A stretch of 64,000 nt of DNA from Tessaracoccus lapidicaptus (lineage in GTDB: Bacteria; Actinomycetota; Actinomycetes; Propionibacteriales; Propionibacteriaceae): the NCBI RefSeq assembly GCF_001693815.1, contig NZ_MBQD01000021.1:124001-188000 (forward strand), given 5' to 3'. The translations under genes and the position numbers were made by a program. Positions 1 through 64,000 of the stretch are shown piece after piece. How positions within the stretch are numbered: the first letter of the stretch is position 1; each line of letters opens with the position of its first letter. The notes under the pieces are model-generated. The model was not told the DNA's origin. It saw only the letters and a list, made by a program, of their open reading frames with translations, and made no database searches.

Positions 1-52
1 AGCATGCCCACCGCTGAACGCGAGCCCCCACCGACAGAAGCGATCAGAAGTG

Positions 53-81
53 ATGCCGAGGTCCCCCCAAGACCTCGGCAT
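53..81. terminator. Hairpin, probable terminator of the gene to the left of the window
   Basis: A perfect 11-bp stem (ATGCCGAGGTC / GACCTCGGCAT) closes a 7-base loop. No long U run follows, as is common in high-GC actinobacteria. It sits 110 bases before the kinase start, so it probably ends an upstream transcript. Confidence 0.55.
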
Positions 82-123
82 ATCCGCAGTCTCACGACAT
101 TCCCCGGCACACGCGTCCAGGAC

Positions 124-139
124 GGTACGAAAGTACCCT
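124..139. promoter_or_regulatory. Palindromic motif upstream of the two-component operon
   Basis: GGTACGAAAGTACCCT contains a 5-bp inverted repeat around GAAA and lies about 52 bases before the kinase start codon. The same 16 bases recur at 14216-14231, upstream of the secreted peptide gene. This could be the operator of the adjacent NarL-type response regulator. That role is inference from position and symmetry only. Confidence 0.35.
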
Positions 140-190
140 GGCCGTCCCCGCCCGAGTCGACGGCGGCAGGCTCCCCCCTAGGATGACCGG

Positions 191-1273
191 GTGGGACGGA
201 AAGCACTCTCGAGCGGCGCGCTGGAGGTCCTAATCGCGCTCGTGATCATCACGGTTGAGTTTCTCGCCCCGCGCGCCCGCCTCGTCCTCACACCCGAGAT
301 CGTGGCCCTCGACGTCGCGGCCTTCGTCACGGTGGTGGTCGCGGTCCGCTGGCCGAAGGGCGGCGCCGCGCTCACTGTCGTCATGGCCATCACGGCGGCG
401 GCCGTCGACGAGAACTCCCTCGGCTTCTGGGGTTACCTCCTCATGCTCCCGGTCGTCGCTGCTCTGCGGACCGGCCGCTGGGCACAGGCCGCCGTCATGG
501 CGGCAACCGTGTTCATCACGTCCGTGACCGCCACCGCCCGCAAGCTCGGGGAGGAGTTCGACGCATTCGAGGTGATCCTCGGGTGGCTGGCGCTGGATGC
601 GGTGTTCGTGCTCGTCGGGCTGGGACTCAATGCGGTGTCCCGGAATGCCGCCGAGGCCGAGGCCAGGCGCCAGCAGGATCTGAGGCTCCGGGCCACACTC
701 GACCTGCACGACTCGGTGGCCCGCGAACTGACTCTGATCTCGATGGAGGCGGACGCTGCGTACCAGGCCGGCGGGGCACCGCCCGAGACGCTTGCCGCCT
801 TGTCCGAGCGTGCCCGCAACGCCGGGGCCGCCCTCCGCGACACCATCCGCATGATGCAGATCGGCGAAGCCGCCGGACCAGATGCCGGATTCGCCGAGAC
901 GCTCGGCCAGGAGATCCGGGTCCTCAAGCGGCGAGGCCATGAGGTCAGCGCCTCCGGTGACCTGACCCCCGCCCTGCCGGTCGCAGTCGATCGTGCGCTC
1001 GCCCAGATCGTCCGGGAAGCTCTCCACAACGTGGCCAAGCACGGCACAAGACACGGCCATTGCACCATCGTGGGCGAACTGTCCGCCGTCGACTACCAGC
1101 TGGTCATCGCCAACCAGATGGCTTCCGAGCAGATCCCCGGTACCGGGCTCGGTACCCTCGGCATGCGCCATCGCGCCACTCTCGCGGGCGGGACGCTCCA
1201 CCTGGCATCGGCGAACGGCACGTGGACCTGTCTGGTGGAGATGCCGCTGGCGGCGAGGCAGCTCCAGGCATGA
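191..1273 (+). CDS. Two-component sensor histidine kinase (HisKA_3 type)
   Basis: Membrane sensor kinase of the NarX/DesK-like class, 360 aa from a GTG start. Residues 1-150 hold several hydrophobic segments that should form a membrane sensor domain without a large extracellular loop. The dimerisation helix carries the phospho-acceptor in LHDSVARELTLI (His at about residue 173). The ATP-binding domain shows an N box (EALHNVAKHG) and a G box (GTGLGTLGMRHR). The stop overlaps the response regulator start (ATGA), so the pair is translationally coupled. The signal sensed cannot be deduced. cbiD follows the pair almost without a gap. Confidence 0.9.
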   Translation: MGRKALSSGALEVLIALVIITVEFLAPRARLVLTPEIVALDVAAFVTVVVAVRWPKGGAALTVVMAITAAAVDENSLGFWGYLLMLPVVAALRTGRWAQAAVMAATVFITSVTATARKLGEEFDAFEVILGWLALDAVFVLVGLGLNAVSRNAAEAEARRQQDLRLRATLDLHDSVARELTLISMEADAAYQAGGAPPETLAALSERARNAGAALRDTIRMMQIGEAAGPDAGFAETLGQEIRVLKRRGHEVSASGDLTPALPVAVDRALAQIVREALHNVAKHGTRHGHCTIVGELSAVDYQLVIANQMASEQIPGTGLGTLGMRHRATLAGGTLHLASANGTWTCLVEMPLAARQLQA

Positions 1274-1923
1274 TCACGGTCGGAATCTGCGACGACGACG
1301 CCCTCGTCCTCAGCTATCTCACGAGCACTCTCTCCCGCGTCGACGACATCGCCGTGGTCCACCAATGCGCCGGTGGGCATGAGGCGCTGGCCGCCTCCCC
1401 CGTCGACATATGGCTGATGGACATCCGGATGCCGGGCATCTCCGGAGTGCAGGCCTGCCGGTCGCTGACCTCCCGCCCCAACCCGCCGCGCGTCCTGCTG
1501 CTCACCAGCCTCAGCACCACGACCCTCCCCGAGGCCATCGCGGCCGGGGCCAGCGGCTTCCTGTACAAGGACACGCCCGGCAAGGCGCTCGCGGCCGCCA
1601 TCAGGACCGCCCACAGCGGGATCTTCGTCCACTCACCCGACGCGGCGCGCGCCCTCACCACCCGTGTGACCAGCCGGGAACCAGCTCCCGACGGTGTGTT
1701 GCGCGACGCCGTCGACCACGAGCTGATCCGCGCCATCAACGCGGGCCGCAGCTACGACCAGATGGCCGAGGCGCTGGGGATGTCCGTCTCGGGTGTGAAG
1801 AAGCGCGTAGGCATCCTCATGAAGCGCGCGGGCGTGACCAGCCGCCCCCAACTGATGGCCCAGTCCGCCTCGTGGGGCATCAGCCCGGTCCCCGGCACAG
1901 CGCACACCTCGAAGGACCGCTGA
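1270..1923 (+). CDS. NarL/LuxR-family response regulator
   Basis: Receiver domain with acidic pocket CDDD (residues 7-10), phospho-acceptor Asp51 in LMDIRMPG and conserved Lys100 in FLYKD. A C-terminal LuxR-type helix-turn-helix spans about residues 155-200 (YDQMAEALGMSVSGVKKRV). At 217 aa it has the normal length. It overlaps the kinase gene by 4 bases and ends one base before the cbiD start. The partner kinase is therefore certain; the target genes are not. The palindrome at 124-139 is a candidate autoregulatory site. Confidence 0.92.
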   Translation: MITVGICDDDALVLSYLTSTLSRVDDIAVVHQCAGGHEALAASPVDIWLMDIRMPGISGVQACRSLTSRPNPPRVLLLTSLSTTTLPEAIAAGASGFLYKDTPGKALAAAIRTAHSGIFVHSPDAARALTTRVTSREPAPDGVLRDAVDHELIRAINAGRSYDQMAEALGMSVSGVKKRVGILMKRAGVTSRPQLMAQSASWGISPVPGTAHTSKDR

Positions 1924-1924
1924 C

Positions 1925-3019
1925 ATGGCGCGCCGCGGGCAACTCGACGCCTCCAAGCTCCGGCCCGGCTGGACCACCGGCGCCTGCGCCACCGCCGCCG
2001 CGACCGCCGCCTACGAGGCCCTGCTCACCGGCGAGTTCCCGGACCCGGTGGAGGTCGAGCTGCCCCAGGGTCGCCGACCGTCGTTTGCCCTGACCCTCGA
2101 GCAGGTGACCGACGGTGTCGCGATGGCCGCCGTCACCAAGGACGCCGGCGACGACCCCGACGTCACCCACGGCGCCCTCGTCCGCGCCTGGGTGCGGCCC
2201 GGCCCGCCGGGCTCGGGCGTGCGGTTCGTCGGCGGCCCCGGCGTCGGCACCGTCACGCTGCCCGGGCTCCCTCTCCCTGTGGGCGAGCCGGCCATCAACC
2301 CCGCACCCCGGGCGATGATCACGGCGAACCTCTCCGCCGTCGCCCGCCGACACGGCGTGCCCCTCGACCTCGAGGTGACCATCGGGGTCGACGACGGCGA
2401 GGCCCTCGCGCGGCACACGTGGAACCCGCGCATCGGCATCGTCGGGGGGATCTCCATCCTCGGCACCACCGGCGTCGTGGTCCCCTACTCGTGCTCCGCG
2501 TGGATCGATTCGATCCGGCGCGGCGTCGACGTCGCCCGCGCCGCCGGCCTGCAGCACCTGGCCGCCTGCACCGGGTCGACGTCGGAGCGTGTCGTCTCCG
2601 AGCTGTATGGCCTGCCCGAGCTGGCCCTGCTGGACATGGGTGACTTCGCGGGGGCGGTGCTGAAGTACTTGTCCCGCCACCCCGTCGAGCGCCTCACGAT
2701 CTGCGGCGGGTTCGCCAAGCTCACCAAACTGGCCGCCGGACACCTCGACCTGCACTCCCACCGAACCCAGGTGGACCTGTCCCACCTCGCCAGCCTGGCG
2801 GTCCAGGTCGGTGCCGGGGAGGCGCTCGCCGCGGCGATCCGTGCCGCCAACACCGCGGCAGAGGCCCTCGACCTGGCCGAGGCAGACGGCATCCCGCTGG
2901 GCGACGCCGTCGCCACCGCGGCCCGCGATCACGCCCTCACCGTCCTGCGCGGCTCTCCCGTGGCGGTCGACGTCATCTGCATCGATCGGGGCGGCGCAAT
3001 CGTCGGCAACTCGGCTTGA
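1925..3019 (+). CDS. cbiD: Cobalt-precorrin-5B (C1)-methyltransferase CbiD
   Basis: Enzyme of the anaerobic corrin pathway that methylates C1 of cobalt-precorrin-5B with S-adenosylmethionine. The N-terminal signature LRPGWTTGACATAAATAAY (about residues 13-31) and the stretch GGISILGTTGVVVPYS are characteristic of the family, and 364 aa is the usual length. The ATG lies one base after the response regulator stop, with GAAGGA inside the regulator's last codons as a possible ribosome binding site. The gene is separate from the cbi operon at 5332-10530 and on the other strand, so its expression may follow the two-component system instead of the riboswitch. Confidence 0.95.
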   Translation: MARRGQLDASKLRPGWTTGACATAAATAAYEALLTGEFPDPVEVELPQGRRPSFALTLEQVTDGVAMAAVTKDAGDDPDVTHGALVRAWVRPGPPGSGVRFVGGPGVGTVTLPGLPLPVGEPAINPAPRAMITANLSAVARRHGVPLDLEVTIGVDDGEALARHTWNPRIGIVGGISILGTTGVVVPYSCSAWIDSIRRGVDVARAAGLQHLAACTGSTSERVVSELYGLPELALLDMGDFAGAVLKYLSRHPVERLTICGGFAKLTKLAAGHLDLHSHRTQVDLSHLASLAVQVGAGEALAAAIRAANTAAEALDLAEADGIPLGDAVATAARDHALTVLRGSPVAVDVICIDRGGAIVGNSA

Positions 3020-3161
3020 TGAGGGATGCGGCACGTCGGTCCGGTGAATAATGGATGCCAGGCGTGCTCGTGTCGCCTCTTCCTCGCGGCCAGGCCGCGG
3101 GTCGAAGTGCCGCCGGGCCCGAGGACAGCGTCCGCCGTCGGCACCACAGCGGAGGAGGGCG

Positions 3162-4013
3162 ATGTCTCCCCAGGAACGGATCCAGCAGCGCCGCCGGTAC
3201 CTGATGTGCCGGCCGGACTACTTCACGGTCAGCTACGAGATCAATCCGTGGATGAACAGCACGCGCGCGACCGACACAGCCAAGGCGGTTCGGCAGTGGC
3301 AGGAACTCCACGACACCTACCTCAGGCTCGGGCACGAGGTCGACCTCATCGAGCCCATCCCCGGCCTGGACGACATGGTCTACACGGCCAACGGCGGGCT
3401 CGTCATCGACGGCGTGGCCCTGGGCGCCCGATTCGCCGTCGGCGAGCGTCGGGGTGAGGAGCGCCCGTTCCGGGAGTGGTTCGCGGCCCACGGATTCGAC
3501 GTCGTCGAACCGGTCGCGACGCAGGAGGGCGAGGGTGACCTCATGCTGGTGGGCGAGACGATCCTCGCCGGCTACGGCTTCCGGTCCCAGCTGGACAGCC
3601 ACGCCGAGGTCGCGGACGTGTTCGGGCGCGAGGTCGTCTCGCTGCGGCTGGTCGACCCGAGCTACTACCACCTCGACACGGCCGTCTGCGTCCTCGACCC
3701 GGTGCAGGGCCTCGGCGGCGTCGAGCGGGCCAACATCGCCTACCTGCCGTCGGCCTTCGACGAACGCGGCCAAGGCGAGCTGCTCGAGCGGTTCCCGGAC
3801 GCGATCCGCGTGCCTGCCGCCGACCCCGCGAGCCTCGAGCTGAACGCGGTCAGCGACGGCCGCAACGTCGTTCTCTCGCCGCCCGTCACCAGCCTCGACG
3901 CCCAGCTGCGCGAACGCGGCTACCACCCGATCCACGTCGACGTGTCCGAGCTGCACCTCGGCGGCGGCGGGATCAAGTGCTGCACCCTGACCCTGCGAGG
4001 AGGCACATCGTGA
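3162..4013 (+). CDS. Dimethylarginine dimethylaminohydrolase / arginine-dihydrolase-like protein
   Basis: Member of the guanidino-group-modifying superfamily (DDAH, arginine deiminase, amidinotransferase), 283 aa. Visible family features are the N-terminal MNSTRATD, His147 in LDSHAEV and a C-terminal GGGIKC with the likely nucleophile Cys273. The ATG at 3162 follows GGAGGAGGG, so the longer frame upstream is rejected. The stop overlaps the aminotransferase start (GTGA). The pairing resembles Rv2323c-rocD of Mycobacterium tuberculosis. Together they could turn arginine or methylarginine into ornithine or citrulline and then glutamate semialdehyde. The exact substrate is not decided by sequence. 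Confidence 0.82.
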   Translation: MSPQERIQQRRRYLMCRPDYFTVSYEINPWMNSTRATDTAKAVRQWQELHDTYLRLGHEVDLIEPIPGLDDMVYTANGGLVIDGVALGARFAVGERRGEERPFREWFAAHGFDVVEPVATQEGEGDLMLVGETILAGYGFRSQLDSHAEVADVFGREVVSLRLVDPSYYHLDTAVCVLDPVQGLGGVERANIAYLPSAFDERGQGELLERFPDAIRVPAADPASLELNAVSDGRNVVLSPPVTSLDAQLRERGYHPIHVDVSELHLGGGGIKCCTLTLRGGTS

Positions 4014-5236
4014 ACACGACGACAGATGCGCTCACCGTGACGGCCCGCCTCATCCATGACGAGGGCGAGCACCTGGCGCGCAACTACGACCCGTTGCCGG
4101 TGGTCGTGTCGAGCGCGGAGGACGTGTGGGTGACCGACGTCGAGGGCAGGTGCTACCTCGACCTGCTGTCGGCGTACTCGGCGCTCAACTTCGGGCACCG
4201 GCACCCCGAGCTGGTCGCAGCGGCCGTCGACCAGATCGGCCGGCTCACCCTGACCAGCCGGGCGTTCCACAACGACCGGCTCGGCGCCTTCGCCGCCGCC
4301 CTGGCGGAGCTGTGCGGCAAGGACCTCGTCCTGCCGATGAACACCGGGGCGGAAGCCGTGGAGACCGGCATCAAGGCCGCCCGCGCCTGGGCGTACCGGG
4401 TCAAGGGGGTGCCCGCCGACGCGGCGCGGATCGTCGTGGCCGCGGGCAACTTCCACGGCCGCACCACCACCATCGTGGGGTTCAGCGACGACCCGCTTGC
4501 CAGGGACGGGTTCGGGCCGCCCACCCCCGGTTTCGACATCGTGGCGTACGGCGACGCGGGCGCGATCGAGGCGGCCATCAACGACAACACCGCGGCCGTG
4601 CTCATCGAGCCCATCCAGGGCGAGGCCGGCGTCATCATCCCGCCTGAGGGGTACCTGCGGGCCGTCCGCGAGCTGTGCACGCGGCACAACGTGCTGTTCA
4701 TCGCCGACGAGATCCAGTCTGGCCTGGGCAGGGTGGGGACGACGTTCGCGTGCGACCGCGAAGGCGTCGTCCCCGACCTCTACTTGCTGGGCAAGGCGCT
4801 GGGCGGGGGCATCCTGCCGGTGTCGGCGGTGGTCGGTGACCGCGACGTTCTCGGCGTGTTCCGGCCCGGCGAGCACGGGTCGACGTTCGGCGGTAACCCG
4901 CTAGCCGCGGCGGTCGGGCTGCGCGTGGTGGAGTTGCTCGGCACCGGCGAGTTCCAGGAGCGCGCGACAGCCCTCGGGCATCACCTCAAGGGCCTCCTCG
5001 ACGAGCTGCTGGGCCACGGCCTGACCGAGGTCCGGGTGGCCGGCCTCTGGGCAGGGGTCGACGTCGAGGCGTCGCGCGGCACGGGCCGCGACGTGGCGCT
5101 GAGGCTGCTGGAGCGCGGTGTGCTGGTCAAGGACACCCACGGCCAGACCGTCCGCATCGCACCGCCGCTGACGATCCAGGCGGCCGACCTGGGCTGGGCC
5201 GTCGAGCAGCTGAGGCTGGTCCTCCAGGCGCCATGA
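4010..5236 (+). CDS. rocD: Ornithine--oxo-acid aminotransferase
   Basis: Class III pyridoxal-phosphate aminotransferase, 408 aa, converting ornithine and 2-oxoglutarate to glutamate-5-semialdehyde and glutamate. PLP-binding Lys262 is in LLGKALGGG; the cofactor Asp is in IADEIQSGLG. EPIQGEAG and STFGGNPL are typical of RocD. The GTG start at 4010 is preceded by GAGGAGG and overlaps the upstream stop, so the earlier in-frame ATG at 3977 is not used here. Transcription should end at the long palindrome 5251-5310, which also faces the cobalamin operon. Confidence 0.92.
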   Translation: MNTTTDALTVTARLIHDEGEHLARNYDPLPVVVSSAEDVWVTDVEGRCYLDLLSAYSALNFGHRHPELVAAAVDQIGRLTLTSRAFHNDRLGAFAAALAELCGKDLVLPMNTGAEAVETGIKAARAWAYRVKGVPADAARIVVAAGNFHGRTTTIVGFSDDPLARDGFGPPTPGFDIVAYGDAGAIEAAINDNTAAVLIEPIQGEAGVIIPPEGYLRAVRELCTRHNVLFIADEIQSGLGRVGTTFACDREGVVPDLYLLGKALGGGILPVSAVVGDRDVLGVFRPGEHGSTFGGNPLAAAVGLRVVELLGTGEFQERATALGHHLKGLLDELLGHGLTEVRVAGLWAGVDVEASRGTGRDVALRLLERGVLVKDTHGQTVRIAPPLTIQAADLGWAVEQLRLVLQAP

Positions 5237-5250
5237 CCGGTGACCTACGC

Positions 5251-5310
5251 ACATCTTCCTGGGGGGACTTATCTGTGCATATGCACGGATGAGTCCCCCC
5301 AGGAAGATGT
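5251..5310. terminator. 60-nt near-perfect palindrome, bidirectional terminator
   Basis: The 30-base arms meet directly at GCATATGC with no spacer. They differ only at two positions where G-U pairing is possible. The element lies between two convergent genes (rocD ends 5236, cbiX/sirC ends 5332), so it can act as a terminator for both. The stem is unusually long. Confidence 0.8.
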
Positions 5311-5331
5311 CGGAAGAGCAGTGCGCTGTGA

Positions 5332-6549
5332 TCAGGGGGTCGGATCGGGTTCGGACAGGGCCGCCACGATCGCGTCCCGGACATCTCGCGTGCGACGGGG
5401 CTCCCGGTTCCCGACGACGCCGACCGTCACGCCCCGCACCTCCGCCGTCGCCGGGGTCCACGCCGAACCGCCGCGGGCGTCGTCGGCCCGCACGCAGAAC
5501 GTGTGCCTCAGCTCCGCGCCCTCCGCGACCCTCGCGTTCACCTCCGGCGAGTCGGTGGCCGCCATCACGTACCAGGTGCCGTCGAGGTCGGCGTCGTCGA
5601 ACTCCCGCGCCAGCCAGGTCAGCCGGCCGGCGTCGGCAAGGGCCTCCACGGCCCGCGTGACCGACGGCGCCACCACCCGCACCCGGGCACCCGACTCCAC
5701 CAGCCGCGACGCCCGCCGGCTGGCCACCTTCCCGCCCCCGACGACGAGCACGTCACGTCCACCGAGCATCAGCCCCGCCAGGTACGCGGGCGACCCGCCC
5801 TCCGACACCGGCAACGTCTCCCGGTACCGCTCCGCGACCACGTCCGCCAGCGCCGCGCACGCCCCGATCACGTCGGCCACCCGCACCTCCGCGTCCGGGT
5901 GCGCCCCCTGCCACTCGGCGGCCTGCTCCCGCGTCCAGCCCTTGAGCCGGCCCGCGAACAGCCAGTGCCCCATGACGACGATGCGCCTCGCGCCGTGCGC
6001 GTACGCCCGGTCCAGGGCCTCCGGCAACGATGGCCGGGTCACCTGGATGAACGCGGACTCGACGTCGGCCCACCCGCCCCGCTCGAAGAGCAGCCGCGCC
6101 ACCCGGAGGTGGTCGGCGTTCGCCTCGGGCACCAGCGCACCGCGTCCGACGAACACCACCGTCGTCTCGGACGGTTCCCACTCCCCCGCGGCCTCCGTCA
6201 GCCGCGCCTCGACGGCCTCGATCAGCCGCGGCTCCGGGCCCAGGTGCCGCGCGTACTCCACCCGGCTGCCGGGTACCCGCGCCGTCGCCTCGGCGATGAA
6301 CTGCGGGATGTCGGAGCGGACGTGGCCGCCGGTGCCGAGCATGAGGGGCACGACGACGGCGCGGCGCCCGCCGTCGGCCAGTGACGCCACCAGCGCGTCG
6401 GTGATGGTGGGCTGGGCCAGCTCGACGTAGCCGACCGTGACCGGGACGCCGGGCAGCCGCTCCGCGACGAGCCCGGCCAGCTCCTCGCACTGCGCCACGC
6501 CCTCGCCCACGCGGGTGCCGTGGGCCGCGATGATCAGCGGCACGCTCAT
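5332..6549 (-). CDS. cbiX: Sirohydrochlorin chelatase CbiX fused to precorrin-2 dehydrogenase
   Basis: 405-aa fusion. Residues 1 to about 235 match the double-domain CbiX/SirB chelatase (IIAAHGTR at the N-terminus; GHWLFAGRLKGW in the second half), which would insert cobalt into sirohydrochlorin. From about residue 240, GGRDVLVVGGGKVASRRA is the NAD-binding fold of CysG-B/SirC, which oxidises precorrin-2 to sirohydrochlorin. The fusion joins two consecutive steps. The start at 6549 overlaps the upstream stop (ATGA), so the longer frame up to 6738 is rejected. Last gene of the cbiL operon, ending at the palindrome 5251-5310. Metal specificity for cobalt is inferred from context. Confidence 0.9.
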   Translation of the reverse strand: MSVPLIIAAHGTRVGEGVAQCEELAGLVAERLPGVPVTVGYVELAQPTITDALVASLADGGRRAVVVPLMLGTGGHVRSDIPQFIAEATARVPGSRVEYARHLGPEPRLIEAVEARLTEAAGEWEPSETTVVFVGRGALVPEANADHLRVARLLFERGGWADVESAFIQVTRPSLPEALDRAYAHGARRIVVMGHWLFAGRLKGWTREQAAEWQGAHPDAEVRVADVIGACAALADVVAERYRETLPVSEGGSPAYLAGLMLGGRDVLVVGGGKVASRRASRLVESGARVRVVAPSVTRAVEALADAGRLTWLAREFDDADLDGTWYVMAATDSPEVNARVAEGAELRHTFCVRADDARGGSAWTPATAEVRGVTVGVVGNREPRRTRDVRDAIVAALSEPDPTP

Positions 6550-8936
6550 GCGTCCACCTCCTCCACCGTGTCCGGCATCCACTGGTAGTCCCGCGGGGTG
6601 ACGATCAGCCGCCGCCCGCCGCCCGAGGTGACGAACCTCGTCGTCGACGATCCCACCACCACCAGCGAGTTCATGTCCACCCACTCGGGCTGGAACTCGG
6701 CCAGCGTGCTCATGATCACCTTCTGCCGCGGGCGGCACGCCTGCTGCACCACCGCGACGGGGGTCTCCGGCGAGCGGTGAGCGCCGAGGATTTCGAGCGC
6801 GCGCGGGAGGTGGGCCGTGCGGGTGCGCGACCGGGGATTGTAGAGCGCGACCACGAAGTCACCGACGGCGGCGCCCTGCAGCCGCCGCTCGATGTTGGGC
6901 CACGGGGTGTGGAGGTCGGACAGGGAGATGGTGGCGTGGTCGTGGCCCAGCGGCGCGCCGAGGATCGCGGACACGGCGAGGCTGGCGGTCACGCCGGGCA
7001 CAATGTCGACGTCGATCCCGTCGGTGCCCTGCTCCAGGACGGGGCTGGCCATGGCGTAGACGGCGGGGTCGCCGCCGCAGACCAGGGCCACGTTCTCGCC
7101 GGCGCGCGCGGCCTCGATCGCGGCGGCGGTGCGCGCCTCCTCCGTGCCCATCTTGGAGGCCATGACGCGGACGCCGGGGCGGATGAGGTCGCGGATCTGC
7201 TTGACGTAGGGGCCGTAGCCGACGACGAACGTCGCCTGCTGGAGTCGCTGCTTGGCTCGCGGGGTGAGGAGGTCGCGGACGCCGGGGCCGAGGCCCACCA
7301 CACTCAGCCGCCCCCGGGCGGGGATGCGGCCGACGGCGCACGTCGCGTCGGTGCTGCGCTGCTTGGCGACGATCAGCTCGGCGCCGTGCGCGAGGACGGA
7401 CGCCTCGGCGACCGACGGCGTGCCGACGTGCCCCTCCACCATCGCGCTGGGCGTCGGCACGGGCTGGGCGGCCAGTTCGTCGGCCGGGTAGTCGATGAGC
7501 TTCACGCCTAGCTGCTTGACGAGTTGGAGCAGCCCGATCTCGCCGGCCTTGAGGTCGACGGTGGTGATGGCGGCGACGGACTCGAGGGCGAGGCCGTGCT
7601 CGGCGAGGGTGCGCTCGAGGAGGTCGCGGAGGTGGGCCACGTCGGTGCCGCGGTTGCAGCCCATCCCGACGACGAGGCTCCTCGGGTGGAGGACGACCGT
7701 GCGCCTGAGTGGTTGCGATTCATAGGCTTCGAGGCCGCTTCGCGGCACCTCAGCCAGCGGATGGGGCACCTCAGCCCTCGAATCGGTCACGACGATCGTC
7801 GCGACGGGATCCTCGGCGTCCGCCGACACGTTGGCGGGCAGCGGAGGAAGCGGCCACGGCTGCGACTTCTCCACCCGCACGGGGCGACCGTCGAGGATGG
7901 CCCTCGTCACGCCCGCGACGTCACCGCGGTACGCCCACCCGAGCGTGTCGAGGGCCGGGATGTTGAGCGCATCGGTGGCGGTGGTGAGCACAGGCGTGCC
8001 CCCCGTCGCGTCGGCGATGCGCCTGGCCAGCTCGTTGGCGCCGCCCACGTGCCCGCCCACGAGCGGGACGGCGAACCGGCCCGCCTCGTCGACCACCACC
8101 ACGCCCGGGTCGGACTTCTTGTCCGCGAGCAGCGGGGCCAGGATCCGGGCGGTCGCGCCGAGCGCGAGGTGGGAGACGATGAGGTCGCACTCCCGCCACG
8201 CCCGCACCAGCCCCTCGGCGGCCGGACCGTCGTAGCGGCGGGTGGCGGCGCCGAGAGCGGCGTCGATCGCGTCGGCGTGCCTGCGCGCGGCCTCCGAGTT
8301 GGTGACCTGCCCGACGACTGGGCCGTCGGCGCCGCGCTCCGCGGGCACGGAGTCATCGAGGATGAGCACCACGTTCGGCTCCGCGACCTCGGCGACGGCG
8401 GCCTCCTCGGCGCTCAGCTCGCGCACCCGCTGATCCGGCTCCCCGAGGCGCTCCGCGACCACGTAGCGTCGCGACCATCCCTCGAGCGCCGCGGCCAGCT
8501 CGCGGACCCCGGCGCCCGGTCCGGTCAGCACCGCAACCTTGGGGTGCCGCCGCGTCGCTGCCACGGCGTCGTCGATGGGGCGGCCGTGCGCGGAGACCAC
8601 GAGGGCGTCGTCCCAGGGCAGCGCGACGGCGGCGAACGCGGCCGCCACCGAGCTGACCGCGGGCGTCACCGCGAGGTCGAGCCCCTCCTCGCGGAGGCGG
8701 CGGACGATGCCGTGGAATCCGGGGTCGCCGCTGGCCAGCACCAGCGCGTCGTCGCCGTCGGGCAGGGCCTTCAGCCGTTCGACGGCGGGGCTGAGCGCGC
8801 CGAGGACGACGCGCCGCTCGTCGGGCACGCCGAGGGCGTCGAGGTGGCGGCGCCCGCCGACGACGAGCGCCACCCGTCCCGCGAGGCTGCGGGTGGCCGG
8901 CGAGATCTCGCCGAGGTAGCCGTGAACGTGAATCAT
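6546..8936 (-). CDS. cbiEGH: Triple fusion CbiE-CbiG-CbiH with an inserted repeat
   Basis: 796 aa. CbiE methyltransferase (cobalt-precorrin-7 C5) is about residues 1-200 (IHVHGYLGEIS; LASGDPGFHGI). CbiG (cobalt-precorrin-5A hydrolase) is about 200-535 (GGHVGGANELARRIA; LVVGMGCNRGT). CbiH (cobalt-factor III C17-methyltransferase) is about 540-796 (LSVVGLGPGVRDLLTPRA; CGGDPAVYAMA; ALYNPRSR). A fused cbiEGH gene is known from Propionibacterium freudenreichii. Residues about 388-404 inside CbiG are encoded by a genomic repeat (7725-7759), read in frame. CbiT, the usual partner of CbiE, is not in the window. ATGA overlaps couple it to cbiF upstream and cbiX downstream. The start at 8936 is chosen because the frame upstream of it is non-coding-like and opposes cbiF. 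Confidence 0.92.
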   Translation of the reverse strand: MIHVHGYLGEISPATRSLAGRVALVVGGRRHLDALGVPDERRVVLGALSPAVERLKALPDGDDALVLASGDPGFHGIVRRLREEGLDLAVTPAVSSVAAAFAAVALPWDDALVVSAHGRPIDDAVAATRRHPKVAVLTGPGAGVRELAAALEGWSRRYVVAERLGEPDQRVRELSAEEAAVAEVAEPNVVLILDDSVPAERGADGPVVGQVTNSEAARRHADAIDAALGAATRRYDGPAAEGLVRAWRECDLIVSHLALGATARILAPLLADKKSDPGVVVVDEAGRFAVPLVGGHVGGANELARRIADATGGTPVLTTATDALNIPALDTLGWAYRGDVAGVTRAILDGRPVRVEKSQPWPLPPLPANVSADAEDPVATIVVTDSRAEVPHPLAEVPRSGLEAYESQPLRRTVVLHPRSLVVGMGCNRGTDVAHLRDLLERTLAEHGLALESVAAITTVDLKAGEIGLLQLVKQLGVKLIDYPADELAAQPVPTPSAMVEGHVGTPSVAEASVLAHGAELIVAKQRSTDATCAVGRIPARGRLSVVGLGPGVRDLLTPRAKQRLQQATFVVGYGPYVKQIRDLIRPGVRVMASKMGTEEARTAAAIEAARAGENVALVCGGDPAVYAMASPVLEQGTDGIDVDIVPGVTASLAVSAILGAPLGHDHATISLSDLHTPWPNIERRLQGAAVGDFVVALYNPRSRTRTAHLPRALEILGAHRSPETPVAVVQQACRPRQKVIMSTLAEFQPEWVDMNSLVVVGSSTTRFVTSGGGRRLIVTPRDYQWMPDTVEEVDA
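7725..7759. repeat. 35-nt palindromic repeat inside cbiEGH
   Basis: Identical over 35 bases to 16007-16041 and closely similar to units at 58793-58941. It contains a short hairpin (GCCGC TTC GCGGC) and ends GGCTTCGAGG and CCTCAGCCAGCG. A truncated second unit (GCACCTCAGCC) follows at about 7765. Read in the CbiG frame it adds LAEVPRSGLEA. Confidence 0.85.
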
Positions 8937-9763
8937 CGGTCCTCCTCCAGGACGCCGCGGGTGCCGTGGGCGCGCAGGTCCGCCTGCGCCTCGGGTTCGG
9001 CCGCGCGGTACTCGTGCCGGAAGCCGGGGTGGTAGAGGTGGCTGCGGGTGGCGAGCGGGCCCTCGGCGAGCGCCGGCCCGACGAGCACGACGGTGTGCTT
9101 CCACAGTTTGTGCTCGCGCATGGTCTCGGACAGGTCCTTCAGCTCGCAGCACAGCATCAGTTCGTCGGGCCAGGACACCTGATAGCCGACGATGCAGGGC
9201 GTCTCGGGTGGGTAGCCGCCGGCGAGCAGCTCCTCCTGGAGCGCCTTGTTGCGGGCGGCCGATAGGTAGAGCGCCATGGTGGTGCCGTGGGCGGCGAACC
9301 CGCGGACGGTCTCGCGCGGCGGCATCGGGGTGCGGCCGCCCTCGAGGCGGGTGAGGACCAGGCTCTGCGACACCTCCGGCACCGTCAGCTCGACCTCCAT
9401 CCGCGCGGCCGCGGCCGAGTAGGCGGAGACGCCCGGGACGGACTCGAACTCGAGGCCCAGGCTGCGGATGAGGTCGCGCTGCTCGGCCGTGGCGCCGTAG
9501 ATGGCGGGGTCGCCGGTGTGGACGCGGGCCACGAGGAGGCCCTCGTCGCAGGCGCGGCGGTAGAGGGGCTCGATGTCCTCCAGCGACGCCGACGCGGAGT
9601 CGACGAGTTCGGCCCCCGGCTTGGCGCCCGCGACGATCCCGGGGTGGACCAGGCTCGAGGCCCAGATGATGATGTCGGCCTCCGCGATCACGCGGGCGCC
9701 GCGGACGGTGATGAGATCGGCTGCGCCGGGGCCGGCGCCGACGAAGACGACCTTGCCGCTCAC
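8933..9763 (-). CDS. cbiF: Cobalt-precorrin-4 (C11)-methyltransferase CbiF
   Basis: Tetrapyrrole methylase, 276 aa, using S-adenosylmethionine to methylate C11. The N-terminal GKVVFVGAGPGAADLITVRG is the family's glycine-rich motif. VHTGDPAIYGATAEQ, VPGVSAYSAAAA and LYLSA are further CbiF/CobM signatures. The GTG start at 9763 overlaps the cbiL stop (GTGA), and the stop overlaps the cbiEGH start, so the operon is tightly coupled. The long in-frame extension to 10258 lies opposite cbiL codons and is rejected. Confidence 0.94.
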   Translation of the reverse strand: MSGKVVFVGAGPGAADLITVRGARVIAEADIIIWASSLVHPGIVAGAKPGAELVDSASASLEDIEPLYRRACDEGLLVARVHTGDPAIYGATAEQRDLIRSLGLEFESVPGVSAYSAAAARMEVELTVPEVSQSLVLTRLEGGRTPMPPRETVRGFAAHGTTMALYLSAARNKALQEELLAGGYPPETPCIVGYQVSWPDELMLCCELKDLSETMREHKLWKHTVVLVGPALAEGPLATRSHLYHPGFRHEYRAAEPEAQADLRAHGTRGVLEEDR

Positions 9764-10530
9764 AGCCGGCCCCCCGTCGCCGAGCGGGTGGGGGCGGCCA
9801 GGACGGTGGAGAAGTAGGGGGCGGACTCGCCGTCGGCCAGGTCCGAGAGGCGGACGAGGCGTTGGTTCGGCAGCGAGACGTCCACACCCATGACGGCGTC
9901 GCGGCCCTCGCCGCGCAGCAGCTCCGCGACCTCCGGCAGCCGCCGCCCGCCCTTGTAGGCGACTGTGGAGTCGGCCACGGCGAGCACCTCGCGGAGGCGG
10001 TCCATCCCCGCCGTCACCGGGACGAGAGCGAGCACCTCCTGACCCTCGACCAGCGGCGTGCGGCTGGCAGCGGCCAGGGCCTGCATCGCGGTGATGCCGG
10101 GGATGACCTCGATCTCCACGTCGGTCAGCTGTTCGACGACGTGCGCCGCCAGGTAGGAGAACGTGGAGTAGACGCTGGGGTCGCCGACGGTGGCGAACGC
10201 GACGGTCGCGGCGCCGTCGACGAACGCATCGACGGCGGCCTGGGCGGAGGTCAGCCACGCCTGCTTGCGACGCGGGGAGACTCCCGACTTGTCGGCCATG
10301 GAGAAGGGGACGCGGACGATCCGTGACGCGGCGTCGGGGCAGGCCGCCTGGACGATCCGTTCCGCGCGGCCGGGCCCGTCGCCGGACTCCTCCGTCGCGG
10401 GGACGAGGATCGCGTCGGCTGCCTCAAGGCCGCGCACCGCCTTGACGGTGATCAGCTCCGGGTCCCCGGGGCCGACGCCGACGCCGACGAGTAGTCGCGC
10501 TGAAACGGGGGGAATGTTGGGTACGGTCAT
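9760..10530 (-). CDS. cbiL: Cobalt-factor II (C20)-methyltransferase CbiL
   Basis: Tetrapyrrole methylase, 256 aa, catalysing C20 methylation of cobalt-factor II. Visible signatures are LLVGVGVGPGDPELITVKAV near the N-terminus, FATVGDPSVYSTFSYL, and IPGITAMQALAA. The ATG at 10530 is chosen because it begins right before the family core and follows the riboswitch. First gene of the operon; transcription comes from the region shared with divergent recQ and is controlled by the cobalamin riboswitch. Confidence 0.93.
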   Translation of the reverse strand: MTVPNIPPVSARLLVGVGVGPGDPELITVKAVRGLEAADAILVPATEESGDGPGRAERIVQAACPDAASRIVRVPFSMADKSGVSPRRKQAWLTSAQAAVDAFVDGAATVAFATVGDPSVYSTFSYLAAHVVEQLTDVEIEVIPGITAMQALAAASRTPLVEGQEVLALVPVTAGMDRLREVLAVADSTVAYKGGRRLPEVAELLRGEGRDAVMGVDVSLPNQRLVRLSDLADGESAPYFSTVLAAPTRSATGGRL

Positions 10531-10570
10531 CTGCCGTGGCCTCCTGGGATCGCTCGCCCGAATGGTTGGC

Positions 10571-10664
10571 CGCGCAGGCCCGAGTTCCTGACTGCCCCAT
10601 CTCGGGGTCACAGTGGCGGCACCGTCCCGGACTCACACCGGGTTCCTCGACGTCGCCTGCGCGC
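10571..10664 (-). promoter_or_regulatory. Cobalamin riboswitch upstream of cbiL
   Basis: Read on the minus strand, the leader holds the conserved blocks in the right order: GGAACCCGGTGTGAGTCCGG, GCCGCCACTGTGACCCC and the B12-box-like GGGGCAGTCAGGAAC. The ends GCGCAGGC (from 10662) and GCCTGCGC (to 10572) can pair as the closing stem. It ends about 40 bases before the cbiL start, so it probably represses the whole operon when coenzyme B12 is plentiful. Exact borders are estimates. Confidence 0.9.
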
Positions 10665-10779
10665 AGCGTCAGTCTGTCAGACCCGGCCGCCGGGCATCTG
10701 CGGGGGTCGCCCAGCCTGCGGTCGCCCGCCCGGCGGGCGGGTCCGAGGGCTGTCGCCGGGGCGTGACAAGCTGGCCCCC

Positions 10780-13098
<2,319 letters not shown>

Positions 13099-13268
13099 CG
13101 GACAGCTGGCGATCGGTCTGGGGACGGCCGAAGGCCTGGCGGTCGTGGCACGTTCTCATCAAGACCTAACACCAGCCAACTAACCCGTCACCAAGGGCGT
13201 CGCTACAGCGATCAGCGCGAGCAGGGCAGCCGGTGGCTGGCCAAGGACGCGAGTGAGCGGCAACCTGG

Positions 13269-13511
13269 TCAGTCCCCCTTGTGGAGGCGCTCCCGCCAAG
13301 TGTGAGCTGAGGCATGAATCGCACTGAACACAATGCAGAAGATCAGCCCCGTGGGCACGATGGCGCCTATCGGGCGTGTCTCCAAGCCAACTATCATCAG
13401 TGCTGCGGTGATGCCCGCCATCCCCACTGCAAGAACGGCGGCTGCGGTGAGGAATCGAGACCACCAAGAACGCAGGCCGGTTCGGGGAGAGCGCTCAGTC
13501 ACAGGCATCAT
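13269..13511 (-). CDS. Small two-helix membrane protein, possible immunity protein
   Basis: 80 aa with a basic N-terminus (SPRTGLRSWWSR), two hydrophobic segments (about residues 20-42 and 48-66) and a charged tail. It begins 17 bases before the end of the secreted protein gene upstream (ATG at 13511 or 13508; the other gene's stop is at 13495), which suggests translational coupling. No family is recognised. The size, topology and pairing resemble bacteriocin immunity proteins, but this is inference. Base composition is visibly lower in GC than in neighbouring genes. Confidence 0.6.
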   Translation of the reverse strand: MMPVTERSPRTGLRSWWSRFLTAAAVLAVGMAGITAALMIVGLETRPIGAIVPTGLIFCIVFSAIHASAHTWRERLHKGD

Positions 13512-14076
13512 TGAGGTCCGGGAGTGTACCGATGCCCCAGAACGCCAAAGCGCAAGCAATACCACCAGGCCCGGAAGCGATGGTGACAACACCGCAGATC
13601 GCGGTCGAGGCTGCGAAGAACGAGTACGAGGCCACATATGCCTGCCAGCAGTCAAGCGCGCGGGTACTAACGGGAGGCGTATCGACCCACTCAACGGCTA
13701 GATCAGCACCTGATCCCGAAACTGCAATGAACTTGCCTTCGGTTGCCTCCACAAAACGGGCGATCTCAGCATCGGAGCTGACGGCAGTAAAGAAGTCCAG
13801 GTACACGCGCTCCGCCTCCGATGAGGAGCCCCGCATGATCTGTTCGAACCCATCGCTGTTGGCAAGGGCTGTGCGTCGGTCCCGGAAACCAACGGGATCG
13901 GCGGTTCGTGCCTGACGGACAATCTCGCGCATCCGTCGTTCGTCCTGAGTGGCTGAACTGGATTCCGGGATATCGCTGGACCTCCCCTGAGCGTTTGCAT
14001 GTGGGGCAGCGCTCGCAATGGATGTCGAGTTCACAAGCGCCGTTCCTATCACTAGTGCCAAAGCTAGTCGAGCCAC
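13495..14076 (-). CDS. Secreted protein with Cys-containing hydrophobic C-terminus, bacteriocin-like candidate
   Basis: 193 aa from GTG; an in-frame stop lies just upstream. Residues 1-25 form a signal peptide ending SIASAA. A charged middle (about residues 30-135) precedes a hydrophobic, Gly/Ala-rich C-terminal part with four cysteines spaced roughly C-x18-C-x13-C-x17-C and the segment ASGPGGIACALAFWG. A secreted precursor with a Cys-rich hydrophobic C-terminal peptide is reminiscent of halocin C8-like bacteriocin precursors. No homology can be claimed from inspection. The start has no strong ribosome binding site. It lies in a low-GC island with the small membrane protein. Confidence 0.6.
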   Translation of the reverse strand: MARLALALVIGTALVNSTSIASAAPHANAQGRSSDIPESSSATQDERRMREIVRQARTADPVGFRDRRTALANSDGFEQIMRGSSSEAERVYLDFFTAVSSDAEIARFVEATEGKFIAVSGSGADLAVEWVDTPPVSTRALDCWQAYVASYSFFAASTAICGVVTIASGPGGIACALAFWGIGTLPDLNDACD

Positions 14077-14214
14077 CTAGCCAAGACGCCTGAATCATTC
14101 ACGTCTACATTCCTGTCTTCTCTGTCGGCACGAAAAGAGGCTAACAGAAACGGGGTTCACACTGGGGCCCAGCTCTCGCTGACTTGCGACTCTGAAAACC
14201 TTCGTCAGCTATGC

Positions 14215-14230
14215 GGGTACGAAAGTACCC
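14215..14230. promoter_or_regulatory. Palindrome GGGTACGAAAGTACCC
   Basis: A 6-bp inverted repeat around GAAA, about 140 bases upstream of the secreted protein start. It shares 16 identical bases (14216-14231) with the motif before the two-component operon. Possible operator or small hairpin. Confidence 0.35.
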
Positions 14231-14446
14231 TCGCGGGTGGACTTCACCTTAGCAACTGCTAATGAACGGGTCATTCACAGCGTGAGCGGGGGTATCCAGC
14301 AGTGGCTGGCGCCAGGAGTGTGTCTCCGTGGCCTCTTTCCACCGGCATCGCCGAACGGATGATGGCCGCCGGGGGAGGCGCCACCTGGGGCGAAGTCGGT
14401 GGGTGCTGGACGCGTTCATGCCGAGCCTCCCCTCCAACTGAGGCTA

Positions 14447-14484
14447 CGGCTCGGACCGGGTTGCCGGGCCCCCCGGCCGAGCCG
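14447..14484 (-). terminator. Hairpin downstream of cbiP
   Basis: CGGCTCGG and CCGAGCCG pair across a GC-rich interior that can form a second stem (CCGGG/CCCGG). It begins 7 bases after the cbiP stop. Confidence 0.6.
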
Positions 14485-14491
14485 CCTCGGG

Positions 14492-15949
14492 TCAGCGGGC
14501 GAGGGCGAGCAGGCGATCCAGGTCGGCGTGCGCCTCAAGGGCGTCGGCGACCGTCTCGATCATCGTCTCACGCCGGGCCGCGAAGCCGGGGGCACCGTCG
14601 GCGGGGGCCCAGTTGCGCCCGGCCAGGGACGCGACCTCCTGCAGCCAGGCCCGGCGGAAGCCGTCGGATTCGAGAGACCCGTGCCACATCGTCCCCCAGA
14701 CCGGGCCGGCGTGGACGCCTTCGAGGAACTCCTCGTGTCCGTCGTCGACCCGCACCCGACCGTGGTGGATGACGTAGCCCTCGACGTCGTGCCCCCGCCA
14801 GCTTCCCGACGGCCGGCCCAGCACCTTGTCCGGGTGGAACACCGTGTCCGCGGGCAGCAGCCCCAGTCCGGGGACGGCGCCCGCGTGGCCGGCCTCGACG
14901 GGGTCCGTGATGGTACGCGTCAGCATCTGGAAGCCCCCACAGATCCCCAGCACCGGCCGCCCCTCCTCGGCGCGTGCCTCGATCGCGGCCGCTATCCCCG
15001 TCTCCCGCAACCACGCCAGGTCCGTCAACGTGGACCGCGACCCCGGCAGCACGGCGAGATCCGCCGCCGCAACGGTGGCTGGATCCGTCGTCACCACGAC
15101 GTCGACCCCCGGCTCCTGGGCCAGCGCATCGACGTCGGTGGCGTTGGAGATGCGCGGCAGGCGGACGACGGCCACCCGCAGCGTCCCGCTCCCTGTTGAT
15201 GCGGCGGGCCGGGCGTCGCCGCGCCACCGGCCGACCTCGAGCGCGTCCTCGCCGTCGAGCCAGACGCCCGGCAGCCAGGGCAACACCCCGAACGACGGCA
15301 GCCCGCAGCGGCGCGTGAGCTCGGTGAGTCCGGGGTCGAGGATGGCCTGGTCGCCGCGGAACTTGTTGATCAGATACCCGGCCAGGAGGGCGCGGTCGTC
15401 GTCGTCGAGAAGACCCCAGGTGCCGTAGATGGAGGCCAGCACTCCACCGCGGTCGATGTCGCCGACGAGCACCACCGGCAGGTCGAACGCTCTGGCCAGG
15501 CCCATGTTGGTGTAGTCGCCGTCGCGCAGGTTGATCTCGGCCGGAGAGCCCGCGCCCTCGCAGATCACCAGCTCGTGCGCGGCGACCAGCTCCCGATACG
15601 CCTCGTGGGCGGCCTCGGCGAGCAGGCGGCGACCGGTGGCGTACTCCCCCGCCTCCAGTGCGCCCGCGGGCTCGCCGCGGAGCACGACGAAGGAGCGCCG
15701 GTCGCTGCCGGGCTTGAGCAGCACCGGGTTCATCGCCGACGTCGGCGTCTTGCCCGCCGCGATCGCCTGCAGGTACTGCGCACGGCCGATCTCCGCGCCG
15801 TCGGCGCACACCATGGAGTTGTTGCTCATGTTCTGAGCCTTGAACGGCACCACGTCGATCCCGCGACGGCGTGCGGCCCGGCAGAGCCCGGTGACCACCA
15901 GCGACTTGCCCGCGTCCGACGACGTCCCCGCGATCAGGATCCCGGTCAT
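14492..15949 (-). CDS. cbiP: Cobyric acid synthase CbiP/CobQ
   Basis: Glutamine-dependent amidase that converts adenosylcobyrinate a,c-diamide to adenosylcobyrate in four amidations, 485 aa. The N-terminal ATP-binding domain shows IAGTSSDAGKSLVVTGLCRA (P-loop-like), VPFKAQNMSNNSMV and CEGAGSPAEINL. The C-terminal glutaminase domain carries the nucleophile Cys in LGICGGFQML and the His in GYVIHHGRV. The ATG at 15949 overlaps the cbiB stop (ATGA). No riboswitch was found near this operon. Confidence 0.95.
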   Translation of the reverse strand: MTGILIAGTSSDAGKSLVVTGLCRAARRRGIDVVPFKAQNMSNNSMVCADGAEIGRAQYLQAIAAGKTPTSAMNPVLLKPGSDRRSFVVLRGEPAGALEAGEYATGRRLLAEAAHEAYRELVAAHELVICEGAGSPAEINLRDGDYTNMGLARAFDLPVVLVGDIDRGGVLASIYGTWGLLDDDDRALLAGYLINKFRGDQAILDPGLTELTRRCGLPSFGVLPWLPGVWLDGEDALEVGRWRGDARPAASTGSGTLRVAVVRLPRISNATDVDALAQEPGVDVVVTTDPATVAAADLAVLPGSRSTLTDLAWLRETGIAAAIEARAEEGRPVLGICGGFQMLTRTITDPVEAGHAGAVPGLGLLPADTVFHPDKVLGRPSGSWRGHDVEGYVIHHGRVRVDDGHEEFLEGVHAGPVWGTMWHGSLESDGFRRAWLQEVASLAGRNWAPADGAPGFAARRETMIETVADALEAHADLDRLLALAR

Positions 15950-16962
15950 GCGCCACTCCCCTTCCGGACTGATTTCACCCGCACGCACGCAAGGTCACGC
16001 TTCTTAGGCTTCGAGGCCGCTTCGCGGCACCTCAGCCAGCGAGAGGAGCCCGCCACCGCGGCGAGTCCCGTCGCCATCGCGGTCACCACGCCCACGAGCC
16101 GGGCCGCCTTCCGCACCTCGGCCGCGCGGGGGCGCGGGCCGTCGCCGAGGAGGCCACGCTCCTCCACACGGGAGAAGTACACGTTGCTGCCACCCAATTG
16201 CACGCCCAGGGCGCCGGCCCAGGCCGCCTCGCACCAGCCACCGTTGGGTGAGGGGTGGTTGCGGGCGTCGCGGCGTAGCACCCGGAAGGCCTCCGCCGTC
16301 GACCCGCCGACGACCGGGGCGGCCACACAGGCGAGCGCGCCGGTGAGGCGGGCCGGGATGTAGTCGAGAGCGTCGTCGAACCGCGCCGAGGCCGTCCCGA
16401 AGCGGGCGTAGCGGTCGTTGCGGTGGCCCACCATGGCGTCGAGCGTGTTGACCGCCCGGTGGGCGAGAAGGCCGGGGATCCCGGCGACGGCACCCCAGAA
16501 CAGCGACGCGACCACGGCGTCGGCCGTGTTCTCCGCCATCGACTCGACGGTGGCGCGGGCGAGCTCGGGCTCGTCGAGGCCGGCGGGGTCGCGGCCGCAG
16601 AGGTGGCCGAGCCGGGCGCGGGCGCCGTCGAGATCGCCGTCGTCGAGGCGGTCGGCCATGAGCCTGCCCTCGCGGGCGAGGCTGCGGGCGCCGAGGACGG
16701 CCCAAGTGGCCAGCGCGGTCGCGGCGACGTGCGTGACGGGGTGACGACGTGTGGCGCGCTCGGCCGCGACCCCTGCCGCGACGATCGGCGCCACCGTCGC
16801 GGCAGCGAACGCGGCGCCGCGGGCGCGGTCGTCGGCGTACAGAGACCGCTCGACGCGCGACGCGAAGGTCCCGAACCACGCGACGGGGTGGTGTCTGGCC
16901 GGATCCCCAAGCACGGCGTCGGCCGCCACCCCGAGGACGATGCCGAGCGCGCGCGTGATCAC
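15946..16962 (-). CDS. cbiB: Adenosylcobinamide-phosphate synthase CbiB, C-terminus encoded by a repeat
   Basis: Membrane protein that attaches aminopropanol phosphate to cobyrate. Family signatures include LGDPARHHPVAWFG, ESMAENTADAVVASLFW, RAVNTLDAMVGHRNDRY, and HPSPNGGWCEAAWAGAL. The GTG at 16962 gives 338 aa; no strong ribosome binding site is visible, and a start up to 17022 is possible. The last 30 or so residues (from SSRWLRCREAASKPKK) are basic and unlike the family. Bases 16007-16041 of this part are the repeat also found in cbiEGH, so the native tail seems to have been replaced or extended. Confidence 0.9.
   Translation of the reverse strand: MITRALGIVLGVAADAVLGDPARHHPVAWFGTFASRVERSLYADDRARGAAFAAATVAPIVAAGVAAERATRRHPVTHVAATALATWAVLGARSLAREGRLMADRLDDGDLDGARARLGHLCGRDPAGLDEPELARATVESMAENTADAVVASLFWGAVAGIPGLLAHRAVNTLDAMVGHRNDRYARFGTASARFDDALDYIPARLTGALACVAAPVVGGSTAEAFRVLRRDARNHPSPNGGWCEAAWAGALGVQLGGSNVYFSRVEERGLLGDGPRPRAAEVRKAARLVGVVTAMATGLAAVAGSSRWLRCREAASKPKKRDLACVRVKSVRKGSGA
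16007..16041. repeat. 35-nt palindromic repeat at the 3' end of cbiB
   Basis: Same 35 bases as 7725-7759; the flanking TTCNTA is shared too. Read in the CbiB frame it gives RWLRCREAASK, a different frame from the copy in cbiEGH. Confidence 0.85.
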
Positions 16963-17033
16963 GGTGCCGACGCTAGCAGTAGCCAGAGGCGGGTCTGGCG
17001 GGCGCCTCGGCAAAGGCTCCAAGTCCCGGAGCG

Positions 17034-17381
17034 CTACTCCAGGAACTCCAGGAAGGCGTCCATCGCGCGCGGACCATAGACCGTCGCGGGACCACCGCGC
17101 ATGAGGATGGCCACCCCGAGCGCCTCAGCCACCTCGTCGGCGGTCGCTCCTGCACGCGCCGCTCCGCGGGCATGGCTGGCGATGCACCCGTCGCACTTGT
17201 CCGTCACGCCGATCGCGAGCGCGATGAGCTCCTTGGTCTTCGTGTCGAGCGCGCCCGGGCCGAGCACAGCCTTGTGCATGGCCGAGTAGCCGGCATACAC
17301 CTCCGGGATACGGGAGCGCAGTTCCTTCGCGGGTCCCTGGAGATCCTGGAGGACCTTCTTGCCGTGCTCGTGCGTGGTCAT
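17034..17381 (-). CDS. Carboxymuconolactone decarboxylase / AhpD-like protein
   Basis: 115 aa, all-helical AhpD-like fold. The active-site motif is KCDGCIASH with Cys63, Cys66 and His70, as in alkylhydroperoxidase D-type proteins. AGGAGAG precedes the ATG at 17381. It may act in thiol-dependent peroxide removal; the exact substrate is unknown. Divergent from the aldo/keto reductase (121-base gap). Confidence 0.85.
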   Translation of the reverse strand: MTTHEHGKKVLQDLQGPAKELRSRIPEVYAGYSAMHKAVLGPGALDTKTKELIALAIGVTDKCDGCIASHARGAARAGATADEVAEALGVAILMRGGPATVYGPRAMDAFLEFLE

Positions 17382-17501
17382 GTCTCTCCTGACTGCCGTA
17401 GTGCATGGTGAGCCTTGACCAATTATCGGCCTCCCGAGGCACCGACGTCGGCGGCCGGCGACATTCCCGCCGAGGCTTGGCCGGTCCGCAAGAATGGGCC
17501 C

Positions 17502-18329
17502 ATGACAACGCTTGCTCCCCGAATTCCCCTGACCGGCGGCACTGCGATCCCGGCGATCGGCGTCGGCACCTGGCCGCTCAACGACGACGAGGTCCGCGCC
17601 ATGTGCCTGACCGCGTTCGAGATCGGCTACCGCCTCGTCGACACCGCGGAGAACTACCGTAACGAGGCAGGAGTCGGGCGGGCGGTGCGGGAGTCGGGGC
17701 TGGCTCGCGAGGACGTGTTCGTCACTACCAAGTTCAACAAGAAGTGGCACGGCGACGCCGTCGCTGGCGTGGAGGGCAGCCTCGGCCGGCTGGGCCTCGA
17801 GTACGCCGACCTGGTCCTCATCCACTGGCCCAACCCGGATCAGGACCTCTACGTCCGGGCCTGGGAGGGGTTGATCGAGGCGCGAGAGCGCGGGCTAACC
17901 AAGGCGATCGGGACGTCGAACTTCAAGCCCGAGCATCTGCAGCGGCTCATCGACGCGACCGGTGTCGCGCCCGAGGTGAATCAGATCCAGTGCAACCCGT
18001 TCACGCCGCGCACACAGGAACGCGCGTTCCACGCCGAGCACGGCATCCTGACGGAATCGTGGGCGCCGCTGGCGGCCGGGAACGGGCTGGCCGAGCACCC
18101 GACCGTGAGCGACGTGGCCGCCGCGCACGACGTCACCGCGGCGCAGGTCGTCCTGGCCTGGCACATCCAGCAGGGCCTGCTTCCCATCCCGAAGTCGTCG
18201 AACCGGGAGCGGCTGGCGGAGAACTTCGCCGCGCTCGACGTCCGCCTGACCGACGACGAGGTGCGTGCGCTCACCGCGCTGGAGAACCCGGACTACCGCG
18301 TCGCGGACTCCGACCGCTTCGGCCACTGA
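17502..18329 (+). CDS. Aldo/keto reductase
   Basis: NADPH-dependent reductase of small carbonyl compounds, 275 aa, typical of the bacterial 2,5-diketogluconate reductase-like group. The tetrad is visible: Asp and Tyr in RLVDTAENY, Lys in VTTKFN and His in LIHWP. The cofactor-binding end is IPKSSNRERL. The start at 17502 is chosen because the family begins close to it; the frame upstream is unlike the family. The substrate is unknown. Confidence 0.92.
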   Translation: MTTLAPRIPLTGGTAIPAIGVGTWPLNDDEVRAMCLTAFEIGYRLVDTAENYRNEAGVGRAVRESGLAREDVFVTTKFNKKWHGDAVAGVEGSLGRLGLEYADLVLIHWPNPDQDLYVRAWEGLIEARERGLTKAIGTSNFKPEHLQRLIDATGVAPEVNQIQCNPFTPRTQERAFHAEHGILTESWAPLAAGNGLAEHPTVSDVAAAHDVTAAQVVLAWHIQQGLLPIPKSSNRERLAENFAALDVRLTDDEVRALTALENPDYRVADSDRFGH

Positions 18330-18357
18330 TCCCCCACTAGGCCGCCGGCCCGGCCCT

Positions 18358-18480
18358 TCTGACGCCTGCCATGACTCACGGCGCCTGCCCTCCGGGGCAG
18401 GCGTCTGAACACAAGGCAGGCGGCGCCGAGGCGCCTGCGCTACAGAGCAGGCGCCGGGATGCAAGGCAGGCGCCTGTCGG
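18358..18480. repeat. Cluster of GCAGGCG/CGCCTGC hairpins between convergent genes
   Basis: At least six occurrences of GCAGGCG or its complement. Clear stems are CGCCTGCCC-TCCG-GGGCAGGCG (18382-18403) and GGCGCCTGC-8 nt-GCAGGCGCC (18430-18455); others can form in alternative pairings. It fills the gap between the aldo/keto reductase and tetR ends, so it may serve as a terminator for both. Confidence 0.7.
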
Positions 18481-19140
18481 TCAGATGCGGTTGAGGAGGT
18501 CCTGGACCGCCGCCCTCGCCTCCATCGCGTTCTGGCCACTGATCTCGCGGAAGGCCTCAGTAATCTCCTCGGTGAGGTCGAAGTCGCGGCGGATCAACCA
18601 GTTCTGCTGCAGCCCGTCCCACACCGCGACGAACTGCCGGGCCATGCGGACCGGATCACGATCCGGGTGCGCCAGGCCCGCCGCCTGCCGGGCCTTCATC
18701 AACTCCACCATCTCCGCCATCACCCGCTCGTAGTGGCGCTGGAAGAACGCATGGGCCGGGTGCGCCGGGTCCTGCGCGGCCGACGCCAACGCCACCTGCA
18801 ACTGGAGCCGCTTGTCCTCGCCGGGAGAGCGGTGGGCGAGGTGGTCGATGAGGTCGCGGAACTCCCCGGGCGGAGCCAGCGGCCGCTCGACGTCGACGTC
18901 CTGGCCCTCGCCGTCGATGAACCCCTCGAAGTACTCGATGGCCGCCACCAGGAGGTGATCCCGGGTCGGGAAGTGGTACAGCATCGTCCGTTCGAGCATG
19001 CCGGCCCGGGCTGCGACCGCCGCCGTCGTCAGCTGCGGATGCCCCACTTCCATCACGACGTCGTAGGCGGCCTTGGCGATGGCGGCCCGCTTCTCCGCGG
19101 ACTTCGCGTACGGTCCGCGCTTCGACGGTGTTGTCGACAC
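18481..19140 (-). CDS. TetR-family transcriptional regulator
   Basis: 219 aa. The DNA-binding domain at about residues 10-60 includes AAIAKAAYDVVMEVG and VAARAGMLERTMLYHFPTRD. The rest is a helical ligand-binding domain of usual size. GTG at 19140 is preceded by AAGGAGG at 7 bases and is preferred over the earlier ATG at 19173. It is divergent from the GH3 beta-glucosidase (132-base gap), so it probably controls that gene; the ligand is unknown. Confidence 0.88.
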   Translation of the reverse strand: MSTTPSKRGPYAKSAEKRAAIAKAAYDVVMEVGHPQLTTAAVAARAGMLERTMLYHFPTRDHLLVAAIEYFEGFIDGEGQDVDVERPLAPPGEFRDLIDHLAHRSPGEDKRLQLQVALASAAQDPAHPAHAFFQRHYERVMAEMVELMKARQAAGLAHPDRDPVRMARQFVAVWDGLQQNWLIRRDFDLTEEITEAFREISGQNAMEARAAVQDLLNRI

Positions 19141-19197
19141 AGCCACCTCCTTCAAACTTCTCCCCATCCCCAACCTTCAGCCCTCACGATACCGATA

Positions 19198-19209
19198 GTC
19201 AAGCTTGAC
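19198..19209. promoter_or_regulatory. Palindrome GTCAAGCTTGAC between tetR and bglX
   Basis: A perfect 12-bp palindrome in the shared promoter region, near a TATGCT box at 19221. It is a candidate site for the adjacent TetR protein; short for that family, so a longer degenerate site is possible. Confidence 0.4.
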
Positions 19210-19272
19210 GCTTCTTGAAGTATGCTGTTCACTACGATTTAACCGTCGCCGCCGACACCACGAAGGACCTCC

Positions 19273-21546
19273 ATGACCGACGCCCCCGCCTACCGCGACC
19301 CTGCCCTCTCCGTCGAGGACCGCGTCGAGGACCTTCTCGGACGCCTCACTCTGGAGGAGAAGGCCGGCCAGCTGACGCAGTACTTCTACTTCGGGCGGCC
19401 GGACGCCACGGACGCCGTCGAGGTGGATCTGGACTCGCTCCCCGACGAGCAGCGCCAGTTCCTCGAGTACCCGGCCTATGTGGAGCGGGAACTGCACGCC
19501 GGCCGGGTCGGGTCGCTGCTGTTCGTCAAGAACGCCGCCCAGGCCAACCGGCTGCAGCGGCAGGCCATGGACGCCAACCGCCACGGCATCCCCCTGATCT
19601 TCGGCTACGACGTCATCCACGGCTTCCGCACCACCTTCCCCGTGCCCATCGCGGTGGCGGCCAGCTGGGACCCCGACGTGGCCGAACAGGGCCAGCGGGT
19701 GGCCGCCCGCGAGGCGCGCGCCGTCGGCATCAACTGGACGTTCGCCCCGATGGTGGACATCGCGCGCGACCCCCGCTGGGGCCGCATCATCGAGGGCGCC
19801 GGCGAGGATCCCTGCCTCGGCGGGGCCATGGCGGCCGCGCAGGTGCGCGGGTTCCAGGGCGACGGCGGCCCTGAGTCCCTCCTTGCCGGCCCCAAGCACT
19901 TCGCCGGCTACGGGGCCGCGCGCGGCGGACGCGACTACGAGGATTCGGACATCTCCGACGCCGAACTCCGCAACGTCTACCTCCCGCCCTTCAAGGCGGC
20001 CATCGACGCGGGCGCCAAGAACGTCATGAGCGCCTACATGGACCTCAACGGCGTGCCCGCCAGCGGGAGCCGTTGGCTGCTGACCGACGTGCTGCGCGAC
20101 GAGCTCGGCTTCGACGGCTTCGTCGTCTCCGACGCCAACGCCGTGCGCTCCCTGGAGACGCAGCACTTCGCCCGCGACCTCACCGACGCCGGCGCCCGCG
20201 CCGTCCACGCCGGGCTGGACATGGAGATGGCCATGTACGACGCCGCCTACGCCCGCCTCCCGCAGGCCGTGGCAGACGGGCTCGTTGACGAGGCCACCAT
20301 CGACCTGGCCGTCCGCCGCGTCCTCACCGCCAAGTTCGCCGCCGGCCTGTTCGAGAACCCCTTCGTCGACGAATCGACCACCGCGTCGATCCTCGGAGAC
20401 TCCACCCATCGCGACGTCGCTCAGGCCGCCGCCGAGCGCACCGCCGTCCTGCTCAAGAACGACGGCGCCCTCCCGCTGCGCGCCCCGTCGTCGATCGCGG
20501 TCCTGGGTGACCTCGCCGACTCGCAGCGCGACATCCTGGGCCCCTGGATCTTCGACTTCGACGTCACCGAGTCGGTCACGATCCTCGACGGCATCCGCCG
20601 TCGCGCCGGTGAGGGAACGCGCGTCGAGTTCGCCCCGGCCACCGCCGTTGCCACCCGCCTGTTCCCGTCGATGTTCGACGCCCACGAGGCGGGCCAGCTC
20701 CCCCGCACCCCCGAGGGCTTCGACGAGGACGCCGAGCTGGAGCGCGCCGTCGCCCTGGCCGTCGAGTCCGAGGTTGCCGTCGTCGTGGTGGGCCAGCCGC
20801 AGAACATGATCGGCGAGAAGGCCTCGGTCTCCACGCTCGACCTCCCGGGCCGCCAGCTCGAACTGCTGCAGCGCGTTCACGCCACGGGCACCCCGATGGT
20901 GGTGCTCGTGATGTCGGGCCGCCCGCTGGACCTGCGCTGGGCCGACGCGAACGCCGACGCCATCGTCCAGATCTGGTACCCGGGCGTGCGCGGCGGAGAT
21001 GCGGTCGCGCGGGTGCTGTTCGGCGACGTCTCCCCCGCCGGCCGATTGCCCTTCACCTGGCCGCGGCATGTGGGCCAGGTGCCGATGGTGCACTCGCACT
21101 ACCGCACCTTCCAGCCCGAGGAAGCGGACAAGCGCTACTGGGACGAGGAGAGCACCCCGCTCTACCCGTTCGGACATGGCCTCACCTACGCGACGGTGGA
21201 GTACTCGGACCTGCGGGCGCCGTCGAGCATCGCCGTCGGGGAGACGGGCACGGTCGCGGTGACCCTCACCAACACGTCCGAGGTGGACTCCGACGAGGTC
21301 GCCCAGCTGTACATCCACCAGCGCTACGGCACCTCAACCCGGCCGGTTCGCGAGCTCAAGGGCTTCCGTCGGGTGCACGTGCCGGCGGGTGCGTCGGTGG
21401 ACATCGAGTTCGAGCTCGGTCCGGACCAGCTGCGCTACTGGAGCGCCGCGACCCGCACCTGGGTGCAGGACGCCACGGTGATCGATGTCTTCGTCGGCGG
21501 CAGCTCCGCCTGCGAACTGACGACGTCGCTTGAGGTCACCGCCTGA
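19273..21546 (+). CDS. bglX: Glycoside hydrolase family 3 beta-glucosidase
   Basis: 757 aa, no signal peptide, so cytoplasmic. Starts with the GH3 domain (RVEDLLGRLTLEEKAGQLTQ; YGAARGGRDYE) and the likely nucleophile Asp in GFVVSDANAVRSLE, where most relatives have SDW. The C-terminal GH3 sandwich domain and a fibronectin-like domain (SDEVAQLYIHQRYGT) follow. This layout matches BglX. It should release glucose or related sugars from the non-reducing ends of beta-oligosaccharides. GAAGGACCTCC precedes the ATG. Probably regulated by the divergent TetR. Confidence 0.92.
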   Translation: MTDAPAYRDPALSVEDRVEDLLGRLTLEEKAGQLTQYFYFGRPDATDAVEVDLDSLPDEQRQFLEYPAYVERELHAGRVGSLLFVKNAAQANRLQRQAMDANRHGIPLIFGYDVIHGFRTTFPVPIAVAASWDPDVAEQGQRVAAREARAVGINWTFAPMVDIARDPRWGRIIEGAGEDPCLGGAMAAAQVRGFQGDGGPESLLAGPKHFAGYGAARGGRDYEDSDISDAELRNVYLPPFKAAIDAGAKNVMSAYMDLNGVPASGSRWLLTDVLRDELGFDGFVVSDANAVRSLETQHFARDLTDAGARAVHAGLDMEMAMYDAAYARLPQAVADGLVDEATIDLAVRRVLTAKFAAGLFENPFVDESTTASILGDSTHRDVAQAAAERTAVLLKNDGALPLRAPSSIAVLGDLADSQRDILGPWIFDFDVTESVTILDGIRRRAGEGTRVEFAPATAVATRLFPSMFDAHEAGQLPRTPEGFDEDAELERAVALAVESEVAVVVVGQPQNMIGEKASVSTLDLPGRQLELLQRVHATGTPMVVLVMSGRPLDLRWADANADAIVQIWYPGVRGGDAVARVLFGDVSPAGRLPFTWPRHVGQVPMVHSHYRTFQPEEADKRYWDEESTPLYPFGHGLTYATVEYSDLRAPSSIAVGETGTVAVTLTNTSEVDSDEVAQLYIHQRYGTSTRPVRELKGFRRVHVPAGASVDIEFELGPDQLRYWSAATRTWVQDATVIDVFVGGSSACELTTSLEVTA

Positions 21547-21550
21547 CCCC

Positions 21551-21840
21551 CTCGCTCACTGACGTCGCGGGCAGTTCCGTTCACTGAGGTCGCGGGCCGA
21601 CGGCGCAGCCGGCGCGTCCGAGTCTCGAAGTCGCCGCCCCCTCGCTCACTGAGGTCGCGGGCCGACGGCGCAGCCGGCGCGCCCGAGTCTCGAAGTCGCC
21701 GCCACAGGCGGCGATCACCCTTCCCACAGAGATGGGCACCTCCGGTGCCCGCTTCGAGACTCCCCCGCGGCGACTGCGTCGCCGGGGCGGAACCTCAGCG
21801 AGCGGAACTCTCCACTGCCTCGCCGGGGCGGAACCTCAGC
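21551..21840. repeat. Repeat cluster downstream of bglX
   Basis: Two direct units (21581-21638 and 21646-21703) agree in 57 of 58 bases. Each has an inner GC hairpin (GCCGACGGCGCAGCCGGC) and the ends CACTGAGGT and GAGTCTCGAAG. A third unit is inverted (21750-21808), and partial units sit at 21551 and 21816. The ends resemble those of the 35-nt repeat at 7725, 16007 and 58793, so both may belong to one superfamily. Together with the short frame at 21836 they fill the 410-base gap between bglX and the CNNM gene. Confidence 0.85.
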
Positions 21841-21955
21841 TCACGGGGACCGTGAGGAGCCGGACGGGACCCACCAGCCCGTAGTCGCGGACGTGGGTGT
21901 GCTGCATCGCCTCCATGCACAGATGCGGCTCTCCAGGAAGCGGAACGTAGACGCC
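21836..21955 (-). pseudogene. Short coding-like fragment
   Basis: About 38 codons read VYVPLPGEPHLCMEAMQHTH and on to LLTVPVS, with balanced composition unlike shadow frames. It starts right after the CNNM stop and has no start or ribosome binding site of its own. Its stop codon comes from the repeat (GCTGAGG). It could be the tail of a lost gene; family not recognised. Confidence 0.25.
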
Positions 21956-21956
21956 C

Positions 21957-23000
21957 CTACCCCCGCGACACCGTCGCCGCGTCCTTGACCTCGCCGATCA
22001 GGCGCTCGACGACGTCCTCCAGCATGGCTGCGCCGATCGTGTCGTCGCCGTCGACGACGAGGGCGAAGTGCGTACCGCCCGCCTGCATCGCGGCCAGGGC
22101 GGCCTCGAGCGTCGTGTCCTTGGCGATGGTGGCCAGTGGCCGCACCACGTGATCGTCCAGCGGCCGCGAGGCCTCGTCGTCCGACAGCCCCAGGAAGTCC
22201 TTGAGGTGGACGTAGCCCAGCACTTCTCCGTCCTCGGCCGTGACCGGGAAGCGAGAGAAGCCCGTGCGGACGAAGGCGGTCTCGACGTCGCTCGGGGACG
22301 CGCCTCGCGGGACGGTCTGGAGGGAGTCGAGCGGCACCATGACCGCCTCGACCGTCTCGGTGCCGATGGTCAGGGAGCCGCTGAGCAGCTGGTGCTCGCG
22401 ATCCTCCAGCAGGCCCTCCTCGCGGGACTCGGCGATGAAGGCCGCGACCTCGTCGGCGGTGAACGCGGAGGCCACCTCCTCCTTGGGCTCCACGCGCAGG
22501 AGCCGGAGGACCGCGTTCGCGATCCAGTTGAGCAGCCAGATGAGGGGGCGCAGCACCACGACGATGCCGTAGAGGATCGGCCCGAGGAGGAGCGCCGAGC
22601 GCTCGGGCCCGGCGATGGCGATGTTCTTGGGCAGCATCTCGCCGAGGACCATGTGGAGGAACACGACGATCGCCAGCGCGATGATGAAGGAGACCGTGTG
22701 CAGCGCGGCGCCCGTGATGCCGACGGCGGCCAGCGGTATCTCCAGCGCGTGGGCGACGGCGGGCTCGCCGATCGCACCGAGCCCGAGGGAGCACATGGTG
22801 ATGCCGAGCTGCGCGCCGGCCATCATGAGGGAGACGCGCTCCATGGCCCGCAGCGTGATGCGGGCGGCGCGCGAGCCGGCGGCCGCGCGGGGTTCGATCT
22901 GGGTACGGCGAGCGGCGATCAGCGCGAACTCCGCGCCGACGAAGAACGCGTTGCCGATCAGCAGCGCGATGGCGATCAGGATGGCGGTGGCATCAAGCAT
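21957..23000 (-). CDS. CNNM/CorC-type membrane protein (DUF21-CBS)
   Basis: 347 aa. N-terminal DUF21 membrane domain (GNAFFVGAEFALIAARRTQI; GAQLGITMCSLGLG; HMVLGEMLPKNIAIAGPE), then two CBS domains (GFSRFPVTAED; GDDTIGAAMLEDVVERLIGE). It lacks the C-terminal CorC_HlyC domain of its neighbour. Members are linked to magnesium/cobalt transport. ATG at 23000 follows GAGGAGG by 9 bases. It overlaps the next paralogue by 8 bases; the pair may act together. Confidence 0.88.
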   Translation of the reverse strand: MLDATAILIAIALLIGNAFFVGAEFALIAARRTQIEPRAAAGSRAARITLRAMERVSLMMAGAQLGITMCSLGLGAIGEPAVAHALEIPLAAVGITGAALHTVSFIIALAIVVFLHMVLGEMLPKNIAIAGPERSALLLGPILYGIVVVLRPLIWLLNWIANAVLRLLRVEPKEEVASAFTADEVAAFIAESREEGLLEDREHQLLSGSLTIGTETVEAVMVPLDSLQTVPRGASPSDVETAFVRTGFSRFPVTAEDGEVLGYVHLKDFLGLSDDEASRPLDDHVVRPLATIAKDTTLEAALAAMQAGGTHFALVVDGDDTIGAAMLEDVVERLIGEVKDAATVSRG

Positions 23001-24357
23001 TCTGCTCACCCTCCTCGAGATCCTCGACGGCGAGGGTCAGCCGATCGACCCGCCACCCGTCCAGGCGTGTGACGGTGAGGCGCGCCTGCGCGGGCGACGG
23101 AAGCCCGTCGTCGTCTGGGCGGGACTCGTCGCGGACGGCCAGGACCACCTGGTCGCCGATGCGGGGGAAGCGCTCCAGTTCCTCGGTGATGAGGCCGCCG
23201 AGCGTGTCGGACTCGCGGCCCTCCGGGAGTTCCAGGTGCAGCGTCTCGCCCGCCTCGTCGGGCCGGAGCAGGCCGGACAGCGACCACCGCCGCTCCCCCA
23301 GCTCGCGGTAGGCACGTGTCGGGCGGTCCTGCTCGTCGTCGATCTCGCCGACGATCTCCTCGACGACGTCCTCGAGGGTCACGATCCCGTCGGTGCCGCC
23401 GTACTCGTCCACCACGACGGCCATCTGCACGCCGCGCCGCAGCACCTCGAGGACCGGGCCTAGCGGCATCGTCGACGGGACGGCCCGCATCGGGCGGATC
23501 AGGCCGGCCACCGGGGTGGTCGCGCGCTCCGCGGCCGGCACCGCGACCGCGTCCTTGAAGTGCACGACGCCGCGGACGTCATCGACGCTGTCGCCCGTGA
23601 CCGGGAAGCGGGCGTGCCCGGTGGCGCGCACGGCGTCGAGGACGTCGGCGGCCGTCTGGTCGAGTTCCAGGAAGCGGACTCGCGGCCTGGGGGTCATGGC
23701 GTCGGAGGCGGTCCGCTCACCCAGGGCGACGGAGTGTTCGAGACGACGCGCCAGGTCCTCGCCCAGGAGCCCTTGCCGGGCGGAGCGGGCCGCAAGGGAC
23801 CCCAGTTCCTGCGCCGAGCGCGCGGATGCGAGCTCCTCCTGCGGTTCCATGCCGAAGGCCCGCACCAGCCGGTTGGCGGTGCCGTTGAGGAACCACAGCA
23901 GCGGCCGGCTCACCCAGGTGAAAGCGCGCTGGAATCCGACGACGGCCCGGCCCACCTTGAGCGGCTCGGCGATGGCCCAGTTCTTGGGCACCAGCTCACC
24001 GAAGACCATCTGGACAACGGTCGCGATGAGGAACGCGGCCGTGAAGGCGATCACGGAGGCGGTCTCCTCCGGCAGGCCGACGGCCTCGATGGGCACCTCG
24101 AGCAGCGCCGCGATGGACGGCTCCGCGATGAAACCCACGACGAGGCTGGTGATGGTGATGCCGAGCTGGGCGCCGGACAACTGGGTCGACATGGTGCGCA
24201 GCGCCTCGCGGAGCGACGCGGCCTTGGCGTCGGTCTCGGAGAGCCGGGACACTGTCGGCCGGTCCACGGTCACCAGCGCGAACTCGGCGGCGACGAACGT
24301 GGCGTTCGCCGCGATCAGCACGACGACGGCGGCGAGGAGCAGCCACTCGACGATCAT
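22993..24357 (-). CDS. CNNM/HlyC/CorC-family membrane protein (DUF21-CBS-CorC)
   Basis: 454 aa. DUF21 membrane domain (ANATFVAAEFALVTVDRP; VVQMVFGELVPKNWAIAEP), paired CBS domains (GHARFPVTGDSVDD; YGGTDGIVTLEDVVEEIVGE) and a C-terminal CorC_HlyC domain (ESDTLGGLITEELERFPRIG). Full family layout. Proposed role is divalent cation export or homeostasis at the membrane. It is the first gene of a two-gene operon with the shorter paralogue at 21957. Confidence 0.9.
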   Translation of the reverse strand: MIVEWLLLAAVVVLIAANATFVAAEFALVTVDRPTVSRLSETDAKAASLREALRTMSTQLSGAQLGITITSLVVGFIAEPSIAALLEVPIEAVGLPEETASVIAFTAAFLIATVVQMVFGELVPKNWAIAEPLKVGRAVVGFQRAFTWVSRPLLWFLNGTANRLVRAFGMEPQEELASARSAQELGSLAARSARQGLLGEDLARRLEHSVALGERTASDAMTPRPRVRFLELDQTAADVLDAVRATGHARFPVTGDSVDDVRGVVHFKDAVAVPAAERATTPVAGLIRPMRAVPSTMPLGPVLEVLRRGVQMAVVVDEYGGTDGIVTLEDVVEEIVGEIDDEQDRPTRAYRELGERRWSLSGLLRPDEAGETLHLELPEGRESDTLGGLITEELERFPRIGDQVVLAVRDESRPDDDGLPSPAQARLTVTRLDGWRVDRLTLAVEDLEEGEQNA

Positions 24358-24430
24358 CGCCCGCTCACCTCCGTGAGGGAGCTGGCGGGGGTTGGGGCGG
24401 CCCCGGAGGGCAAGAGACTATGACCGTCGT

Positions 24431-25678
24431 TCACGCGTCGATCATATGCGCGCTGCGCCCCGGCTCCGGGATCGTCGAGCGATTCGGGGCCCAGGCCCGG
24501 GCCGCCCACACCAGCCCCGGAACCGCGACCGCGACCAGCACGAGCGCCACCCCCGGCAGGCCGAGGAGCGCTCCGCCCACACCGGCCACAGGGTAGGTGA
24601 CCAGGTAGCAGGCATGCGACAGCGAGAACTGCGCGGCGAACACCGCGGGGCACGTCTGCTCCGTCGAGTTGCGGCGCAGGAGTCGGGCCGACGGCGTCAG
24701 CACCGCGGACGTTGCGGCACCGACGGCGAACCACAGTCCGAGCAGCAGGGGCCAGGCGCGCGCGGCGTCGACCCACGCGAGGACGGCGGCGGCCGCGGCG
24801 AGGGCCATGGGGAGGACCGCGGCCCCCGCGAGCATCACCCGGAGGTCTGGCCGGCGGTCGAGCAGGCGGGGGACCGCCAGCGCCACCAGCATCGACCCGG
24901 CGCCGTAGGCCGCCAGCAGCAGCGCGACGTCGTCGTGCCCCCGGCCGAGGTCCGTCCCCACGATGACCACGGAGTTGACGATCACCATCGCGGTCGCCGC
25001 GGCGACAACGAGGTTGATCCCGATCAGGCCGCGCAGCTCGACGGACGCCCAGAACTGCCGGGTGCCGCCGGTCAGCCGGCTCAGGAACGGCGCCGCGGGC
25101 GGCGCGGCCACCCTGGGGATCGTGGTCGCCGCCACCAGGACGGAGGATGTCGCGAAGCCCGCCACCGTGCCGAGGAAGAGGTTCTGGTACCCGGCCACCG
25201 TCAGCAGGAGCGCGGCGAGCATGGGGCTGACGAGCGCCTCCATGTCGTAGGCCAAACGCGACAGCGACAGCGCGCGGGTGTATTCACGCTCGATCGGCAG
25301 CACCGTCGGGATGAGCGCCTGGAACGCGGGCGTGAAGGTCGCGGATGCCGACTGCAGCAGGAAGATCAGCACGTAGATCTGCCACGCCTCGGTCACCAAC
25401 GGCAGAGACAGCGCCACGGCGGCCCGCACCAGGTCCGCGGTGATCAGCAAGGGCTTGCGGGGCAGCCGAGCCACGAGTGCGGAGATGACCGGCGCGACTC
25501 CCACGTAGGCGACCATCTTGATGGTCATCGCCAGGCCCAGCACCGCGCCGGCCCGGTCCGGCGCGACATCCAGGGCCAGCAGCCCGAGGGCGACGGTGAG
25601 CAGGCCGGTCCCCAGGAGGGCGATCACCTGGGCGGCGAACAGGTGCCGGTAGGTGCGGTGGCGCAGCACGGAGAGCAC
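24431..25678 (-). CDS. MFS transporter, probable exporter
   Basis: 415 aa with about 12 membrane segments. Cytoplasmic loop motifs such as ARLPRKPLL after helix 2-3 fit the major facilitator superfamily. The GTG start lies 8 bases after the ArsR stop, so the two are cotranscribed. ArsR-MFS pairs often export a metal or a small toxic compound. The substrate cannot be told from sequence. Confidence 0.85.
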   Translation of the reverse strand: MLSVLRHRTYRHLFAAQVIALLGTGLLTVALGLLALDVAPDRAGAVLGLAMTIKMVAYVGVAPVISALVARLPRKPLLITADLVRAAVALSLPLVTEAWQIYVLIFLLQSASATFTPAFQALIPTVLPIEREYTRALSLSRLAYDMEALVSPMLAALLLTVAGYQNLFLGTVAGFATSSVLVAATTIPRVAAPPAAPFLSRLTGGTRQFWASVELRGLIGINLVVAAATAMVIVNSVVIVGTDLGRGHDDVALLLAAYGAGSMLVALAVPRLLDRRPDLRVMLAGAAVLPMALAAAAAVLAWVDAARAWPLLLGLWFAVGAATSAVLTPSARLLRRNSTEQTCPAVFAAQFSLSHACYLVTYPVAGVGGALLGLPGVALVLVAVAVPGLVWAARAWAPNRSTIPEPGRSAHMIDA

Positions 25679-25686
25679 GGTGGCGC

Positions 25687-26046
25687 TCAGGCTTCGTGCG
25701 AGTGGTGCAGGGGCAGTTGACCGGCCGAGGCGACGGAGTGCTCCGCCTGCCTGACCGCCTCGATGACGACGCTCAGGGCGTGCTCGTCCGCGAGCTTGTA
25801 GAGCACCCGCGTGCCGTCCTGGCGTGTGGTGACCATGCGGGCCATGCGCAGCCGCGCCAGGTGCTGCGAGACGCCCGACGGGTTTTTGGCGACCGCCTGC
25901 GCCAGTTCGCCCACCGACAGTTCGCCGGCCGCGTCGAGGGTCAGGATGATCCGGATCCTGGTGGGGTCGGAGAGGAGGCTGAGCACTTCCGCGGCGAGGT
26001 CGACGAACTCCGCGGGGACCGAGTTAATCTTCTTATCCGCGTGCAT
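25687..26046 (-). CDS. ArsR-family metal-responsive regulator
   Basis: 119 aa winged-helix repressor. Recognition region is VGELAQAVAKNPSGVSQHLA. The last helix has DEH followed 14 residues later by another His (EAVRQAEH), close to the DxH...HxxH metal site of CzrA/NmtR but with Gln in one ligand position. The tail is HHSHEA, extra possible ligands. This suggests a nickel, cobalt or zinc sensor controlling the MFS gene downstream. A TAGTAT box lies 6 bases before the ATG, so the mRNA may be leaderless. Confidence 0.87.
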   Translation of the reverse strand: MHADKKINSVPAEFVDLAAEVLSLLSDPTRIRIILTLDAAGELSVGELAQAVAKNPSGVSQHLARLRMARMVTTRQDGTRVLYKLADEHALSVVIEAVRQAEHSVASAGQLPLHHSHEA

Positions 26047-26097
26047 ACGCAGATACTAACGGATGCTCCGCGTCGAGTCCCCGGGGGGGGTGCCGCG

Positions 26098-26703
26098 CTA
26101 CGCCAACTGCAGGGTCGTCAGGCAGGTCGGCCCCTCAGGGTCGGATGAGAAACGCGTCTCGGCTCGCTTGCCGTCCGCGGTGACGACGACCGTGCCCGCG
26201 ACGTCCTTGGGGATCCAGAAGCCGACGAATCCGTTGGCGTAGGTGGTGGCGTCCTCGTCGACCAGGACGTCGCCGTCGTCGGTGGTGATCGTCACGTGCA
26301 CCTGTTCCCCCGCCATCTCCCCGCGGCACGTCCCGAGATTGTGGAAGTAGCACTCGTGCGTGCGCGTCACATACGGCGCCAGCGAGAGGTAGAACTCGTC
26401 GCCCTCGAGCGGCAGGGCCGCCTGCGAGGCTCCGTCGCTGAGGAGCACCTCGTCGTAGCGGACCGAGGCCGCCAGCGGCAGGGGTCGCGCCGCATCGAGC
26501 TGGTCGAGCGCCTCCACGACCTCCCGACCTGAGCGCCCCTCCAGCCCCTGCGCGGCCAGCAGCGTCCCGGCGTCGACGGTGGCGACGCTGCGCGACGACA
26601 CCGCCTGGCTCGTCGCGGGGCCGGCCTCCGGCACCGAACAGGCGGCGAGCGTCAGCGACGCCGAGCACACGGCGGCGAGCAGGGCGGGTCGAAGTCGGGG
26701 CAT
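26098..26703 (-). CDS. CueP-like copper-binding lipoprotein
   Basis: 201 aa with lipobox LAAC (Cys22), so anchored outside the membrane. The C-terminal domain has CueP features: ECYFHNLGTCRGEM, NGFVGFWIPKD and GPTCLTTLQL, with conserved cysteines. CueP binds periplasmic copper in Salmonella; here it should do so at the cell surface. It is divergent from the CopB ATPase (213-base gap), which fits copper handling. Confidence 0.85.
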   Translation of the reverse strand: MPRLRPALLAAVCSASLTLAACSVPEAGPATSQAVSSRSVATVDAGTLLAAQGLEGRSGREVVEALDQLDAARPLPLAASVRYDEVLLSDGASQAALPLEGDEFYLSLAPYVTRTHECYFHNLGTCRGEMAGEQVHVTITTDDGDVLVDEDATTYANGFVGFWIPKDVAGTVVVTADGKRAETRFSSDPEGPTCLTTLQLA

Positions 26704-26881
26704 CGGGGTCCTCCAGGGCGGTCGATTTCACGTGGTGTCCACCCTGCCCCATGACCGGCGTGAATCCAGCGGGTGAACGGTCAAGATCCGGTCAAGATTG
26801 CGCGGGTCACACGTAGCGAAGGGTGGTCAGCATCGACCTCCGCGTGATAGCTGCTGTCGCAGTGCAGCATCCACTGACCTC

Positions 26882-26910
26882 TTGACTAATACCCCCTGGG
26901 GGTATATAAC
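26882..26910 (+). promoter_or_regulatory. copB promoter with CsoR-like operator
   Basis: TTGACT (26882-26887) and TATAAC (26905-26910) are separated by exactly 17 bases. The spacer is filled by the perfect palindrome ATACCCCCTGGGGGTAT (26889-26905), which resembles CsoR/RcnR-type sites. The start codon begins 7 bases after the -10 box, implying a leaderless mRNA. No csoR gene is in the window. Confidence 0.85.
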
Positions 26911-26916
26911 GGACGC

Positions 26917-29022
26917 ATGGAACACACCGGACACCATGACCACTCGACACACGGACAGGCGATGCCACAGGGCCACGCCCACTCCGCCGTCGACGAGAAG
27001 CAGGTCCACTCCCACGGAGAGCACGCCGGCCATTCGACGGCGATGTTCAAGAACCGCTTCTGGGCGTCCCTGGCGCTGACCATCCCGGTGGTGATCTTCT
27101 CCCCCATGGTGGCGCACCTGCTCGGGTACCACCTGCCGGAGTTCCCCGGCTCCACGTGGATCGCGCCGATCCTGGGCACAGTGATCTTCGCCTATGGCGG
27201 GGTCCCGTTCCTCAAGGGCGGGTGGCGCGAGCTGAAGACCCGGCAGCCGGGGATGATGCTGCTGATCTCGCTGGCCATCACCGTCGCGTTCGTGGCCTCC
27301 TGGGTCACCACGCTCGGCGTCGGCGGCTTCGAGCTCGACTTCTGGTGGGAGCTGGCCCTGCTGGTGACCATCATGCTGCTGGGCCACTGGATGGAGATGA
27401 GGGCGCTGGGTGCGGCGTCGTCGGCGCTCGACGCGCTGGCGGAGCTGCTGCCCAGCGAGGCGGAGCGGGTGACCGACGACGGCACGGTCGTCGTCCCGAT
27501 CGCCGAGCTGGCGGTCGACGACGTGGTGCTCGTCCGAGCCGGCGCCCGGGTGCCCGCGGACGGGACGATCGTCGACGGCGCGGCCGAGTTCGACGAGTCG
27601 ATGATCACCGGGGAGTCGCGGCCGGTGGCGCGCGGCGAGGGTGAGCGCGTCGTCGCCGGCACCGTCGCGACGGACAACACAGTGCGGGTCCGCGTCGAGG
27701 CCACCGGCGACGACACCGCCCTGGCCGGCATCCAGCGGATGGTGGCCGACGCTCAGGCGTCATCCTCGCGGGCGCAGGCGCTCGCCGACCGAGCAGCAGC
27801 ACTGCTGTTCTGGTTCGCGCTCGGTGCCGGCATCCTGACGGCCATCGCGTGGACGGTGTTGGGCAGCCCCGACGACGCCGTGGTGCGAACCGTCACCGTC
27901 TTGGTGATCGCCTGCCCCCACGCGCTGGGCCTGGCGATCCCGCTTGTCATCGCAATTTCCACCGAGCGCGCGGCCAAGAACGGCGTGCTGATCAAGGACC
28001 GGATGGCACTGGAGCGGATGCGCACCATCGACGTCGTGCTGTTCGACAAGACCGGCACGCTGACGGAGGGCGCCCACGCGGTGACGGGTGTCGCGGCGGC
28101 CGGGGTGTCCGAGGCGGAACTGCTGTCGCTCGCGGCGGCGGCCGAGGCGGACAGCGAGCACCCCGTCGCGCGGGCCATCGTCGCGGCGGCCGCCGCGCAT
28201 CCCAAGGCCTCGGGCATGCGGCGGCGCGCCACGGACTTCTCGGCCTCCACCGGCCGCGGGGTGCGGGCCACCGTCGACGGCGCGGCGATCCAGGTGGGCG
28301 GGCCCACCCTGCTGCGTGAGCTGGGGCTGGAGACGCCGTCGGCCCTCACCGAGAAGACCGGCTCCTGGTCCGGGCGAGGAGCCGGCGTGCTTCACGTCAT
28401 CCGCGACGGCGAGGTGATCGGCGCGGTCGCCGTCGAGGACACGGTGCGCGCGGAGTCGAGGGCGGCGGTCAGGGCGCTGCAGGATCGCGGCGTGCGGGTG
28501 GCGATGGTCACCGGCGACGCGCGGCAGGTGGCCGACGCCGTCGGCGCCGAGCTGGGCATCGACGAGGTGTTCGCCGAGGTGCTGCCGCAGGACAAGGACA
28601 CGAAGGTCACCGAACTGCAGTCGCGGGGTCTGACCGTGGCGATGGTGGGCGACGGCGTCAACGACGCCCCCGCGCTGGCCCGAGCCGAGGTGGGGATCGC
28701 GATCGGGGCAGGGACGGACGTCGCGATGGAGTCGGCCGGCGTGGTGCTGGCGGGCAACGACCCGCGTGCCGTGCTGTCGATGATCGACCTGTCGCGGGCC
28801 AGCTACCGCAAGATGATCCAGAACCTGGTCTGGGCGGCGGGGTACAACATCGTCGCGGTGCCGTTGGCTGCCGGCGTGCTGGCGCCCGTCGGCGTGGTGC
28901 TGTCCCCCGCCGTGGGTGCGGTGCTCATGTCGCTGTCGACGATCATCGTCGCGCTGAACGCACAGCTCCTGCGCCGCCTGGACCTCGACCCAGCGCGGTT
29001 ATCCGCAGGCGGGGCAGCCTGA
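26917..29022 (+). CDS. copB: Copper-translocating P-type ATPase, CopB type
   Basis: 701 aa P1B-ATPase. The N-terminus is His-rich (HTGHHDHSTHGQ; HSHGEHAGHS) in place of a CxxC domain. The membrane metal site is CPH (residues 333-335, VIACPHALGLAIP), which marks the CopB subgroup. The phosphorylation site is Asp377 in DKTGTLTEG; the ATP hinge is MVGDGVNDAPALA. It should export copper (Cu+ or Cu2+ not settled). Under the palindromic promoter 26882-26910, with cueP divergent. Confidence 0.93.
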   Translation: MEHTGHHDHSTHGQAMPQGHAHSAVDEKQVHSHGEHAGHSTAMFKNRFWASLALTIPVVIFSPMVAHLLGYHLPEFPGSTWIAPILGTVIFAYGGVPFLKGGWRELKTRQPGMMLLISLAITVAFVASWVTTLGVGGFELDFWWELALLVTIMLLGHWMEMRALGAASSALDALAELLPSEAERVTDDGTVVVPIAELAVDDVVLVRAGARVPADGTIVDGAAEFDESMITGESRPVARGEGERVVAGTVATDNTVRVRVEATGDDTALAGIQRMVADAQASSSRAQALADRAAALLFWFALGAGILTAIAWTVLGSPDDAVVRTVTVLVIACPHALGLAIPLVIAISTERAAKNGVLIKDRMALERMRTIDVVLFDKTGTLTEGAHAVTGVAAAGVSEAELLSLAAAAEADSEHPVARAIVAAAAAHPKASGMRRRATDFSASTGRGVRATVDGAAIQVGGPTLLRELGLETPSALTEKTGSWSGRGAGVLHVIRDGEVIGAVAVEDTVRAESRAAVRALQDRGVRVAMVTGDARQVADAVGAELGIDEVFAEVLPQDKDTKVTELQSRGLTVAMVGDGVNDAPALARAEVGIAIGAGTDVAMESAGVVLAGNDPRAVLSMIDLSRASYRKMIQNLVWAAGYNIVAVPLAAGVLAPVGVVLSPAVGAVLMSLSTIIVALNAQLLRRLDLDPARLSAGGAA

Positions 29023-29025
29023 CCG

Positions 29026-29075
29026 CTCGTCCGGCGGATCTGATGGCGACTACGCCACCACTTCCGCCGGACGAG
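29026..29075 (+). terminator. Terminator of copB
   Basis: A 13-bp stem (CTCGTCCGGCGGA / TCCGCCGGACGAG) encloses a second small stem (TGGCG/CGCCA). It starts 4 bases after the stop codon. Confidence 0.8.
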
Positions 29076-29153
29076 ACAGCGGTATGCGCGACGCGGTCCG
29101 CACCTGCCGGCAACGTGCTTGACTGGAGGACTCACCCCTGAAGGAGGAAGCAC

Positions 29154-29624
29154 ATGTCCAACGCCGACCACGTCCGCTCATCCACCGACGACGACGTCCA
29201 GCGGCGCCTCGACGAGGAGCGGCTCCAGCGGGTCACGGATCTCGTCAACGCGCCGTCGGACGTCATCACCCGCCACATCGAGGACCTCGACAAGGCCTGG
29301 GATGTGGAGCGGGTTCTGGAGGCCAACGCCTCGAGCCTCATTCTGCTCAGCCTCGGGCTGTCGCGGGTTCACTCGGCCAAGTGGCTGTGGCTGGCCACCG
29401 CTGTGCCCGCGTTCCTGCTGCAGCACGCCATCCAGGGGTGGTGCCCGCCGATGGAGGTGATCCGGCGGCTCGGGGTGCGGACGCGCAAGGAGATCGAGGT
29501 GGAGCGGACCGCCTTGAAGGCACTGCGCGGCGACTTCCGCGACCTCACGTTCGACGGCGACGACCCCGCGGCCGCCGCCCGGGCCGCCCTCGAGGCGGCG
29601 GAGCGGGAACAGAAGGGACGCTGA
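29154..29624 (+). CDS. DUF2892-like small membrane protein
   Basis: 156 aa. A charged N-terminal 55 residues, then two hydrophobic segments (LEANASSLILLSLGL; WLWLATAVPAFLLQHAIQG) ending in WCPP, as in YgaP-type DUF2892 domains, then a charged helical tail. AAGGAGGAA precedes the ATG. The function is unknown. It follows copB but has its own spacing and a terminator before it. Confidence 0.7.
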   Translation: MSNADHVRSSTDDDVQRRLDEERLQRVTDLVNAPSDVITRHIEDLDKAWDVERVLEANASSLILLSLGLSRVHSAKWLWLATAVPAFLLQHAIQGWCPPMEVIRRLGVRTRKEIEVERTALKALRGDFRDLTFDGDDPAAAARAALEAAEREQKGR

Positions 29625-29643
29625 GCAGGACCGGCGGTCTTAG

Positions 29644-29683
29644 TTGGTAGATCTGGGTGGGAGTACCCGCCCAGATCTACCAA
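29644..29683. terminator. Bidirectional terminator
   Basis: An 18-bp stem (TTGGTAGATCTGGGTGGG and its complement with one G-U pair) around AGTA. It lies between the convergent DUF2892-like and lacI genes. Confidence 0.85.
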
Positions 29684-29695
29684 ACAGAGGCGACC

Positions 29696-30721
29696 TCACT
29701 CGGGCAGGGGCGCAGACTCGCGGACCACGAGCGACGGCTGGAACACCGTGCTGGAGTGGTGGTGCATCCTCGACTCGGCCACGCCTTCCGACTCTCTGAT
29801 GAGGTGGTCGACGGCCGCCCTGCCGAGATCGGACATCGGCTGGCGGACCGTCGTCAGTGGCACCGAGGCGCTCCGCGCCACCGACGTGTCGCCGTAGCCG
29901 ACCACGGCCACGTCCTGCGGGACCCGCAGGCCGGCGCGAGTCAGCTCGTTGACCACCCCGACCGCGAGCTGGTCGTTGACGCAGAAGACCCCGTCCGGAC
30001 GGGGATCCATGGCGAGCAGGGCCCGCGCCGCCTCCCCGCCGCCCAGGAAGTCCGAGGAGTCGGCATGGACCACCGCCGGTTCGACCGACACTTCGTCGGC
30101 CACAGCGTCGCGAAAGCCCTGCAGCCGCCGCTCCGCCTGCGGCACCCCGACCGGACCGGCGACGAACGCCAGCCGCCGACGCCCTAGCGCCACCAGATGA
30201 CGGGCCGCCATGCGCCCACCTTGCACGTCGTCGATCGACACAGAACAGCCATCATGCTCCGAGGCGGGCCGGTCGATGAGCACCAGATGCATGTCGAGGG
30301 CGCGCAGCCTGCGGAGATGGCGCTCGTCGGCCATCCGCGGGGCGATCAGCGCACCGATGGACCGGTGCCGCGCAAGGGTCTCGAGCTGTCTCACCTCGCG
30401 GTCAAGGTCGTCGCCCGTGTCGAACAGGAGCATGGCGTGACCGTGCTCCTCGGCCCGCCGGGCCACCCCCTTCGCGATCTCGGCGTAGAACGAACTCGCA
30501 ATGTCAGGGACGACCAACCCGAGCAGTCGGCTGCTGCCGCTGCGGAGCCGGGCGGCGCCCTCGTTCGGCACGAACCCCAATTGGCGGATAGCCGCCTGGA
30601 CCCGTCGTCGGGTCGCGTCCGCCACGCTCTCAGGGCGATTGATCGTGTTCGAGACAGTCCCGGACGACACTCCGGCCGCCTTGGCCACGTCACTGAGCGT
30701 GACCTTGCCCGGCTTCGCCAC
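29696..30721 (-). CDS. LacI-family regulator of the isomerase gene
   Basis: 341 aa. The helix-turn-helix VTLSDVAKAAGVSSGTVSNT begins at about residue 7 and is followed by the hinge LRSGSSRLLGLVVPD and a sugar-binding-protein-like domain. GTG at 30721 follows AGGAGAGG, so the longer frame to 30883 is rejected. Two operator-like palindromes lie between it and the divergent isomerase gene, so it probably represses both. The inducer is presumably the sugar used by the isomerase. Confidence 0.88.
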   Translation of the reverse strand: MAKPGKVTLSDVAKAAGVSSGTVSNTINRPESVADATRRRVQAAIRQLGFVPNEGAARLRSGSSRLLGLVVPDIASSFYAEIAKGVARRAEEHGHAMLLFDTGDDLDREVRQLETLARHRSIGALIAPRMADERHLRRLRALDMHLVLIDRPASEHDGCSVSIDDVQGGRMAARHLVALGRRRLAFVAGPVGVPQAERRLQGFRDAVADEVSVEPAVVHADSSDFLGGGEAARALLAMDPRPDGVFCVNDQLAVGVVNELTRAGLRVPQDVAVVGYGDTSVARSASVPLTTVRQPMSDLGRAAVDHLIRESEGVAESRMHHHSSTVFQPSLVVRESAPLPE

Positions 30722-30803
30722 GCCTCGCCCCTCTCCTGCTCGCGGCACGAACTGTACCCTCCTGAAGCCGACCCGCCAGCAGCCGGAGTAAGGCCAGCAT
30801 ATC

Positions 30804-30815
30804 TGAACCGCTTCA
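30804..30815. promoter_or_regulatory. LacI-type operator 1
   Basis: TGAACCGCTTCA, a near-palindrome with the central CG typical of LacI-family sites, 83 bases before the lacI start. Confidence 0.65.
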
Positions 30816-30913
30816 ATCTCGATCCGTTGATCAGAGACCGCACCCACGCGCCGGATCCGCCGTACTTCCTGGTAGAGGCGCATTGACCAGGCCGACCGTG
30901 CCAGCTACGGTTA

Positions 30914-30927
30914 TTGAACCGGTTCAA
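30914..30927. promoter_or_regulatory. LacI-type operator 2
   Basis: TTGAACCGGTTCAA, a perfect 14-bp palindrome with central CG, 35 bases before the isomerase start. Same half-site as operator 1. Confidence 0.8.
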
Positions 30928-30961
30928 GTTACAGCGACGCAGGAGTCGCGGAAGGCAGAAC

Positions 30962-32419
30962 ATGTCGATCATCGAACGTAGGAAACCGCTGACGGCCCGG
31001 GTGGGCATCGTCTCGGTCGGGCATCACGTGTACTGGGGGCAGTTCGAGGGGCTGCTGGAGGACATGCACCGCAAGGCGGCTGTGCTGGAGGGCAAGGTGG
31101 CCTGCCACGGCGTGGAGGTGGTGAACTTCGGGCTACTGGACGAGGCGCAAGGCACCTACGCGACGCTCCCGCGAATCCGTGCGGCCGATCTCGACCTGCT
31201 CCTGGTCGACATGGTGACCTACGCGACCTCGTCGACGTTCGGCGCCCTCATCCGCGCGCTGGACATCCCCGTCGTCCTCGTCGCGCTCCAGCCCCGAGCC
31301 GCCCTCGACTACGCCAACGCCACGACCTACATGCAGCTGAGCAACGACGACTTCTGCTCCGTCCCCGAGTTCGCCGCCGTGGCCGTCCGCATGGGCAAGC
31401 GGCCCCCGGAAGTGATCATCGGAACGCTTCACGACGATCCGGTCGCAGACGCGGAGATCGCCGAGTGGTGCCAGATCGCGAAGGTGTACCGCAGCCTGCG
31501 CACGGCCAGAATCGGCCTGATGGGGCACGTGCTGGAGGCGATGCTCGACATGCACACCGACCCGACCGCGCTTACGTCCGCGTTCGGCAGCCACGTCGTC
31601 CTCTGCGAGCCCGAGGACATCCTCCGGCACTGGAGCGATCCCGATCCGGCGCTTGTCAGCGCCAAGAAGGAGGAGATCCTGGAGTTCTTCGACACTCCCG
31701 ATCCGGTCTCGGACCCCATCACCATGCGGCTCACCGACGGCGACCTCCACACGGCCGCCCGGGCCGCGGTCGCACTGGACGGCTTCGTCGAGGAGAAGAA
31801 CCTGGACGGCCTCGCCTACTACTACGAGGGCCTCCCGGGGTCCGAGACCCGCACCCTGATGACGAACCTCATCGTCGGCAACTCCCTGCTGCAGGCTGCG
31901 GGCTTCCCCATGTGCGGCGAGTTCGACATCAAGACGTGCATCGCGATGATGGTGATGGACCGCCTCGAGATCGGCGGCAGCTTCGCCGAGTTCCACCCGA
32001 TCGACTTCGAACGCGACGCCGTCCTCGTCGGGCACGACGGCCCCCACCACATCAACATCGCCGAGGGGCGCCCGGCGATCCGGAGCCTGCGCAAGTATCA
32101 CGGCAAGCCGGGCGCGGGCGCGAGCGTGGAGTTCAACATCAAGGAGGGCCCCATCACGATGCTGGGCAACACGATCACCTCCGACGGGAAGTTCAAGTTC
32201 GTCGTCGCCGAGGGTGAATCGCTGCGTCTTCCCGTTCCCCCCACGGGAAACACCAACACGCTGGGCCGCTTCCGCCCGGACGTGCGGACGTTCCTCAAGC
32301 GCTGGGTGGCCGCGGCCCCCACGCATCACTACGCCCTCGGCGTCGGGCACCACGCGGAGACCATCTCGAAGGTCGCCGACGTGCTCGGCATCGAGTCGGT
32401 CGTCGTCGCGCAGGACTGA
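30962..32419 (+). CDS. L-fucose/L-arabinose isomerase-family protein
   Basis: 485 aa. The fold and motifs (LLLVDMVTYATSSTFG; GHDGPHHINIAEG; VEFNIKEGPITMLGNT) match the AraA/FucI-like isomerase family, which interconverts aldoses and ketoses with a metal ion. Which sugar is used cannot be told; no kinase or epimerase of a pentose pathway lies next to it. The ATG at 30962 fits the family start; the earlier in-frame ATG at 30914 lies inside the operator. Confidence 0.85.
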   Translation: MSIIERRKPLTARVGIVSVGHHVYWGQFEGLLEDMHRKAAVLEGKVACHGVEVVNFGLLDEAQGTYATLPRIRAADLDLLLVDMVTYATSSTFGALIRALDIPVVLVALQPRAALDYANATTYMQLSNDDFCSVPEFAAVAVRMGKRPPEVIIGTLHDDPVADAEIAEWCQIAKVYRSLRTARIGLMGHVLEAMLDMHTDPTALTSAFGSHVVLCEPEDILRHWSDPDPALVSAKKEEILEFFDTPDPVSDPITMRLTDGDLHTAARAAVALDGFVEEKNLDGLAYYYEGLPGSETRTLMTNLIVGNSLLQAAGFPMCGEFDIKTCIAMMVMDRLEIGGSFAEFHPIDFERDAVLVGHDGPHHINIAEGRPAIRSLRKYHGKPGAGASVEFNIKEGPITMLGNTITSDGKFKFVVAEGESLRLPVPPTGNTNTLGRFRPDVRTFLKRWVAAAPTHHYALGVGHHAETISKVADVLGIESVVVAQD

Positions 32420-32426
32420 GAGATGA

Positions 32427-32459
32427 AGGCCGGGTGGACGCTCAGCGTTCGCCCGGCCT
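32427..32459. terminator. Hairpin between convergent genes
   Basis: AGGCCGGG pairs with CCCGGCCT around an inner GACGCT/AGCGTT stem. It lies between the isomerase end (32419) and the GH-like gene end (32511). Confidence 0.7.
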
Positions 32460-32510
32460 CAGTGCCGTCTCCGCCAGCGGGATGCCTGTGCTCGGCAGAG
32501 ACTGCGCCCC

Positions 32511-34955
32511 TCAGCGCCTCTCCTCCCACATGACGATGATCTCGCCGGTCAGGCCATCGACGATCACGTCCTGTCCGTCTCTCCTCCAAGTGACGGCCCC
32601 GCCCGGCTCGGGCGCCGCGTTGAGGTCGACGACGTGCCCGGCGACGGTGGCCTCCACGGCCCCCGTGCGACGCGGCAGCAAGACCGTCACGCGGGCGTTA
32701 CTCAGCCCGCTCACGGAGATCCCCCGCGTCATGAACGCCGGGAATGGCGCCACGTCGCGGCACTTCACCACGCCGGCGGCGGCCTGGTCGACGAGGACCC
32801 GGCACTCCACATGGAAGGACTTGGGCAGCTGGTGGACGCTCACGCCCTCCTCCATCCACGCCTCGCGCTGCTGCAGGAGGGGGGCGCCGCCGGGGAGGCG
32901 GAGGCGCACGGACGTGGTGGTGTCGGGCAGGTAGCCGCTGAACCAGTACGCGTTGTCGTGGCGGTGGATGGCCTGGACGACGCGGCCGGAGGCGGGGCCA
33001 CGAAGGTCGTGCGAGACATGGATGCCCGCACGGCGCAGGAGACGCAGCATGACCTCGCCCGGATGCGCGTAGCGCTCCGGGTCGGGCGCCTGATGGTGAC
33101 GTACCCCGCGGTCGTCCGGATCCGAGTAGGTGACCGGCGACGAGCCACGGACCCACATCACGCGGCCCTGCCCCAGCGGTCGATCGCTCGCGTAGACACG
33201 CTCACCATCCTCGGAGCGCGCGCTGGCGACGACGGTGGCGCCACCGGGCGCCGCCACCTCGGTCACAGGGCCGGCGGAGAGTCGCGCGGCGTGGGCAACC
33301 GGCAACCCTGAACCCGCCTCGTCGACGCCCGTCAGCGACAGGGTCCCGGCGACGCCGCCGTCGGCGACCTCCAGCCCGAGGAACTCGCGGCCGTCGGCCC
33401 CGACTGCCGACACGGCGCCGTAGGCCAGCACCGTTCCGCCTGCGGCGGCGTGACGGCGCAGGTGCTCGACAACCGCGGCCGTCAGGGCCCCGGCCGGAAC
33501 GACGAGCACACGGCCGTCGACGGCGCCGTTCGCGACGGCCACGGCGAGGTTGTCCGTGCTCACCACGGTGTTGAGGGGCAGGCCGGCGTTGACCGCCGAC
33601 GTCAGGTACCAGTCCTCGAAGTGCGGTCGGTTGATCGACGTGGGATCGGCCGCCATCGCATGGTGGTACTCGCGGAACGGATACACCCACACCAGCGGGC
33701 CCGCCTCGTCCGGGCGCGCCTCAAGCGCCGTGACGACGTGACCCGACACCTCCCGGCCGCAGCGGTCATCCAGGACGCCGTGGCACGTGTCGATCGACAG
33801 CACGTTGACCTCGTCGGGGGGCTGGGTGCGCCCGTGGGCGTCGAGGCGGGCGATGCTCAGGGGAAGGTAGATGTCGAACGGCTCCCGGTGGTAGAAGTCC
33901 CACCACGGCTGCTGCCAGAACCAGGGGTCGTTGGCGTAGAAGCGGAACCGGTAGCCCTCCGCATCCGCCGGCAGCATCGCGATCCGCGACATGAAGCCGG
34001 TGATTTCGATACCGAAGTCCTCGTTCAGCGGCCCCCAGGGCGAGTTGGGGGGCGGGGAGGAGATGTACCCCCGCTCGTACACCTCAAGGGCCGGCACCGA
34101 GTCCGCCCCGATGTCGATGCCCGCGGTGTGGTTCGTCCCTCTGACCTGGACGGGGAAGGTCAGGTGGCGAGACAGGTCGGCCCAGAAGCCGAGGGCCCGC
34201 TCGCGGAGTTCCGGCGTCCGCTCGGCGGCGAACCTCTCCCCGTCGAAGGACTCCCCCAGTTCCGACCAGGCATAGGAGCTGAACCCGAACCCGTTCGACA
34301 GCCACAGATAGTCGAATCCCAGCGCGGCCAGGTAGTCCTGGGCCTGGCGCCCCAGGAACTCACCGAAGGTCGTGCCCTCGGGGATCCCGGTGGGAAATGC
34401 GGCGTACGCGTGGTCGTCGGCGGACAGCACCGAGAAGTGCCGCACCATGGCGATGATGGGCCCGATGCCGACGTCCTCGCCCCGAGCCACGATCTCGGGA
34501 TGCCGGTGGTACTTGAACTCCGACGGCGCGAACTCCGGCCCCGGATCGAACGTTGCCCCGACCTGGGTGGGGATGCCACGTCGACGACCCTCGGCCTTGA
34601 TCTCGGCGACGAGCCGGGCGAGATCCCGATAGGTGACAGTCGGCGTGTGCTCGGCGAATGGCACGGCCCGCCGACGGGGCGGCTTCCATTCCCCGTAGGG
34701 GGCGGTCTCGGTGTTGTTGAACCCGATGAACCGGGCCCACTCGAATTCCTGGTCGAGGTCCCCGGCCCAGTCGAGGATCTCGCTGCCGTCGGAGGCCCAC
34801 AGCAGCACGGAGCATTCCTCGGCTGCGTCGAGCAGGACCGACCAGTCGTCGAAGATGCGTGCGACGGTGGACGACAGCGTCTTGGCGCCGAAGTCGGCGA
34901 ACGGCTTCAGCGACACCTCCAGGTTGGCGCGGCGCAGCGCCGTCGGTCGGCTCAT
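32511..34955 (-). CDS. Uncharacterised GH42-like protein of the mannoside locus
   Basis: 814 aa, no signal peptide. I do not recognise a named family. Residues 1 to about 440 have TIM-barrel-like features with many aromatic residues (FDYLWLSNGFGFSSYAW; FYANDPWFWQQPWWDFYH). Around residues 490-530, GRVLVVPAGALTAAVVEHLR and GGTVLAYG resemble the glutamine-amidotransferase-like domain of GH42 enzymes. A beta-rich C-terminal part follows. It overlaps the beta-mannosidase by 4 bases (ATGA) and shares its LacI-controlled promoter. A role as cytoplasmic glycosidase or phosphorylase is likely but unproven. Confidence 0.7.
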   Translation of the reverse strand: MSRPTALRRANLEVSLKPFADFGAKTLSSTVARIFDDWSVLLDAAEECSVLLWASDGSEILDWAGDLDQEFEWARFIGFNNTETAPYGEWKPPRRRAVPFAEHTPTVTYRDLARLVAEIKAEGRRRGIPTQVGATFDPGPEFAPSEFKYHRHPEIVARGEDVGIGPIIAMVRHFSVLSADDHAYAAFPTGIPEGTTFGEFLGRQAQDYLAALGFDYLWLSNGFGFSSYAWSELGESFDGERFAAERTPELRERALGFWADLSRHLTFPVQVRGTNHTAGIDIGADSVPALEVYERGYISSPPPNSPWGPLNEDFGIEITGFMSRIAMLPADAEGYRFRFYANDPWFWQQPWWDFYHREPFDIYLPLSIARLDAHGRTQPPDEVNVLSIDTCHGVLDDRCGREVSGHVVTALEARPDEAGPLVWVYPFREYHHAMAADPTSINRPHFEDWYLTSAVNAGLPLNTVVSTDNLAVAVANGAVDGRVLVVPAGALTAAVVEHLRRHAAAGGTVLAYGAVSAVGADGREFLGLEVADGGVAGTLSLTGVDEAGSGLPVAHAARLSAGPVTEVAAPGGATVVASARSEDGERVYASDRPLGQGRVMWVRGSSPVTYSDPDDRGVRHHQAPDPERYAHPGEVMLRLLRRAGIHVSHDLRGPASGRVVQAIHRHDNAYWFSGYLPDTTTSVRLRLPGGAPLLQQREAWMEEGVSVHQLPKSFHVECRVLVDQAAAGVVKCRDVAPFPAFMTRGISVSGLSNARVTVLLPRRTGAVEATVAGHVVDLNAAPEPGGAVTWRRDGQDVIVDGLTGEIIVMWEERR

Positions 34956-37525
34956 CGGGCCAGGCTCTCACGGCGCCCGGCCGCGCGGAGGTCGGATCCG
35001 TGGATCCCCGCCGGCTGCGGGGATGCGCCTCCGGTCCGCCGCTGGCGGGGGGCGACCAGGTCGTTCGCCGTTCGCAGCACCGGCGCGCCAGTCAGTCTGG
35101 TGGTGAGGTGCGGCCTCGTGGACGCGACGGTGAATACCACCTCGTCGCCGGGGAGCAGCGTCACGAGCCCGCGGTCGACGGTGGCGTCCGGGTCGGCGTG
35201 GTCCACGAGCAGCGTCAGGTCCTTGGTGAGCGCGTGGGCCGTCACGGTCACCCGGTATCCCCCTGCCAGCTCCTCCGCGGTGGCGGTGACGGGATCGGCC
35301 GCGAGCTCGAGCCGCGTGTCCTCCTCGAAGTACCAGAAGGCGCGCTGACCGGATGACAGGTCGGCGACCACCAGCTCCCGACACGCGTTCTGCGACTGGG
35401 TGATGGTCGTGTCCAGCGGCACGACGAGACTGGCCCTGGGGTCGATCTGCAGCTCGATGATCTGGACAGCGAGGTGCCGCCCTTCGACGTCGATGCGCCG
35501 TACGGTCGCCGTCGAGGTCCAAGGCTCGTCCGACTCGTTGTGCAGCGTGAGGCTGAGTCCGCCGTCGCGTGGCTGGATGCTGCAGAGTCGGTCGGCGAAC
35601 GCCTCGCGCAACGCGAACCACAAGGGCTTGCGGCGTCCGAGAGAGTCGACGGCAGACCAGGACACGACCGGCCAGCAGTCGTTGAGCTGCCACACGATGG
35701 ACCCGGTGTTGAACGGGGCGAGCGAACGGAAGTACTCGACGCCGAATCGGACGGCCCGTGCCTGGTTGAGCTGCGTGGCCCAGTGCCAGTCCACGTAGTC
35801 CGTGGGGAGTGGCAGGTGATCTCCGAGCCCTCGCTCGAGCTTGAGATTTCCCGACTCCGCCTTCTGGTGGACGAGCATCTGCGCGCCGAACGGCGAGCGA
35901 GGCTCGTCGTGGACGACGGACTCGAGGGTCGCGAACGCCGGGGGCGCCTGGAACCCGAACTCGGAGACGAAGCGGGGGCGGTAGGTGCGGTAGGCGGTGT
36001 AGTCACGGCTGTTCCACACGTCCCAGATGTGCATGCACCCGTCGGAGTCCTGGTTCGGATGGAGATAGCGGTCGAAGGAGAACGGGCTGCCCTCGCTGTA
36101 GGGGACCTCGTCGGCCAGGCGTCGGACGAGCCCCGGGAACAGGTCCATGTAGTAGCCCTCCCCCCAGGTGGCCCCGTCCAGGGCGCGCCGCCAGCCCCAG
36201 TCCGCCCAGCCCCAGATGTTCTCGTTGCCGCCGTTGAGGAGCGCGAGCGACGGATGAGCGGCGAGCCTGACGATGGCCTCGGCGGCTTCCGCCTCGAACT
36301 CGTCCCAGAGCTCGGGATCCTCGGCGTAGGCGGCGCAGGCGAGCGTGAAGTCCTGCCAGACGAGCAGCCCCAGCTCATCACACAGGTCGTAGAAGTCGTC
36401 GGACTCGTAGATGCCACCGCCCCAGACGCGGATGAGGTTCATCCCCGCGTCGGTGGCGTCGTGGAGGGAGCTTGCCAGCGTCTCTCGCGTGACGCGCGGC
36501 AAGTAGGTGTCGGCGGGGATCCAGTTCGCGCCCCGGACGTAGATGGGACGGCCGTTGACCGCGACGGTGAAGCGGTTGCCGTCGGCGTCGGGCGACGTGT
36601 CGAGGGTGACGGAGCGAAAGCCGACGCGGCCGCGCCATTCGTCCAGGCAGTCGCCGTCGGCGTCGGTGAGCCGGATCCGCGCCGGGTACAGCGGCTGTTC
36701 CCCGTGGCTGCGCGGCCACCACGCCTGGGCGTCGGGCACCTCCAGGCAGACACTCGCCGCGCCGTCAGACACGGGCATGCTCACCCGGCGTCCCTCGACC
36801 TCGACGTCGAGGCTCAGCGGTGGGTGGCCGCGGTCGACTTCGACGTCCACGAGTAGCTCGCCGCCGGCGCCCGTCCAGCGCGTCCTCCGGCGCAGCTGAG
36901 TCATCCGGGCCCCGCTATGGCCCTCGAGCCGCAGTGGCCGCCAGATACCGGCGGTGACGATCTCCGGTCCCCAGTCCCACCCGAATGCGTAGGCGGGCTT
37001 GCGGATGCAGTTGAAGGGGTGCGGGTTGGAGTGCGGGCGCACGCCGAGGACCGCTTCGCGTTCCTCGGCAAAGCTGAGCGCCCCCCGGAACTCGACCCTC
37101 AGATCGTTGGTTCCGGCGCGGAGATGGTCGTGGACGGGGAACCGGTAGGAGCGATGGTGATTGCGCGCGTCGCCGACGAGTTGACCGTTGAGCCAGATCC
37201 GCGCCACCGTGTCCAGCCCCTCTGCGACGAGGTCGTGGTCGGTGTGCGAGTCGGGCTCCCAGGTGAAGCTGCGCGAGTACTCCCAGTCGGTGCGTCCGAT
37301 CCAGGTGAGTGCGGACTCGTTGTCCCCGTCATAGGGGTCGGGGATCAGGTCCGCGGCGAGCAGGTCCAGATGCACCACCCCCGGGACGGTTCCCGCGATG
37401 CCGTCGCGGAGGACGGCCTCGAGGTGGGACGGGATGGGCCCCCGCGCCGCCCGGCAGGTCCACACCCCTCCGAGGTCGTGGACGGTCGGGATGCGGCGGG
37501 ACGCCTCGTGAGGTGAGATGTGCAC
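34952..37525 (-). CDS. GH2 beta-mannosidase
   Basis: 857 aa, cytoplasmic. The N-terminal sugar-binding domain includes WEYSRSFTWEPDS and KPAYAFGWDWGPEIVTAGIW, typical of beta-mannosidases. The catalytic barrel has acid/base Glu435 in NGGNENIWGW and nucleophile Glu522 in FVSEFGFQAPP. It should remove mannose from the non-reducing end of beta-mannosides. GTG at 37525 has GGAG 8 bases upstream; no in-frame ATG with a better site exists, and the open frame reaching 38710 is a shadow of the divergent lacI. First gene of a two-gene operon. Confidence 0.9.
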   Translation of the reverse strand: MHISPHEASRRIPTVHDLGGVWTCRAARGPIPSHLEAVLRDGIAGTVPGVVHLDLLAADLIPDPYDGDNESALTWIGRTDWEYSRSFTWEPDSHTDHDLVAEGLDTVARIWLNGQLVGDARNHHRSYRFPVHDHLRAGTNDLRVEFRGALSFAEEREAVLGVRPHSNPHPFNCIRKPAYAFGWDWGPEIVTAGIWRPLRLEGHSGARMTQLRRRTRWTGAGGELLVDVEVDRGHPPLSLDVEVEGRRVSMPVSDGAASVCLEVPDAQAWWPRSHGEQPLYPARIRLTDADGDCLDEWRGRVGFRSVTLDTSPDADGNRFTVAVNGRPIYVRGANWIPADTYLPRVTRETLASSLHDATDAGMNLIRVWGGGIYESDDFYDLCDELGLLVWQDFTLACAAYAEDPELWDEFEAEAAEAIVRLAAHPSLALLNGGNENIWGWADWGWRRALDGATWGEGYYMDLFPGLVRRLADEVPYSEGSPFSFDRYLHPNQDSDGCMHIWDVWNSRDYTAYRTYRPRFVSEFGFQAPPAFATLESVVHDEPRSPFGAQMLVHQKAESGNLKLERGLGDHLPLPTDYVDWHWATQLNQARAVRFGVEYFRSLAPFNTGSIVWQLNDCWPVVSWSAVDSLGRRKPLWFALREAFADRLCSIQPRDGGLSLTLHNESDEPWTSTATVRRIDVEGRHLAVQIIELQIDPRASLVVPLDTTITQSQNACRELVVADLSSGQRAFWYFEEDTRLELAADPVTATAEELAGGYRVTVTAHALTKDLTLLVDHADPDATVDRGLVTLLPGDEVVFTVASTRPHLTTRLTGAPVLRTANDLVAPRQRRTGGASPQPAGIHGSDLRAAGRRESLAR

Positions 37526-37619
37526 GGACAAGACTCCGATGGTGAATCGTGGGATTGTTCTGAGGCCGGCCAGGCCCGAACGATCCCGCGGCTGACCATA
37601 CGCGACCTTGGGACGCCTG

Positions 37620-37631
37620 TAAAGCGGTTTA
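37620..37631. promoter_or_regulatory. LacI-type operator at the mannosidase/lacI promoters
   Basis: TAAAGCGGTTTA with central CG, between the mannosidase start (37525) and the lacI start (37667). Matches the sites at 38709 and 45762. Confidence 0.75.
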
Positions 37632-37666
37632 GCACATCTCCGCACTCCGGCCGATAGGCTCTGTGC

Positions 37667-38707
37667 ATGAACCACCCCTCGGAGCCCTCCGCCAGGCGAC
37701 TCACCATCGCCGAGATCGCCGCACGGGCCAAGGTCTCCCCCACTGCAGTCTCGTTCGCCCTCAACGGCAAGCCGGGCATCTCGCCGGAGACGCGTGACCG
37801 GATCCTGGAGGTGGTGAGGCAGTCGAACTGGCGCCCCAACTACGCCGCCCAGGCGCTCTCGATGTCCAAGGCCGGCGTGATCGGGGTCGTCACGATTCGG
37901 CAGCCGGGTCAGCCGTTGTGGTCCGCGAGCTTCGGCGGCCACTTCCTCGCCGGCGTCCAGGCGGCACTGGCGGAGAGAGGCGTGCTCCTCATCCTTCACA
38001 CGGTGGATTCGCTGGCCGACGAGTCGGCCCTGTACGAGCGATGGATGAGCGAGCGCCGGGTGGACGGCGTTCTGGTCATCAACCCCCACGTCGACGACCC
38101 CCGACTGCGCGAACTCGAGCGCGTCGGCCTCCCCGCGGTCATCGTCGGCGACACCAGGGACCGCTCGCCGCTGGCATGCGTGTGGACCGACGACGAGGCC
38201 GCGGCGGAGCGCGCCGTGGGCTACCTGGCCGAGCTCGGACACACGCACATCGCACGCATCGGCGGCGACCTCGACCTGCTGCACTACGCCATCCGCGAGC
38301 GGGCCTTCATGGCCGCGGCCCGCCGCGCCGGCGTGCGGATGAGCGCCGAGACCATCGACGCCGACGCCGGGGCCGCCGACGCGGTGGCCCTCCTCGCCGA
38401 TCGGGCGGGCAACCCGCTGACCGCCGTCATCGTGGAGGACCTGGAGTTCGCGGTCCACCTCACCGGCGCCTTGATCAGCCGCGGCATCAGGGTCCCGCAG
38501 GACGTCTCGGTCCTCGCGTGGGACGACGGTCCCGCGGCGACGCTGGTGACCCCCACGCTCACGTCTCTGTCGCGTGACATCGCCGCCTACGGCAGCCTCG
38601 CCGCCCAGGAACTCCTCGATCTCATCGGCGGCGCGGCCCCCCGTGCAACCCAGGGGACCACCACGGATCTCATCGTCCGGGAGAGCACATCCACGGCCAG
38701 GGGTTGA
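37667..38707 (+). CDS. LacI-family regulator of the mannoside locus
   Basis: 346 aa. Helix-turn-helix at about residues 11-32 (RLTIAEIAARAKVSPTAVSF), hinge AAQALSMSKAGVIGVV, then the ligand-binding domain ending in the usual LIVRES. It is divergent from the beta-mannosidase and upstream of the ABC importer. Similar palindromes occur at all three promoters of the locus. It is therefore the probable local repressor, relieved by a manno-oligosaccharide or mannose derivative (inference). Confidence 0.9.
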   Translation: MNHPSEPSARRLTIAEIAARAKVSPTAVSFALNGKPGISPETRDRILEVVRQSNWRPNYAAQALSMSKAGVIGVVTIRQPGQPLWSASFGGHFLAGVQAALAERGVLLILHTVDSLADESALYERWMSERRVDGVLVINPHVDDPRLRELERVGLPAVIVGDTRDRSPLACVWTDDEAAAERAVGYLAELGHTHIARIGGDLDLLHYAIRERAFMAAARRAGVRMSAETIDADAGAADAVALLADRAGNPLTAVIVEDLEFAVHLTGALISRGIRVPQDVSVLAWDDGPAATLVTPTLTSLSRDIAAYGSLAAQELLDLIGGAAPRATQGTTTDLIVRESTSTARG

Positions 38708-38708
38708 C

Positions 38709-38724
38709 ACTAAAGCCCTTTAGT
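38709..38724. promoter_or_regulatory. LacI-type operator before the ABC importer
   Basis: ACTAAAG and CTTTAGT half-sites separated by CC, 70 bases before the binding-protein start. A TTGAC sequence overlaps its left edge. Confidence 0.75.
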
Positions 38725-38793
38725 TGTTGACTGGTCTCACCGGCCAGGTCTGAGCACTCCCATCCACTCAACGTCGAGAGATTCGAGGACACA

Positions 38794-40113
38794 ATGCGTG
38801 CATCATTGCGGCGCCACATGGCTGCCACCGCGGGCGGGATCATGGCTCTGAGCCTGTTCGCCTCCTGCTCCCCCGCCGAAACCCCCAGCGGCGGCGCCGC
38901 CGCCGGGTCCAGCGGCTCCGCGTCGGCCACCGCCGAGGAGCTCGGCGGCACCCTGGCCCTCGCCACCACCAGCGACATCGGCCCCAAGCTCTTCATCGAG
39001 GACTTCCAGGAGGAGACGGGCGTCACAGTCAACGGCACCTACGCCGAGGCCGGCGCGCTGGGCGAACAGCTGCGGATCCAGATCACCTCGGGCACAGCCC
39101 CGGACCTCTTCCGCTCCGCTCCTGGGTACGCCGCCCCGTCCTCCGTGCTGAATCTGGCCGAGGAGGGCGCCCTGATGGACCTGTCGGACCAGCCCTGGGC
39201 CGCGAACGTCCCCGAGTCGTTCTCGCGCCTCCAGCAACTGGACGGCAAGACCTACGCCTTCCCCACCTACGGTCAGGCGATCCTCGCGTTCTACAACAAA
39301 GCCGTGTTCGAGGAGGTCGGCGTTGAGCCGCCGACCACGTGGAGCGAGTTCATCGACGTGCTGGACCAGTTGAAGGCTGCCGGCAAGGTGCCCCTGGCGC
39401 TCGGCCTCGCCGACAACTACGTCATCCAGTTCCTGCCTTACGCGCTGTCGGCGACGCTCGTCAACGGCCTCGAGCCCGACTTCTACGACCAGCTCGAGGC
39501 CGGCGAGACGTCGTTCGCCGAGTCCGCGGGCTGGCGCGCCACGTTCGAGCAGTTCCTCGGCCTCATCGAGGACGGCTACACCACGCCCAGCCCCCTGGGC
39601 ATGCCCGGCGATCCCGCGATGCAGTCCGTCGGCAACGGCGAGGCGGCCATCGTCGTGATGCCTTCGGCAGCCTCGCCGGTCCTGGCCGGATTCATGGAGG
39701 GCGGCGCCGACCAGATGGGCTCGTTCGCCATCCCGGCCACCGACAGCGCCGACGAGACGCACATTCCCTTCACGCCGGACTTCCTCGTGGTCAACGCCAA
39801 GGCCGAGAACCCGGACGCGGCGCTGGCGTTCCTGGAGTACATCTCCGAGCCGGAGCGCACCGCCGCCTGGGCTGCCGAAGTCGGCGCGATCCCGGCCCTC
39901 ACGAACGCCGAGCCGCTGGACAACCCGCTCAACCAGACCGTGCAGCCGTTCCTCGATGAGGGCCGCACCACGCCGTTCGCCAACCACGTGTGGCCTGGCG
40001 GGCAGGTGGCCACCGCGCTCATGGAGGTCGGCCAGCAGGCCGTCGAAGGCTCGAAGACCGTCGACGATCTCCTGCAGGCGCTCGACGCGGCATACCAGGA
40101 GAGCATGTCGTGA
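38794..40113 (+). CDS. Sugar ABC transporter substrate-binding lipoprotein
   Basis: 439 aa. Signal peptide with lipobox FASC (Cys25), followed by a Ser/Gly/Ala-rich linker and a family 1 solute-binding domain (ALGEQLRIQITSGTAPDLF; YGQAILAFYNKAVFEEVG). It captures a sugar or oligosaccharide outside the membrane. The stop overlaps the first permease (GTGA). Position in the locus suggests manno-oligosaccharides. Confidence 0.92.
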   Translation: MRASLRRHMAATAGGIMALSLFASCSPAETPSGGAAAGSSGSASATAEELGGTLALATTSDIGPKLFIEDFQEETGVTVNGTYAEAGALGEQLRIQITSGTAPDLFRSAPGYAAPSSVLNLAEEGALMDLSDQPWAANVPESFSRLQQLDGKTYAFPTYGQAILAFYNKAVFEEVGVEPPTTWSEFIDVLDQLKAAGKVPLALGLADNYVIQFLPYALSATLVNGLEPDFYDQLEAGETSFAESAGWRATFEQFLGLIEDGYTTPSPLGMPGDPAMQSVGNGEAAIVVMPSAASPVLAGFMEGGADQMGSFAIPATDSADETHIPFTPDFLVVNAKAENPDAALAFLEYISEPERTAAWAAEVGAIPALTNAEPLDNPLNQTVQPFLDEGRTTPFANHVWPGGQVATALMEVGQQAVEGSKTVDDLLQALDAAYQESMS

Positions 40114-41051
40114 GCATCGCTCTCGCCGAGAGGGGGTCTGCGATCCCGCAGGCCCCCTCGCCGGCCGCGCCGGGCCGGCGGCGCCGCGGCGCGCGGCTCG
40201 TCCCCCAGTGGTTCCTCCTCCCGGCCCTCGCCCTGTACGCGATCGTGGTGCTGTACCCCTCGGTCGCCGGCGGCTGGTACGCCTTCACCGACTGGAAGGG
40301 TGGCGCTGAGGCCAACTGGATCGGCCTCGACAACTTCCGCGAGCTCATGGCCGATCAGGCCGCCGTCGCCTCGCTGCGCAACACGCTCACCATCGCCGTG
40401 ACGCTGACCGTCGCGCAGTCCGGGCTCGGCCTGCTCCTGGCGCTGGCCCTGAACTCCGCCATCCGGGCCCGGAACCTCCTGAGGACCCTGTTCTTCGCCC
40501 CGATGATGATGCCGCCGGTCATCGTCGGCCTGCTGTGGCAGTACATCTACACGCCCGACGGCCCCCTCGACACCGCCATGGGCGCCCTGGGCATGGACGG
40601 GCTGATCCAGAGCTGGCTCGGCAACTCCCAGCTCGCGCTGTGGGCCATCATCGCCAGCGTCATCTGGCACCACGTCGGCATGTCGATGGTCATCTTCCTC
40701 GCCGGACTCCAGGGAATCCCCGACGAACTGTACGAGTCCGCCGCACTCGACGGGGCGAGCACCCTGCAGCGCTTCTGGTTCGTCACCCGCCCCCTGCTCG
40801 GCCAGGCCACGACCATCGCCACCGCCCTCACCATGACGTCGTCCCTCAAGCTCTTCGACCAGGTCTTCGTCATGACCGGTGGCGGGCCCGGTGTCTCCAC
40901 GCAGACCCTCTCGCTCATCATGTACCGGGAGGCGTTCGTCTACGGCGAGTACGGGTATGGGTCAGCGATCGCCCTCGTCCTGACGATGATCGTCGCCTTC
41001 ATCGTCTTCCTCCAGATGTCCGTCACGCGGCGGGGAGAAACCGAAGCATGA
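40110..41051 (+). CDS. ABC transporter permease, MalF type
   Basis: 313 aa. About six membrane segments; the ATPase-contact loop reads ESAALDGASTLQRFWFVTRP (EAA motif). GTG at 40110 overlaps the binding-protein stop and follows CAGGAGAG. The longer frame to 39990 is rejected. Overlaps the next permease by ATGA. The ATPase is not in the locus, so a shared MsmK/MsmX-type ATPase elsewhere is likely. Confidence 0.92.
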   Translation: MSIALAERGSAIPQAPSPAAPGRRRRGARLVPQWFLLPALALYAIVVLYPSVAGGWYAFTDWKGGAEANWIGLDNFRELMADQAAVASLRNTLTIAVTLTVAQSGLGLLLALALNSAIRARNLLRTLFFAPMMMPPVIVGLLWQYIYTPDGPLDTAMGALGMDGLIQSWLGNSQLALWAIIASVIWHHVGMSMVIFLAGLQGIPDELYESAALDGASTLQRFWFVTRPLLGQATTIATALTMTSSLKLFDQVFVMTGGGPGVSTQTLSLIMYREAFVYGEYGYGSAIALVLTMIVAFIVFLQMSVTRRGETEA

Positions 41052-41941
41052 GCACCTCAACCAGCATCCCCGTTCCGCCGACGACGGCGACCCCCGTCCG
41101 CCGCCGCTCGCGGCGCCGCCCTCGCCAGGGCTACGGGCGCCCGATCCTCGAACTCGTGATGGTCCCCGTCACCATCGCGTACCTGTTTCCCCTCTACATC
41201 ATGGTCACGATGTCGTTCAAGACGACCTCGGAGATCGCGTCGTCCACCGTCGCGCCGCCCGCGTCCCTGTTCCTCGGCAACTACCAGACCGCCTGGGAGT
41301 CCGCGGACCTCGGCCGGGCGATGGTCAACAGCCTGCTCATCACCGCGGTCAGCATCACCGTCGCCGTCCTCATCGGCGCGATGGCCGCCTACGCGATCGT
41401 GCGCGGCAGCCGGCGGACCAGCACGGCGAAGCTCATGCTCTTCCTCCTCGGACTGATGATCCCGGGCCAGCTCGGAATGGTGCCGCTCTACATGCTCATG
41501 CGGGACGTCGGCCTGCTCCAGACGCACGCCTCCCTCATGATCTTCTACGTCGGCAGCCTCATGCCGATGACCGTCTTCCTCTACACAGGGTTCCTCAAGA
41601 CGCAGTCGCCCACGTACGAGGAGGCCGCCAAGATCGACGGCGCGGGCTGGTGGCGCGCGTTCTTCCACGTGGTGTTCCCCCTGCTGCGGCCGGTGACCGG
41701 CACCGTGATCATCGTCAACACGATCAACACCTGGAACGACTTCCTCACCCCGCTGCTCTACCTCGCGGGCACTGAGAACCGCACCCTCCCGGTGGCCGTG
41801 TTCTCGTTCCAGGGCGAGTTCGCCAGCGAGTGGGGCCTGATCTTCGCCGGCATGATGATCGCAGCCCTCCCCGTGCTCATCGTGTACTTCTTCCTGCAGC
41901 GCCACGTCATCCAGGGCTTCGCGGGCGGACTGAAGGGTTGA
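41048..41941 (+). CDS. ABC transporter permease, MalG type
   Basis: 297 aa, six membrane segments after a basic N-terminus. The EAA loop is EEAAKIDGAGWWRAFFHVVF. The ending HVIQGFAGGLKG is typical of MalG-type sugar permeases. Pairs with the MalF-type permease upstream; its stop overlaps the esterase start (TTGA). Confidence 0.92.
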   Translation: MSTSTSIPVPPTTATPVRRRSRRRPRQGYGRPILELVMVPVTIAYLFPLYIMVTMSFKTTSEIASSTVAPPASLFLGNYQTAWESADLGRAMVNSLLITAVSITVAVLIGAMAAYAIVRGSRRTSTAKLMLFLLGLMIPGQLGMVPLYMLMRDVGLLQTHASLMIFYVGSLMPMTVFLYTGFLKTQSPTYEEAAKIDGAGWWRAFFHVVFPLLRPVTGTVIIVNTINTWNDFLTPLLYLAGTENRTLPVAVFSFQGEFASEWGLIFAGMMIAALPVLIVYFFLQRHVIQGFAGGLKG

Positions 41942-43056
41942 GCCTGTCCGATGAGGTGCCGGGCGGCTGGCTGCCGCTCGGCAGCAACACCCACCTCCCC
42001 GTCCGCGTCGGTCCACCGTTCAACGCGGCCCGTGCGGCGGGTGTGACCACCCGGCTTCACCACCCCCTGACCGGAGCGCCGCGGACACTGCGGCTCGTCT
42101 TCGCCAACTGGATGAACGACGGCGGCCGCGATGCACCCGGTCCCAACGCCCTCACCCTCGGAGTCACCGTGGAGTCGGCAGGCGACCCCCGTGCGGTCCG
42201 CTTCGCAGGCCTCCCCGAGGTGACCCTGATGCCCGGCCAAGCGCTGGTGTCCGACCCGCTCGATCTCGGCGCCGCCGCCGACGCGATCACGACCACGACG
42301 CGCGTCCGCCCCACGTCAGGTGACCACGTCCCGCTCGGGCCGGAGGCCGACACCACAGCGGGCGAATCCGTCCAGGCCCTCCTCCCCGACGGGACCCGCG
42401 ACGTCCTGCGCCATGGCTTCGGCCCCTGCCAGATCCTCGGCGTCCCCACCCAGGACCACCACCCAGAACACGTCCTCGTCGTCGGCGACTCGAACGCCGT
42501 CGGCTTCGGCGACCAGCACGGCAGCGCCGAACACCTCGGATGGGTTCGGCGACTGTTCGACGGCCGCCGCCTCGCCGTCAACGCGTCCACGAGCGGAGCG
42601 ACGGCCGCCGCGGCCCTCGCCGAGGGGCCCTCGCTTCGGCGCGCCCAGCTGTCGGCGGCTGCCGCGCCCGGGTTGGCCGTCGTCGCGCTCGGCACCAACG
42701 ACCTCCAGCGAGGCGGCGACCTCGCCGCGGTGCAGGCTGCCCTGCAGTCCCTGTGGCGTGTCCTCAGCGACGAGGGATGGCGCATCGCGGCGGTCACCGT
42801 CCCGCCCGTCACGGAGTCCAGCGACGCCTGGGTGACGGTCGACTCGCAGGCCCCCACTCCCGGCCACCGGGAGCGAGTGGCCCTCAACGAGTGGCTCCGC
42901 CGCCGCCCGGACCCTGTCGACGAGGTGTGGGACCTCGCCGAGGTCGTGGCCGCCGGTTCCACGCGGTGGAGACCGGGCATGACGCACGACGGCGTGCACC
43001 TCAGCCCCCAGGGACACGCGGCGGTCGCTCACAGGTTCGCCGATCGCTTCCGCTGA
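41938..43056 (+). CDS. SGNH/GDSL hydrolase, probable carbohydrate esterase
   Basis: 372 aa from a TTG start that overlaps the permease stop. The C-terminal half has the SGNH blocks: VVGDSNAVGFGDQ (Ser185), ALGTNDLQRGG and the Asp351/His354 pair in DGVHLS. The N-terminal half (about 170 residues) is a beta-rich accessory domain. No signal peptide, so it acts inside the cell, perhaps deacetylating imported oligosaccharides. Last gene of the importer operon. Confidence 0.85.
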   Translation: MSLSDEVPGGWLPLGSNTHLPVRVGPPFNAARAAGVTTRLHHPLTGAPRTLRLVFANWMNDGGRDAPGPNALTLGVTVESAGDPRAVRFAGLPEVTLMPGQALVSDPLDLGAAADAITTTTRVRPTSGDHVPLGPEADTTAGESVQALLPDGTRDVLRHGFGPCQILGVPTQDHHPEHVLVVGDSNAVGFGDQHGSAEHLGWVRRLFDGRRLAVNASTSGATAAAALAEGPSLRRAQLSAAAAPGLAVVALGTNDLQRGGDLAAVQAALQSLWRVLSDEGWRIAAVTVPPVTESSDAWVTVDSQAPTPGHRERVALNEWLRRRPDPVDEVWDLAEVVAAGSTRWRPGMTHDGVHLSPQGHAAVAHRFADRFR

Positions 43057-43069
43057 GAGCGAGCACACG

Positions 43070-43105
43070 CGAGGGCCGGCCGGGTTGATCCCCGGCCGGC
43101 CCTCG
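43070..43105. terminator. Bidirectional terminator
   Basis: A 15-bp stem (CGAGGGCCGGCCGGG and complement) with a short loop, between the esterase end and the convergent GH5-like gene end. Confidence 0.85.
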
Positions 43106-43113
43106 GTCCCTGG

Positions 43114-45726
43114 TCAGCTCTCGATGCGCAGAATGGCACTCCGCCACTTCGTGAGCGGCACCCGGATGCCCTGCGCCGCCAAGGCTGCGGCGTCGCCGCT
43201 GAACACCTCCTGCCCGCTCTCGGCCACGAGCCGGAACGTGCCGGTGCGCTTGAGGATGGGATGGATCTTGTCGCGGTCCTCGTTCTTCGCCGCCCGCCGA
43301 TAGACGACGACGTGCTGCGGACCCTCCGTCCACACGTGGTCCGTGCTGGTCCGCTGGTCGACGGCCACGCCGGCGTCGCTCAGGAACTGCGCGAGCTTCT
43401 GCGGCTTGAGGGCCTCCATGTCGTCGACCCAGAGGATCGGAACGGGGAAGCCGTCGGCCGCCAGCACGCTCCGAACACGCTCGTCCAGGTTGCGTCGATC
43501 CACAACGACCGCCTTGTAGTCGAACTCCGCGCTCAGACCGTCGACCTGCTCGAGCCCTGTCGGGACCATCGTCAGGAGCCGATCGATCACCTCGTCATCG
43601 GTCAGCAGATGGAACGGACCGAGGTGCAGGTCGAGCGCCAGCCGAACGAACGGCACGACCGAGAAGTTGTGACCGTTGGCGATCGGCACGGCGGCCGGGT
43701 TCTGGATGACAGCAACCTCGGCGGCGGACCAGTCCACGGGGCCGGCCGCGTACACCGGCGCGAAGCGGGTGAAGTGGCGGTCGAAGGACTCCCGGAAGGG
43801 CACGAAGTCGGAGGCGTTGTGCCACAGCGCCCAGTGGAGCTGACCCACGGCGCCGGCGGCGTAGTACTGCGCCAGTCCCGCCTCGATCATGTAGTCGCCG
43901 GCCTCCCGCTGCGTCATGTCGGGCAGGAACGACTCCCAGCCATAGCTCCCGCCCTCGCCGTTGTATACCGGGGCACGGCCGGTCGAGTACGGCGCGAACA
44001 GCGACGCGATGGCGTGGGAGAAGACGGCGTCGACATCGCGGGCCAGCCACGGCGACCGGCGCTGCTCAGCATCCGCCCGCAGCGGCAGGGGCGCGTTGGG
44101 CATGTAGTGGTGGGGCGCATTGCCGTCGACGAGGTTCGGCAGCTGCCAGGTGGACACCGACGTCGAGACGTCGTGGCCGTAGGCGGGCACCATGGCGAAC
44201 ACCAGTCGCTCGGGATCGGCCGATTTCACCGCGAGGGCGGCCTGCTCCGTGACTCGTCGCCAGTTCGACTGGATGGACATGAAGGCGTCGTGCGGCTCGT
44301 TGTGCGGGATCTCGATGCCCATCACGTTGGGATCGCCCTTGTAGTGGGCTGCCAGCCAGCGGTGCGCGTCGAGGAGCGCCGCCAGATGGTCGCGGTCGGC
44401 GAGGTTGAGCGTCCCCCGCTCCGTCGGCGACGGCGCCAGGTAGCCGAATCCGGTGCCGGGCTTGCCCGTGCCGGCGTCGTGGTTGTTGCCGCCGCTCCAG
44501 TAGTCGTAGGGGTCAACCGGGTAGCGGTGCCAGTCGAAGATCAGCCGGACGCCGTGCGCGCCGGCGCGGGCGACGAAGTGATCGAGCATGGCCGGCCATG
44601 AGGTGTTCATGCCGCGCGAGGAGATCTCACCGGCCCACGCGTCGTCGTCGGGGAAGACACCCCGGGCGGGCTGCACCATGCCGAGGTTGATGGGCACGCG
44701 GACGGCGCCAGCCCCCACGCGGCTATGAGCGCGACATCGGCGTCCAGCCCGGTCCAGTCGGCGTTGCGGGGGAACTTCAGCATCATGAGGTCGTAGTTGA
44801 ATCCGGTGAACCCGAACGCCCGGTCGCCCTCCATGAGGCGGCCGTCGACCACCCGGAGCATCGCGAGGTCCTGGGGTTCGCGCACTTCCACCGGGAACTG
44901 GTGTGTCACGCCGAGGTGGTCGACGGAGATCTCGGCCGAGCCAGCCCGCAGCGGTGTCAGGTACCCGTAGGCGTTGACGGCGACCACGTCCGGTGCGCTC
45001 GACATCAGCTCCGAGTGCTGCGTGACCTCCTTGCGCTTGCCGTCGGCGTACACGGCCCGCACGACGAGCGGGACGATGTCCTCGTCGCCCGTGAGGATCA
45101 CGGGGAGCCCGGTGGTCTCCAACGTCGACGGCGGCACGGGCTCGACGGTGTGCTCGACCCGGACGTCGTCGAACCACGCCGTCGCGCTCGTCGAGCCCAG
45201 GGTCATGTGGTCCTTCCACAGCTGCAGCTCGAGCCGGATCACGTCCTGCATGCCGGCGATGTTGTTCCAGTGGGTCACCTCCACGTGCTGCCACCCGGCG
45301 GCGCCCGGGGTCACGTTGACCTGGGCGTTGCGCTGCCCCTGCGTGGAGCTCACGAGGCGCACTTGGACGCGGGTGACTCGTTCGGTGGCCACCTTGAAGC
45401 TCACCTTGGTCACGGCGAGGCCGTCCAGGGTCTTGCGGAGGGCGACGTAGCGCCCCGCCTTGGCGAAGTCGCCCGTGAGCCTGCCCGACCGCAGCCCCTC
45501 CGCCGCGCGGGTGTCGTCGCGGACGAACTCGGCGACCGCGGCGCCGTACTCGTTGCCGAGGTGGACCGCCCACGGCTCATGGCGCGACTCGAAGTGGCCG
45601 ACGACGTCGATCCACGTGGTCGGGGCCGCGCTGGCGGTGCCGACTGGGCCTGCCGCGAGCAACGATGTGGCGACGACGGCGCCGGTTCCGATCAACAGAC
45701 TGCGCCGTGACTTGGGTGTCCTGCAT
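43114..45726 (-). pseudogene. Secreted GH5-like glycoside hydrolase, frameshifted
   Basis: Two frames are needed. From 45695 to about 44716: a Tat-like signal peptide (KSRRSLLIG before TTG 45695), a carbohydrate-binding-like domain, an Ig-like domain (about 45000) and the barrel start (GFTGFNYDLMMLKFPRNADW). From the G run at 44712-44716 the reading continues one base off: VRVPINLGM, NEP (acid/base Glu at 44296-44298), PHHYMP, and NGEGG (nucleophile Glu at 43954-43956). One lost G explains the break. The best start (ATG 45726 after AGGAG) is also out of frame with the signal peptide. Either decay or sequencing error. Intended role: extracellular depolymerase, perhaps a mannanase, feeding the importer. 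Confidence 0.8.
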
Positions 45727-45761
45727 AGACCCTGCTCCTGGGTAGGGCGCCCGCTCCTTTG

Positions 45762-45775
45762 CTAAAGCGCTTTAG
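45762..45775. promoter_or_regulatory. LacI-type operator before the GH5-like gene
   Basis: CTAAAGCGCTTTAG, a perfect palindrome 36 bases before ATG 45726. The best of the three sites and the model for the others. Confidence 0.85.
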
Positions 45776-45829
45776 TAGTACATCGTGGGGCCACGATCGA
45801 CCACGGTCAATGGATCGACGCGATCCGGT

Positions 45830-46381
45830 TCAGGGGCGCAGCGCGGCGACGGCGACCACCGACGCACCCGCCACGGCCGCGACCCCGGCCGCCACCCACG
45901 CCGGTCCCAGCAGCGACGACGGCACCCCACTGAGCGCCACCACCGCGAGCCCCGCGCCGGCGCTGACTCCGACGAACCCCACCACGCCCAGCGCCATCCG
46001 GCGGGCTGCACGGGCGGTGATCGCGGCGTACGACGGAGCCGCGGCGGCGAGGGCCGTCACCAGGTGGAACCCCGCGACCACCGCCGCCACCGTCAGCCAC
46101 TGCCACCAGCGGGCGTCGGCTCCGCCGGCCAGCCACATGATCGCCACGACCGCGACGACCCCCAGTGCGGCCCCCGAGTCCGGGCGGACGGCGGCTGCCA
46201 GCGTCAGCACGGACCCTGCCACGAGCAGCGCCGTCGACAGGATCATGGGGAACCAGAGCCATCCCAGGGCAGCGGCCCCGAGCCCGGACGCGAGGACCCC
46301 CACCCGCAGCACCCACTGCGGGCCGCTGGTGATCCGGAGGGCGTAGAGCCAGCCGGCGACGAGTTCGGCCAGATCCCTCAT
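45830..46381 (-). CDS. Membrane protein of the MoxR/DUF58 operon
   Basis: 183 aa with about six hydrophobic segments and little else. No family recognised. The ATG at 46381 overlaps the DUF58 stop (ATGA), so it is the last gene of the operon. Probably an accessory membrane component. Confidence 0.7.
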   Translation of the reverse strand: MRDLAELVAGWLYALRITSGPQWVLRVGVLASGLGAAALGWLWFPMILSTALLVAGSVLTLAAAVRPDSGAALGVVAVVAIMWLAGGADARWWQWLTVAAVVAGFHLVTALAAAAPSYAAITARAARRMALGVVGFVGVSAGAGLAVVALSGVPSSLLGPAWVAAGVAAVAGASVVAVAALRP

Positions 46382-47660
46382 CGGCCGAGCACCCGCCTGG
46401 GGGCGGAGCGGGCCGCCTCCATCGACAACAGCACGCTGGCGAGGCTCCCGGTCCCCCGCCAGGGCGTCACCGGGATGCCGAGCGACCGGAGCCGCGCCAC
46501 CGCTGCGTCGCGCTCCATCCTCCGGATCATCCATGCCTCGCCGAGGAAGGTGTCGCGCCGGAACGACGCGATGTCGTCGAACCGGCCGATCTCCTCCGGC
46601 AGCGTGTCGACACCGATCACCTCTGCGCCCATTCGGCGCAGCCGCACGATCTCGTCCTGCGCCTCGCGCTCCAGGAGCGGCGAGCAGAAGAACACCAGCA
46701 TCCCGCTGGTCAGGGACCCCACCGGCCGGAGCATGTCCCAGTCGGGCACGCTGCGGTTCGCCCGCGACAACACGTTCAGCACCACCCGCGCCTGCCGGGG
46801 GCCGGTTCCGGAGCGCACGTGGCCGATGCGGCGGCCGAGGTCGTGGATGGCCACGCGGTCGCCGAAGCCGACGTAATGCCGCGAGATGGCGGCGACCGCC
46901 CGCACCGTCGCGTCCAGGCTGGTGGCCGCGCCCGCGTCGGCGGGGACGATGTCGAGGAGCGTGTCAGCCACGATGAGCACGTCGGTGTCGCGTTCGGTGA
47001 GGGTGGAGTTCACGTGCACGGCCCCCAGCCGCGACGTCACGCGCCAGTTGATCCGCTTGAGCCGGTCGCCGGGCCGGAACTCGCGGACGTCGGCCAGGTC
47101 GCTGCCGTCACCGCGGTGCCGCGAGCGGTGCATGCCGACGATGCCGATCGGGTGGGCGACCCCGCTGCCGCCCTCGAGGGTCGACGACGCGGGCCGCACC
47201 GTCACGGTGACCCGGGGCAGCATCGTCGACGCCCGCCAGGAGCCGCTGGGGTCCGCGACCGCCACGCGGCCGGGGCCGACGTCGTAGCGGCCCCACCGCT
47301 CGGGCTGCACCGCCATCGTCACGCCCTCCGGCACCACGGCGTCCACCACGGTTCCGGCGTCGGGCTCGAGCGCGACGCCTGCCCGCACCGGCCATTGAGC
47401 CGTGACGAGCGACGACGGCCACGCCGCCGAGACTGAGACCGCCAGCGGCACCGACTCGCCCTCCGGCACCACGACCGCCCGCGGGCGCACGTCGACGCGC
47501 GGCGCACCGCGCCGTCGCATGCTCCACCCCCAGGCGAGGTGCACCACGAACGGCGCGACGAGCACCACGAGGTCGGGGCGCCGGGCCGCGAGCGCGACCA
47601 CCCCGAGGACGGCCGCGGCACCCAGGGACCGCAGCAGCGCCGGGGTGTGGGTCAGCTGCA

Positions 47661-47661
<1 letters not shown>
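46378..47661 (-). CDS. DUF58 domain-containing protein
   Basis: 427 aa. Two N-terminal membrane segments (about residues 10-45), a beta-rich region, and the DUF58 core RSRHRGDGSDLADVREFRPG-DRLKRINWRVTSR, followed by a von Willebrand A-like domain (DVLIVADTLLD). DUF58 proteins act with MoxR AAA ATPases, perhaps in assembling membrane or envelope complexes. Start overlaps the moxR stop by one base. Confidence 0.88.
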
Positions 47662-48631
<970 letters not shown>

Positions 48632-48635
<4 letters not shown>

Positions 48636-49141
48636 AGCGAATCGATCTCCTTGAGGTGGGCGTGCAGGGTCTTGCGGGTGAGGACCTGCGCGTGGTCCGC
48701 CTCGGCGCTGCGGAGGTAGCGCAGCAGCGCCGGGGAGAGGGCGCCGTGGGCGTGCGCGAGAGGGTCCGGCACCCCGTCGGGCACCCGCCCGGACAACACG
48801 AGCCGGCGGGCGGTGAGGTCGCCGAGCTGCCGGGCGAGCCGGCGCGCGTCGAAGTCGCGGCCGGGCTGGGCGTGCGCGAGCATCGACGAGGTCCTACGGG
48901 TTCGGATGTCGGCCTGGAAGTGCGGAGAGCGGGTCTCCCACGACGGCTGGACCCACTCCGGGGGCTCGCCGGCAGGGCGCAGGTGTGCCCCGGCCCACGT
49001 GCCCACCGCGACGACGACGGCGGTCAGGAACGCAATGAGCGGATCGACCCGCAGGCTGAGTGCGCCGTCGACGGCGACGACGATCGCCGCCAGGCCGAGC
49101 CACACCGCCAGCCGCAGCGCGAGTCCACGCGCGGCCGTCAC
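48632..49141 (-). CDS. Small membrane protein of the MoxR operon
   Basis: 169 aa from GTG 49141, overlapping the DUF4129 stop (GTGA). Two membrane segments near the N-terminus (about residues 6-24 and 33-50), then a soluble helical tail. No family recognised; proteins of this type are common between DUF4129 and moxR in actinobacteria. The longer frame to 49621 is a shadow. Confidence 0.7.
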
Positions 49142-49860
49142 GGGGCCGCCCTGCCGGTGAGCTGGGCGCTGAGTGTCTCCAGTGCCGCGATGGCGCGGTC
49201 GCGGTCTGCGTCGGTCAGCTCGTGCGTGGAGAACATCGCCTGCCGGTACAGCTCGGCCAGGTCGCCCAGCGCGGTGGCGTCGACGGCGGCGTGGCTGAGC
49301 ACCTCGACGGTGAACTCTTCCGACGTCTGCGCGGGCCGCCGGAAGACCCCGGAGGAGACCGCGACGTGTTCGAGCCGGCGCCAGCACTCGATGACCGCCC
49401 CGTCGACGGCGATCCCCCGCCGCAGCTCGGCGACGGCCTCCTCCAACGTCTCGGCCAGCTCCTCGTCGTCGATCTCGGGGATCTCGGCCTCGTTGCCGGC
49501 CGGGTCGGCGGCGTGACGCCGCTCCGTGCGGATGAGCTCGGCCCGCAGCCGGTAGAGGAAGGCTCCGACGAGGGCCAGGAGCGCGGCGGCGACGAGCAGC
49601 CGGAGCACGTCGTCGGCCCACGCGGGCAGGACGAGGGGTTCCACGTCCGGGGCGGGGAACAGCGGCGACGCGGAGGGCAGGACGTCGAGGTCAGGCAGCG
49701 AGGGCGCCGGCTCCGGTGACAGGGTGGGCGCCGGCCTGGGGAGGATCTCGACGGCAGAGGGGCGCGGGCTGGCCGCGCCGAGCACCACCACCGCGAGGAG
49801 TACGAACGCGGCGGCGACCGCGAGGACGGTGCCCGCCCAGTGTCGTTGCGGCGCGCTCAC
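49138..49860 (-). CDS. DUF4129 domain-containing protein
   Basis: 240 aa. One N-terminal membrane segment, a Pro-rich outer segment, a second membrane helix (about residues 80-105) and the DUF4129 helical domain (VIECWRRLEHVAVSSGVFRR; ETSEEF-like QTSEEFTVEVLS; LAELYRQAMFSTHEL). Typical partner of MoxR/DUF58. GTG at 49860 overlaps the end of the MscS-like frame. Confidence 0.85.
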   Translation of the reverse strand: MSAPQRHWAGTVLAVAAAFVLLAVVVLGAASPRPSAVEILPRPAPTLSPEPAPSLPDLDVLPSASPLFPAPDVEPLVLPAWADDVLRLLVAAALLALVGAFLYRLRAELIRTERRHAADPAGNEAEIPEIDDEELAETLEEAVAELRRGIAVDGAVIECWRRLEHVAVSSGVFRRPAQTSEEFTVEVLSHAAVDATALGDLAELYRQAMFSTHELTDADRDRAIAALETLSAQLTGRAAP

Positions 49861-50296
49861 TGGCCTCCGCCGTCGACGAGCTTCACGGTGACGACGTCGT
49901 CGCCCGACTTCACGCCGTGGGTCCGGAACGCCTCAAGGACCCGCTGGATGACCGCGTCCTGCGCGGTCCGGGTCTCCAGCTGGCGGGCGCCCGACCAGAA
50001 CCGCAGGTCCATGCGGACCGTCGCCGTCCCGATCTCGCGCAGCAGGGCGTCGGGCGCGGGCCCGCGAACACGGACGGCACTGTGCTGATGGCCCCGAGCG
50101 CCACCAGGCGGGCGCGGCTGAGATCGGTGGCATCGTCGAGCTCGACCGACACCCGCGTCGAGCTCGCGCTCCGGCCGCGCCAGGCCAGGAGCCGTCGCAC
50201 GACGGCGCGCGCCGCGAGCCCGACCAGGACGCCGACCAGCAGCACCGCCAGCCCGGTCGCGACGGCCTGCCAGGTGATGGGTGGAAGCTCGATCAC
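49857..50296 (-). pseudogene. MscS-like protein, truncated and frameshifted
   Basis: The N-terminal frame (from ATG 50296) has one membrane helix and ARAVVRRLLAWRGRS, then DLSRARLVALGAISTVP. From about 50063 a different frame continues: PAPDALLREIGTATVRMDLR, FWSGARQ, VLEAFRTHGVKSGDDVVTVK. These look like the N- and C-terminal ends of a mechanosensitive channel with the pore and middle domain missing. One missing base in the GGG run at 50061-50063 explains the frame break; the stop then overlaps the DUF4129 start. Likely a remnant or a sequence error in a small relative. Confidence 0.6.
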
Positions 50297-50352
50297 GTCC
50301 CGGCTCCTTTCGTGGCTGCTCAGAGCCTACGACGCCGGGGACGGCACCGGGG

Positions 50353-51615
50353 TCAGGCGGGGGCGGCGGCCAGGCTGCGGCGGTCGCGGCGCCACATGCC
50401 GCGGGTCGAGTCCAGCACGTCGGTGACCGCGTCCCGGGCGGCGGCGACGACGTCGCCCAGTTGGCTGTGCCCGGGCCGCTTGTTGGGCAGGGAGTGGCGG
50501 AAGACCTTGGCCCACGCCGATCCCACCTGCTTGGGCAGCGGGCCGGTCACGTAGCGCAGCCCGTAGCGCTCCATCAGGGCCCGGACTCGCGGCGCGATCT
50601 GCGCGTAGCGGTTGCTCGGCAGGTCGGGGAAGAGGTGGTGCTCGATCTGGTGGGACAGGTTGCCGGTCATGACGTGCATGAACCGCGAGCCGCTGATGTT
50701 GGCCGAACCGAGCATCTGACGCACGTACCACTCGCCCCGGGTCTCGCCCTCGATGGACTCGGTCTCGAACGTCTCCACGCCGTCGGGGAAGTGGCCGCAG
50801 AAGATCACCGAGTGCGTCCACACGTTGCGGGCGGTGTTGGCGATGGCGTTGGCGAGCAGCGTCGACAGCGCCGACGGCCCGGACAGCAGGGGGTGCACCA
50901 CGTAGTCCTTGCCCATCTGGGCGCGCAGCTTCTTCAGCACCTTCTTCAGGTCCGCCATGAAGACGTCCTTGTCCTTCGTACCGTCCTTGAAGCCCTTGAC
51001 ATCGAGGTCGTAGGCGGCGATGCCGTACTCGAAGAACAGGGCCGTGAAGAAATTGGTCACGGGCTGGAACACGTGATGGAGCTTCCACTCCTGATCCGGG
51101 TCGACGCGCAGGATGTTGTAGCCGAGGTCGTTGTCCATGCCGACGACGTTGGTGTAGGTGTGGTGCTCGACGTTGTGGGACTTCTTCCACTGTTCGGCGG
51201 GTGAGGCGAAGTCCCACTCCCAGGTGCTCGAGTGGATCTTCTCGTCGCGCATCCAGTCCCACTGGCCGTGGAGGATGTTGTGGCCGATCTCGGTGTTCTC
51301 GATGATCTTGGCCACCGTGAGTCCGGTGGTCCCGACGACGAACGCGGGCGGGAACTTCGAGAACAGCAGCACGACGCGGCTGGCGAGTTCGAGGGACCGC
51401 TGGGTGCGGATCATGCGCCGGATGTAGGCGGCGTCGGCGGCTCCGCGGCTCGCGAGGACCTCGTCGCGGATGGCGTCCAGCTCGCGGCCGATGTCCTCGA
51501 TGTCCTCCGGTGTGAGGTGCGCGATGGGGTTGCGCTTCCCGCTGGCGGAGACCTCTGCGCGGGCCTCGGGGCGGGTGGTGGTGATGCGGTTGGTGCGGGT
51601 GGCTGATGCGGTCAT
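50353..51615 (-). CDS. Fatty acid desaturase (DesA3-like)
   Basis: 420 aa membrane desaturase. The three His boxes are visible: HNILHG (His112-His116), HNVEHH (147-152) and HQIEHH (about 318). It should introduce a double bond into an acyl chain using a di-iron centre and electrons from the ferredoxin reductase next to it. The arrangement resembles desA3-Rv3230c of M. tuberculosis in reverse order. ATG at 51615 is preferred over TTG 51627. Confidence 0.93.
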   Translation of the reverse strand: MTASATRTNRITTTRPEARAEVSASGKRNPIAHLTPEDIEDIGRELDAIRDEVLASRGAADAAYIRRMIRTQRSLELASRVVLLFSKFPPAFVVGTTGLTVAKIIENTEIGHNILHGQWDWMRDEKIHSSTWEWDFASPAEQWKKSHNVEHHTYTNVVGMDNDLGYNILRVDPDQEWKLHHVFQPVTNFFTALFFEYGIAAYDLDVKGFKDGTKDKDVFMADLKKVLKKLRAQMGKDYVVHPLLSGPSALSTLLANAIANTARNVWTHSVIFCGHFPDGVETFETESIEGETRGEWYVRQMLGSANISGSRFMHVMTGNLSHQIEHHLFPDLPSNRYAQIAPRVRALMERYGLRYVTGPLPKQVGSAWAKVFRHSLPNKRPGHSQLGDVVAAARDAVTDVLDSTRGMWRRDRRSLAAAPA

Positions 51616-51623
51616 GATGGCTC

Positions 51624-52739
51624 TCAAACTCGGAGGTGGCAGGGGCCGGCGGCGGCCGACACGCAGGTCTGGACGAGGACCGGATCTTCGGGATTGGCGG
51701 TGGTGACCTCGCCCGTGCGCAGGTCTCGCACGCTGCCGTCGGTGAGGGGCAGGACGCAGTTGAAGCAGATGCCCATCCGGCAGCCCGACGGCATGAGCAC
51801 ACCGGCGTCCTCACCGGCGGCGAGCAGGGTCGTGGCGGCGTCGGCCGCGACCGTGACCCCGGCGCCCGTGAAGGTGACCTCGCCGCCGTCGCCGACGGCG
51901 TGGATGCGGGGCCGGAACCGTTCGGTGTGCAGGCGTCCCGAGAGGCCTGCGGCGGCCCAGTGGGCTTCTGCGTCGTCGAGCAGTCCGGTGGGCCCGCAGA
52001 CCCAGACGTCGCGGTCGCGCCAGTCCGGGACCACGCCGTCGAGGGCGGTCACGGGGAGGATGCCGTCGGTGGCGGTGAACCGGGTGACGAGGGAGATGCG
52101 GCCTTGGGCCGCGAGCGCGGTGAGGTCGCGCCGGAACAACATGTCGCCGCTGGTGGGGGCGGAGTGCACGACCACGACGTCCCGCGGGAGGGGATCGTTG
52201 CGGAGCATGCCCATGACGGGGGTGATTCCGCTGCCGGCGGTGAGGAAGAGGACCCTGTCCGGGGCGGGGTCGGGCAGTACGAAGTCCCCGGTGGCCTGGT
52301 CCAGCATGAGCACCGCGCCGGGGCGCAGGCCGTGGCGGACATGGTTGCTGACCCTGCCATCGGGGATGGCGCGGACGGTGATGGAGATGGTCTCGGCGCC
52401 GACGGGGCTCGTGATCGAGTAGGCGCGCCAGTGGCGCACTCCGTCGACGTCGACACCGATGCGCGTGTACTGCCCCGGGCGGTGCCCCCGCCACCCGCGG
52501 CCGGGCCGGATGAGGATCGTGGTCGCGGTGGGGGTCTCCGGGGTGACCGCGACGACCCGCCCCCGCAGGTCCGCGCCGGAGCGGAGCGGGTCGACCAGAT
52601 CGATGAAGTCCTCGGGCAGCAGGGGCGTCGCGAGGGCCTCGGCCACCCGGCGCGCACCGCGACCCACGCGGGCAAGGGCGCGCTTGACGGAGGAGCGGTC
52701 CGCCTGTGGCGGGGCGACGACGTCGCCCGGTGAGGTCAC
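51624..52739 (-). CDS. Ferredoxin reductase with C-terminal 2Fe-2S domain
   Basis: 371 aa. FAD-binding motif HWRAYSITSP, NAD(P)-binding GSGITPVMGML and C-terminal 2Fe-2S ferredoxin with CRMGICFNC and a later Cys in VQTCVSAA. Supplies electrons to the desaturase whose gene follows 8 bases after its stop. Related to Rv3230c-type oxidoreductases. The promoter contains the 20-bp palindrome 52751-52770. Confidence 0.92.
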   Translation of the reverse strand: MTSPGDVVAPPQADRSSVKRALARVGRGARRVAEALATPLLPEDFIDLVDPLRSGADLRGRVVAVTPETPTATTILIRPGRGWRGHRPGQYTRIGVDVDGVRHWRAYSITSPVGAETISITVRAIPDGRVSNHVRHGLRPGAVLMLDQATGDFVLPDPAPDRVLFLTAGSGITPVMGMLRNDPLPRDVVVVHSAPTSGDMLFRRDLTALAAQGRISLVTRFTATDGILPVTALDGVVPDWRDRDVWVCGPTGLLDDAEAHWAAAGLSGRLHTERFRPRIHAVGDGGEVTFTGAGVTVAADAATTLLAAGEDAGVLMPSGCRMGICFNCVLPLTDGSVRDLRTGEVTTANPEDPVLVQTCVSAAAGPCHLRV

Positions 52740-52750
52740 TCCCCCAGGTT

Positions 52751-52770
52751 AACCTACGGTTGCGTAGGTT
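52751..52770. promoter_or_regulatory. 20-bp palindromic operator
   Basis: AACCTACGGTTGCGTAGGTT: perfect 8-bp half-sites around GTTG. It lies 12 bases before the reductase start and 38 bases before the divergent oxidoreductase. TetR-type symmetry; no regulator gene is adjacent. Confidence 0.75.
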
Positions 52771-52807
52771 CAAGTGCTTCGGCCGTGAGGGTACGTAGGA
52801 TCGGGGC

Positions 52808-54403
52808 ATGGAGCGCAGCGTCGACGCCGTCGTCATCGGAGCGGGCCACCACGGGCTGGTGGCCGCGGCTCTCCTGGCGGACGCGGGCTGGGACGTCGCC
52901 GTGTTCGACGGCAGGCCGGTGCCCGGGGGCGCAGTGGCCCACCGGCACGTGGACGGATTCGTCGTCGACGAGTTCTCCTCCTGCTATCCCCTCGGCATGG
53001 CCTCCCCCGTGCTCCGGGACCTGGATCTCGAGGACCACGGCCTCACCTGGGCCGACCACCGGCCGGCGCTCGTGCACGTGGCCGACGGCACCGACGCCGA
53101 GGGCTCCGTCGTGGCGGCGACGGCGGAGGACACCGCCGTGGCCCTCGACGCGGACCACCCGGGCGACGGCGACGCCTGGCTCGCGCTCGTGTCCGGCTGG
53201 CGGCGGGTGAGGGAGCCCCTCATCGCGGCCCTGCTCACCGACTGGCCCCCGGTGCGACCCGGCGCGCGCCTCCTCCGCACGCTCGGCGGGTCGGGGCTGC
53301 TGGACTTCGCCCGCTTCGCGCTGCTGCCCTCGGACCGCATGGGGCAGGAGTGGTTCGGTGGCGGGCGGGCCCGCGACCTCCTGGCCGGCAACGCCATGCA
53401 CGCCGACGTGTCTCCGCTGGCCCCGGTCAGCGGGCTGATGGGGTTCATCATGACGATGCTGGCGCAGGATGTGGGCTTCCCGGTGCCCCGCGGCGGCGCC
53501 GGGCACCTGGCGGGCGCGCTGGCCGCCCGCGCCCGCGCCGCCGGGGCGGTCGTCCACCTGGAGTGGCCCGTCGCCGGCATCAGCGTCACCGCCGGCCGTG
53601 CCGACGGCGTGCGCCTGGCCGACGGCACGACGGTCCGGGCGCGCCGCGCCGTGCTGGCCGACGTGTCCGCGACCGCCCTCTACCGGGCCCTCCTGCCCGC
53701 GGACGCGGTGCCCAGCGGCCTGCTGCGCCGGCTCGACCGGTTCGCCTGGGACCCGCCCACCCTCAAGCTCAACCTGCGGCTCGACGCCCCCATGCCGTGG
53801 CGGGCGGCCCGGGCGGCGGGCGCCACCGTCGTGCACGCCGGGCACTCCTCGCGGGGGCTGGCGACCTGGCACGCGGAGATCGCCACCGGGCGGGTGCCCG
53901 CGCGCGCCTTCGCGTTGGTGGGGCAGATGACGACGGCGGACGCGTCGCGCTCGCCGGCAGGCACCGAGTCGCTATGGGCCTACACGCATCTCCCACGCAG
54001 CGGGCCGGCGGGCGCCGCCCGGTCGCTGGACACCCTCGAGGCCCTCTTCGACGACCTCGCCCCAGGCTGGCGCGTCCTCGAACGCGGACGCTGGGTGCAG
54101 ACACCCGCTGATCTGCACGCCGCCGACCCGAACCTCGTCGACGGCGCCCTCGGCTCCGGCACCACGCAGCTGTTCCAGCAGGGCCCCTGGCGGCCGCTGG
54201 CCGGGCTCGGGGGGCCCCTCACCCATGTGGAGGGTCTGTACCTGGCCTCGGCAGCCACGCATCCGGGCGGGGGCGTGCACGGCGGCGCCGGCTACTCCGC
54301 CGCCCGGGCTGCGCTGCGGGGGGCCCGCTGGTGGTCGCGACCGGTCGGGCGGGCCACCACCAGGGTCCAGCTGTGGCTGCAGCGTCGCGATCCGGACTTC
54401 TGA
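52808..54403 (+). CDS. FAD-dependent oxidoreductase, phytoene-desaturase-like (PYROXD2 group)
   Basis: 531 aa. N-terminal dinucleotide motif DAVVIGAGHHGLVAAALLAD, then the amine oxidase/carotenoid desaturase fold, with GGAGHLAGALAARARA and a C-terminal ASAATHPGGGVHGGAGYSAA FAD motif. The substrate is unknown; no carotenoid genes are near. Divergent from the desaturase operon across a shared operator, so coordinated with lipid modification. Confidence 0.88.
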   Translation: MERSVDAVVIGAGHHGLVAAALLADAGWDVAVFDGRPVPGGAVAHRHVDGFVVDEFSSCYPLGMASPVLRDLDLEDHGLTWADHRPALVHVADGTDAEGSVVAATAEDTAVALDADHPGDGDAWLALVSGWRRVREPLIAALLTDWPPVRPGARLLRTLGGSGLLDFARFALLPSDRMGQEWFGGGRARDLLAGNAMHADVSPLAPVSGLMGFIMTMLAQDVGFPVPRGGAGHLAGALAARARAAGAVVHLEWPVAGISVTAGRADGVRLADGTTVRARRAVLADVSATALYRALLPADAVPSGLLRRLDRFAWDPPTLKLNLRLDAPMPWRAARAAGATVVHAGHSSRGLATWHAEIATGRVPARAFALVGQMTTADASRSPAGTESLWAYTHLPRSGPAGAARSLDTLEALFDDLAPGWRVLERGRWVQTPADLHAADPNLVDGALGSGTTQLFQQGPWRPLAGLGGPLTHVEGLYLASAATHPGGGVHGGAGYSAARAALRGARWWSRPVGRATTRVQLWLQRRDPDF

Positions 54404-54418
54404 CCTGCAGCGCGGGGC

Positions 54419-54925
54419 TCAGCCGTGGGGATGGACGGTGAACCGCGACACAGCGGTCGCCTCGCTCACCTGCACCACCCTCGCCCGCTGATCCTCGCAC
54501 CGCTCCACCATCGACTGGCAGAAGGCCTTGTCCAGGCGCTCGTCGACGTCGGCGAGCACCACGAGGGTCTCCCACATCATCTGCTGCGCCCGCACGGCGG
54601 CGGCCAGCGCGTCGAGTTCCGTCTGGGTCATCAGCCCGTCGTGGTTGCGGGTGGGGTTGAGCGGGTTGAGCCGGCCCGCCGCTTGCACCAGCCCGGCCAC
54701 CATGTTGCGGGCGGTGCTGACCTCGTAGCCGAGGTCCTCGATGAGGTCCGCGACCGTTGAGTGCGACTCGGCCAGCTCGTCATGGAGCCGTTCGAAGGTG
54801 GCGGCGTAGGGCGTGCCGGCCCACGTGTCCGCCGCCGCCTTGAACGCCTTGACCCCCGCATCCGCCGCGACGAGATGCTGATTGAGATAGGCGGAGTACT
54901 TGTCGTGATCGAGTTCGACCGCCAT
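54419..54925 (-). CDS. Hypothetical all-helical protein
   Basis: 168 aa, no signal or membrane segment. Predicted mainly helical (LNQHLVAADAGVKAFKAAAD; LHDELAESHSTVADLIEDLG), perhaps a four-helix bundle. No family recognised with certainty. A GGAGGT sequence precedes the ATG. Stands alone between the oxidoreductase and the phosphatase. Confidence 0.7.
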   Translation of the reverse strand: MAVELDHDKYSAYLNQHLVAADAGVKAFKAAADTWAGTPYAATFERLHDELAESHSTVADLIEDLGYEVSTARNMVAGLVQAAGRLNPLNPTRNHDGLMTQTELDALAAAVRAQQMMWETLVVLADVDERLDKAFCQSMVERCEDQRARVVQVSEATAVSRFTVHPHG

Positions 54926-54955
54926 GGCGACCTCCTGTGTCGGTGTCGTCCCAAC

Positions 54956-55504
54956 CTAACCCGTCGGCACCGACACGACCTGGCCGTTGGCGAACTCCAC
55001 CCACGCGACGTCGCGGTGGCCCCGGCCGGCCAGGACCGCGAGGAGGATGCGCAGCGTGTCGCCGTGCGAGACGACGGCCAGGTGTTCGTCGTGGCTGTGG
55101 CCCGATCGCAGCTCGGCGACGAACGCGCTGAGCCGGCCGTGCACCTCGGCCACCGATTCTCCCCCGCCCCAGCGCACCTCACTGATGTGGAGGCCGTCCG
55201 GCACGGGTTCCTCGGTCAGGTCGTCGTAGCTCATCCCCTCCAGCGACCCCAACGCCTGTTCCCGCAGCAGCGCGCTCGTGCGCAACGGGGCGCCGTGCCG
55301 CGCCGCGATGACCTCCGCGGTCTGGACTGCGCGCAGCTGATCCGAGGCGACCACCCCCGTCAACGGCACGCCGTCGAGGACCCGGGCCGCCGCCTCGGCC
55401 TGGCGGAGGCCGAGCGCCGTGAGCGGGACATCCATCCGTTGGCCCTGCAGGCGGCGCTCCAGGTTCCACGTCGACTGGCCGTGCCGCACCAGGTGCAGGA
55501 TCAC
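54956..55504 (-). CDS. Histidine phosphatase family protein
   Basis: 182 aa. The catalytic LVRHGQSTWN, the Arg in ASDQLRAVQTAE, and the second His in VVSHGDTLR define the phosphoglycerate mutase-like superfamily. CobC (alpha-ribazole phosphatase) belongs to it and would fit a B12 producer, but the gene lies beside a spermidine-synthase-like gene, so the assignment is open. Starts 4 bases after the upstream stop. Confidence 0.88.
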   Translation of the reverse strand: MILHLVRHGQSTWNLERRLQGQRMDVPLTALGLRQAEAAARVLDGVPLTGVVASDQLRAVQTAEVIAARHGAPLRTSALLREQALGSLEGMSYDDLTEEPVPDGLHISEVRWGGGESVAEVHGRLSAFVAELRSGHSHDEHLAVVSHGDTLRILLAVLAGRGHRDVAWVEFANGQVVSVPTG

Positions 55505-55508
55505 CGCC

Positions 55509-56312
55509 TCACCACCCGCGGCCCGTCGGCCCGGGCGACGGCTCCGCCGCGCCGTCGTGGTAGGGCTCCGCGCCCCCGGGCCAGGACCTCGCGGACCGGC
55601 CGCTGATCCAGCGGTATCCGACGGTGAGGCCAGCCGAGGCCCGCTCGATGCCGGCGATATCCGGCCGGGTGTCGGCGGCCGCCAGGACCATGTTGCCGAA
55701 CCGCTTGCCCTTCTGCACCACCGGTTCCATGCCGATGATCAGGTGTGGCCAACGCTCGGCCAGCCCGGCCGCGAGGCGCTTGGCCCAGGCGAACGGAGCA
55801 CGGTCCGTGACGTTGTAGATCACCACCGCCTCCTCGCGCCCGACACGCCGCAGCTCGTCGAGGCACTCGGCCGTCGCCAGTTCCCCCGGCACCTGGGAGC
55901 CGTCGAAGGCGTCGACGATCACCACATCGGCCCACGCCTCGGGCATCGCGGACAGTCCCGCCCGCCCATCGACGTCGCGCACCTTGATGCCGGAGCGCGA
56001 CGGCAAGGGGATCTTGCGCCGCACCTCGTCGGTGAGCTCGACATCGGGTTCGCACACGACCTGCGCCGTCCCCGGGCGGCGCCACGCCACCCATCGCGGG
56101 ATCGACATGCCCGCCCCGCCCAGGTGGACGATCCGCAGGCGCCGGTCGGCGGGGGCGCCGAGGACGGTGTGGTCGAGCACCATGGCGATGTGCTGGACGT
56201 ACTCGAACGCCAGGAAGTCGGGCCGGGCGGGGTCGACCCAGGACTGCGACGTCAGGCCGAAGCGCACCCAGAACGCGCCCGGGGTGTCCCGGTCGGGGAT
56301 GAGGCGCTCCAT
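55509..56312 (-). CDS. Spermidine-synthase-like methyltransferase-fold protein
   Basis: 267 aa. Rossmann-like core with IVHLGGAGMSIPRWVAWRRP (glycine loop), VCEPD and VDAFDGSQVPGELAT, as in polyamine synthases. The aminopropyltransferase active-site Asp motifs are only partly kept, so activity is uncertain. ATG at 56312 fits the family start. Forms an operon with the histidine phosphatase; divergent from the MATE gene with a 36-base gap. Confidence 0.8.
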   Translation of the reverse strand: MERLIPDRDTPGAFWVRFGLTSQSWVDPARPDFLAFEYVQHIAMVLDHTVLGAPADRRLRIVHLGGAGMSIPRWVAWRRPGTAQVVCEPDVELTDEVRRKIPLPSRSGIKVRDVDGRAGLSAMPEAWADVVIVDAFDGSQVPGELATAECLDELRRVGREEAVVIYNVTDRAPFAWAKRLAAGLAERWPHLIIGMEPVVQKGKRFGNMVLAAADTRPDIAGIERASAGLTVGYRWISGRSARSWPGGAEPYHDGAAEPSPGPTGRGW

Positions 56313-56348
56313 TCGCCCGAGCCTAGCCCGCGTAGACTCCGGCTCGCC

Positions 56349-57656
56349 ATGAGCATCTCCCGTCGCATCCTCGCCCTCGCCGTGCCCGCCTTCGCCGCGC
56401 TGGTGGCTCAGCCGCTCATGATGCTCGCGGACACGTGGATCGTCGGACACCTGGGCACGGTGCCGCTGGCCGGTCTGGGGATCGGCAGCGGCCTGCTGAC
56501 GACCGTCACCGGGCTGATGATCTTCCTCGCGTACGGGTCGACGGCGGTCGTGGCCCGCCGGATCGGAGCGGGACAGCGCGCCGACGGCATCGGGCTGGGC
56601 GTGCAGGCCATGTGGTTGGCGGCCCTCCTCGGCGCCGTCGTCGGCGTGCTCGTCTGGGCTGCGGCGCCGTGGCTGGCCACGGCCCTCGGCGCCGACGGGG
56701 AGGTGCGCACCCAGGCGGTGACCTACCTGCGCTGGTCCATTCCGGGGCTGCCCGGCATGCTCGTCATGCTCGCGGCCACCGGCACCTTCCGGGGCCTCGC
56801 CGACGCCAGGACCCCGCTCGTGCTGTCCATCGGCAGCGCGGCCCTCAACCTCGTCCTCAACGCCGCCCTGGTGTTCGGGCTCGGGATGGGCATCGCCGGC
56901 GCCGCGCTCGGCACCGCGGCCGCCGAGACGACCTTGGGAGCCACCGCCACCGCCCTCGTGGCTCTCCAGGCCCGCCGGGCCGGCGCGCGGATGCGGCCGT
57001 CACGGCGAGGCATGGCCGGAAGCCTGGCCGTCGGGACGCCCCTCCTGCTGCGCACGGTGACACTGCGGATCGCGCTGCTCATCACCACGTACGTCGCGGC
57101 CGCGCAGGGTGCGGCCGGCCTGGCGGCGCACCATGTGGTCATGCAGGTGTGGGGGCTCATGGCGTACGCGCTCGACGCGCTCGCGATCGCCGGCCAGACC
57201 ATCATCGGCACGGCTCTCGGCGCGGGCGACGCGGGGGAGGCCCGCTCGTCGACCCGCCTGATGACCTGGTGGTCGGTCGCAGCGGGTGGGGTCATCGGCG
57301 TCGCCGCGGCGCTGCTGCGCCAGCCTGTCGCGGCCTTCTTCGCGCCCGACGACGACGTGCGGGCACTGGTCGCGTGGCTGCTCGTCATCGTCGCGGCGAC
57401 ACTGCCGCTGGCCGGCTACGTCTACCTGCTCGACGGCGTGCTGATCGGCGCGGGCGACGGCCGCTACCTCGCTGCTGCGGGCGTCGTCACCGTGGTGGCG
57501 TACGCGCCGGTGGCGCTGCTCGCGCTGACCGCGGCCCAGGGGCGGCAGGGGCTGACGTGGCTGTGGATCGCGTTCACCGTGGTCTTCATGGGTGCGCGCG
57601 CCGTGACGCTGGGGCTGCGGGCGCGCGGCGACCGCTGGCTCCGGCTGGGCGGCTGA
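56349..57656 (+). CDS. MATE-family multidrug/metabolite exporter
   Basis: 435 aa with about twelve membrane segments. MATE features include AVPAFAALVAQPLMMLADTW, VGHLGTVPLAGLGIG and FRGLADARTPL. DinF-like subgroup. Uses an ion gradient to expel organic compounds; substrate unknown. The ATG at 56349 fits the family; the longer open frame from 55419 overlaps two genes of the other strand and is rejected. Confidence 0.92.
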   Translation: MSISRRILALAVPAFAALVAQPLMMLADTWIVGHLGTVPLAGLGIGSGLLTTVTGLMIFLAYGSTAVVARRIGAGQRADGIGLGVQAMWLAALLGAVVGVLVWAAAPWLATALGADGEVRTQAVTYLRWSIPGLPGMLVMLAATGTFRGLADARTPLVLSIGSAALNLVLNAALVFGLGMGIAGAALGTAAAETTLGATATALVALQARRAGARMRPSRRGMAGSLAVGTPLLLRTVTLRIALLITTYVAAAQGAAGLAAHHVVMQVWGLMAYALDALAIAGQTIIGTALGAGDAGEARSSTRLMTWWSVAAGGVIGVAAALLRQPVAAFFAPDDDVRALVAWLLVIVAATLPLAGYVYLLDGVLIGAGDGRYLAAAGVVTVVAYAPVALLALTAAQGRQGLTWLWIAFTVVFMGARAVTLGLRARGDRWLRLGG

Positions 57657-57659
57657 GGG

Positions 57660-57682
57660 GTCCTGCCGGTACACCGCAGGAC
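57660..57682 (+). terminator. Short hairpin after the MATE gene
   Basis: GTCCTGC pairs with GCAGGAC, with a possible inner GGT/ACC stem, 4 bases after the stop. Confidence 0.55.
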
Positions 57683-57767
57683 AGGGCCTCCCTCGGATCG
57701 CGGTGAGGGGGTGAGATGGTTGGTGGCGTGTGCACCAGGCACGCGCACGTGAACTGAGGAGATATCC

Positions 57768-58802
57768 ATGCGTGGAGTCATCATGTACGGCCACGGCGAC
57801 GTGCGCGTCGAGGACCGCGAGCGGCCCTCCCTCGTCAAGCCCACGGACGCGATCCTGCGCGTCACGGCCTCCTGCATCTGCGGATCCGACCTGTGGCCCT
57901 ACCGCGGGATCGAGAAGCAGGCCGGGCCCACGCCGATGGGCCACGAGTACGTCGGGGTGGTCGAGGAGGTGGGAAGCGACGTGCGCACGGTCAAGCCCGG
58001 CGACTTCGTCGTGGGCTCCTTCTTCGCCTCCGACAACACGTGCGAGATCTGCGCCTCGGGGTATCAGACGCACTGCGTGCAGCGCGAGGCTGCAGCGTCG
58101 ACGGGCGCGCAGTCGGAGTACCTGCGCGTCCCGCTGGCCGACGGCACGCTGGTGGCCACCCCGGGCGTGCCCGACGACGACCTGGTCCCCTCGCTGCTGG
58201 CCGCCTCCGATGTGCTCGGCACCGGCTGGTTCGCCGCGGTGGCGGCCGAGGCCGGACCCGGGAAGACGGTCGCGGTGGTGGGAGACGGCGCCGTGGGCCT
58301 CCTGGGCATCCTGGCCGCCCGGCAGCTGGGCGCCGAGCGCGTCATCGCCATGAGCCGGCACGCGGACCGGCAGGACTTGGCCCGGGAGTTCGGCGCGACG
58401 GACATCGTCGAGGAGCGCGGCGACGAGGGTGTCGCCCGCATCAAGGAACTCACCGACGGTCTGGGTGCCCACTCGACGATCGAGGCGGTCGGCACGCAGG
58501 AGTCGATGCTGCAGGCGATCCGCGCCACCCGCGCGGGCGGGCATGTCGGCTACGTGGGCGTGACGCACGACGTCAGCCTCCCTGGCATGGAACTGTTCTT
58601 CTCGGGCGTCCACCTGCACGGCGGGCCCGCGCCCGTGCGCCGGTTCCTGCCCGACCTCATCGATCTGATCTGGCGCCGGGAGATCGACCCGGGAAAGGTG
58701 TTCGACCTCACGCTCCCCCTGGATCGGGCGGCCGAGGGCTACACCGCGATGGACGAGCGTCGCGCGATCAAGGTGCTGCTGACTCCCCCCACCGCTGGCT
58801 GA
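57768..58802 (+). CDS. Zinc-dependent alcohol dehydrogenase family protein
   Basis: 344 aa. The catalytic zinc site includes CICGSD and GHEYVGVVEEVG; a structural-zinc-like region is NTCEICASGYQTHC, with fewer cysteines than usual. NAD(P)-binding GDGAVGLLGILAARQLGAER. Substrate unknown. GAGGAGATATCC precedes the ATG. The last codons (PPTAG) and the stop TGA fall inside the genomic repeat at 58793. Confidence 0.9.
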   Translation: MRGVIMYGHGDVRVEDRERPSLVKPTDAILRVTASCICGSDLWPYRGIEKQAGPTPMGHEYVGVVEEVGSDVRTVKPGDFVVGSFFASDNTCEICASGYQTHCVQREAAASTGAQSEYLRVPLADGTLVATPGVPDDDLVPSLLAASDVLGTGWFAAVAAEAGPGKTVAVVGDGAVGLLGILAARQLGAERVIAMSRHADRQDLAREFGATDIVEERGDEGVARIKELTDGLGAHSTIEAVGTQESMLQAIRATRAGGHVGYVGVTHDVSLPGMELFFSGVHLHGGPAPVRRFLPDLIDLIWRREIDPGKVFDLTLPLDRAAEGYTAMDERRAIKVLLTPPTAG

Positions 58803-58941
58803 GGAGCCGCGCAGCGGCCTCCCCACCGCTGGCTGAGGTGCCGCGCAGCGGCCTCGAAGCCTCGAGAACATGACCCTGTCAACCCACGTTTCTCAGGCTT
58901 CGAGGCTCGTCGCTGCGCTCCTCGCTCCTCAGCCAGCGGGG
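58793..58941. repeat. Repeat cluster after the alcohol dehydrogenase
   Basis: Three units of the family seen at 7725 and 16007: 58793-58821 and 58827-58862 in one direction, 58895-58941 inverted with a longer inner stem. The two outer sets face each other, so the RNA could form a large hairpin. The first unit supplies the stop codon of the dehydrogenase. Confidence 0.85.
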
Positions 58942-59045
58942 AGGACGCGCGCCTGCCGCTTTCTGCCATTGTTCGGCATTGCGGCGAAATACGTGACTCC
59001 GCGTACTCCTCGACCGGCTTGAGGGCGGCGGGTAGCGTCGACCTC

Positions 59046-60242
59046 ATGCGACGACTCGCCCCTGCCGCCCTCGCGCTCGCCGGTCTCGCCGCCTGTTCGG
59101 GCCCGGCAGACTCCCCGACCCCCGCCGGCACCGTCGCCTCGAGCCCCGCCTCCTCGTCGGCCGCGGGCGGGCCCTCCCCCTCAGCCACCTCATCCGCGTC
59201 AACATCAGCAGTTCCGACGACGCACGAGTTCGTCGTGACCGAGCATGAGGCGTTCGACGAGCCCTGGGCCCTGGCGTTCCTGCCCGGCACCGACACCATG
59301 GCGATCACGCAACGTGGCGGGGCGCTCGTGCTGCGCGATCCCGACGGCGCCGTGCGGGAGGTCAGCGGCGTCCCGGACGTGGCGGTCGCGGGGCAGGGCG
59401 GCCTCGGCGACATCATCCCCGGGCCCACGTTCGACGACGACGGCACCGTCTACCTCTCGTGGGTGGAGCGGGGCGACGGGGGCTCAGGCGCCGTGGTCGG
59501 CCGCGGCCGACTGGACGTGGCCGGGGCAGCCCTCACCGGCGTCGACGTCATCTGGGAGCAGACCCCCAAGGTCAACGGCGACGGCCACTTCTCGCATCGC
59601 CTGCTCATCGACGGCGACCACCTGGTCGTCAGCTCCGGGGACCGCCAGAAGTTCGACCCGGCGCAGGACATGGGCGGCAACCTGGGCAAGATCGTGCGCC
59701 TGACACTCGACGGTGCCCCGGCGCCCGGCAACCCCTGGGCCGACGAGGGAGGGGTCGCGGCGCAGTTCTGGAGCATCGGGCACCGCAACCCGCTGGGGTT
59801 GGCCCTTGACGCCGACGGCCGGCTGTGGGCCTCCGAGATGGGCCCGCAGGGCGGTGACGAGCTCAACCTCATCGTCGCCGGCGCGAACTACGGATGGCCG
59901 GAGGCCTCCAACGGCTCGCACTACGGCGGCGGCGACATCCCCGACCACGCGCCGGGCGACGGCTTCGAGCCGCCGAAGGCTTTCTGGACGCCCAGCGTCT
60001 CCCCTGGCTCTCTGCTGATCTACGACGGCGACCTCTTCCCGGCCTGGTCCGGGGACGCCTTCCTCGGCGCTCTGTCCGGCGAGGCGCTGATCCGGGTGGA
60101 CCTGGAGGGCGAGTCGGCGACCGTCGCGGAGACCTGGCCGATGGGGGCGCGGATCCGCGCTGTGGCCCAGGCACCCGACGGCGCGATCTGGCTGCTGCAG
60201 GACGGCGACGGCGGCCGCCTGCTGGAGCTGCGCCCGGCCTGA
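59046..60242 (+). CDS. PQQ-dependent sugar dehydrogenase-like lipoprotein
   Basis: 398 aa. Signal peptide with lipobox LAAC (Cys17), a Ser/Ala/Pro-rich linker to about residue 55, then a six-bladed propeller of the glucose/sorbosone dehydrogenase family (FDEPWALAFLPG; SIGHRNPLGLALDADGRLW; GGDELNLIVAGANYGWP). It would oxidise aldoses outside the membrane with a quinone cofactor. PQQ synthesis genes are not in the window. Start at 59046 gives a normal signal peptide. Confidence 0.88.
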   Translation: MRRLAPAALALAGLAACSGPADSPTPAGTVASSPASSSAAGGPSPSATSSASTSAVPTTHEFVVTEHEAFDEPWALAFLPGTDTMAITQRGGALVLRDPDGAVREVSGVPDVAVAGQGGLGDIIPGPTFDDDGTVYLSWVERGDGGSGAVVGRGRLDVAGAALTGVDVIWEQTPKVNGDGHFSHRLLIDGDHLVVSSGDRQKFDPAQDMGGNLGKIVRLTLDGAPAPGNPWADEGGVAAQFWSIGHRNPLGLALDADGRLWASEMGPQGGDELNLIVAGANYGWPEASNGSHYGGGDIPDHAPGDGFEPPKAFWTPSVSPGSLLIYDGDLFPAWSGDAFLGALSGEALIRVDLEGESATVAETWPMGARIRAVAQAPDGAIWLLQDGDGGRLLELRPA

Positions 60243-60243
60243 G

Positions 60244-60888
60244 TCAGGGCTGCAGTCGCGTCACGTGCCAGCCGTCCGCGAGCCGCCGGCAGGATACCCG
60301 GTCGTTGAGCCGACTGGCCTGACCCTGCCAGAACTCGATCTCGTCGACCAGCACGCGGTAGCCGCCCCACGACGGCGGACAGGGCACCTCCGCGTCGTCG
60401 GCGAAGCGCCGCGCGGCGGCCTCGACCGCGGCCGCCAACTCCTCACGCGACCCCAGCGGGCGCGACTGGTGGGACGCCCACGCCCCGATCTGACTGGCCC
60501 GCGGCCGGCTGCGGAAGTAGTCCTCGTTCTCCCGCTCCGTCAGCCTCTCGACCGCGCCGACCGCCCTCACCTGCCGCATCAGGGTCGGCCACCAGAGGTT
60601 GACCGCGGCGGCGGGCGTCGCGGCCAGCTCCTCGCCCTTCGGCGAGTCGTAGTGGGAGAAGAAGGTCAGCCCGGCCGGGCCCGCGTCCTTGAGCAGCAGC
60701 ACCCGGCTGCGCGGACGCCCGTCGACGCCCACCGTCGACACCGTCATCGCGGTGGGCTCGGGCTCCTGCGCGGCCAACGCGTCGGCGAGCCAGCCGTCGA
60801 GGAATGCCCACGGATCGAAGCCGGTGAGGTCCGCCGGCAGCGGCTCGCCGGCGTAGTCGCGGCGGATGTCACGCAGGGTCGTGTTCAT
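60244..60888 (-). CDS. pdxH: Pyridoxamine 5'-phosphate oxidase
   Basis: 214 aa FMN enzyme that makes pyridoxal 5'-phosphate. Visible motifs: RVLLLKDAGPAGLTFFSHYD-SPKGEEL near the FMN site, YFRSRPRASQIGAWASHQS, and the C-terminal EFWQGQASRLNDR. Normal length. GGAGGC precedes ATG 60888. Its end faces the dehydrogenase end by one base with no terminator between them. Confidence 0.95.
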   Translation of the reverse strand: MNTTLRDIRRDYAGEPLPADLTGFDPWAFLDGWLADALAAQEPEPTAMTVSTVGVDGRPRSRVLLLKDAGPAGLTFFSHYDSPKGEELAATPAAAVNLWWPTLMRQVRAVGAVERLTERENEDYFRSRPRASQIGAWASHQSRPLGSREELAAAVEAAARRFADDAEVPCPPSWGGYRVLVDEIEFWQGQASRLNDRVSCRRLADGWHVTRLQP

Positions 60889-60971
60889 GCCTCCATCCAA
60901 CCAGCCAGGGATCCGCGCCGGCGGTCCCCCACCCTGTTCGCAGCCGCTATCGTCCAGCACAGGAGGTTCCC

Positions 60972-61346
60972 ATGAGCTACGACATCCTGGTCTTCGATCC
61001 CGACTCCGTGCCGCGCGACGTCGACGCGTTCCTCGCGTGGACCGAAGGCATCGGCTACGGCGGCGCCGGGGTCGATCTCGACGACCCCGAGAACGGCACG
61101 GTCGCGCTGCGCAGCTGGTACTCCGACTTCACGCAGAGCTTCCCGCCCGTCAACGGCCCGCTCGCCGACGCCGACGACGGGACCACGACGTACCGGTGCG
61201 GATCGTCGTTCACGCTGGCGCAGTGCCCCGACGACGAGACCGGCCGGGCGGTCGAGGCGGCACGCAACCTCGCCGCGAAGCACGGGGTCGGGTTCTTCGA
61301 TCCGAACACCGACGACGACCCCATCTTCCCGGTCGATCGTCCGTAG
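60972..61346 (+). CDS. Hypothetical protein
   Basis: 124 aa, acidic, soluble. Begins SYDILVFDPDSVPRDVDAFL and ends FDPNTDDDPIFP. Similar small proteins beginning with this pattern occur in many bacteria without known function. AGGAGG precedes the ATG. No motif that suggests a role. Confidence 0.75.
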   Translation: MSYDILVFDPDSVPRDVDAFLAWTEGIGYGGAGVDLDDPENGTVALRSWYSDFTQSFPPVNGPLADADDGTTTYRCGSSFTLAQCPDDETGRAVEAARNLAAKHGVGFFDPNTDDDPIFPVDRP

Positions 61347-61392
61347 ACCCTGGTCGGACGGCCTTCCGGCAGGGCGGGAGTACGCTCGTGGC

Positions 61393-62019
61393 ATGGCCAA
61401 CGAGGACATGCGCATCGGCGATCACGAGCGCGACGAAGCGATCACGCTGCTGCAGGAGCACATGTCCGCCGGCCGGCTGACCACAGACGAGTTCAACGAG
61501 CGGATGTCGCGGGCGCTCGAGGCCCGCACCTGGCGTGACCTCGGCGTCCTGTTCACCGACCTCCCGGGGCGCCGCCCCATGCCCCCGGATGTGCCCACCC
61601 CCGCGGTCCCGGCGCCCGGCATGGGCTGGGTGGCCCCCGCTCCGACCTACGGCGCCTCCCCCGACACCCCCGAGGTGCGCCAGCACGGCGGCAAGCCCTG
61701 GTATTCACAGTGGTGGATCCTCATGGTCGCCATCCTGGTGACCACGATGTCCAGCGGGCGGCTGGGGTTCCTCCTGCCCGCGGTGGCCATCTGGATCTGG
61801 GTCATCGCGCCGGCGCTCGACCGCGAGCGGCAGCGCCGGCGGCCGGCCGTGTCCGCCCCGCCCCGCCCCTTGACGTTCTACGAGCGCGAGGAACTGCTCG
61901 ACGAGATCCGCGCCGGGCGCCCGATCTCCGCCGTCAAGCGCTACCGGGAGCTGACCGGCGCGGACCTCTACACCGCCAAGATGACCGTCGACGCCCTGCG
62001 CCGCGAGATCGGCCGCTGA
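61393..62019 (+). CDS. DUF1707 domain membrane protein
   Basis: 208 aa. The N-terminal DUF1707 domain (MRIGDHERDEAITLLQEHMS-AGRLTTDEFNERM) is followed by a Pro-rich linker, one or two membrane segments (about residues 105-135) and a C-terminal short helical domain (EEIRAGRPISAVKRYRELTG-like). Common in actinobacteria, function unknown. Confidence 0.85.
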   Translation: MANEDMRIGDHERDEAITLLQEHMSAGRLTTDEFNERMSRALEARTWRDLGVLFTDLPGRRPMPPDVPTPAVPAPGMGWVAPAPTYGASPDTPEVRQHGGKPWYSQWWILMVAILVTTMSSGRLGFLLPAVAIWIWVIAPALDRERQRRRPAVSAPPRPLTFYEREELLDEIRAGRPISAVKRYRELTGADLYTAKMTVDALRREIGR

Positions 62020-62024
62020 CACGG

Positions 62025-62069
62025 CGGAACCGGCCGCGGGTGGGTTCCCACCACCAGCGACCGGTTCCG
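62025..62069. terminator. Bidirectional terminator
   Basis: CGGAACCGG and CCGGTTCCG pair around an inner GTGGG/CCCAC stem, between the convergent DUF1707 and clpB genes. Confidence 0.75.
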
Positions 62070-62078
62070 TGGAACGGC

Positions 62079-64000
62079 TCAGACCTGCGCGATCCCGTCG
62101 CCCACCCGGTCGAACCGGACGGTCTGCCCGTCGTGGATCTCACCGGCGAGCAGCCCGCGCGCCAACTGGTCCTCGATGGTGGTCTGCACGAGCCGGCGCA
62201 GCGGCCGGGCGCCGTAGACCGGGTCGAAGCCCACCTCTCCCAGCCACTGCTTCGCCGCCGCCGACACGTCGATCGAGATGCGCCGCGACTCCAGCCGCCG
62301 GTTGAGCTTGGCGATCTGGATGTCGACGATCTGTCCCAGCTCCTCCGTCGTCAGCGCGTCGAAGAGCACGACGTCGTCGAGCCGGTTGAGGAACTCCGGC
62401 CGGAACGCCTGCCGCACGACCCCCATGACGGCGTTGCGCTTCTCCCCCGGCTCCATGTGCTGGTCCGCCATAAACTGCGACCCAAGGTTCGAGGTGAGGA
62501 TGAGCAGCGTGTTGCGGAAGTCGACCGTGCGACCCTGGCCGTCGGTGAGGCGGCCGTCGTCGAGGACCTGCAGCAGGATGTTGAACAGATCCGGATGCGC
62601 CTTCTCCACCTCGTCGAGCAACACGACGGAGTAGGGGCGACGGCGCACGGCCTCGGTGAGCTGCCCGCCCTCCTCGTAGCCGATGTAGCCCGGAGGCGCC
62701 CCGACGAGGCGCGCCACGGAGTGCTTCTCCGAGTACTCGCTCATGTCGATGCGCACCAGCGCCGTCTCGTCGTCGAAGAGGAAATCGGCCAGCGCCTTGG
62801 CCAGCTCGGTCTTGCCGACACCGGTCGGTCCGAGGAACAGGAACGACCCCGTGGGCCGGTTGGGATCCGAGATCCCGGCCCGCGACCGCCGCACGGCGTC
62901 CGACACCGCCTTGACGGCGGCCCGCTGCCCGATCAGGCGCTCGCCGATCCGCTCCTCCATGTGGAGCAGCTTCTCGGACTCCCCCTGCAGCAGGCGGCCG
63001 ACGGGGATGCCCGTCCAGGCGCCGACCACCTCGGCGATGTCCGGCGCGCCGACCTCCTCGGAGACCATCTGCGTCGTCGTGTCCTCGCTGGCCTCCGCCT
63101 CGGCGAGTTCTCGCTCGGCCGCGGGGATGTCGCCGTAGAGGATCTGCGACGCCCGGGTCAGGTCGCCCTCACGCTGGGCGCGATCCGCCTCGACCCGGAG
63201 CTGGTCGATGCGCTCCTTGAGGTCGCCGACGCGGTTGAGTCCGCTCTTCTCCGATTCCCAGCGGGCCTCGAGCCCGCGCAGCTTCTCCTGCGCGTCGGCC
63301 AGCTCGGCGCGCAGCGCCGCCAGCCGCTCCCGCGACGCCTCGTCGTCCTCCTTCTCGAGGTGGAACGCCTGCATCGTCATCCGGTCGACGTCGCGGCGGA
63401 GCATGTCGATCTCCTCGGGCGAGGAGTCGATCTCCATCCGCAGCCGCGACGCGGCCTCGTCGACGAGGTCGATGGCCTTGTCCGGCAGCTGCCGAGACGT
63501 GATGTAGCGATCCGAGAGGGACGCGGCCGCCACCAGCGCGGAATCGGTGATGCGCACCTTGTGGTGCGCCTCGTAGCGCTCGCGGAGCCCGCGCAGGATC
63601 GCGACGGTGTCGTCGACCGACGGCTCACCGACGTAGACCTGCTGGAAGCGGCGTTCCAGGGCCGGGTCCTTCTCGATGCGTTCCCGGTACTCGTCGAGCG
63701 TCGTCGCGCCGATCATGCGCAGCTCACCGCGCGCGAGCATCGGCTTGAGCATGTTGCCCGCGTCCATGGCGCCCTCACCCGACGCGCCCGCCCCGACGAC
63801 GGTGTGCAACTCGTCGATGAAGGTGACGATCTGGCCCTCGGCGTCGCGGATCTCGTTGAGCACGGCCTTGAGCCGCTCCTCGAACTCGCCGCGGTACTTC
63901 GCCCCCGCCACCATCGACGCGAGGTCGAGCGAGACGAGGCGCCGGTTCTTCAGCGAGTCCGGGACGTCGCCGGCCACGAGGCGCTGCGCGAGGCCCTCGA
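62079..64000 (-). CDS. clpB: ATP-dependent chaperone ClpB (5' end beyond the window)
   Basis: The C-terminal 640 or so residues of a disaggregase that works with DnaK. Present: rest of the first AAA domain ([16 protein letters not shown]; Walker [13 protein letters not shown]), the coiled-coil middle domain (about 63050-63420), the second AAA domain with Walker [19 protein letters not shown] and Walker [13 protein letters not shown], and the C-terminal domain. The start lies past base 64000, so length and promoter are unknown. No frameshift in the visible part. Confidence 0.97.

Follow-up and report, generated by a model that had tools for sequence, protein, structure and literature searches.

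The DNA analysed here, a 64-kb window from Tessaracoccus lapidicaptus, carries one palindromic repeat in three genes, namely a fused cbiE-G-H gene, cbiB and a zinc alcohol dehydrogenase gene (Table 1). As the first-pass annotation had reported, the 35 bases at 7725-7759 recur identically at 16007-16041, with three related units at 58793-58941. The identity extends two bases further, to 37 (7723-7759 and 16005-16041), making this the longest exact direct repeat of the window, against 15 to 19 bases in 30 dinucleotide shuffles, and on one side of the 35-mer weaker conservation continues for about 10 to 12 bases more. The third group comprises a truncated unit, a full unit and a longer inverted unit. 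All three proposed readings, in three genes and three frames, hold: in CbiG the repeat is read as ...RAEVPHPLAEVPRSGLEAYES..., placing LAEVPRSGLEA within the protein and lengthening the linker before CbiG_C; at the CbiB end it is read as ...SSRWLRCREAASKPKKRD...; and the dehydrogenase ends in ...LLTPPTAG*, with its TGA inside the first, truncated unit. Translated in all six frames, the unit (the S arm) is open in five and gives TGA in the sixth. The first approximately 320 residues of the cbiE-G-H frame are probably not coding in that frame, domain matches starting near residue 338. No transposase was found among the 13 genes around the sites that were scanned with Pfam (one without any family match), in keeping with the earlier remark that none is near.

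Table 1. Genes and repeat units in the 64-kb window; S and L denote the 34-nt and 42-nt arms of the composite element described in the text
Feature	Position	Strand	Basis
ORF with cbiE, cbiG and cbiH domains	6546..9887	-	Pfam and translation
S arm and tail, in frame in the cbiG part of fused cbiE-G-H	7713..7761	-	Model R1, 74.5 bits, E 8.5e-22; copy in the model's training set
Extra copy of 12 arm bases (GGCTGAGGTGCC), adjoining the cbiG copy upstream	7765..7776	-	Sequence
cobQ, the following gene, with its ATG overlapping the stop codon of cbiB	14492..15949	-	Pfam run on the longer ORF 14495-15988
cbiB with repeat-derived tail	15946..17022	-	Translation, ortholog comparison
S arm and tail, forming the CbiB C-terminal tail	15995..16043	-	Model R1, 74.9 bits, also a training copy; compared with G119, G219 and G292 at the DNA level
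Zinc alcohol dehydrogenase ending within the repeat (last two residues AG, stop TGA)	57768..58802	+	Translation, Pfam, ortholog comparison
Truncated S arm, source of the dehydrogenase stop codon	58794..58821	+	Sequence, arm comparison
S arm of the sole composite found in the window	58828..58861	+	Arm comparison
34-nt centre of the window composite	58862..58895	.	Composite alignment
L arm (42 nt) of the window composite, inverted	58896..58937	-	Arm comparison; folding

The idea of a short spreading element tolerated in coding DNA is supported by orthologs, against which each of the three genes shows an insert or an altered end. The CbiG linker has 53 residues here and 51 in the close relative G219, both with the repeat, and 34 to 41 in 18 measured relatives without it, a count that leaves out G391, whose CbiG frame is broken, and G119, which has a stretch of N at this site. 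Past its NGGW motif, CbiB has a tail of 99 residues, against 69 to 85 in relatives lacking the repeat; a long tail by itself proves nothing, since G221 reaches 96 residues without the element. At the DNA level, G292 has the stop of cbiB overlapping the start of cobQ, G219 has the element between the two genes, and cbiB reads into it in G119 and in the genome under study. In the other 27 loci examined (L125-L151), no word resembling an arm occurs near where cbiB ends; of 33 genomes matching CbiB, three yielded no locus, and L151, with a cut CbiB, was counted neither way. For the dehydrogenase, 13 of 14 further relatives (53-84% identical) use their own stop, and the 300 bases that follow contain no two-armed element, though a single word resembling an arm, with a mismatch, occurs in four; the remaining one was unreadable, and L162, whose dehydrogenase segment was misplaced, was counted neither way. 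The alignments suggested as a check thus gave, in relatives without the repeat, CbiG linkers that are shorter and CbiB and dehydrogenase ends free of it, so the copies are insertions. They are not recent within the species, since each of the three sites recurs in at least one of two close relatives. Comparison of these relatives also revealed sites that one species has filled and another has empty; these differences could be losses, and movement itself was not observed. In two other Tessaracoccus lineages, the same CbiG linker holds palindromes alike in design and different in sequence. The CbiG linker of G045 carries CGCTGGTTGAGA at normal length.

The genome-wide count gave more copies than the few of the window: about 10 sites in the same genome, with at least 19 model matches at an E value of <1e-4, and at least 94 and 76 arm matches in its close relatives G219 and G119, respectively, at an E value of ≤0.01, numbers that may be lower bounds because scoring covered only 150 candidates per genome out of 1625-1970 from the first look. 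In the genome under study, where gene calls at the sites were vetted and two set aside, copies lie in or at six genes, and in-frame insertion was seen in cbiG and a short-chain dehydrogenase/reductase (SDR) gene and, apparently, in a beta-galactosidase (lacZ) gene. The SDR gene contains an array of eight units, giving eight 14-residue repeats, in a first part that lies outside the PDB match (query 198-462); the lacZ case is based on a DNA match of 50 bits and on the gene's own sequence. In the element-rich relatives, 36 of the 45 sites examined were intergenic according to a crude gene caller, the calls for G119 and G219 being used as made. The comparison with Rickettsia palindromic elements, reported to be about 150 bp long and to number 44 within the genes of a single species (2024 review, PMC10969869), consequently stands in part: going by the description in that review, palindromic DNA is likewise inserted in frame into unrelated genes, but the likeness is limited to this in-frame tolerance because most sites in the element-rich relatives are intergenic, as with REPs.

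The 35-mer, taken earlier as the unit, is instead one arm of a two-armed composite of about 115 bp. In two Tessaracoccus genomes, composites measure approximately 110 to 116 bp, the S arm (34 nt) facing the L arm (42 nt) across a centre of 33 to 34 nt. Arm matches were collected by BLAST with consensus arms, leaving out rows below 80% coverage or 82% identity; a permissive regular expression for the units had given many chance matches and was replaced. Tail-to-tail pairs were L plus S in 43 of 45 cases and S plus S in two (31/31 L plus S in the first stretches and 12/14 in further G219 stretches), in both orientations, against a random expectation of about 46% (p 7e-13, with tandem copies not independent), and the gap was 33 to 34 nt in 25 of the first 31 pairs. 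Read from L to S, the centre (n = 31) contained TTGTC in 19 cases, GACAA in 10, both in one and neither in three; it is not locked to arm order, which counts against a strictly inherited unit. The region 58793-58942 as a whole folds at -95 kcal/mol (z -7.2), while an isolated L arm does not outdo its shuffles (z 0.18) and the folding of single S arms is only weak (z -1.0 to -2.4). A by-eye count over the 150 matches listed gave outer-arm pairs of T-A in 140, C-G in 5, T-G in 3 and C-A in 2 (p 2e-6); within the S hairpin, for which there were nine sequences only, one pair changed on both sides, and 214 of 500 shuffles scored as high. The internal TGAG/TCGA frame is constant, and the outer stem bases change in step between families.

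On these grounds, we classify the repeats as a REPIN-like family. A REPIN is described as a REP doublet forming a hairpin (Bertels and Rainey 2011, PMC3116915), and the present element resembles that description in having an inverted doublet as its conserved, almost evenly spaced unit, singlets, tandem clusters and one-hairpin folding; it differs in that no RAYT was found in the genome, the arms have two nearly fixed lengths and there is no GTAG head. Its 34- and 42-nt arms are imperfect palindromes in many copies, of the order of the 20 to 40 nt of REPs, although L by itself makes a poor hairpin. As described for GTAG and CGTC REPs (Di Nocera et al. 2013, PMC3733652), the units are short palindromes that form dimers and lie mainly outside genes and in some cases in ORFs, and an end can supply a stop codon, TAG in those REPs and TGA here. 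Unlike those REPs, neither tag occurs at the arm ends (consensus CCCGCTGGCTGAGGTGCC...CTCGAAGCCTAAGAAACGCG), and a fixed internal frame is combined with a changing outer stem. The main text of PMC3733652 reports CGTC REPs also without a known transposase and makes no mention of Nocardioides, Propionibacter-, Actinobacteria or actinomycet-. Among the open-access matches listed for REP/RAYT/REPIN, Rickettsia elements, Nocardioides and Tessaracoccus, nothing concerned this repeat family, and no match joined REP, Actinobacteria and RAYT; four core strings of the element occurred in none of the literature matches listed, and those listed for CTCAGCCAGCG had titles unrelated to bacterial repeats.

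We consider it likely that the repeat belongs, as one arm, to a non-autonomous element of REPIN-like type, which spread, mainly at gene ends, in the ancestry of three closely related species of the Tessaracoccus group. Its L and S arms, inverted tail to tail around the centre, can fold into one long hairpin; in the window's lineage, most copies are missing or single arms, and the remainder sit largely in or at the end of genes. The data show the composite structure, the insertions relative to orthologous genes, the differences in presence between relatives and the absence of PF01797. From these we infer that (i) the element would have been moved by an enzyme that recognises the paired hairpin while the DNA is single-stranded; (ii) this enzyme may since have been lost or may go unrecognised; (iii) the window's lineage would have lost copies rather than the others having gained them; and (iv) the in-gene copies would be merely tolerated.

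RAYT transposases are regarded as the movers of REPINs, and the search for one that had been suggested failed both in the element-rich relatives and in the whole genome under study, which has no PF01797 match at an E value of ≤0.001. An ordinary REP/REPIN family whose RAYT was lost after dispersal would share the architecture of inverted doublets, singlets and clusters known from REPINs (PMC3116915) and REPs (PMC3733652); we nevertheless regard it as unlikely, as, among 391 genomes of the order, 18 have PF01797 and 52 have the two-arm pattern, with G350 alone in common (Fisher p 0.49), as the element-rich G388, G028, G281, G219 and G119 are all outside the 18, and as the arm ends lack GTAG and CGTC. 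Selection for two-way transcription terminators or mRNA 3'-end stabilisers, spread by recombination and landing in genes by accident, would fit the strong folding of the composite and the finding that, of 23 element intervals with gene calls on both sides, 16 lie between convergent genes (extra G219 stretches with crude gene calls; 25% assumed), but by itself gives no account of new sites, in-gene arrays or the mid-CbiG insertion and is quite improbable.

MITEs are short non-autonomous elements with inverted ends. If the element were such a MITE, derived from a DDE transposon and bounded by terminal inverted repeats similar to CCCCGCTGGCTGAGG, its inverted ends and its size near 115 bp would be accounted for; this origin seems very improbable, given that no parent transposon was found, that none of 31 composites has identical flanking words of 4 to 8 bp at equal offsets, 3-bp words being at chance level, and that stem bases varying in step while TGAG/TCGA stays would be unexpected of transposase-bound ends. 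We give least credence to an unrecognised nuclease encoded beside the arms, such as an orphan ORF of G219 of HNH-like appearance. In G219, this ORF occurs in two copies that are 92% identical, and immediately upstream of each is one of the genome's two best-scoring copies of the repeat; apart from short interruptions the two loci are homologous as far as the gene end, starting at the arms, and an inverted arm also follows one of them. These are two cases only, however, with no copy in the other stretches searched, including 414 kb of the 3.09-Mb genome under study, and the ORF has no Pfam, NCBIfam or PDB match.

Beyond these species, 83 of 396 genomes in a phylum-wide sample match a GGTTGAG...TCGAAACC pattern, with more than four matches only in G401 (34), G690 (33) and G680 (17), where the control gave 0 in each. 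We tentatively raise the possibility, with less conviction than the REPIN-like origin itself, that a further superfamily of Actinomycetia REPIN-like elements exists without RAYT, built on a YTGAG...TCGAR frame, with inner hairpin and outer stem varying in step, and on pairs of unlike arms, and served by an unrecognised enzyme; its GGC/GCC, GGT/ACC, CCC/GGG and CCT/AGG families might coexist or replace each other, and three of them might have hit the same CbiG linker in three lineages of one genus.

To conclude, this REPIN-like family is dense, occupies different sites in close species and lies in genomes where no RAYT was found, which makes it directly testable what else can move such elements. 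With at least 19, 76 and 94 matches and with both shared and unshared sites, the three close genomes offer a natural series in which to follow selfish palindromes turning into protein, as tails, linkers, stops and an array.

The identity proposed in the first-pass annotation between two 35-base units holds and runs on to 37 bases, against longest direct repeats of 15-19 bases in 30 dinucleotide shuffles of the window, and three related units are present where it had placed them, near 58793-58941. The three reading frames that it had assigned, inside CbiG, through the C-terminal tail of CbiB and at the stop of the zinc alcohol dehydrogenase, were all confirmed. The 150-nt region with the only composite found in the window, a pairing of a 42-nt (L) and a 34-nt (S) arm, folds at -95 kcal/mol (z -7.2). 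The window also holds other palindromes, of which that at 5251-5310 is perhaps a two-way terminator.

The composite, not the 35-mer, is the actual unit. In two close, element-rich relatives of the same genus (G219 and G119), the arms stand tail to tail with an almost constant gap; all 31 pairs of the first stretches consist of one L and one S arm, in either order along the contig (L-S in 15, S-L in 16) and with a gap of 33-34 nt in 25. Further G219 stretches, picked for containing model matches, gave L+S in 12 of 14 pairs and S+S in 2, so that L+S accounts for 43/45 pairs overall versus about 46% expected (p 7e-13, tandem duplicates not being independent). The centres of the 31 composites carry TTGTC (19) or GACAA (10), with both in one of these and neither in 3, and are thus found in either direction with respect to the arms, a pattern that would be expected from inversion by recombination between the arms.

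The repeat is more numerous than the few copies noted at first. In the 3.09-Mb assembly (27 contigs), a 17-base probe gave 16 exact matches (reversed control, 0), and a covariance model trained on nine copies gave at least 19 matches with E<1e-4, spread over ten sites, eight of the matches lying in one array. At E<=0.01, the model matched at least 94 times in G219 and at least 76 times in G119, counts that are possibly low, with 150 first-look candidates scored per genome search. A stricter two-arm pattern is present in 52 of the 391 genomes of the order, with a maximum of 113 copies in one of them (G388) and 0 for the reversed control. The exact arm was found in 40 stretches of a named genome collection (from which our genome is possibly absent), all from Tessaracoccus sp. 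MC1679 or the unclassified Propionibacteriaceae MAG JAPUEL01. In arms from other genomes, TGAG...TCGA is constant and the outer stem varies in step: the variable outer pair, scored by eye at 150 listed places, is T-A in 140, C-G in 5, T-G in 3 and C-A in 2 (p 2e-6), and a stricter recount over loci L042-L071 gave T-A in 31, C-G in 2 and no others. A CCT/AGG outer stem occurs in G243. Among 396 genomes sampled from across the phylum, the GGTTGAG...TCGAAACC form is conspicuous in three, all belonging to the class.

Coordinates of repeat copies, related features and compared sites (G000, the T. lapidicaptus genome)
Feature	Location	Remarks
Identical units	window 7725-7759 and 16007-16041	
Three related units	window 58794-58937	
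L+S composite	window 58828-58937	
Near-perfect 60-bp palindrome	window 5251-5310	arms 30 nt, 93% complementary; between convergent ORFs 3977-5233 and 5335-6738
Further palindromic repeats, CGCTCACTGAGGTCGCGG...GAGTCTCGAAGTC	window 21547-21840	two 61-mers 97% identical, plus inverted partner; TGAG/TCGA frame as in the arms
Eight-unit array, short-chain dehydrogenase gene	L223 2772-3101 = G000:C21:62772-63101	
CCC/GGG form beside the repeat	G000:C22:153k	
Second repeat family CCCTTCGAGAC...TCCTCAGGGA	G000:C22:153.1-153.7k (L235 about 8100-8700)	intermingled with S arms
Second cbiB-like gene	G000:C20:108312-109262	54% identical
Site empty in G000	C21:203384-203420	clean filled/empty difference
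Site empty in G000	C21:142335-142480	unrelated sequence between flanks in G000
Site empty in G000	C22:50323-50392	run of N beside cluster in G119
Site filled in G000, empty in G119	C22:153290	difference spans some 500 bases with other repeats
Orphan ORF copies, G219	L340 2342-3901; L184 1568-3049	

Alignment with relatives shows altered proteins where the repeat sits. CbiG is present in 25 of 39 genus genomes; its linker, measured from WPLPPLP..NV to V(V/T)LHP, has 53 residues in our genome and 51 in G219 with the repeat, versus 34-41 in the 18 relatives that were measured and lack it, and 36, judged by eye, in G328, the count omitting G119 (run of N at the site) and G391 (broken frame). The same linker carries other palindromes, of different genome-wide families, in G290 (46 residues; L099) and G243 (L115), whose two-arm patterns match 23 and 18 times in their respective genomes. 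Since the G290 element is oriented oppositely to ours and that of G243 precedes the IVVTD motif instead of following it, the linker has received at least two, and probably three, independent insertions.

In CbiB, the altered tail is found in our genome and G119, where the frame continues through the repeat and the G219-type end is absent; in G219, cbiB stops ahead of an element located between it and the adjoining cobQ, and G292 has a cbiB stop that overlaps the start of cobQ. Read-through gives 99 residues after NGGW, versus 69-85 elsewhere, with the exception of G221 (96 without the repeat). Among the 30 loci obtained from 33 genomes, none of the 27 outside our genome, G119 and G219 has an arm-like word near the end of the cbiB match (one is a cut contig). 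The dehydrogenase ends LLTPPTAG* in our genome and LLTPPSAG* in G119, the TGA being supplied by the repeat, and stops immediately ahead of the element in G219; among 14 additional relatives (identity 53-84%), 13 terminate at a stop of their own and have no two-armed element within 300 bases downstream, four of these having an isolated single arm-like word there, and the 14th is unreadable. An L-ribulose-5-phosphate 4-epimerase-like gene likewise takes its stop from the repeat (...QPTPAG*), a beta-galactosidase gene carries it in frame (as read from our genome's own sequence), and a short-chain dehydrogenase gene contains eight in-frame arm units, PLAEVPTESASTLD repeats plus a last variant, compared with two units in G219.

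All three gene sites of the window are common to our genome and at least one relative and therefore predate the species split; the recent insertion first envisaged there was not borne out. In a flank comparison of 54 sites, with alignments added and many sites lacking a counterpart in the stretches compared, three carry the repeat in G119, in G219 or in both and are empty in our genome, and one is filled in our genome and empty in G119. BLAST-defined sites touch a gene in 6/9 cases in our genome on our reading (raw gene calls gave 8/9, of which we discounted two, one a short, spurious ORF and the other a call whose start lay too far upstream) versus 9/45, on raw gene calls, in G219 and G119 stretches that were chosen around copies (Fisher p 0.0095), which suggests that in-gene copies outlast others.

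The genome-wide search for a mobilizing transposase covered the RAYT type. PF01797, standing for the RAYT-type transposases whose presence had been raised as a check, had no match in our genome; across the 391 genomes it occurs in 18 and the element pattern in 52, with both in one (G350) and no association (p 0.49). No target duplications were found around composites. An orphan ORF of about 500-520 residues, duplicated in G219 with the repeat immediately upstream of both copies, matched no family in Pfam or NCBIfam and no PDB entry; it has what we take to be an HNH-like look and is no more than a lead as a candidate mobilizer.

Passages of the work on tagged REPs (PMC3733652) describe stop donation, extragenic preference and occasional copies inside genes, and parts of PMC2817692 describe RAYTs with REPs on their flanks. 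As both the tag and the RAYT association of tagged REPs and REPINs fail here, we call the repeat like a REPIN and do not claim that it is one. It shares the in-frame habit of Rickettsia palindromic elements, as portrayed in portions of PMC10969869, and the anatomy of the REPIN, an inverted REP doublet, as set out in sections of PMC3116915, and it works like a REPIN.
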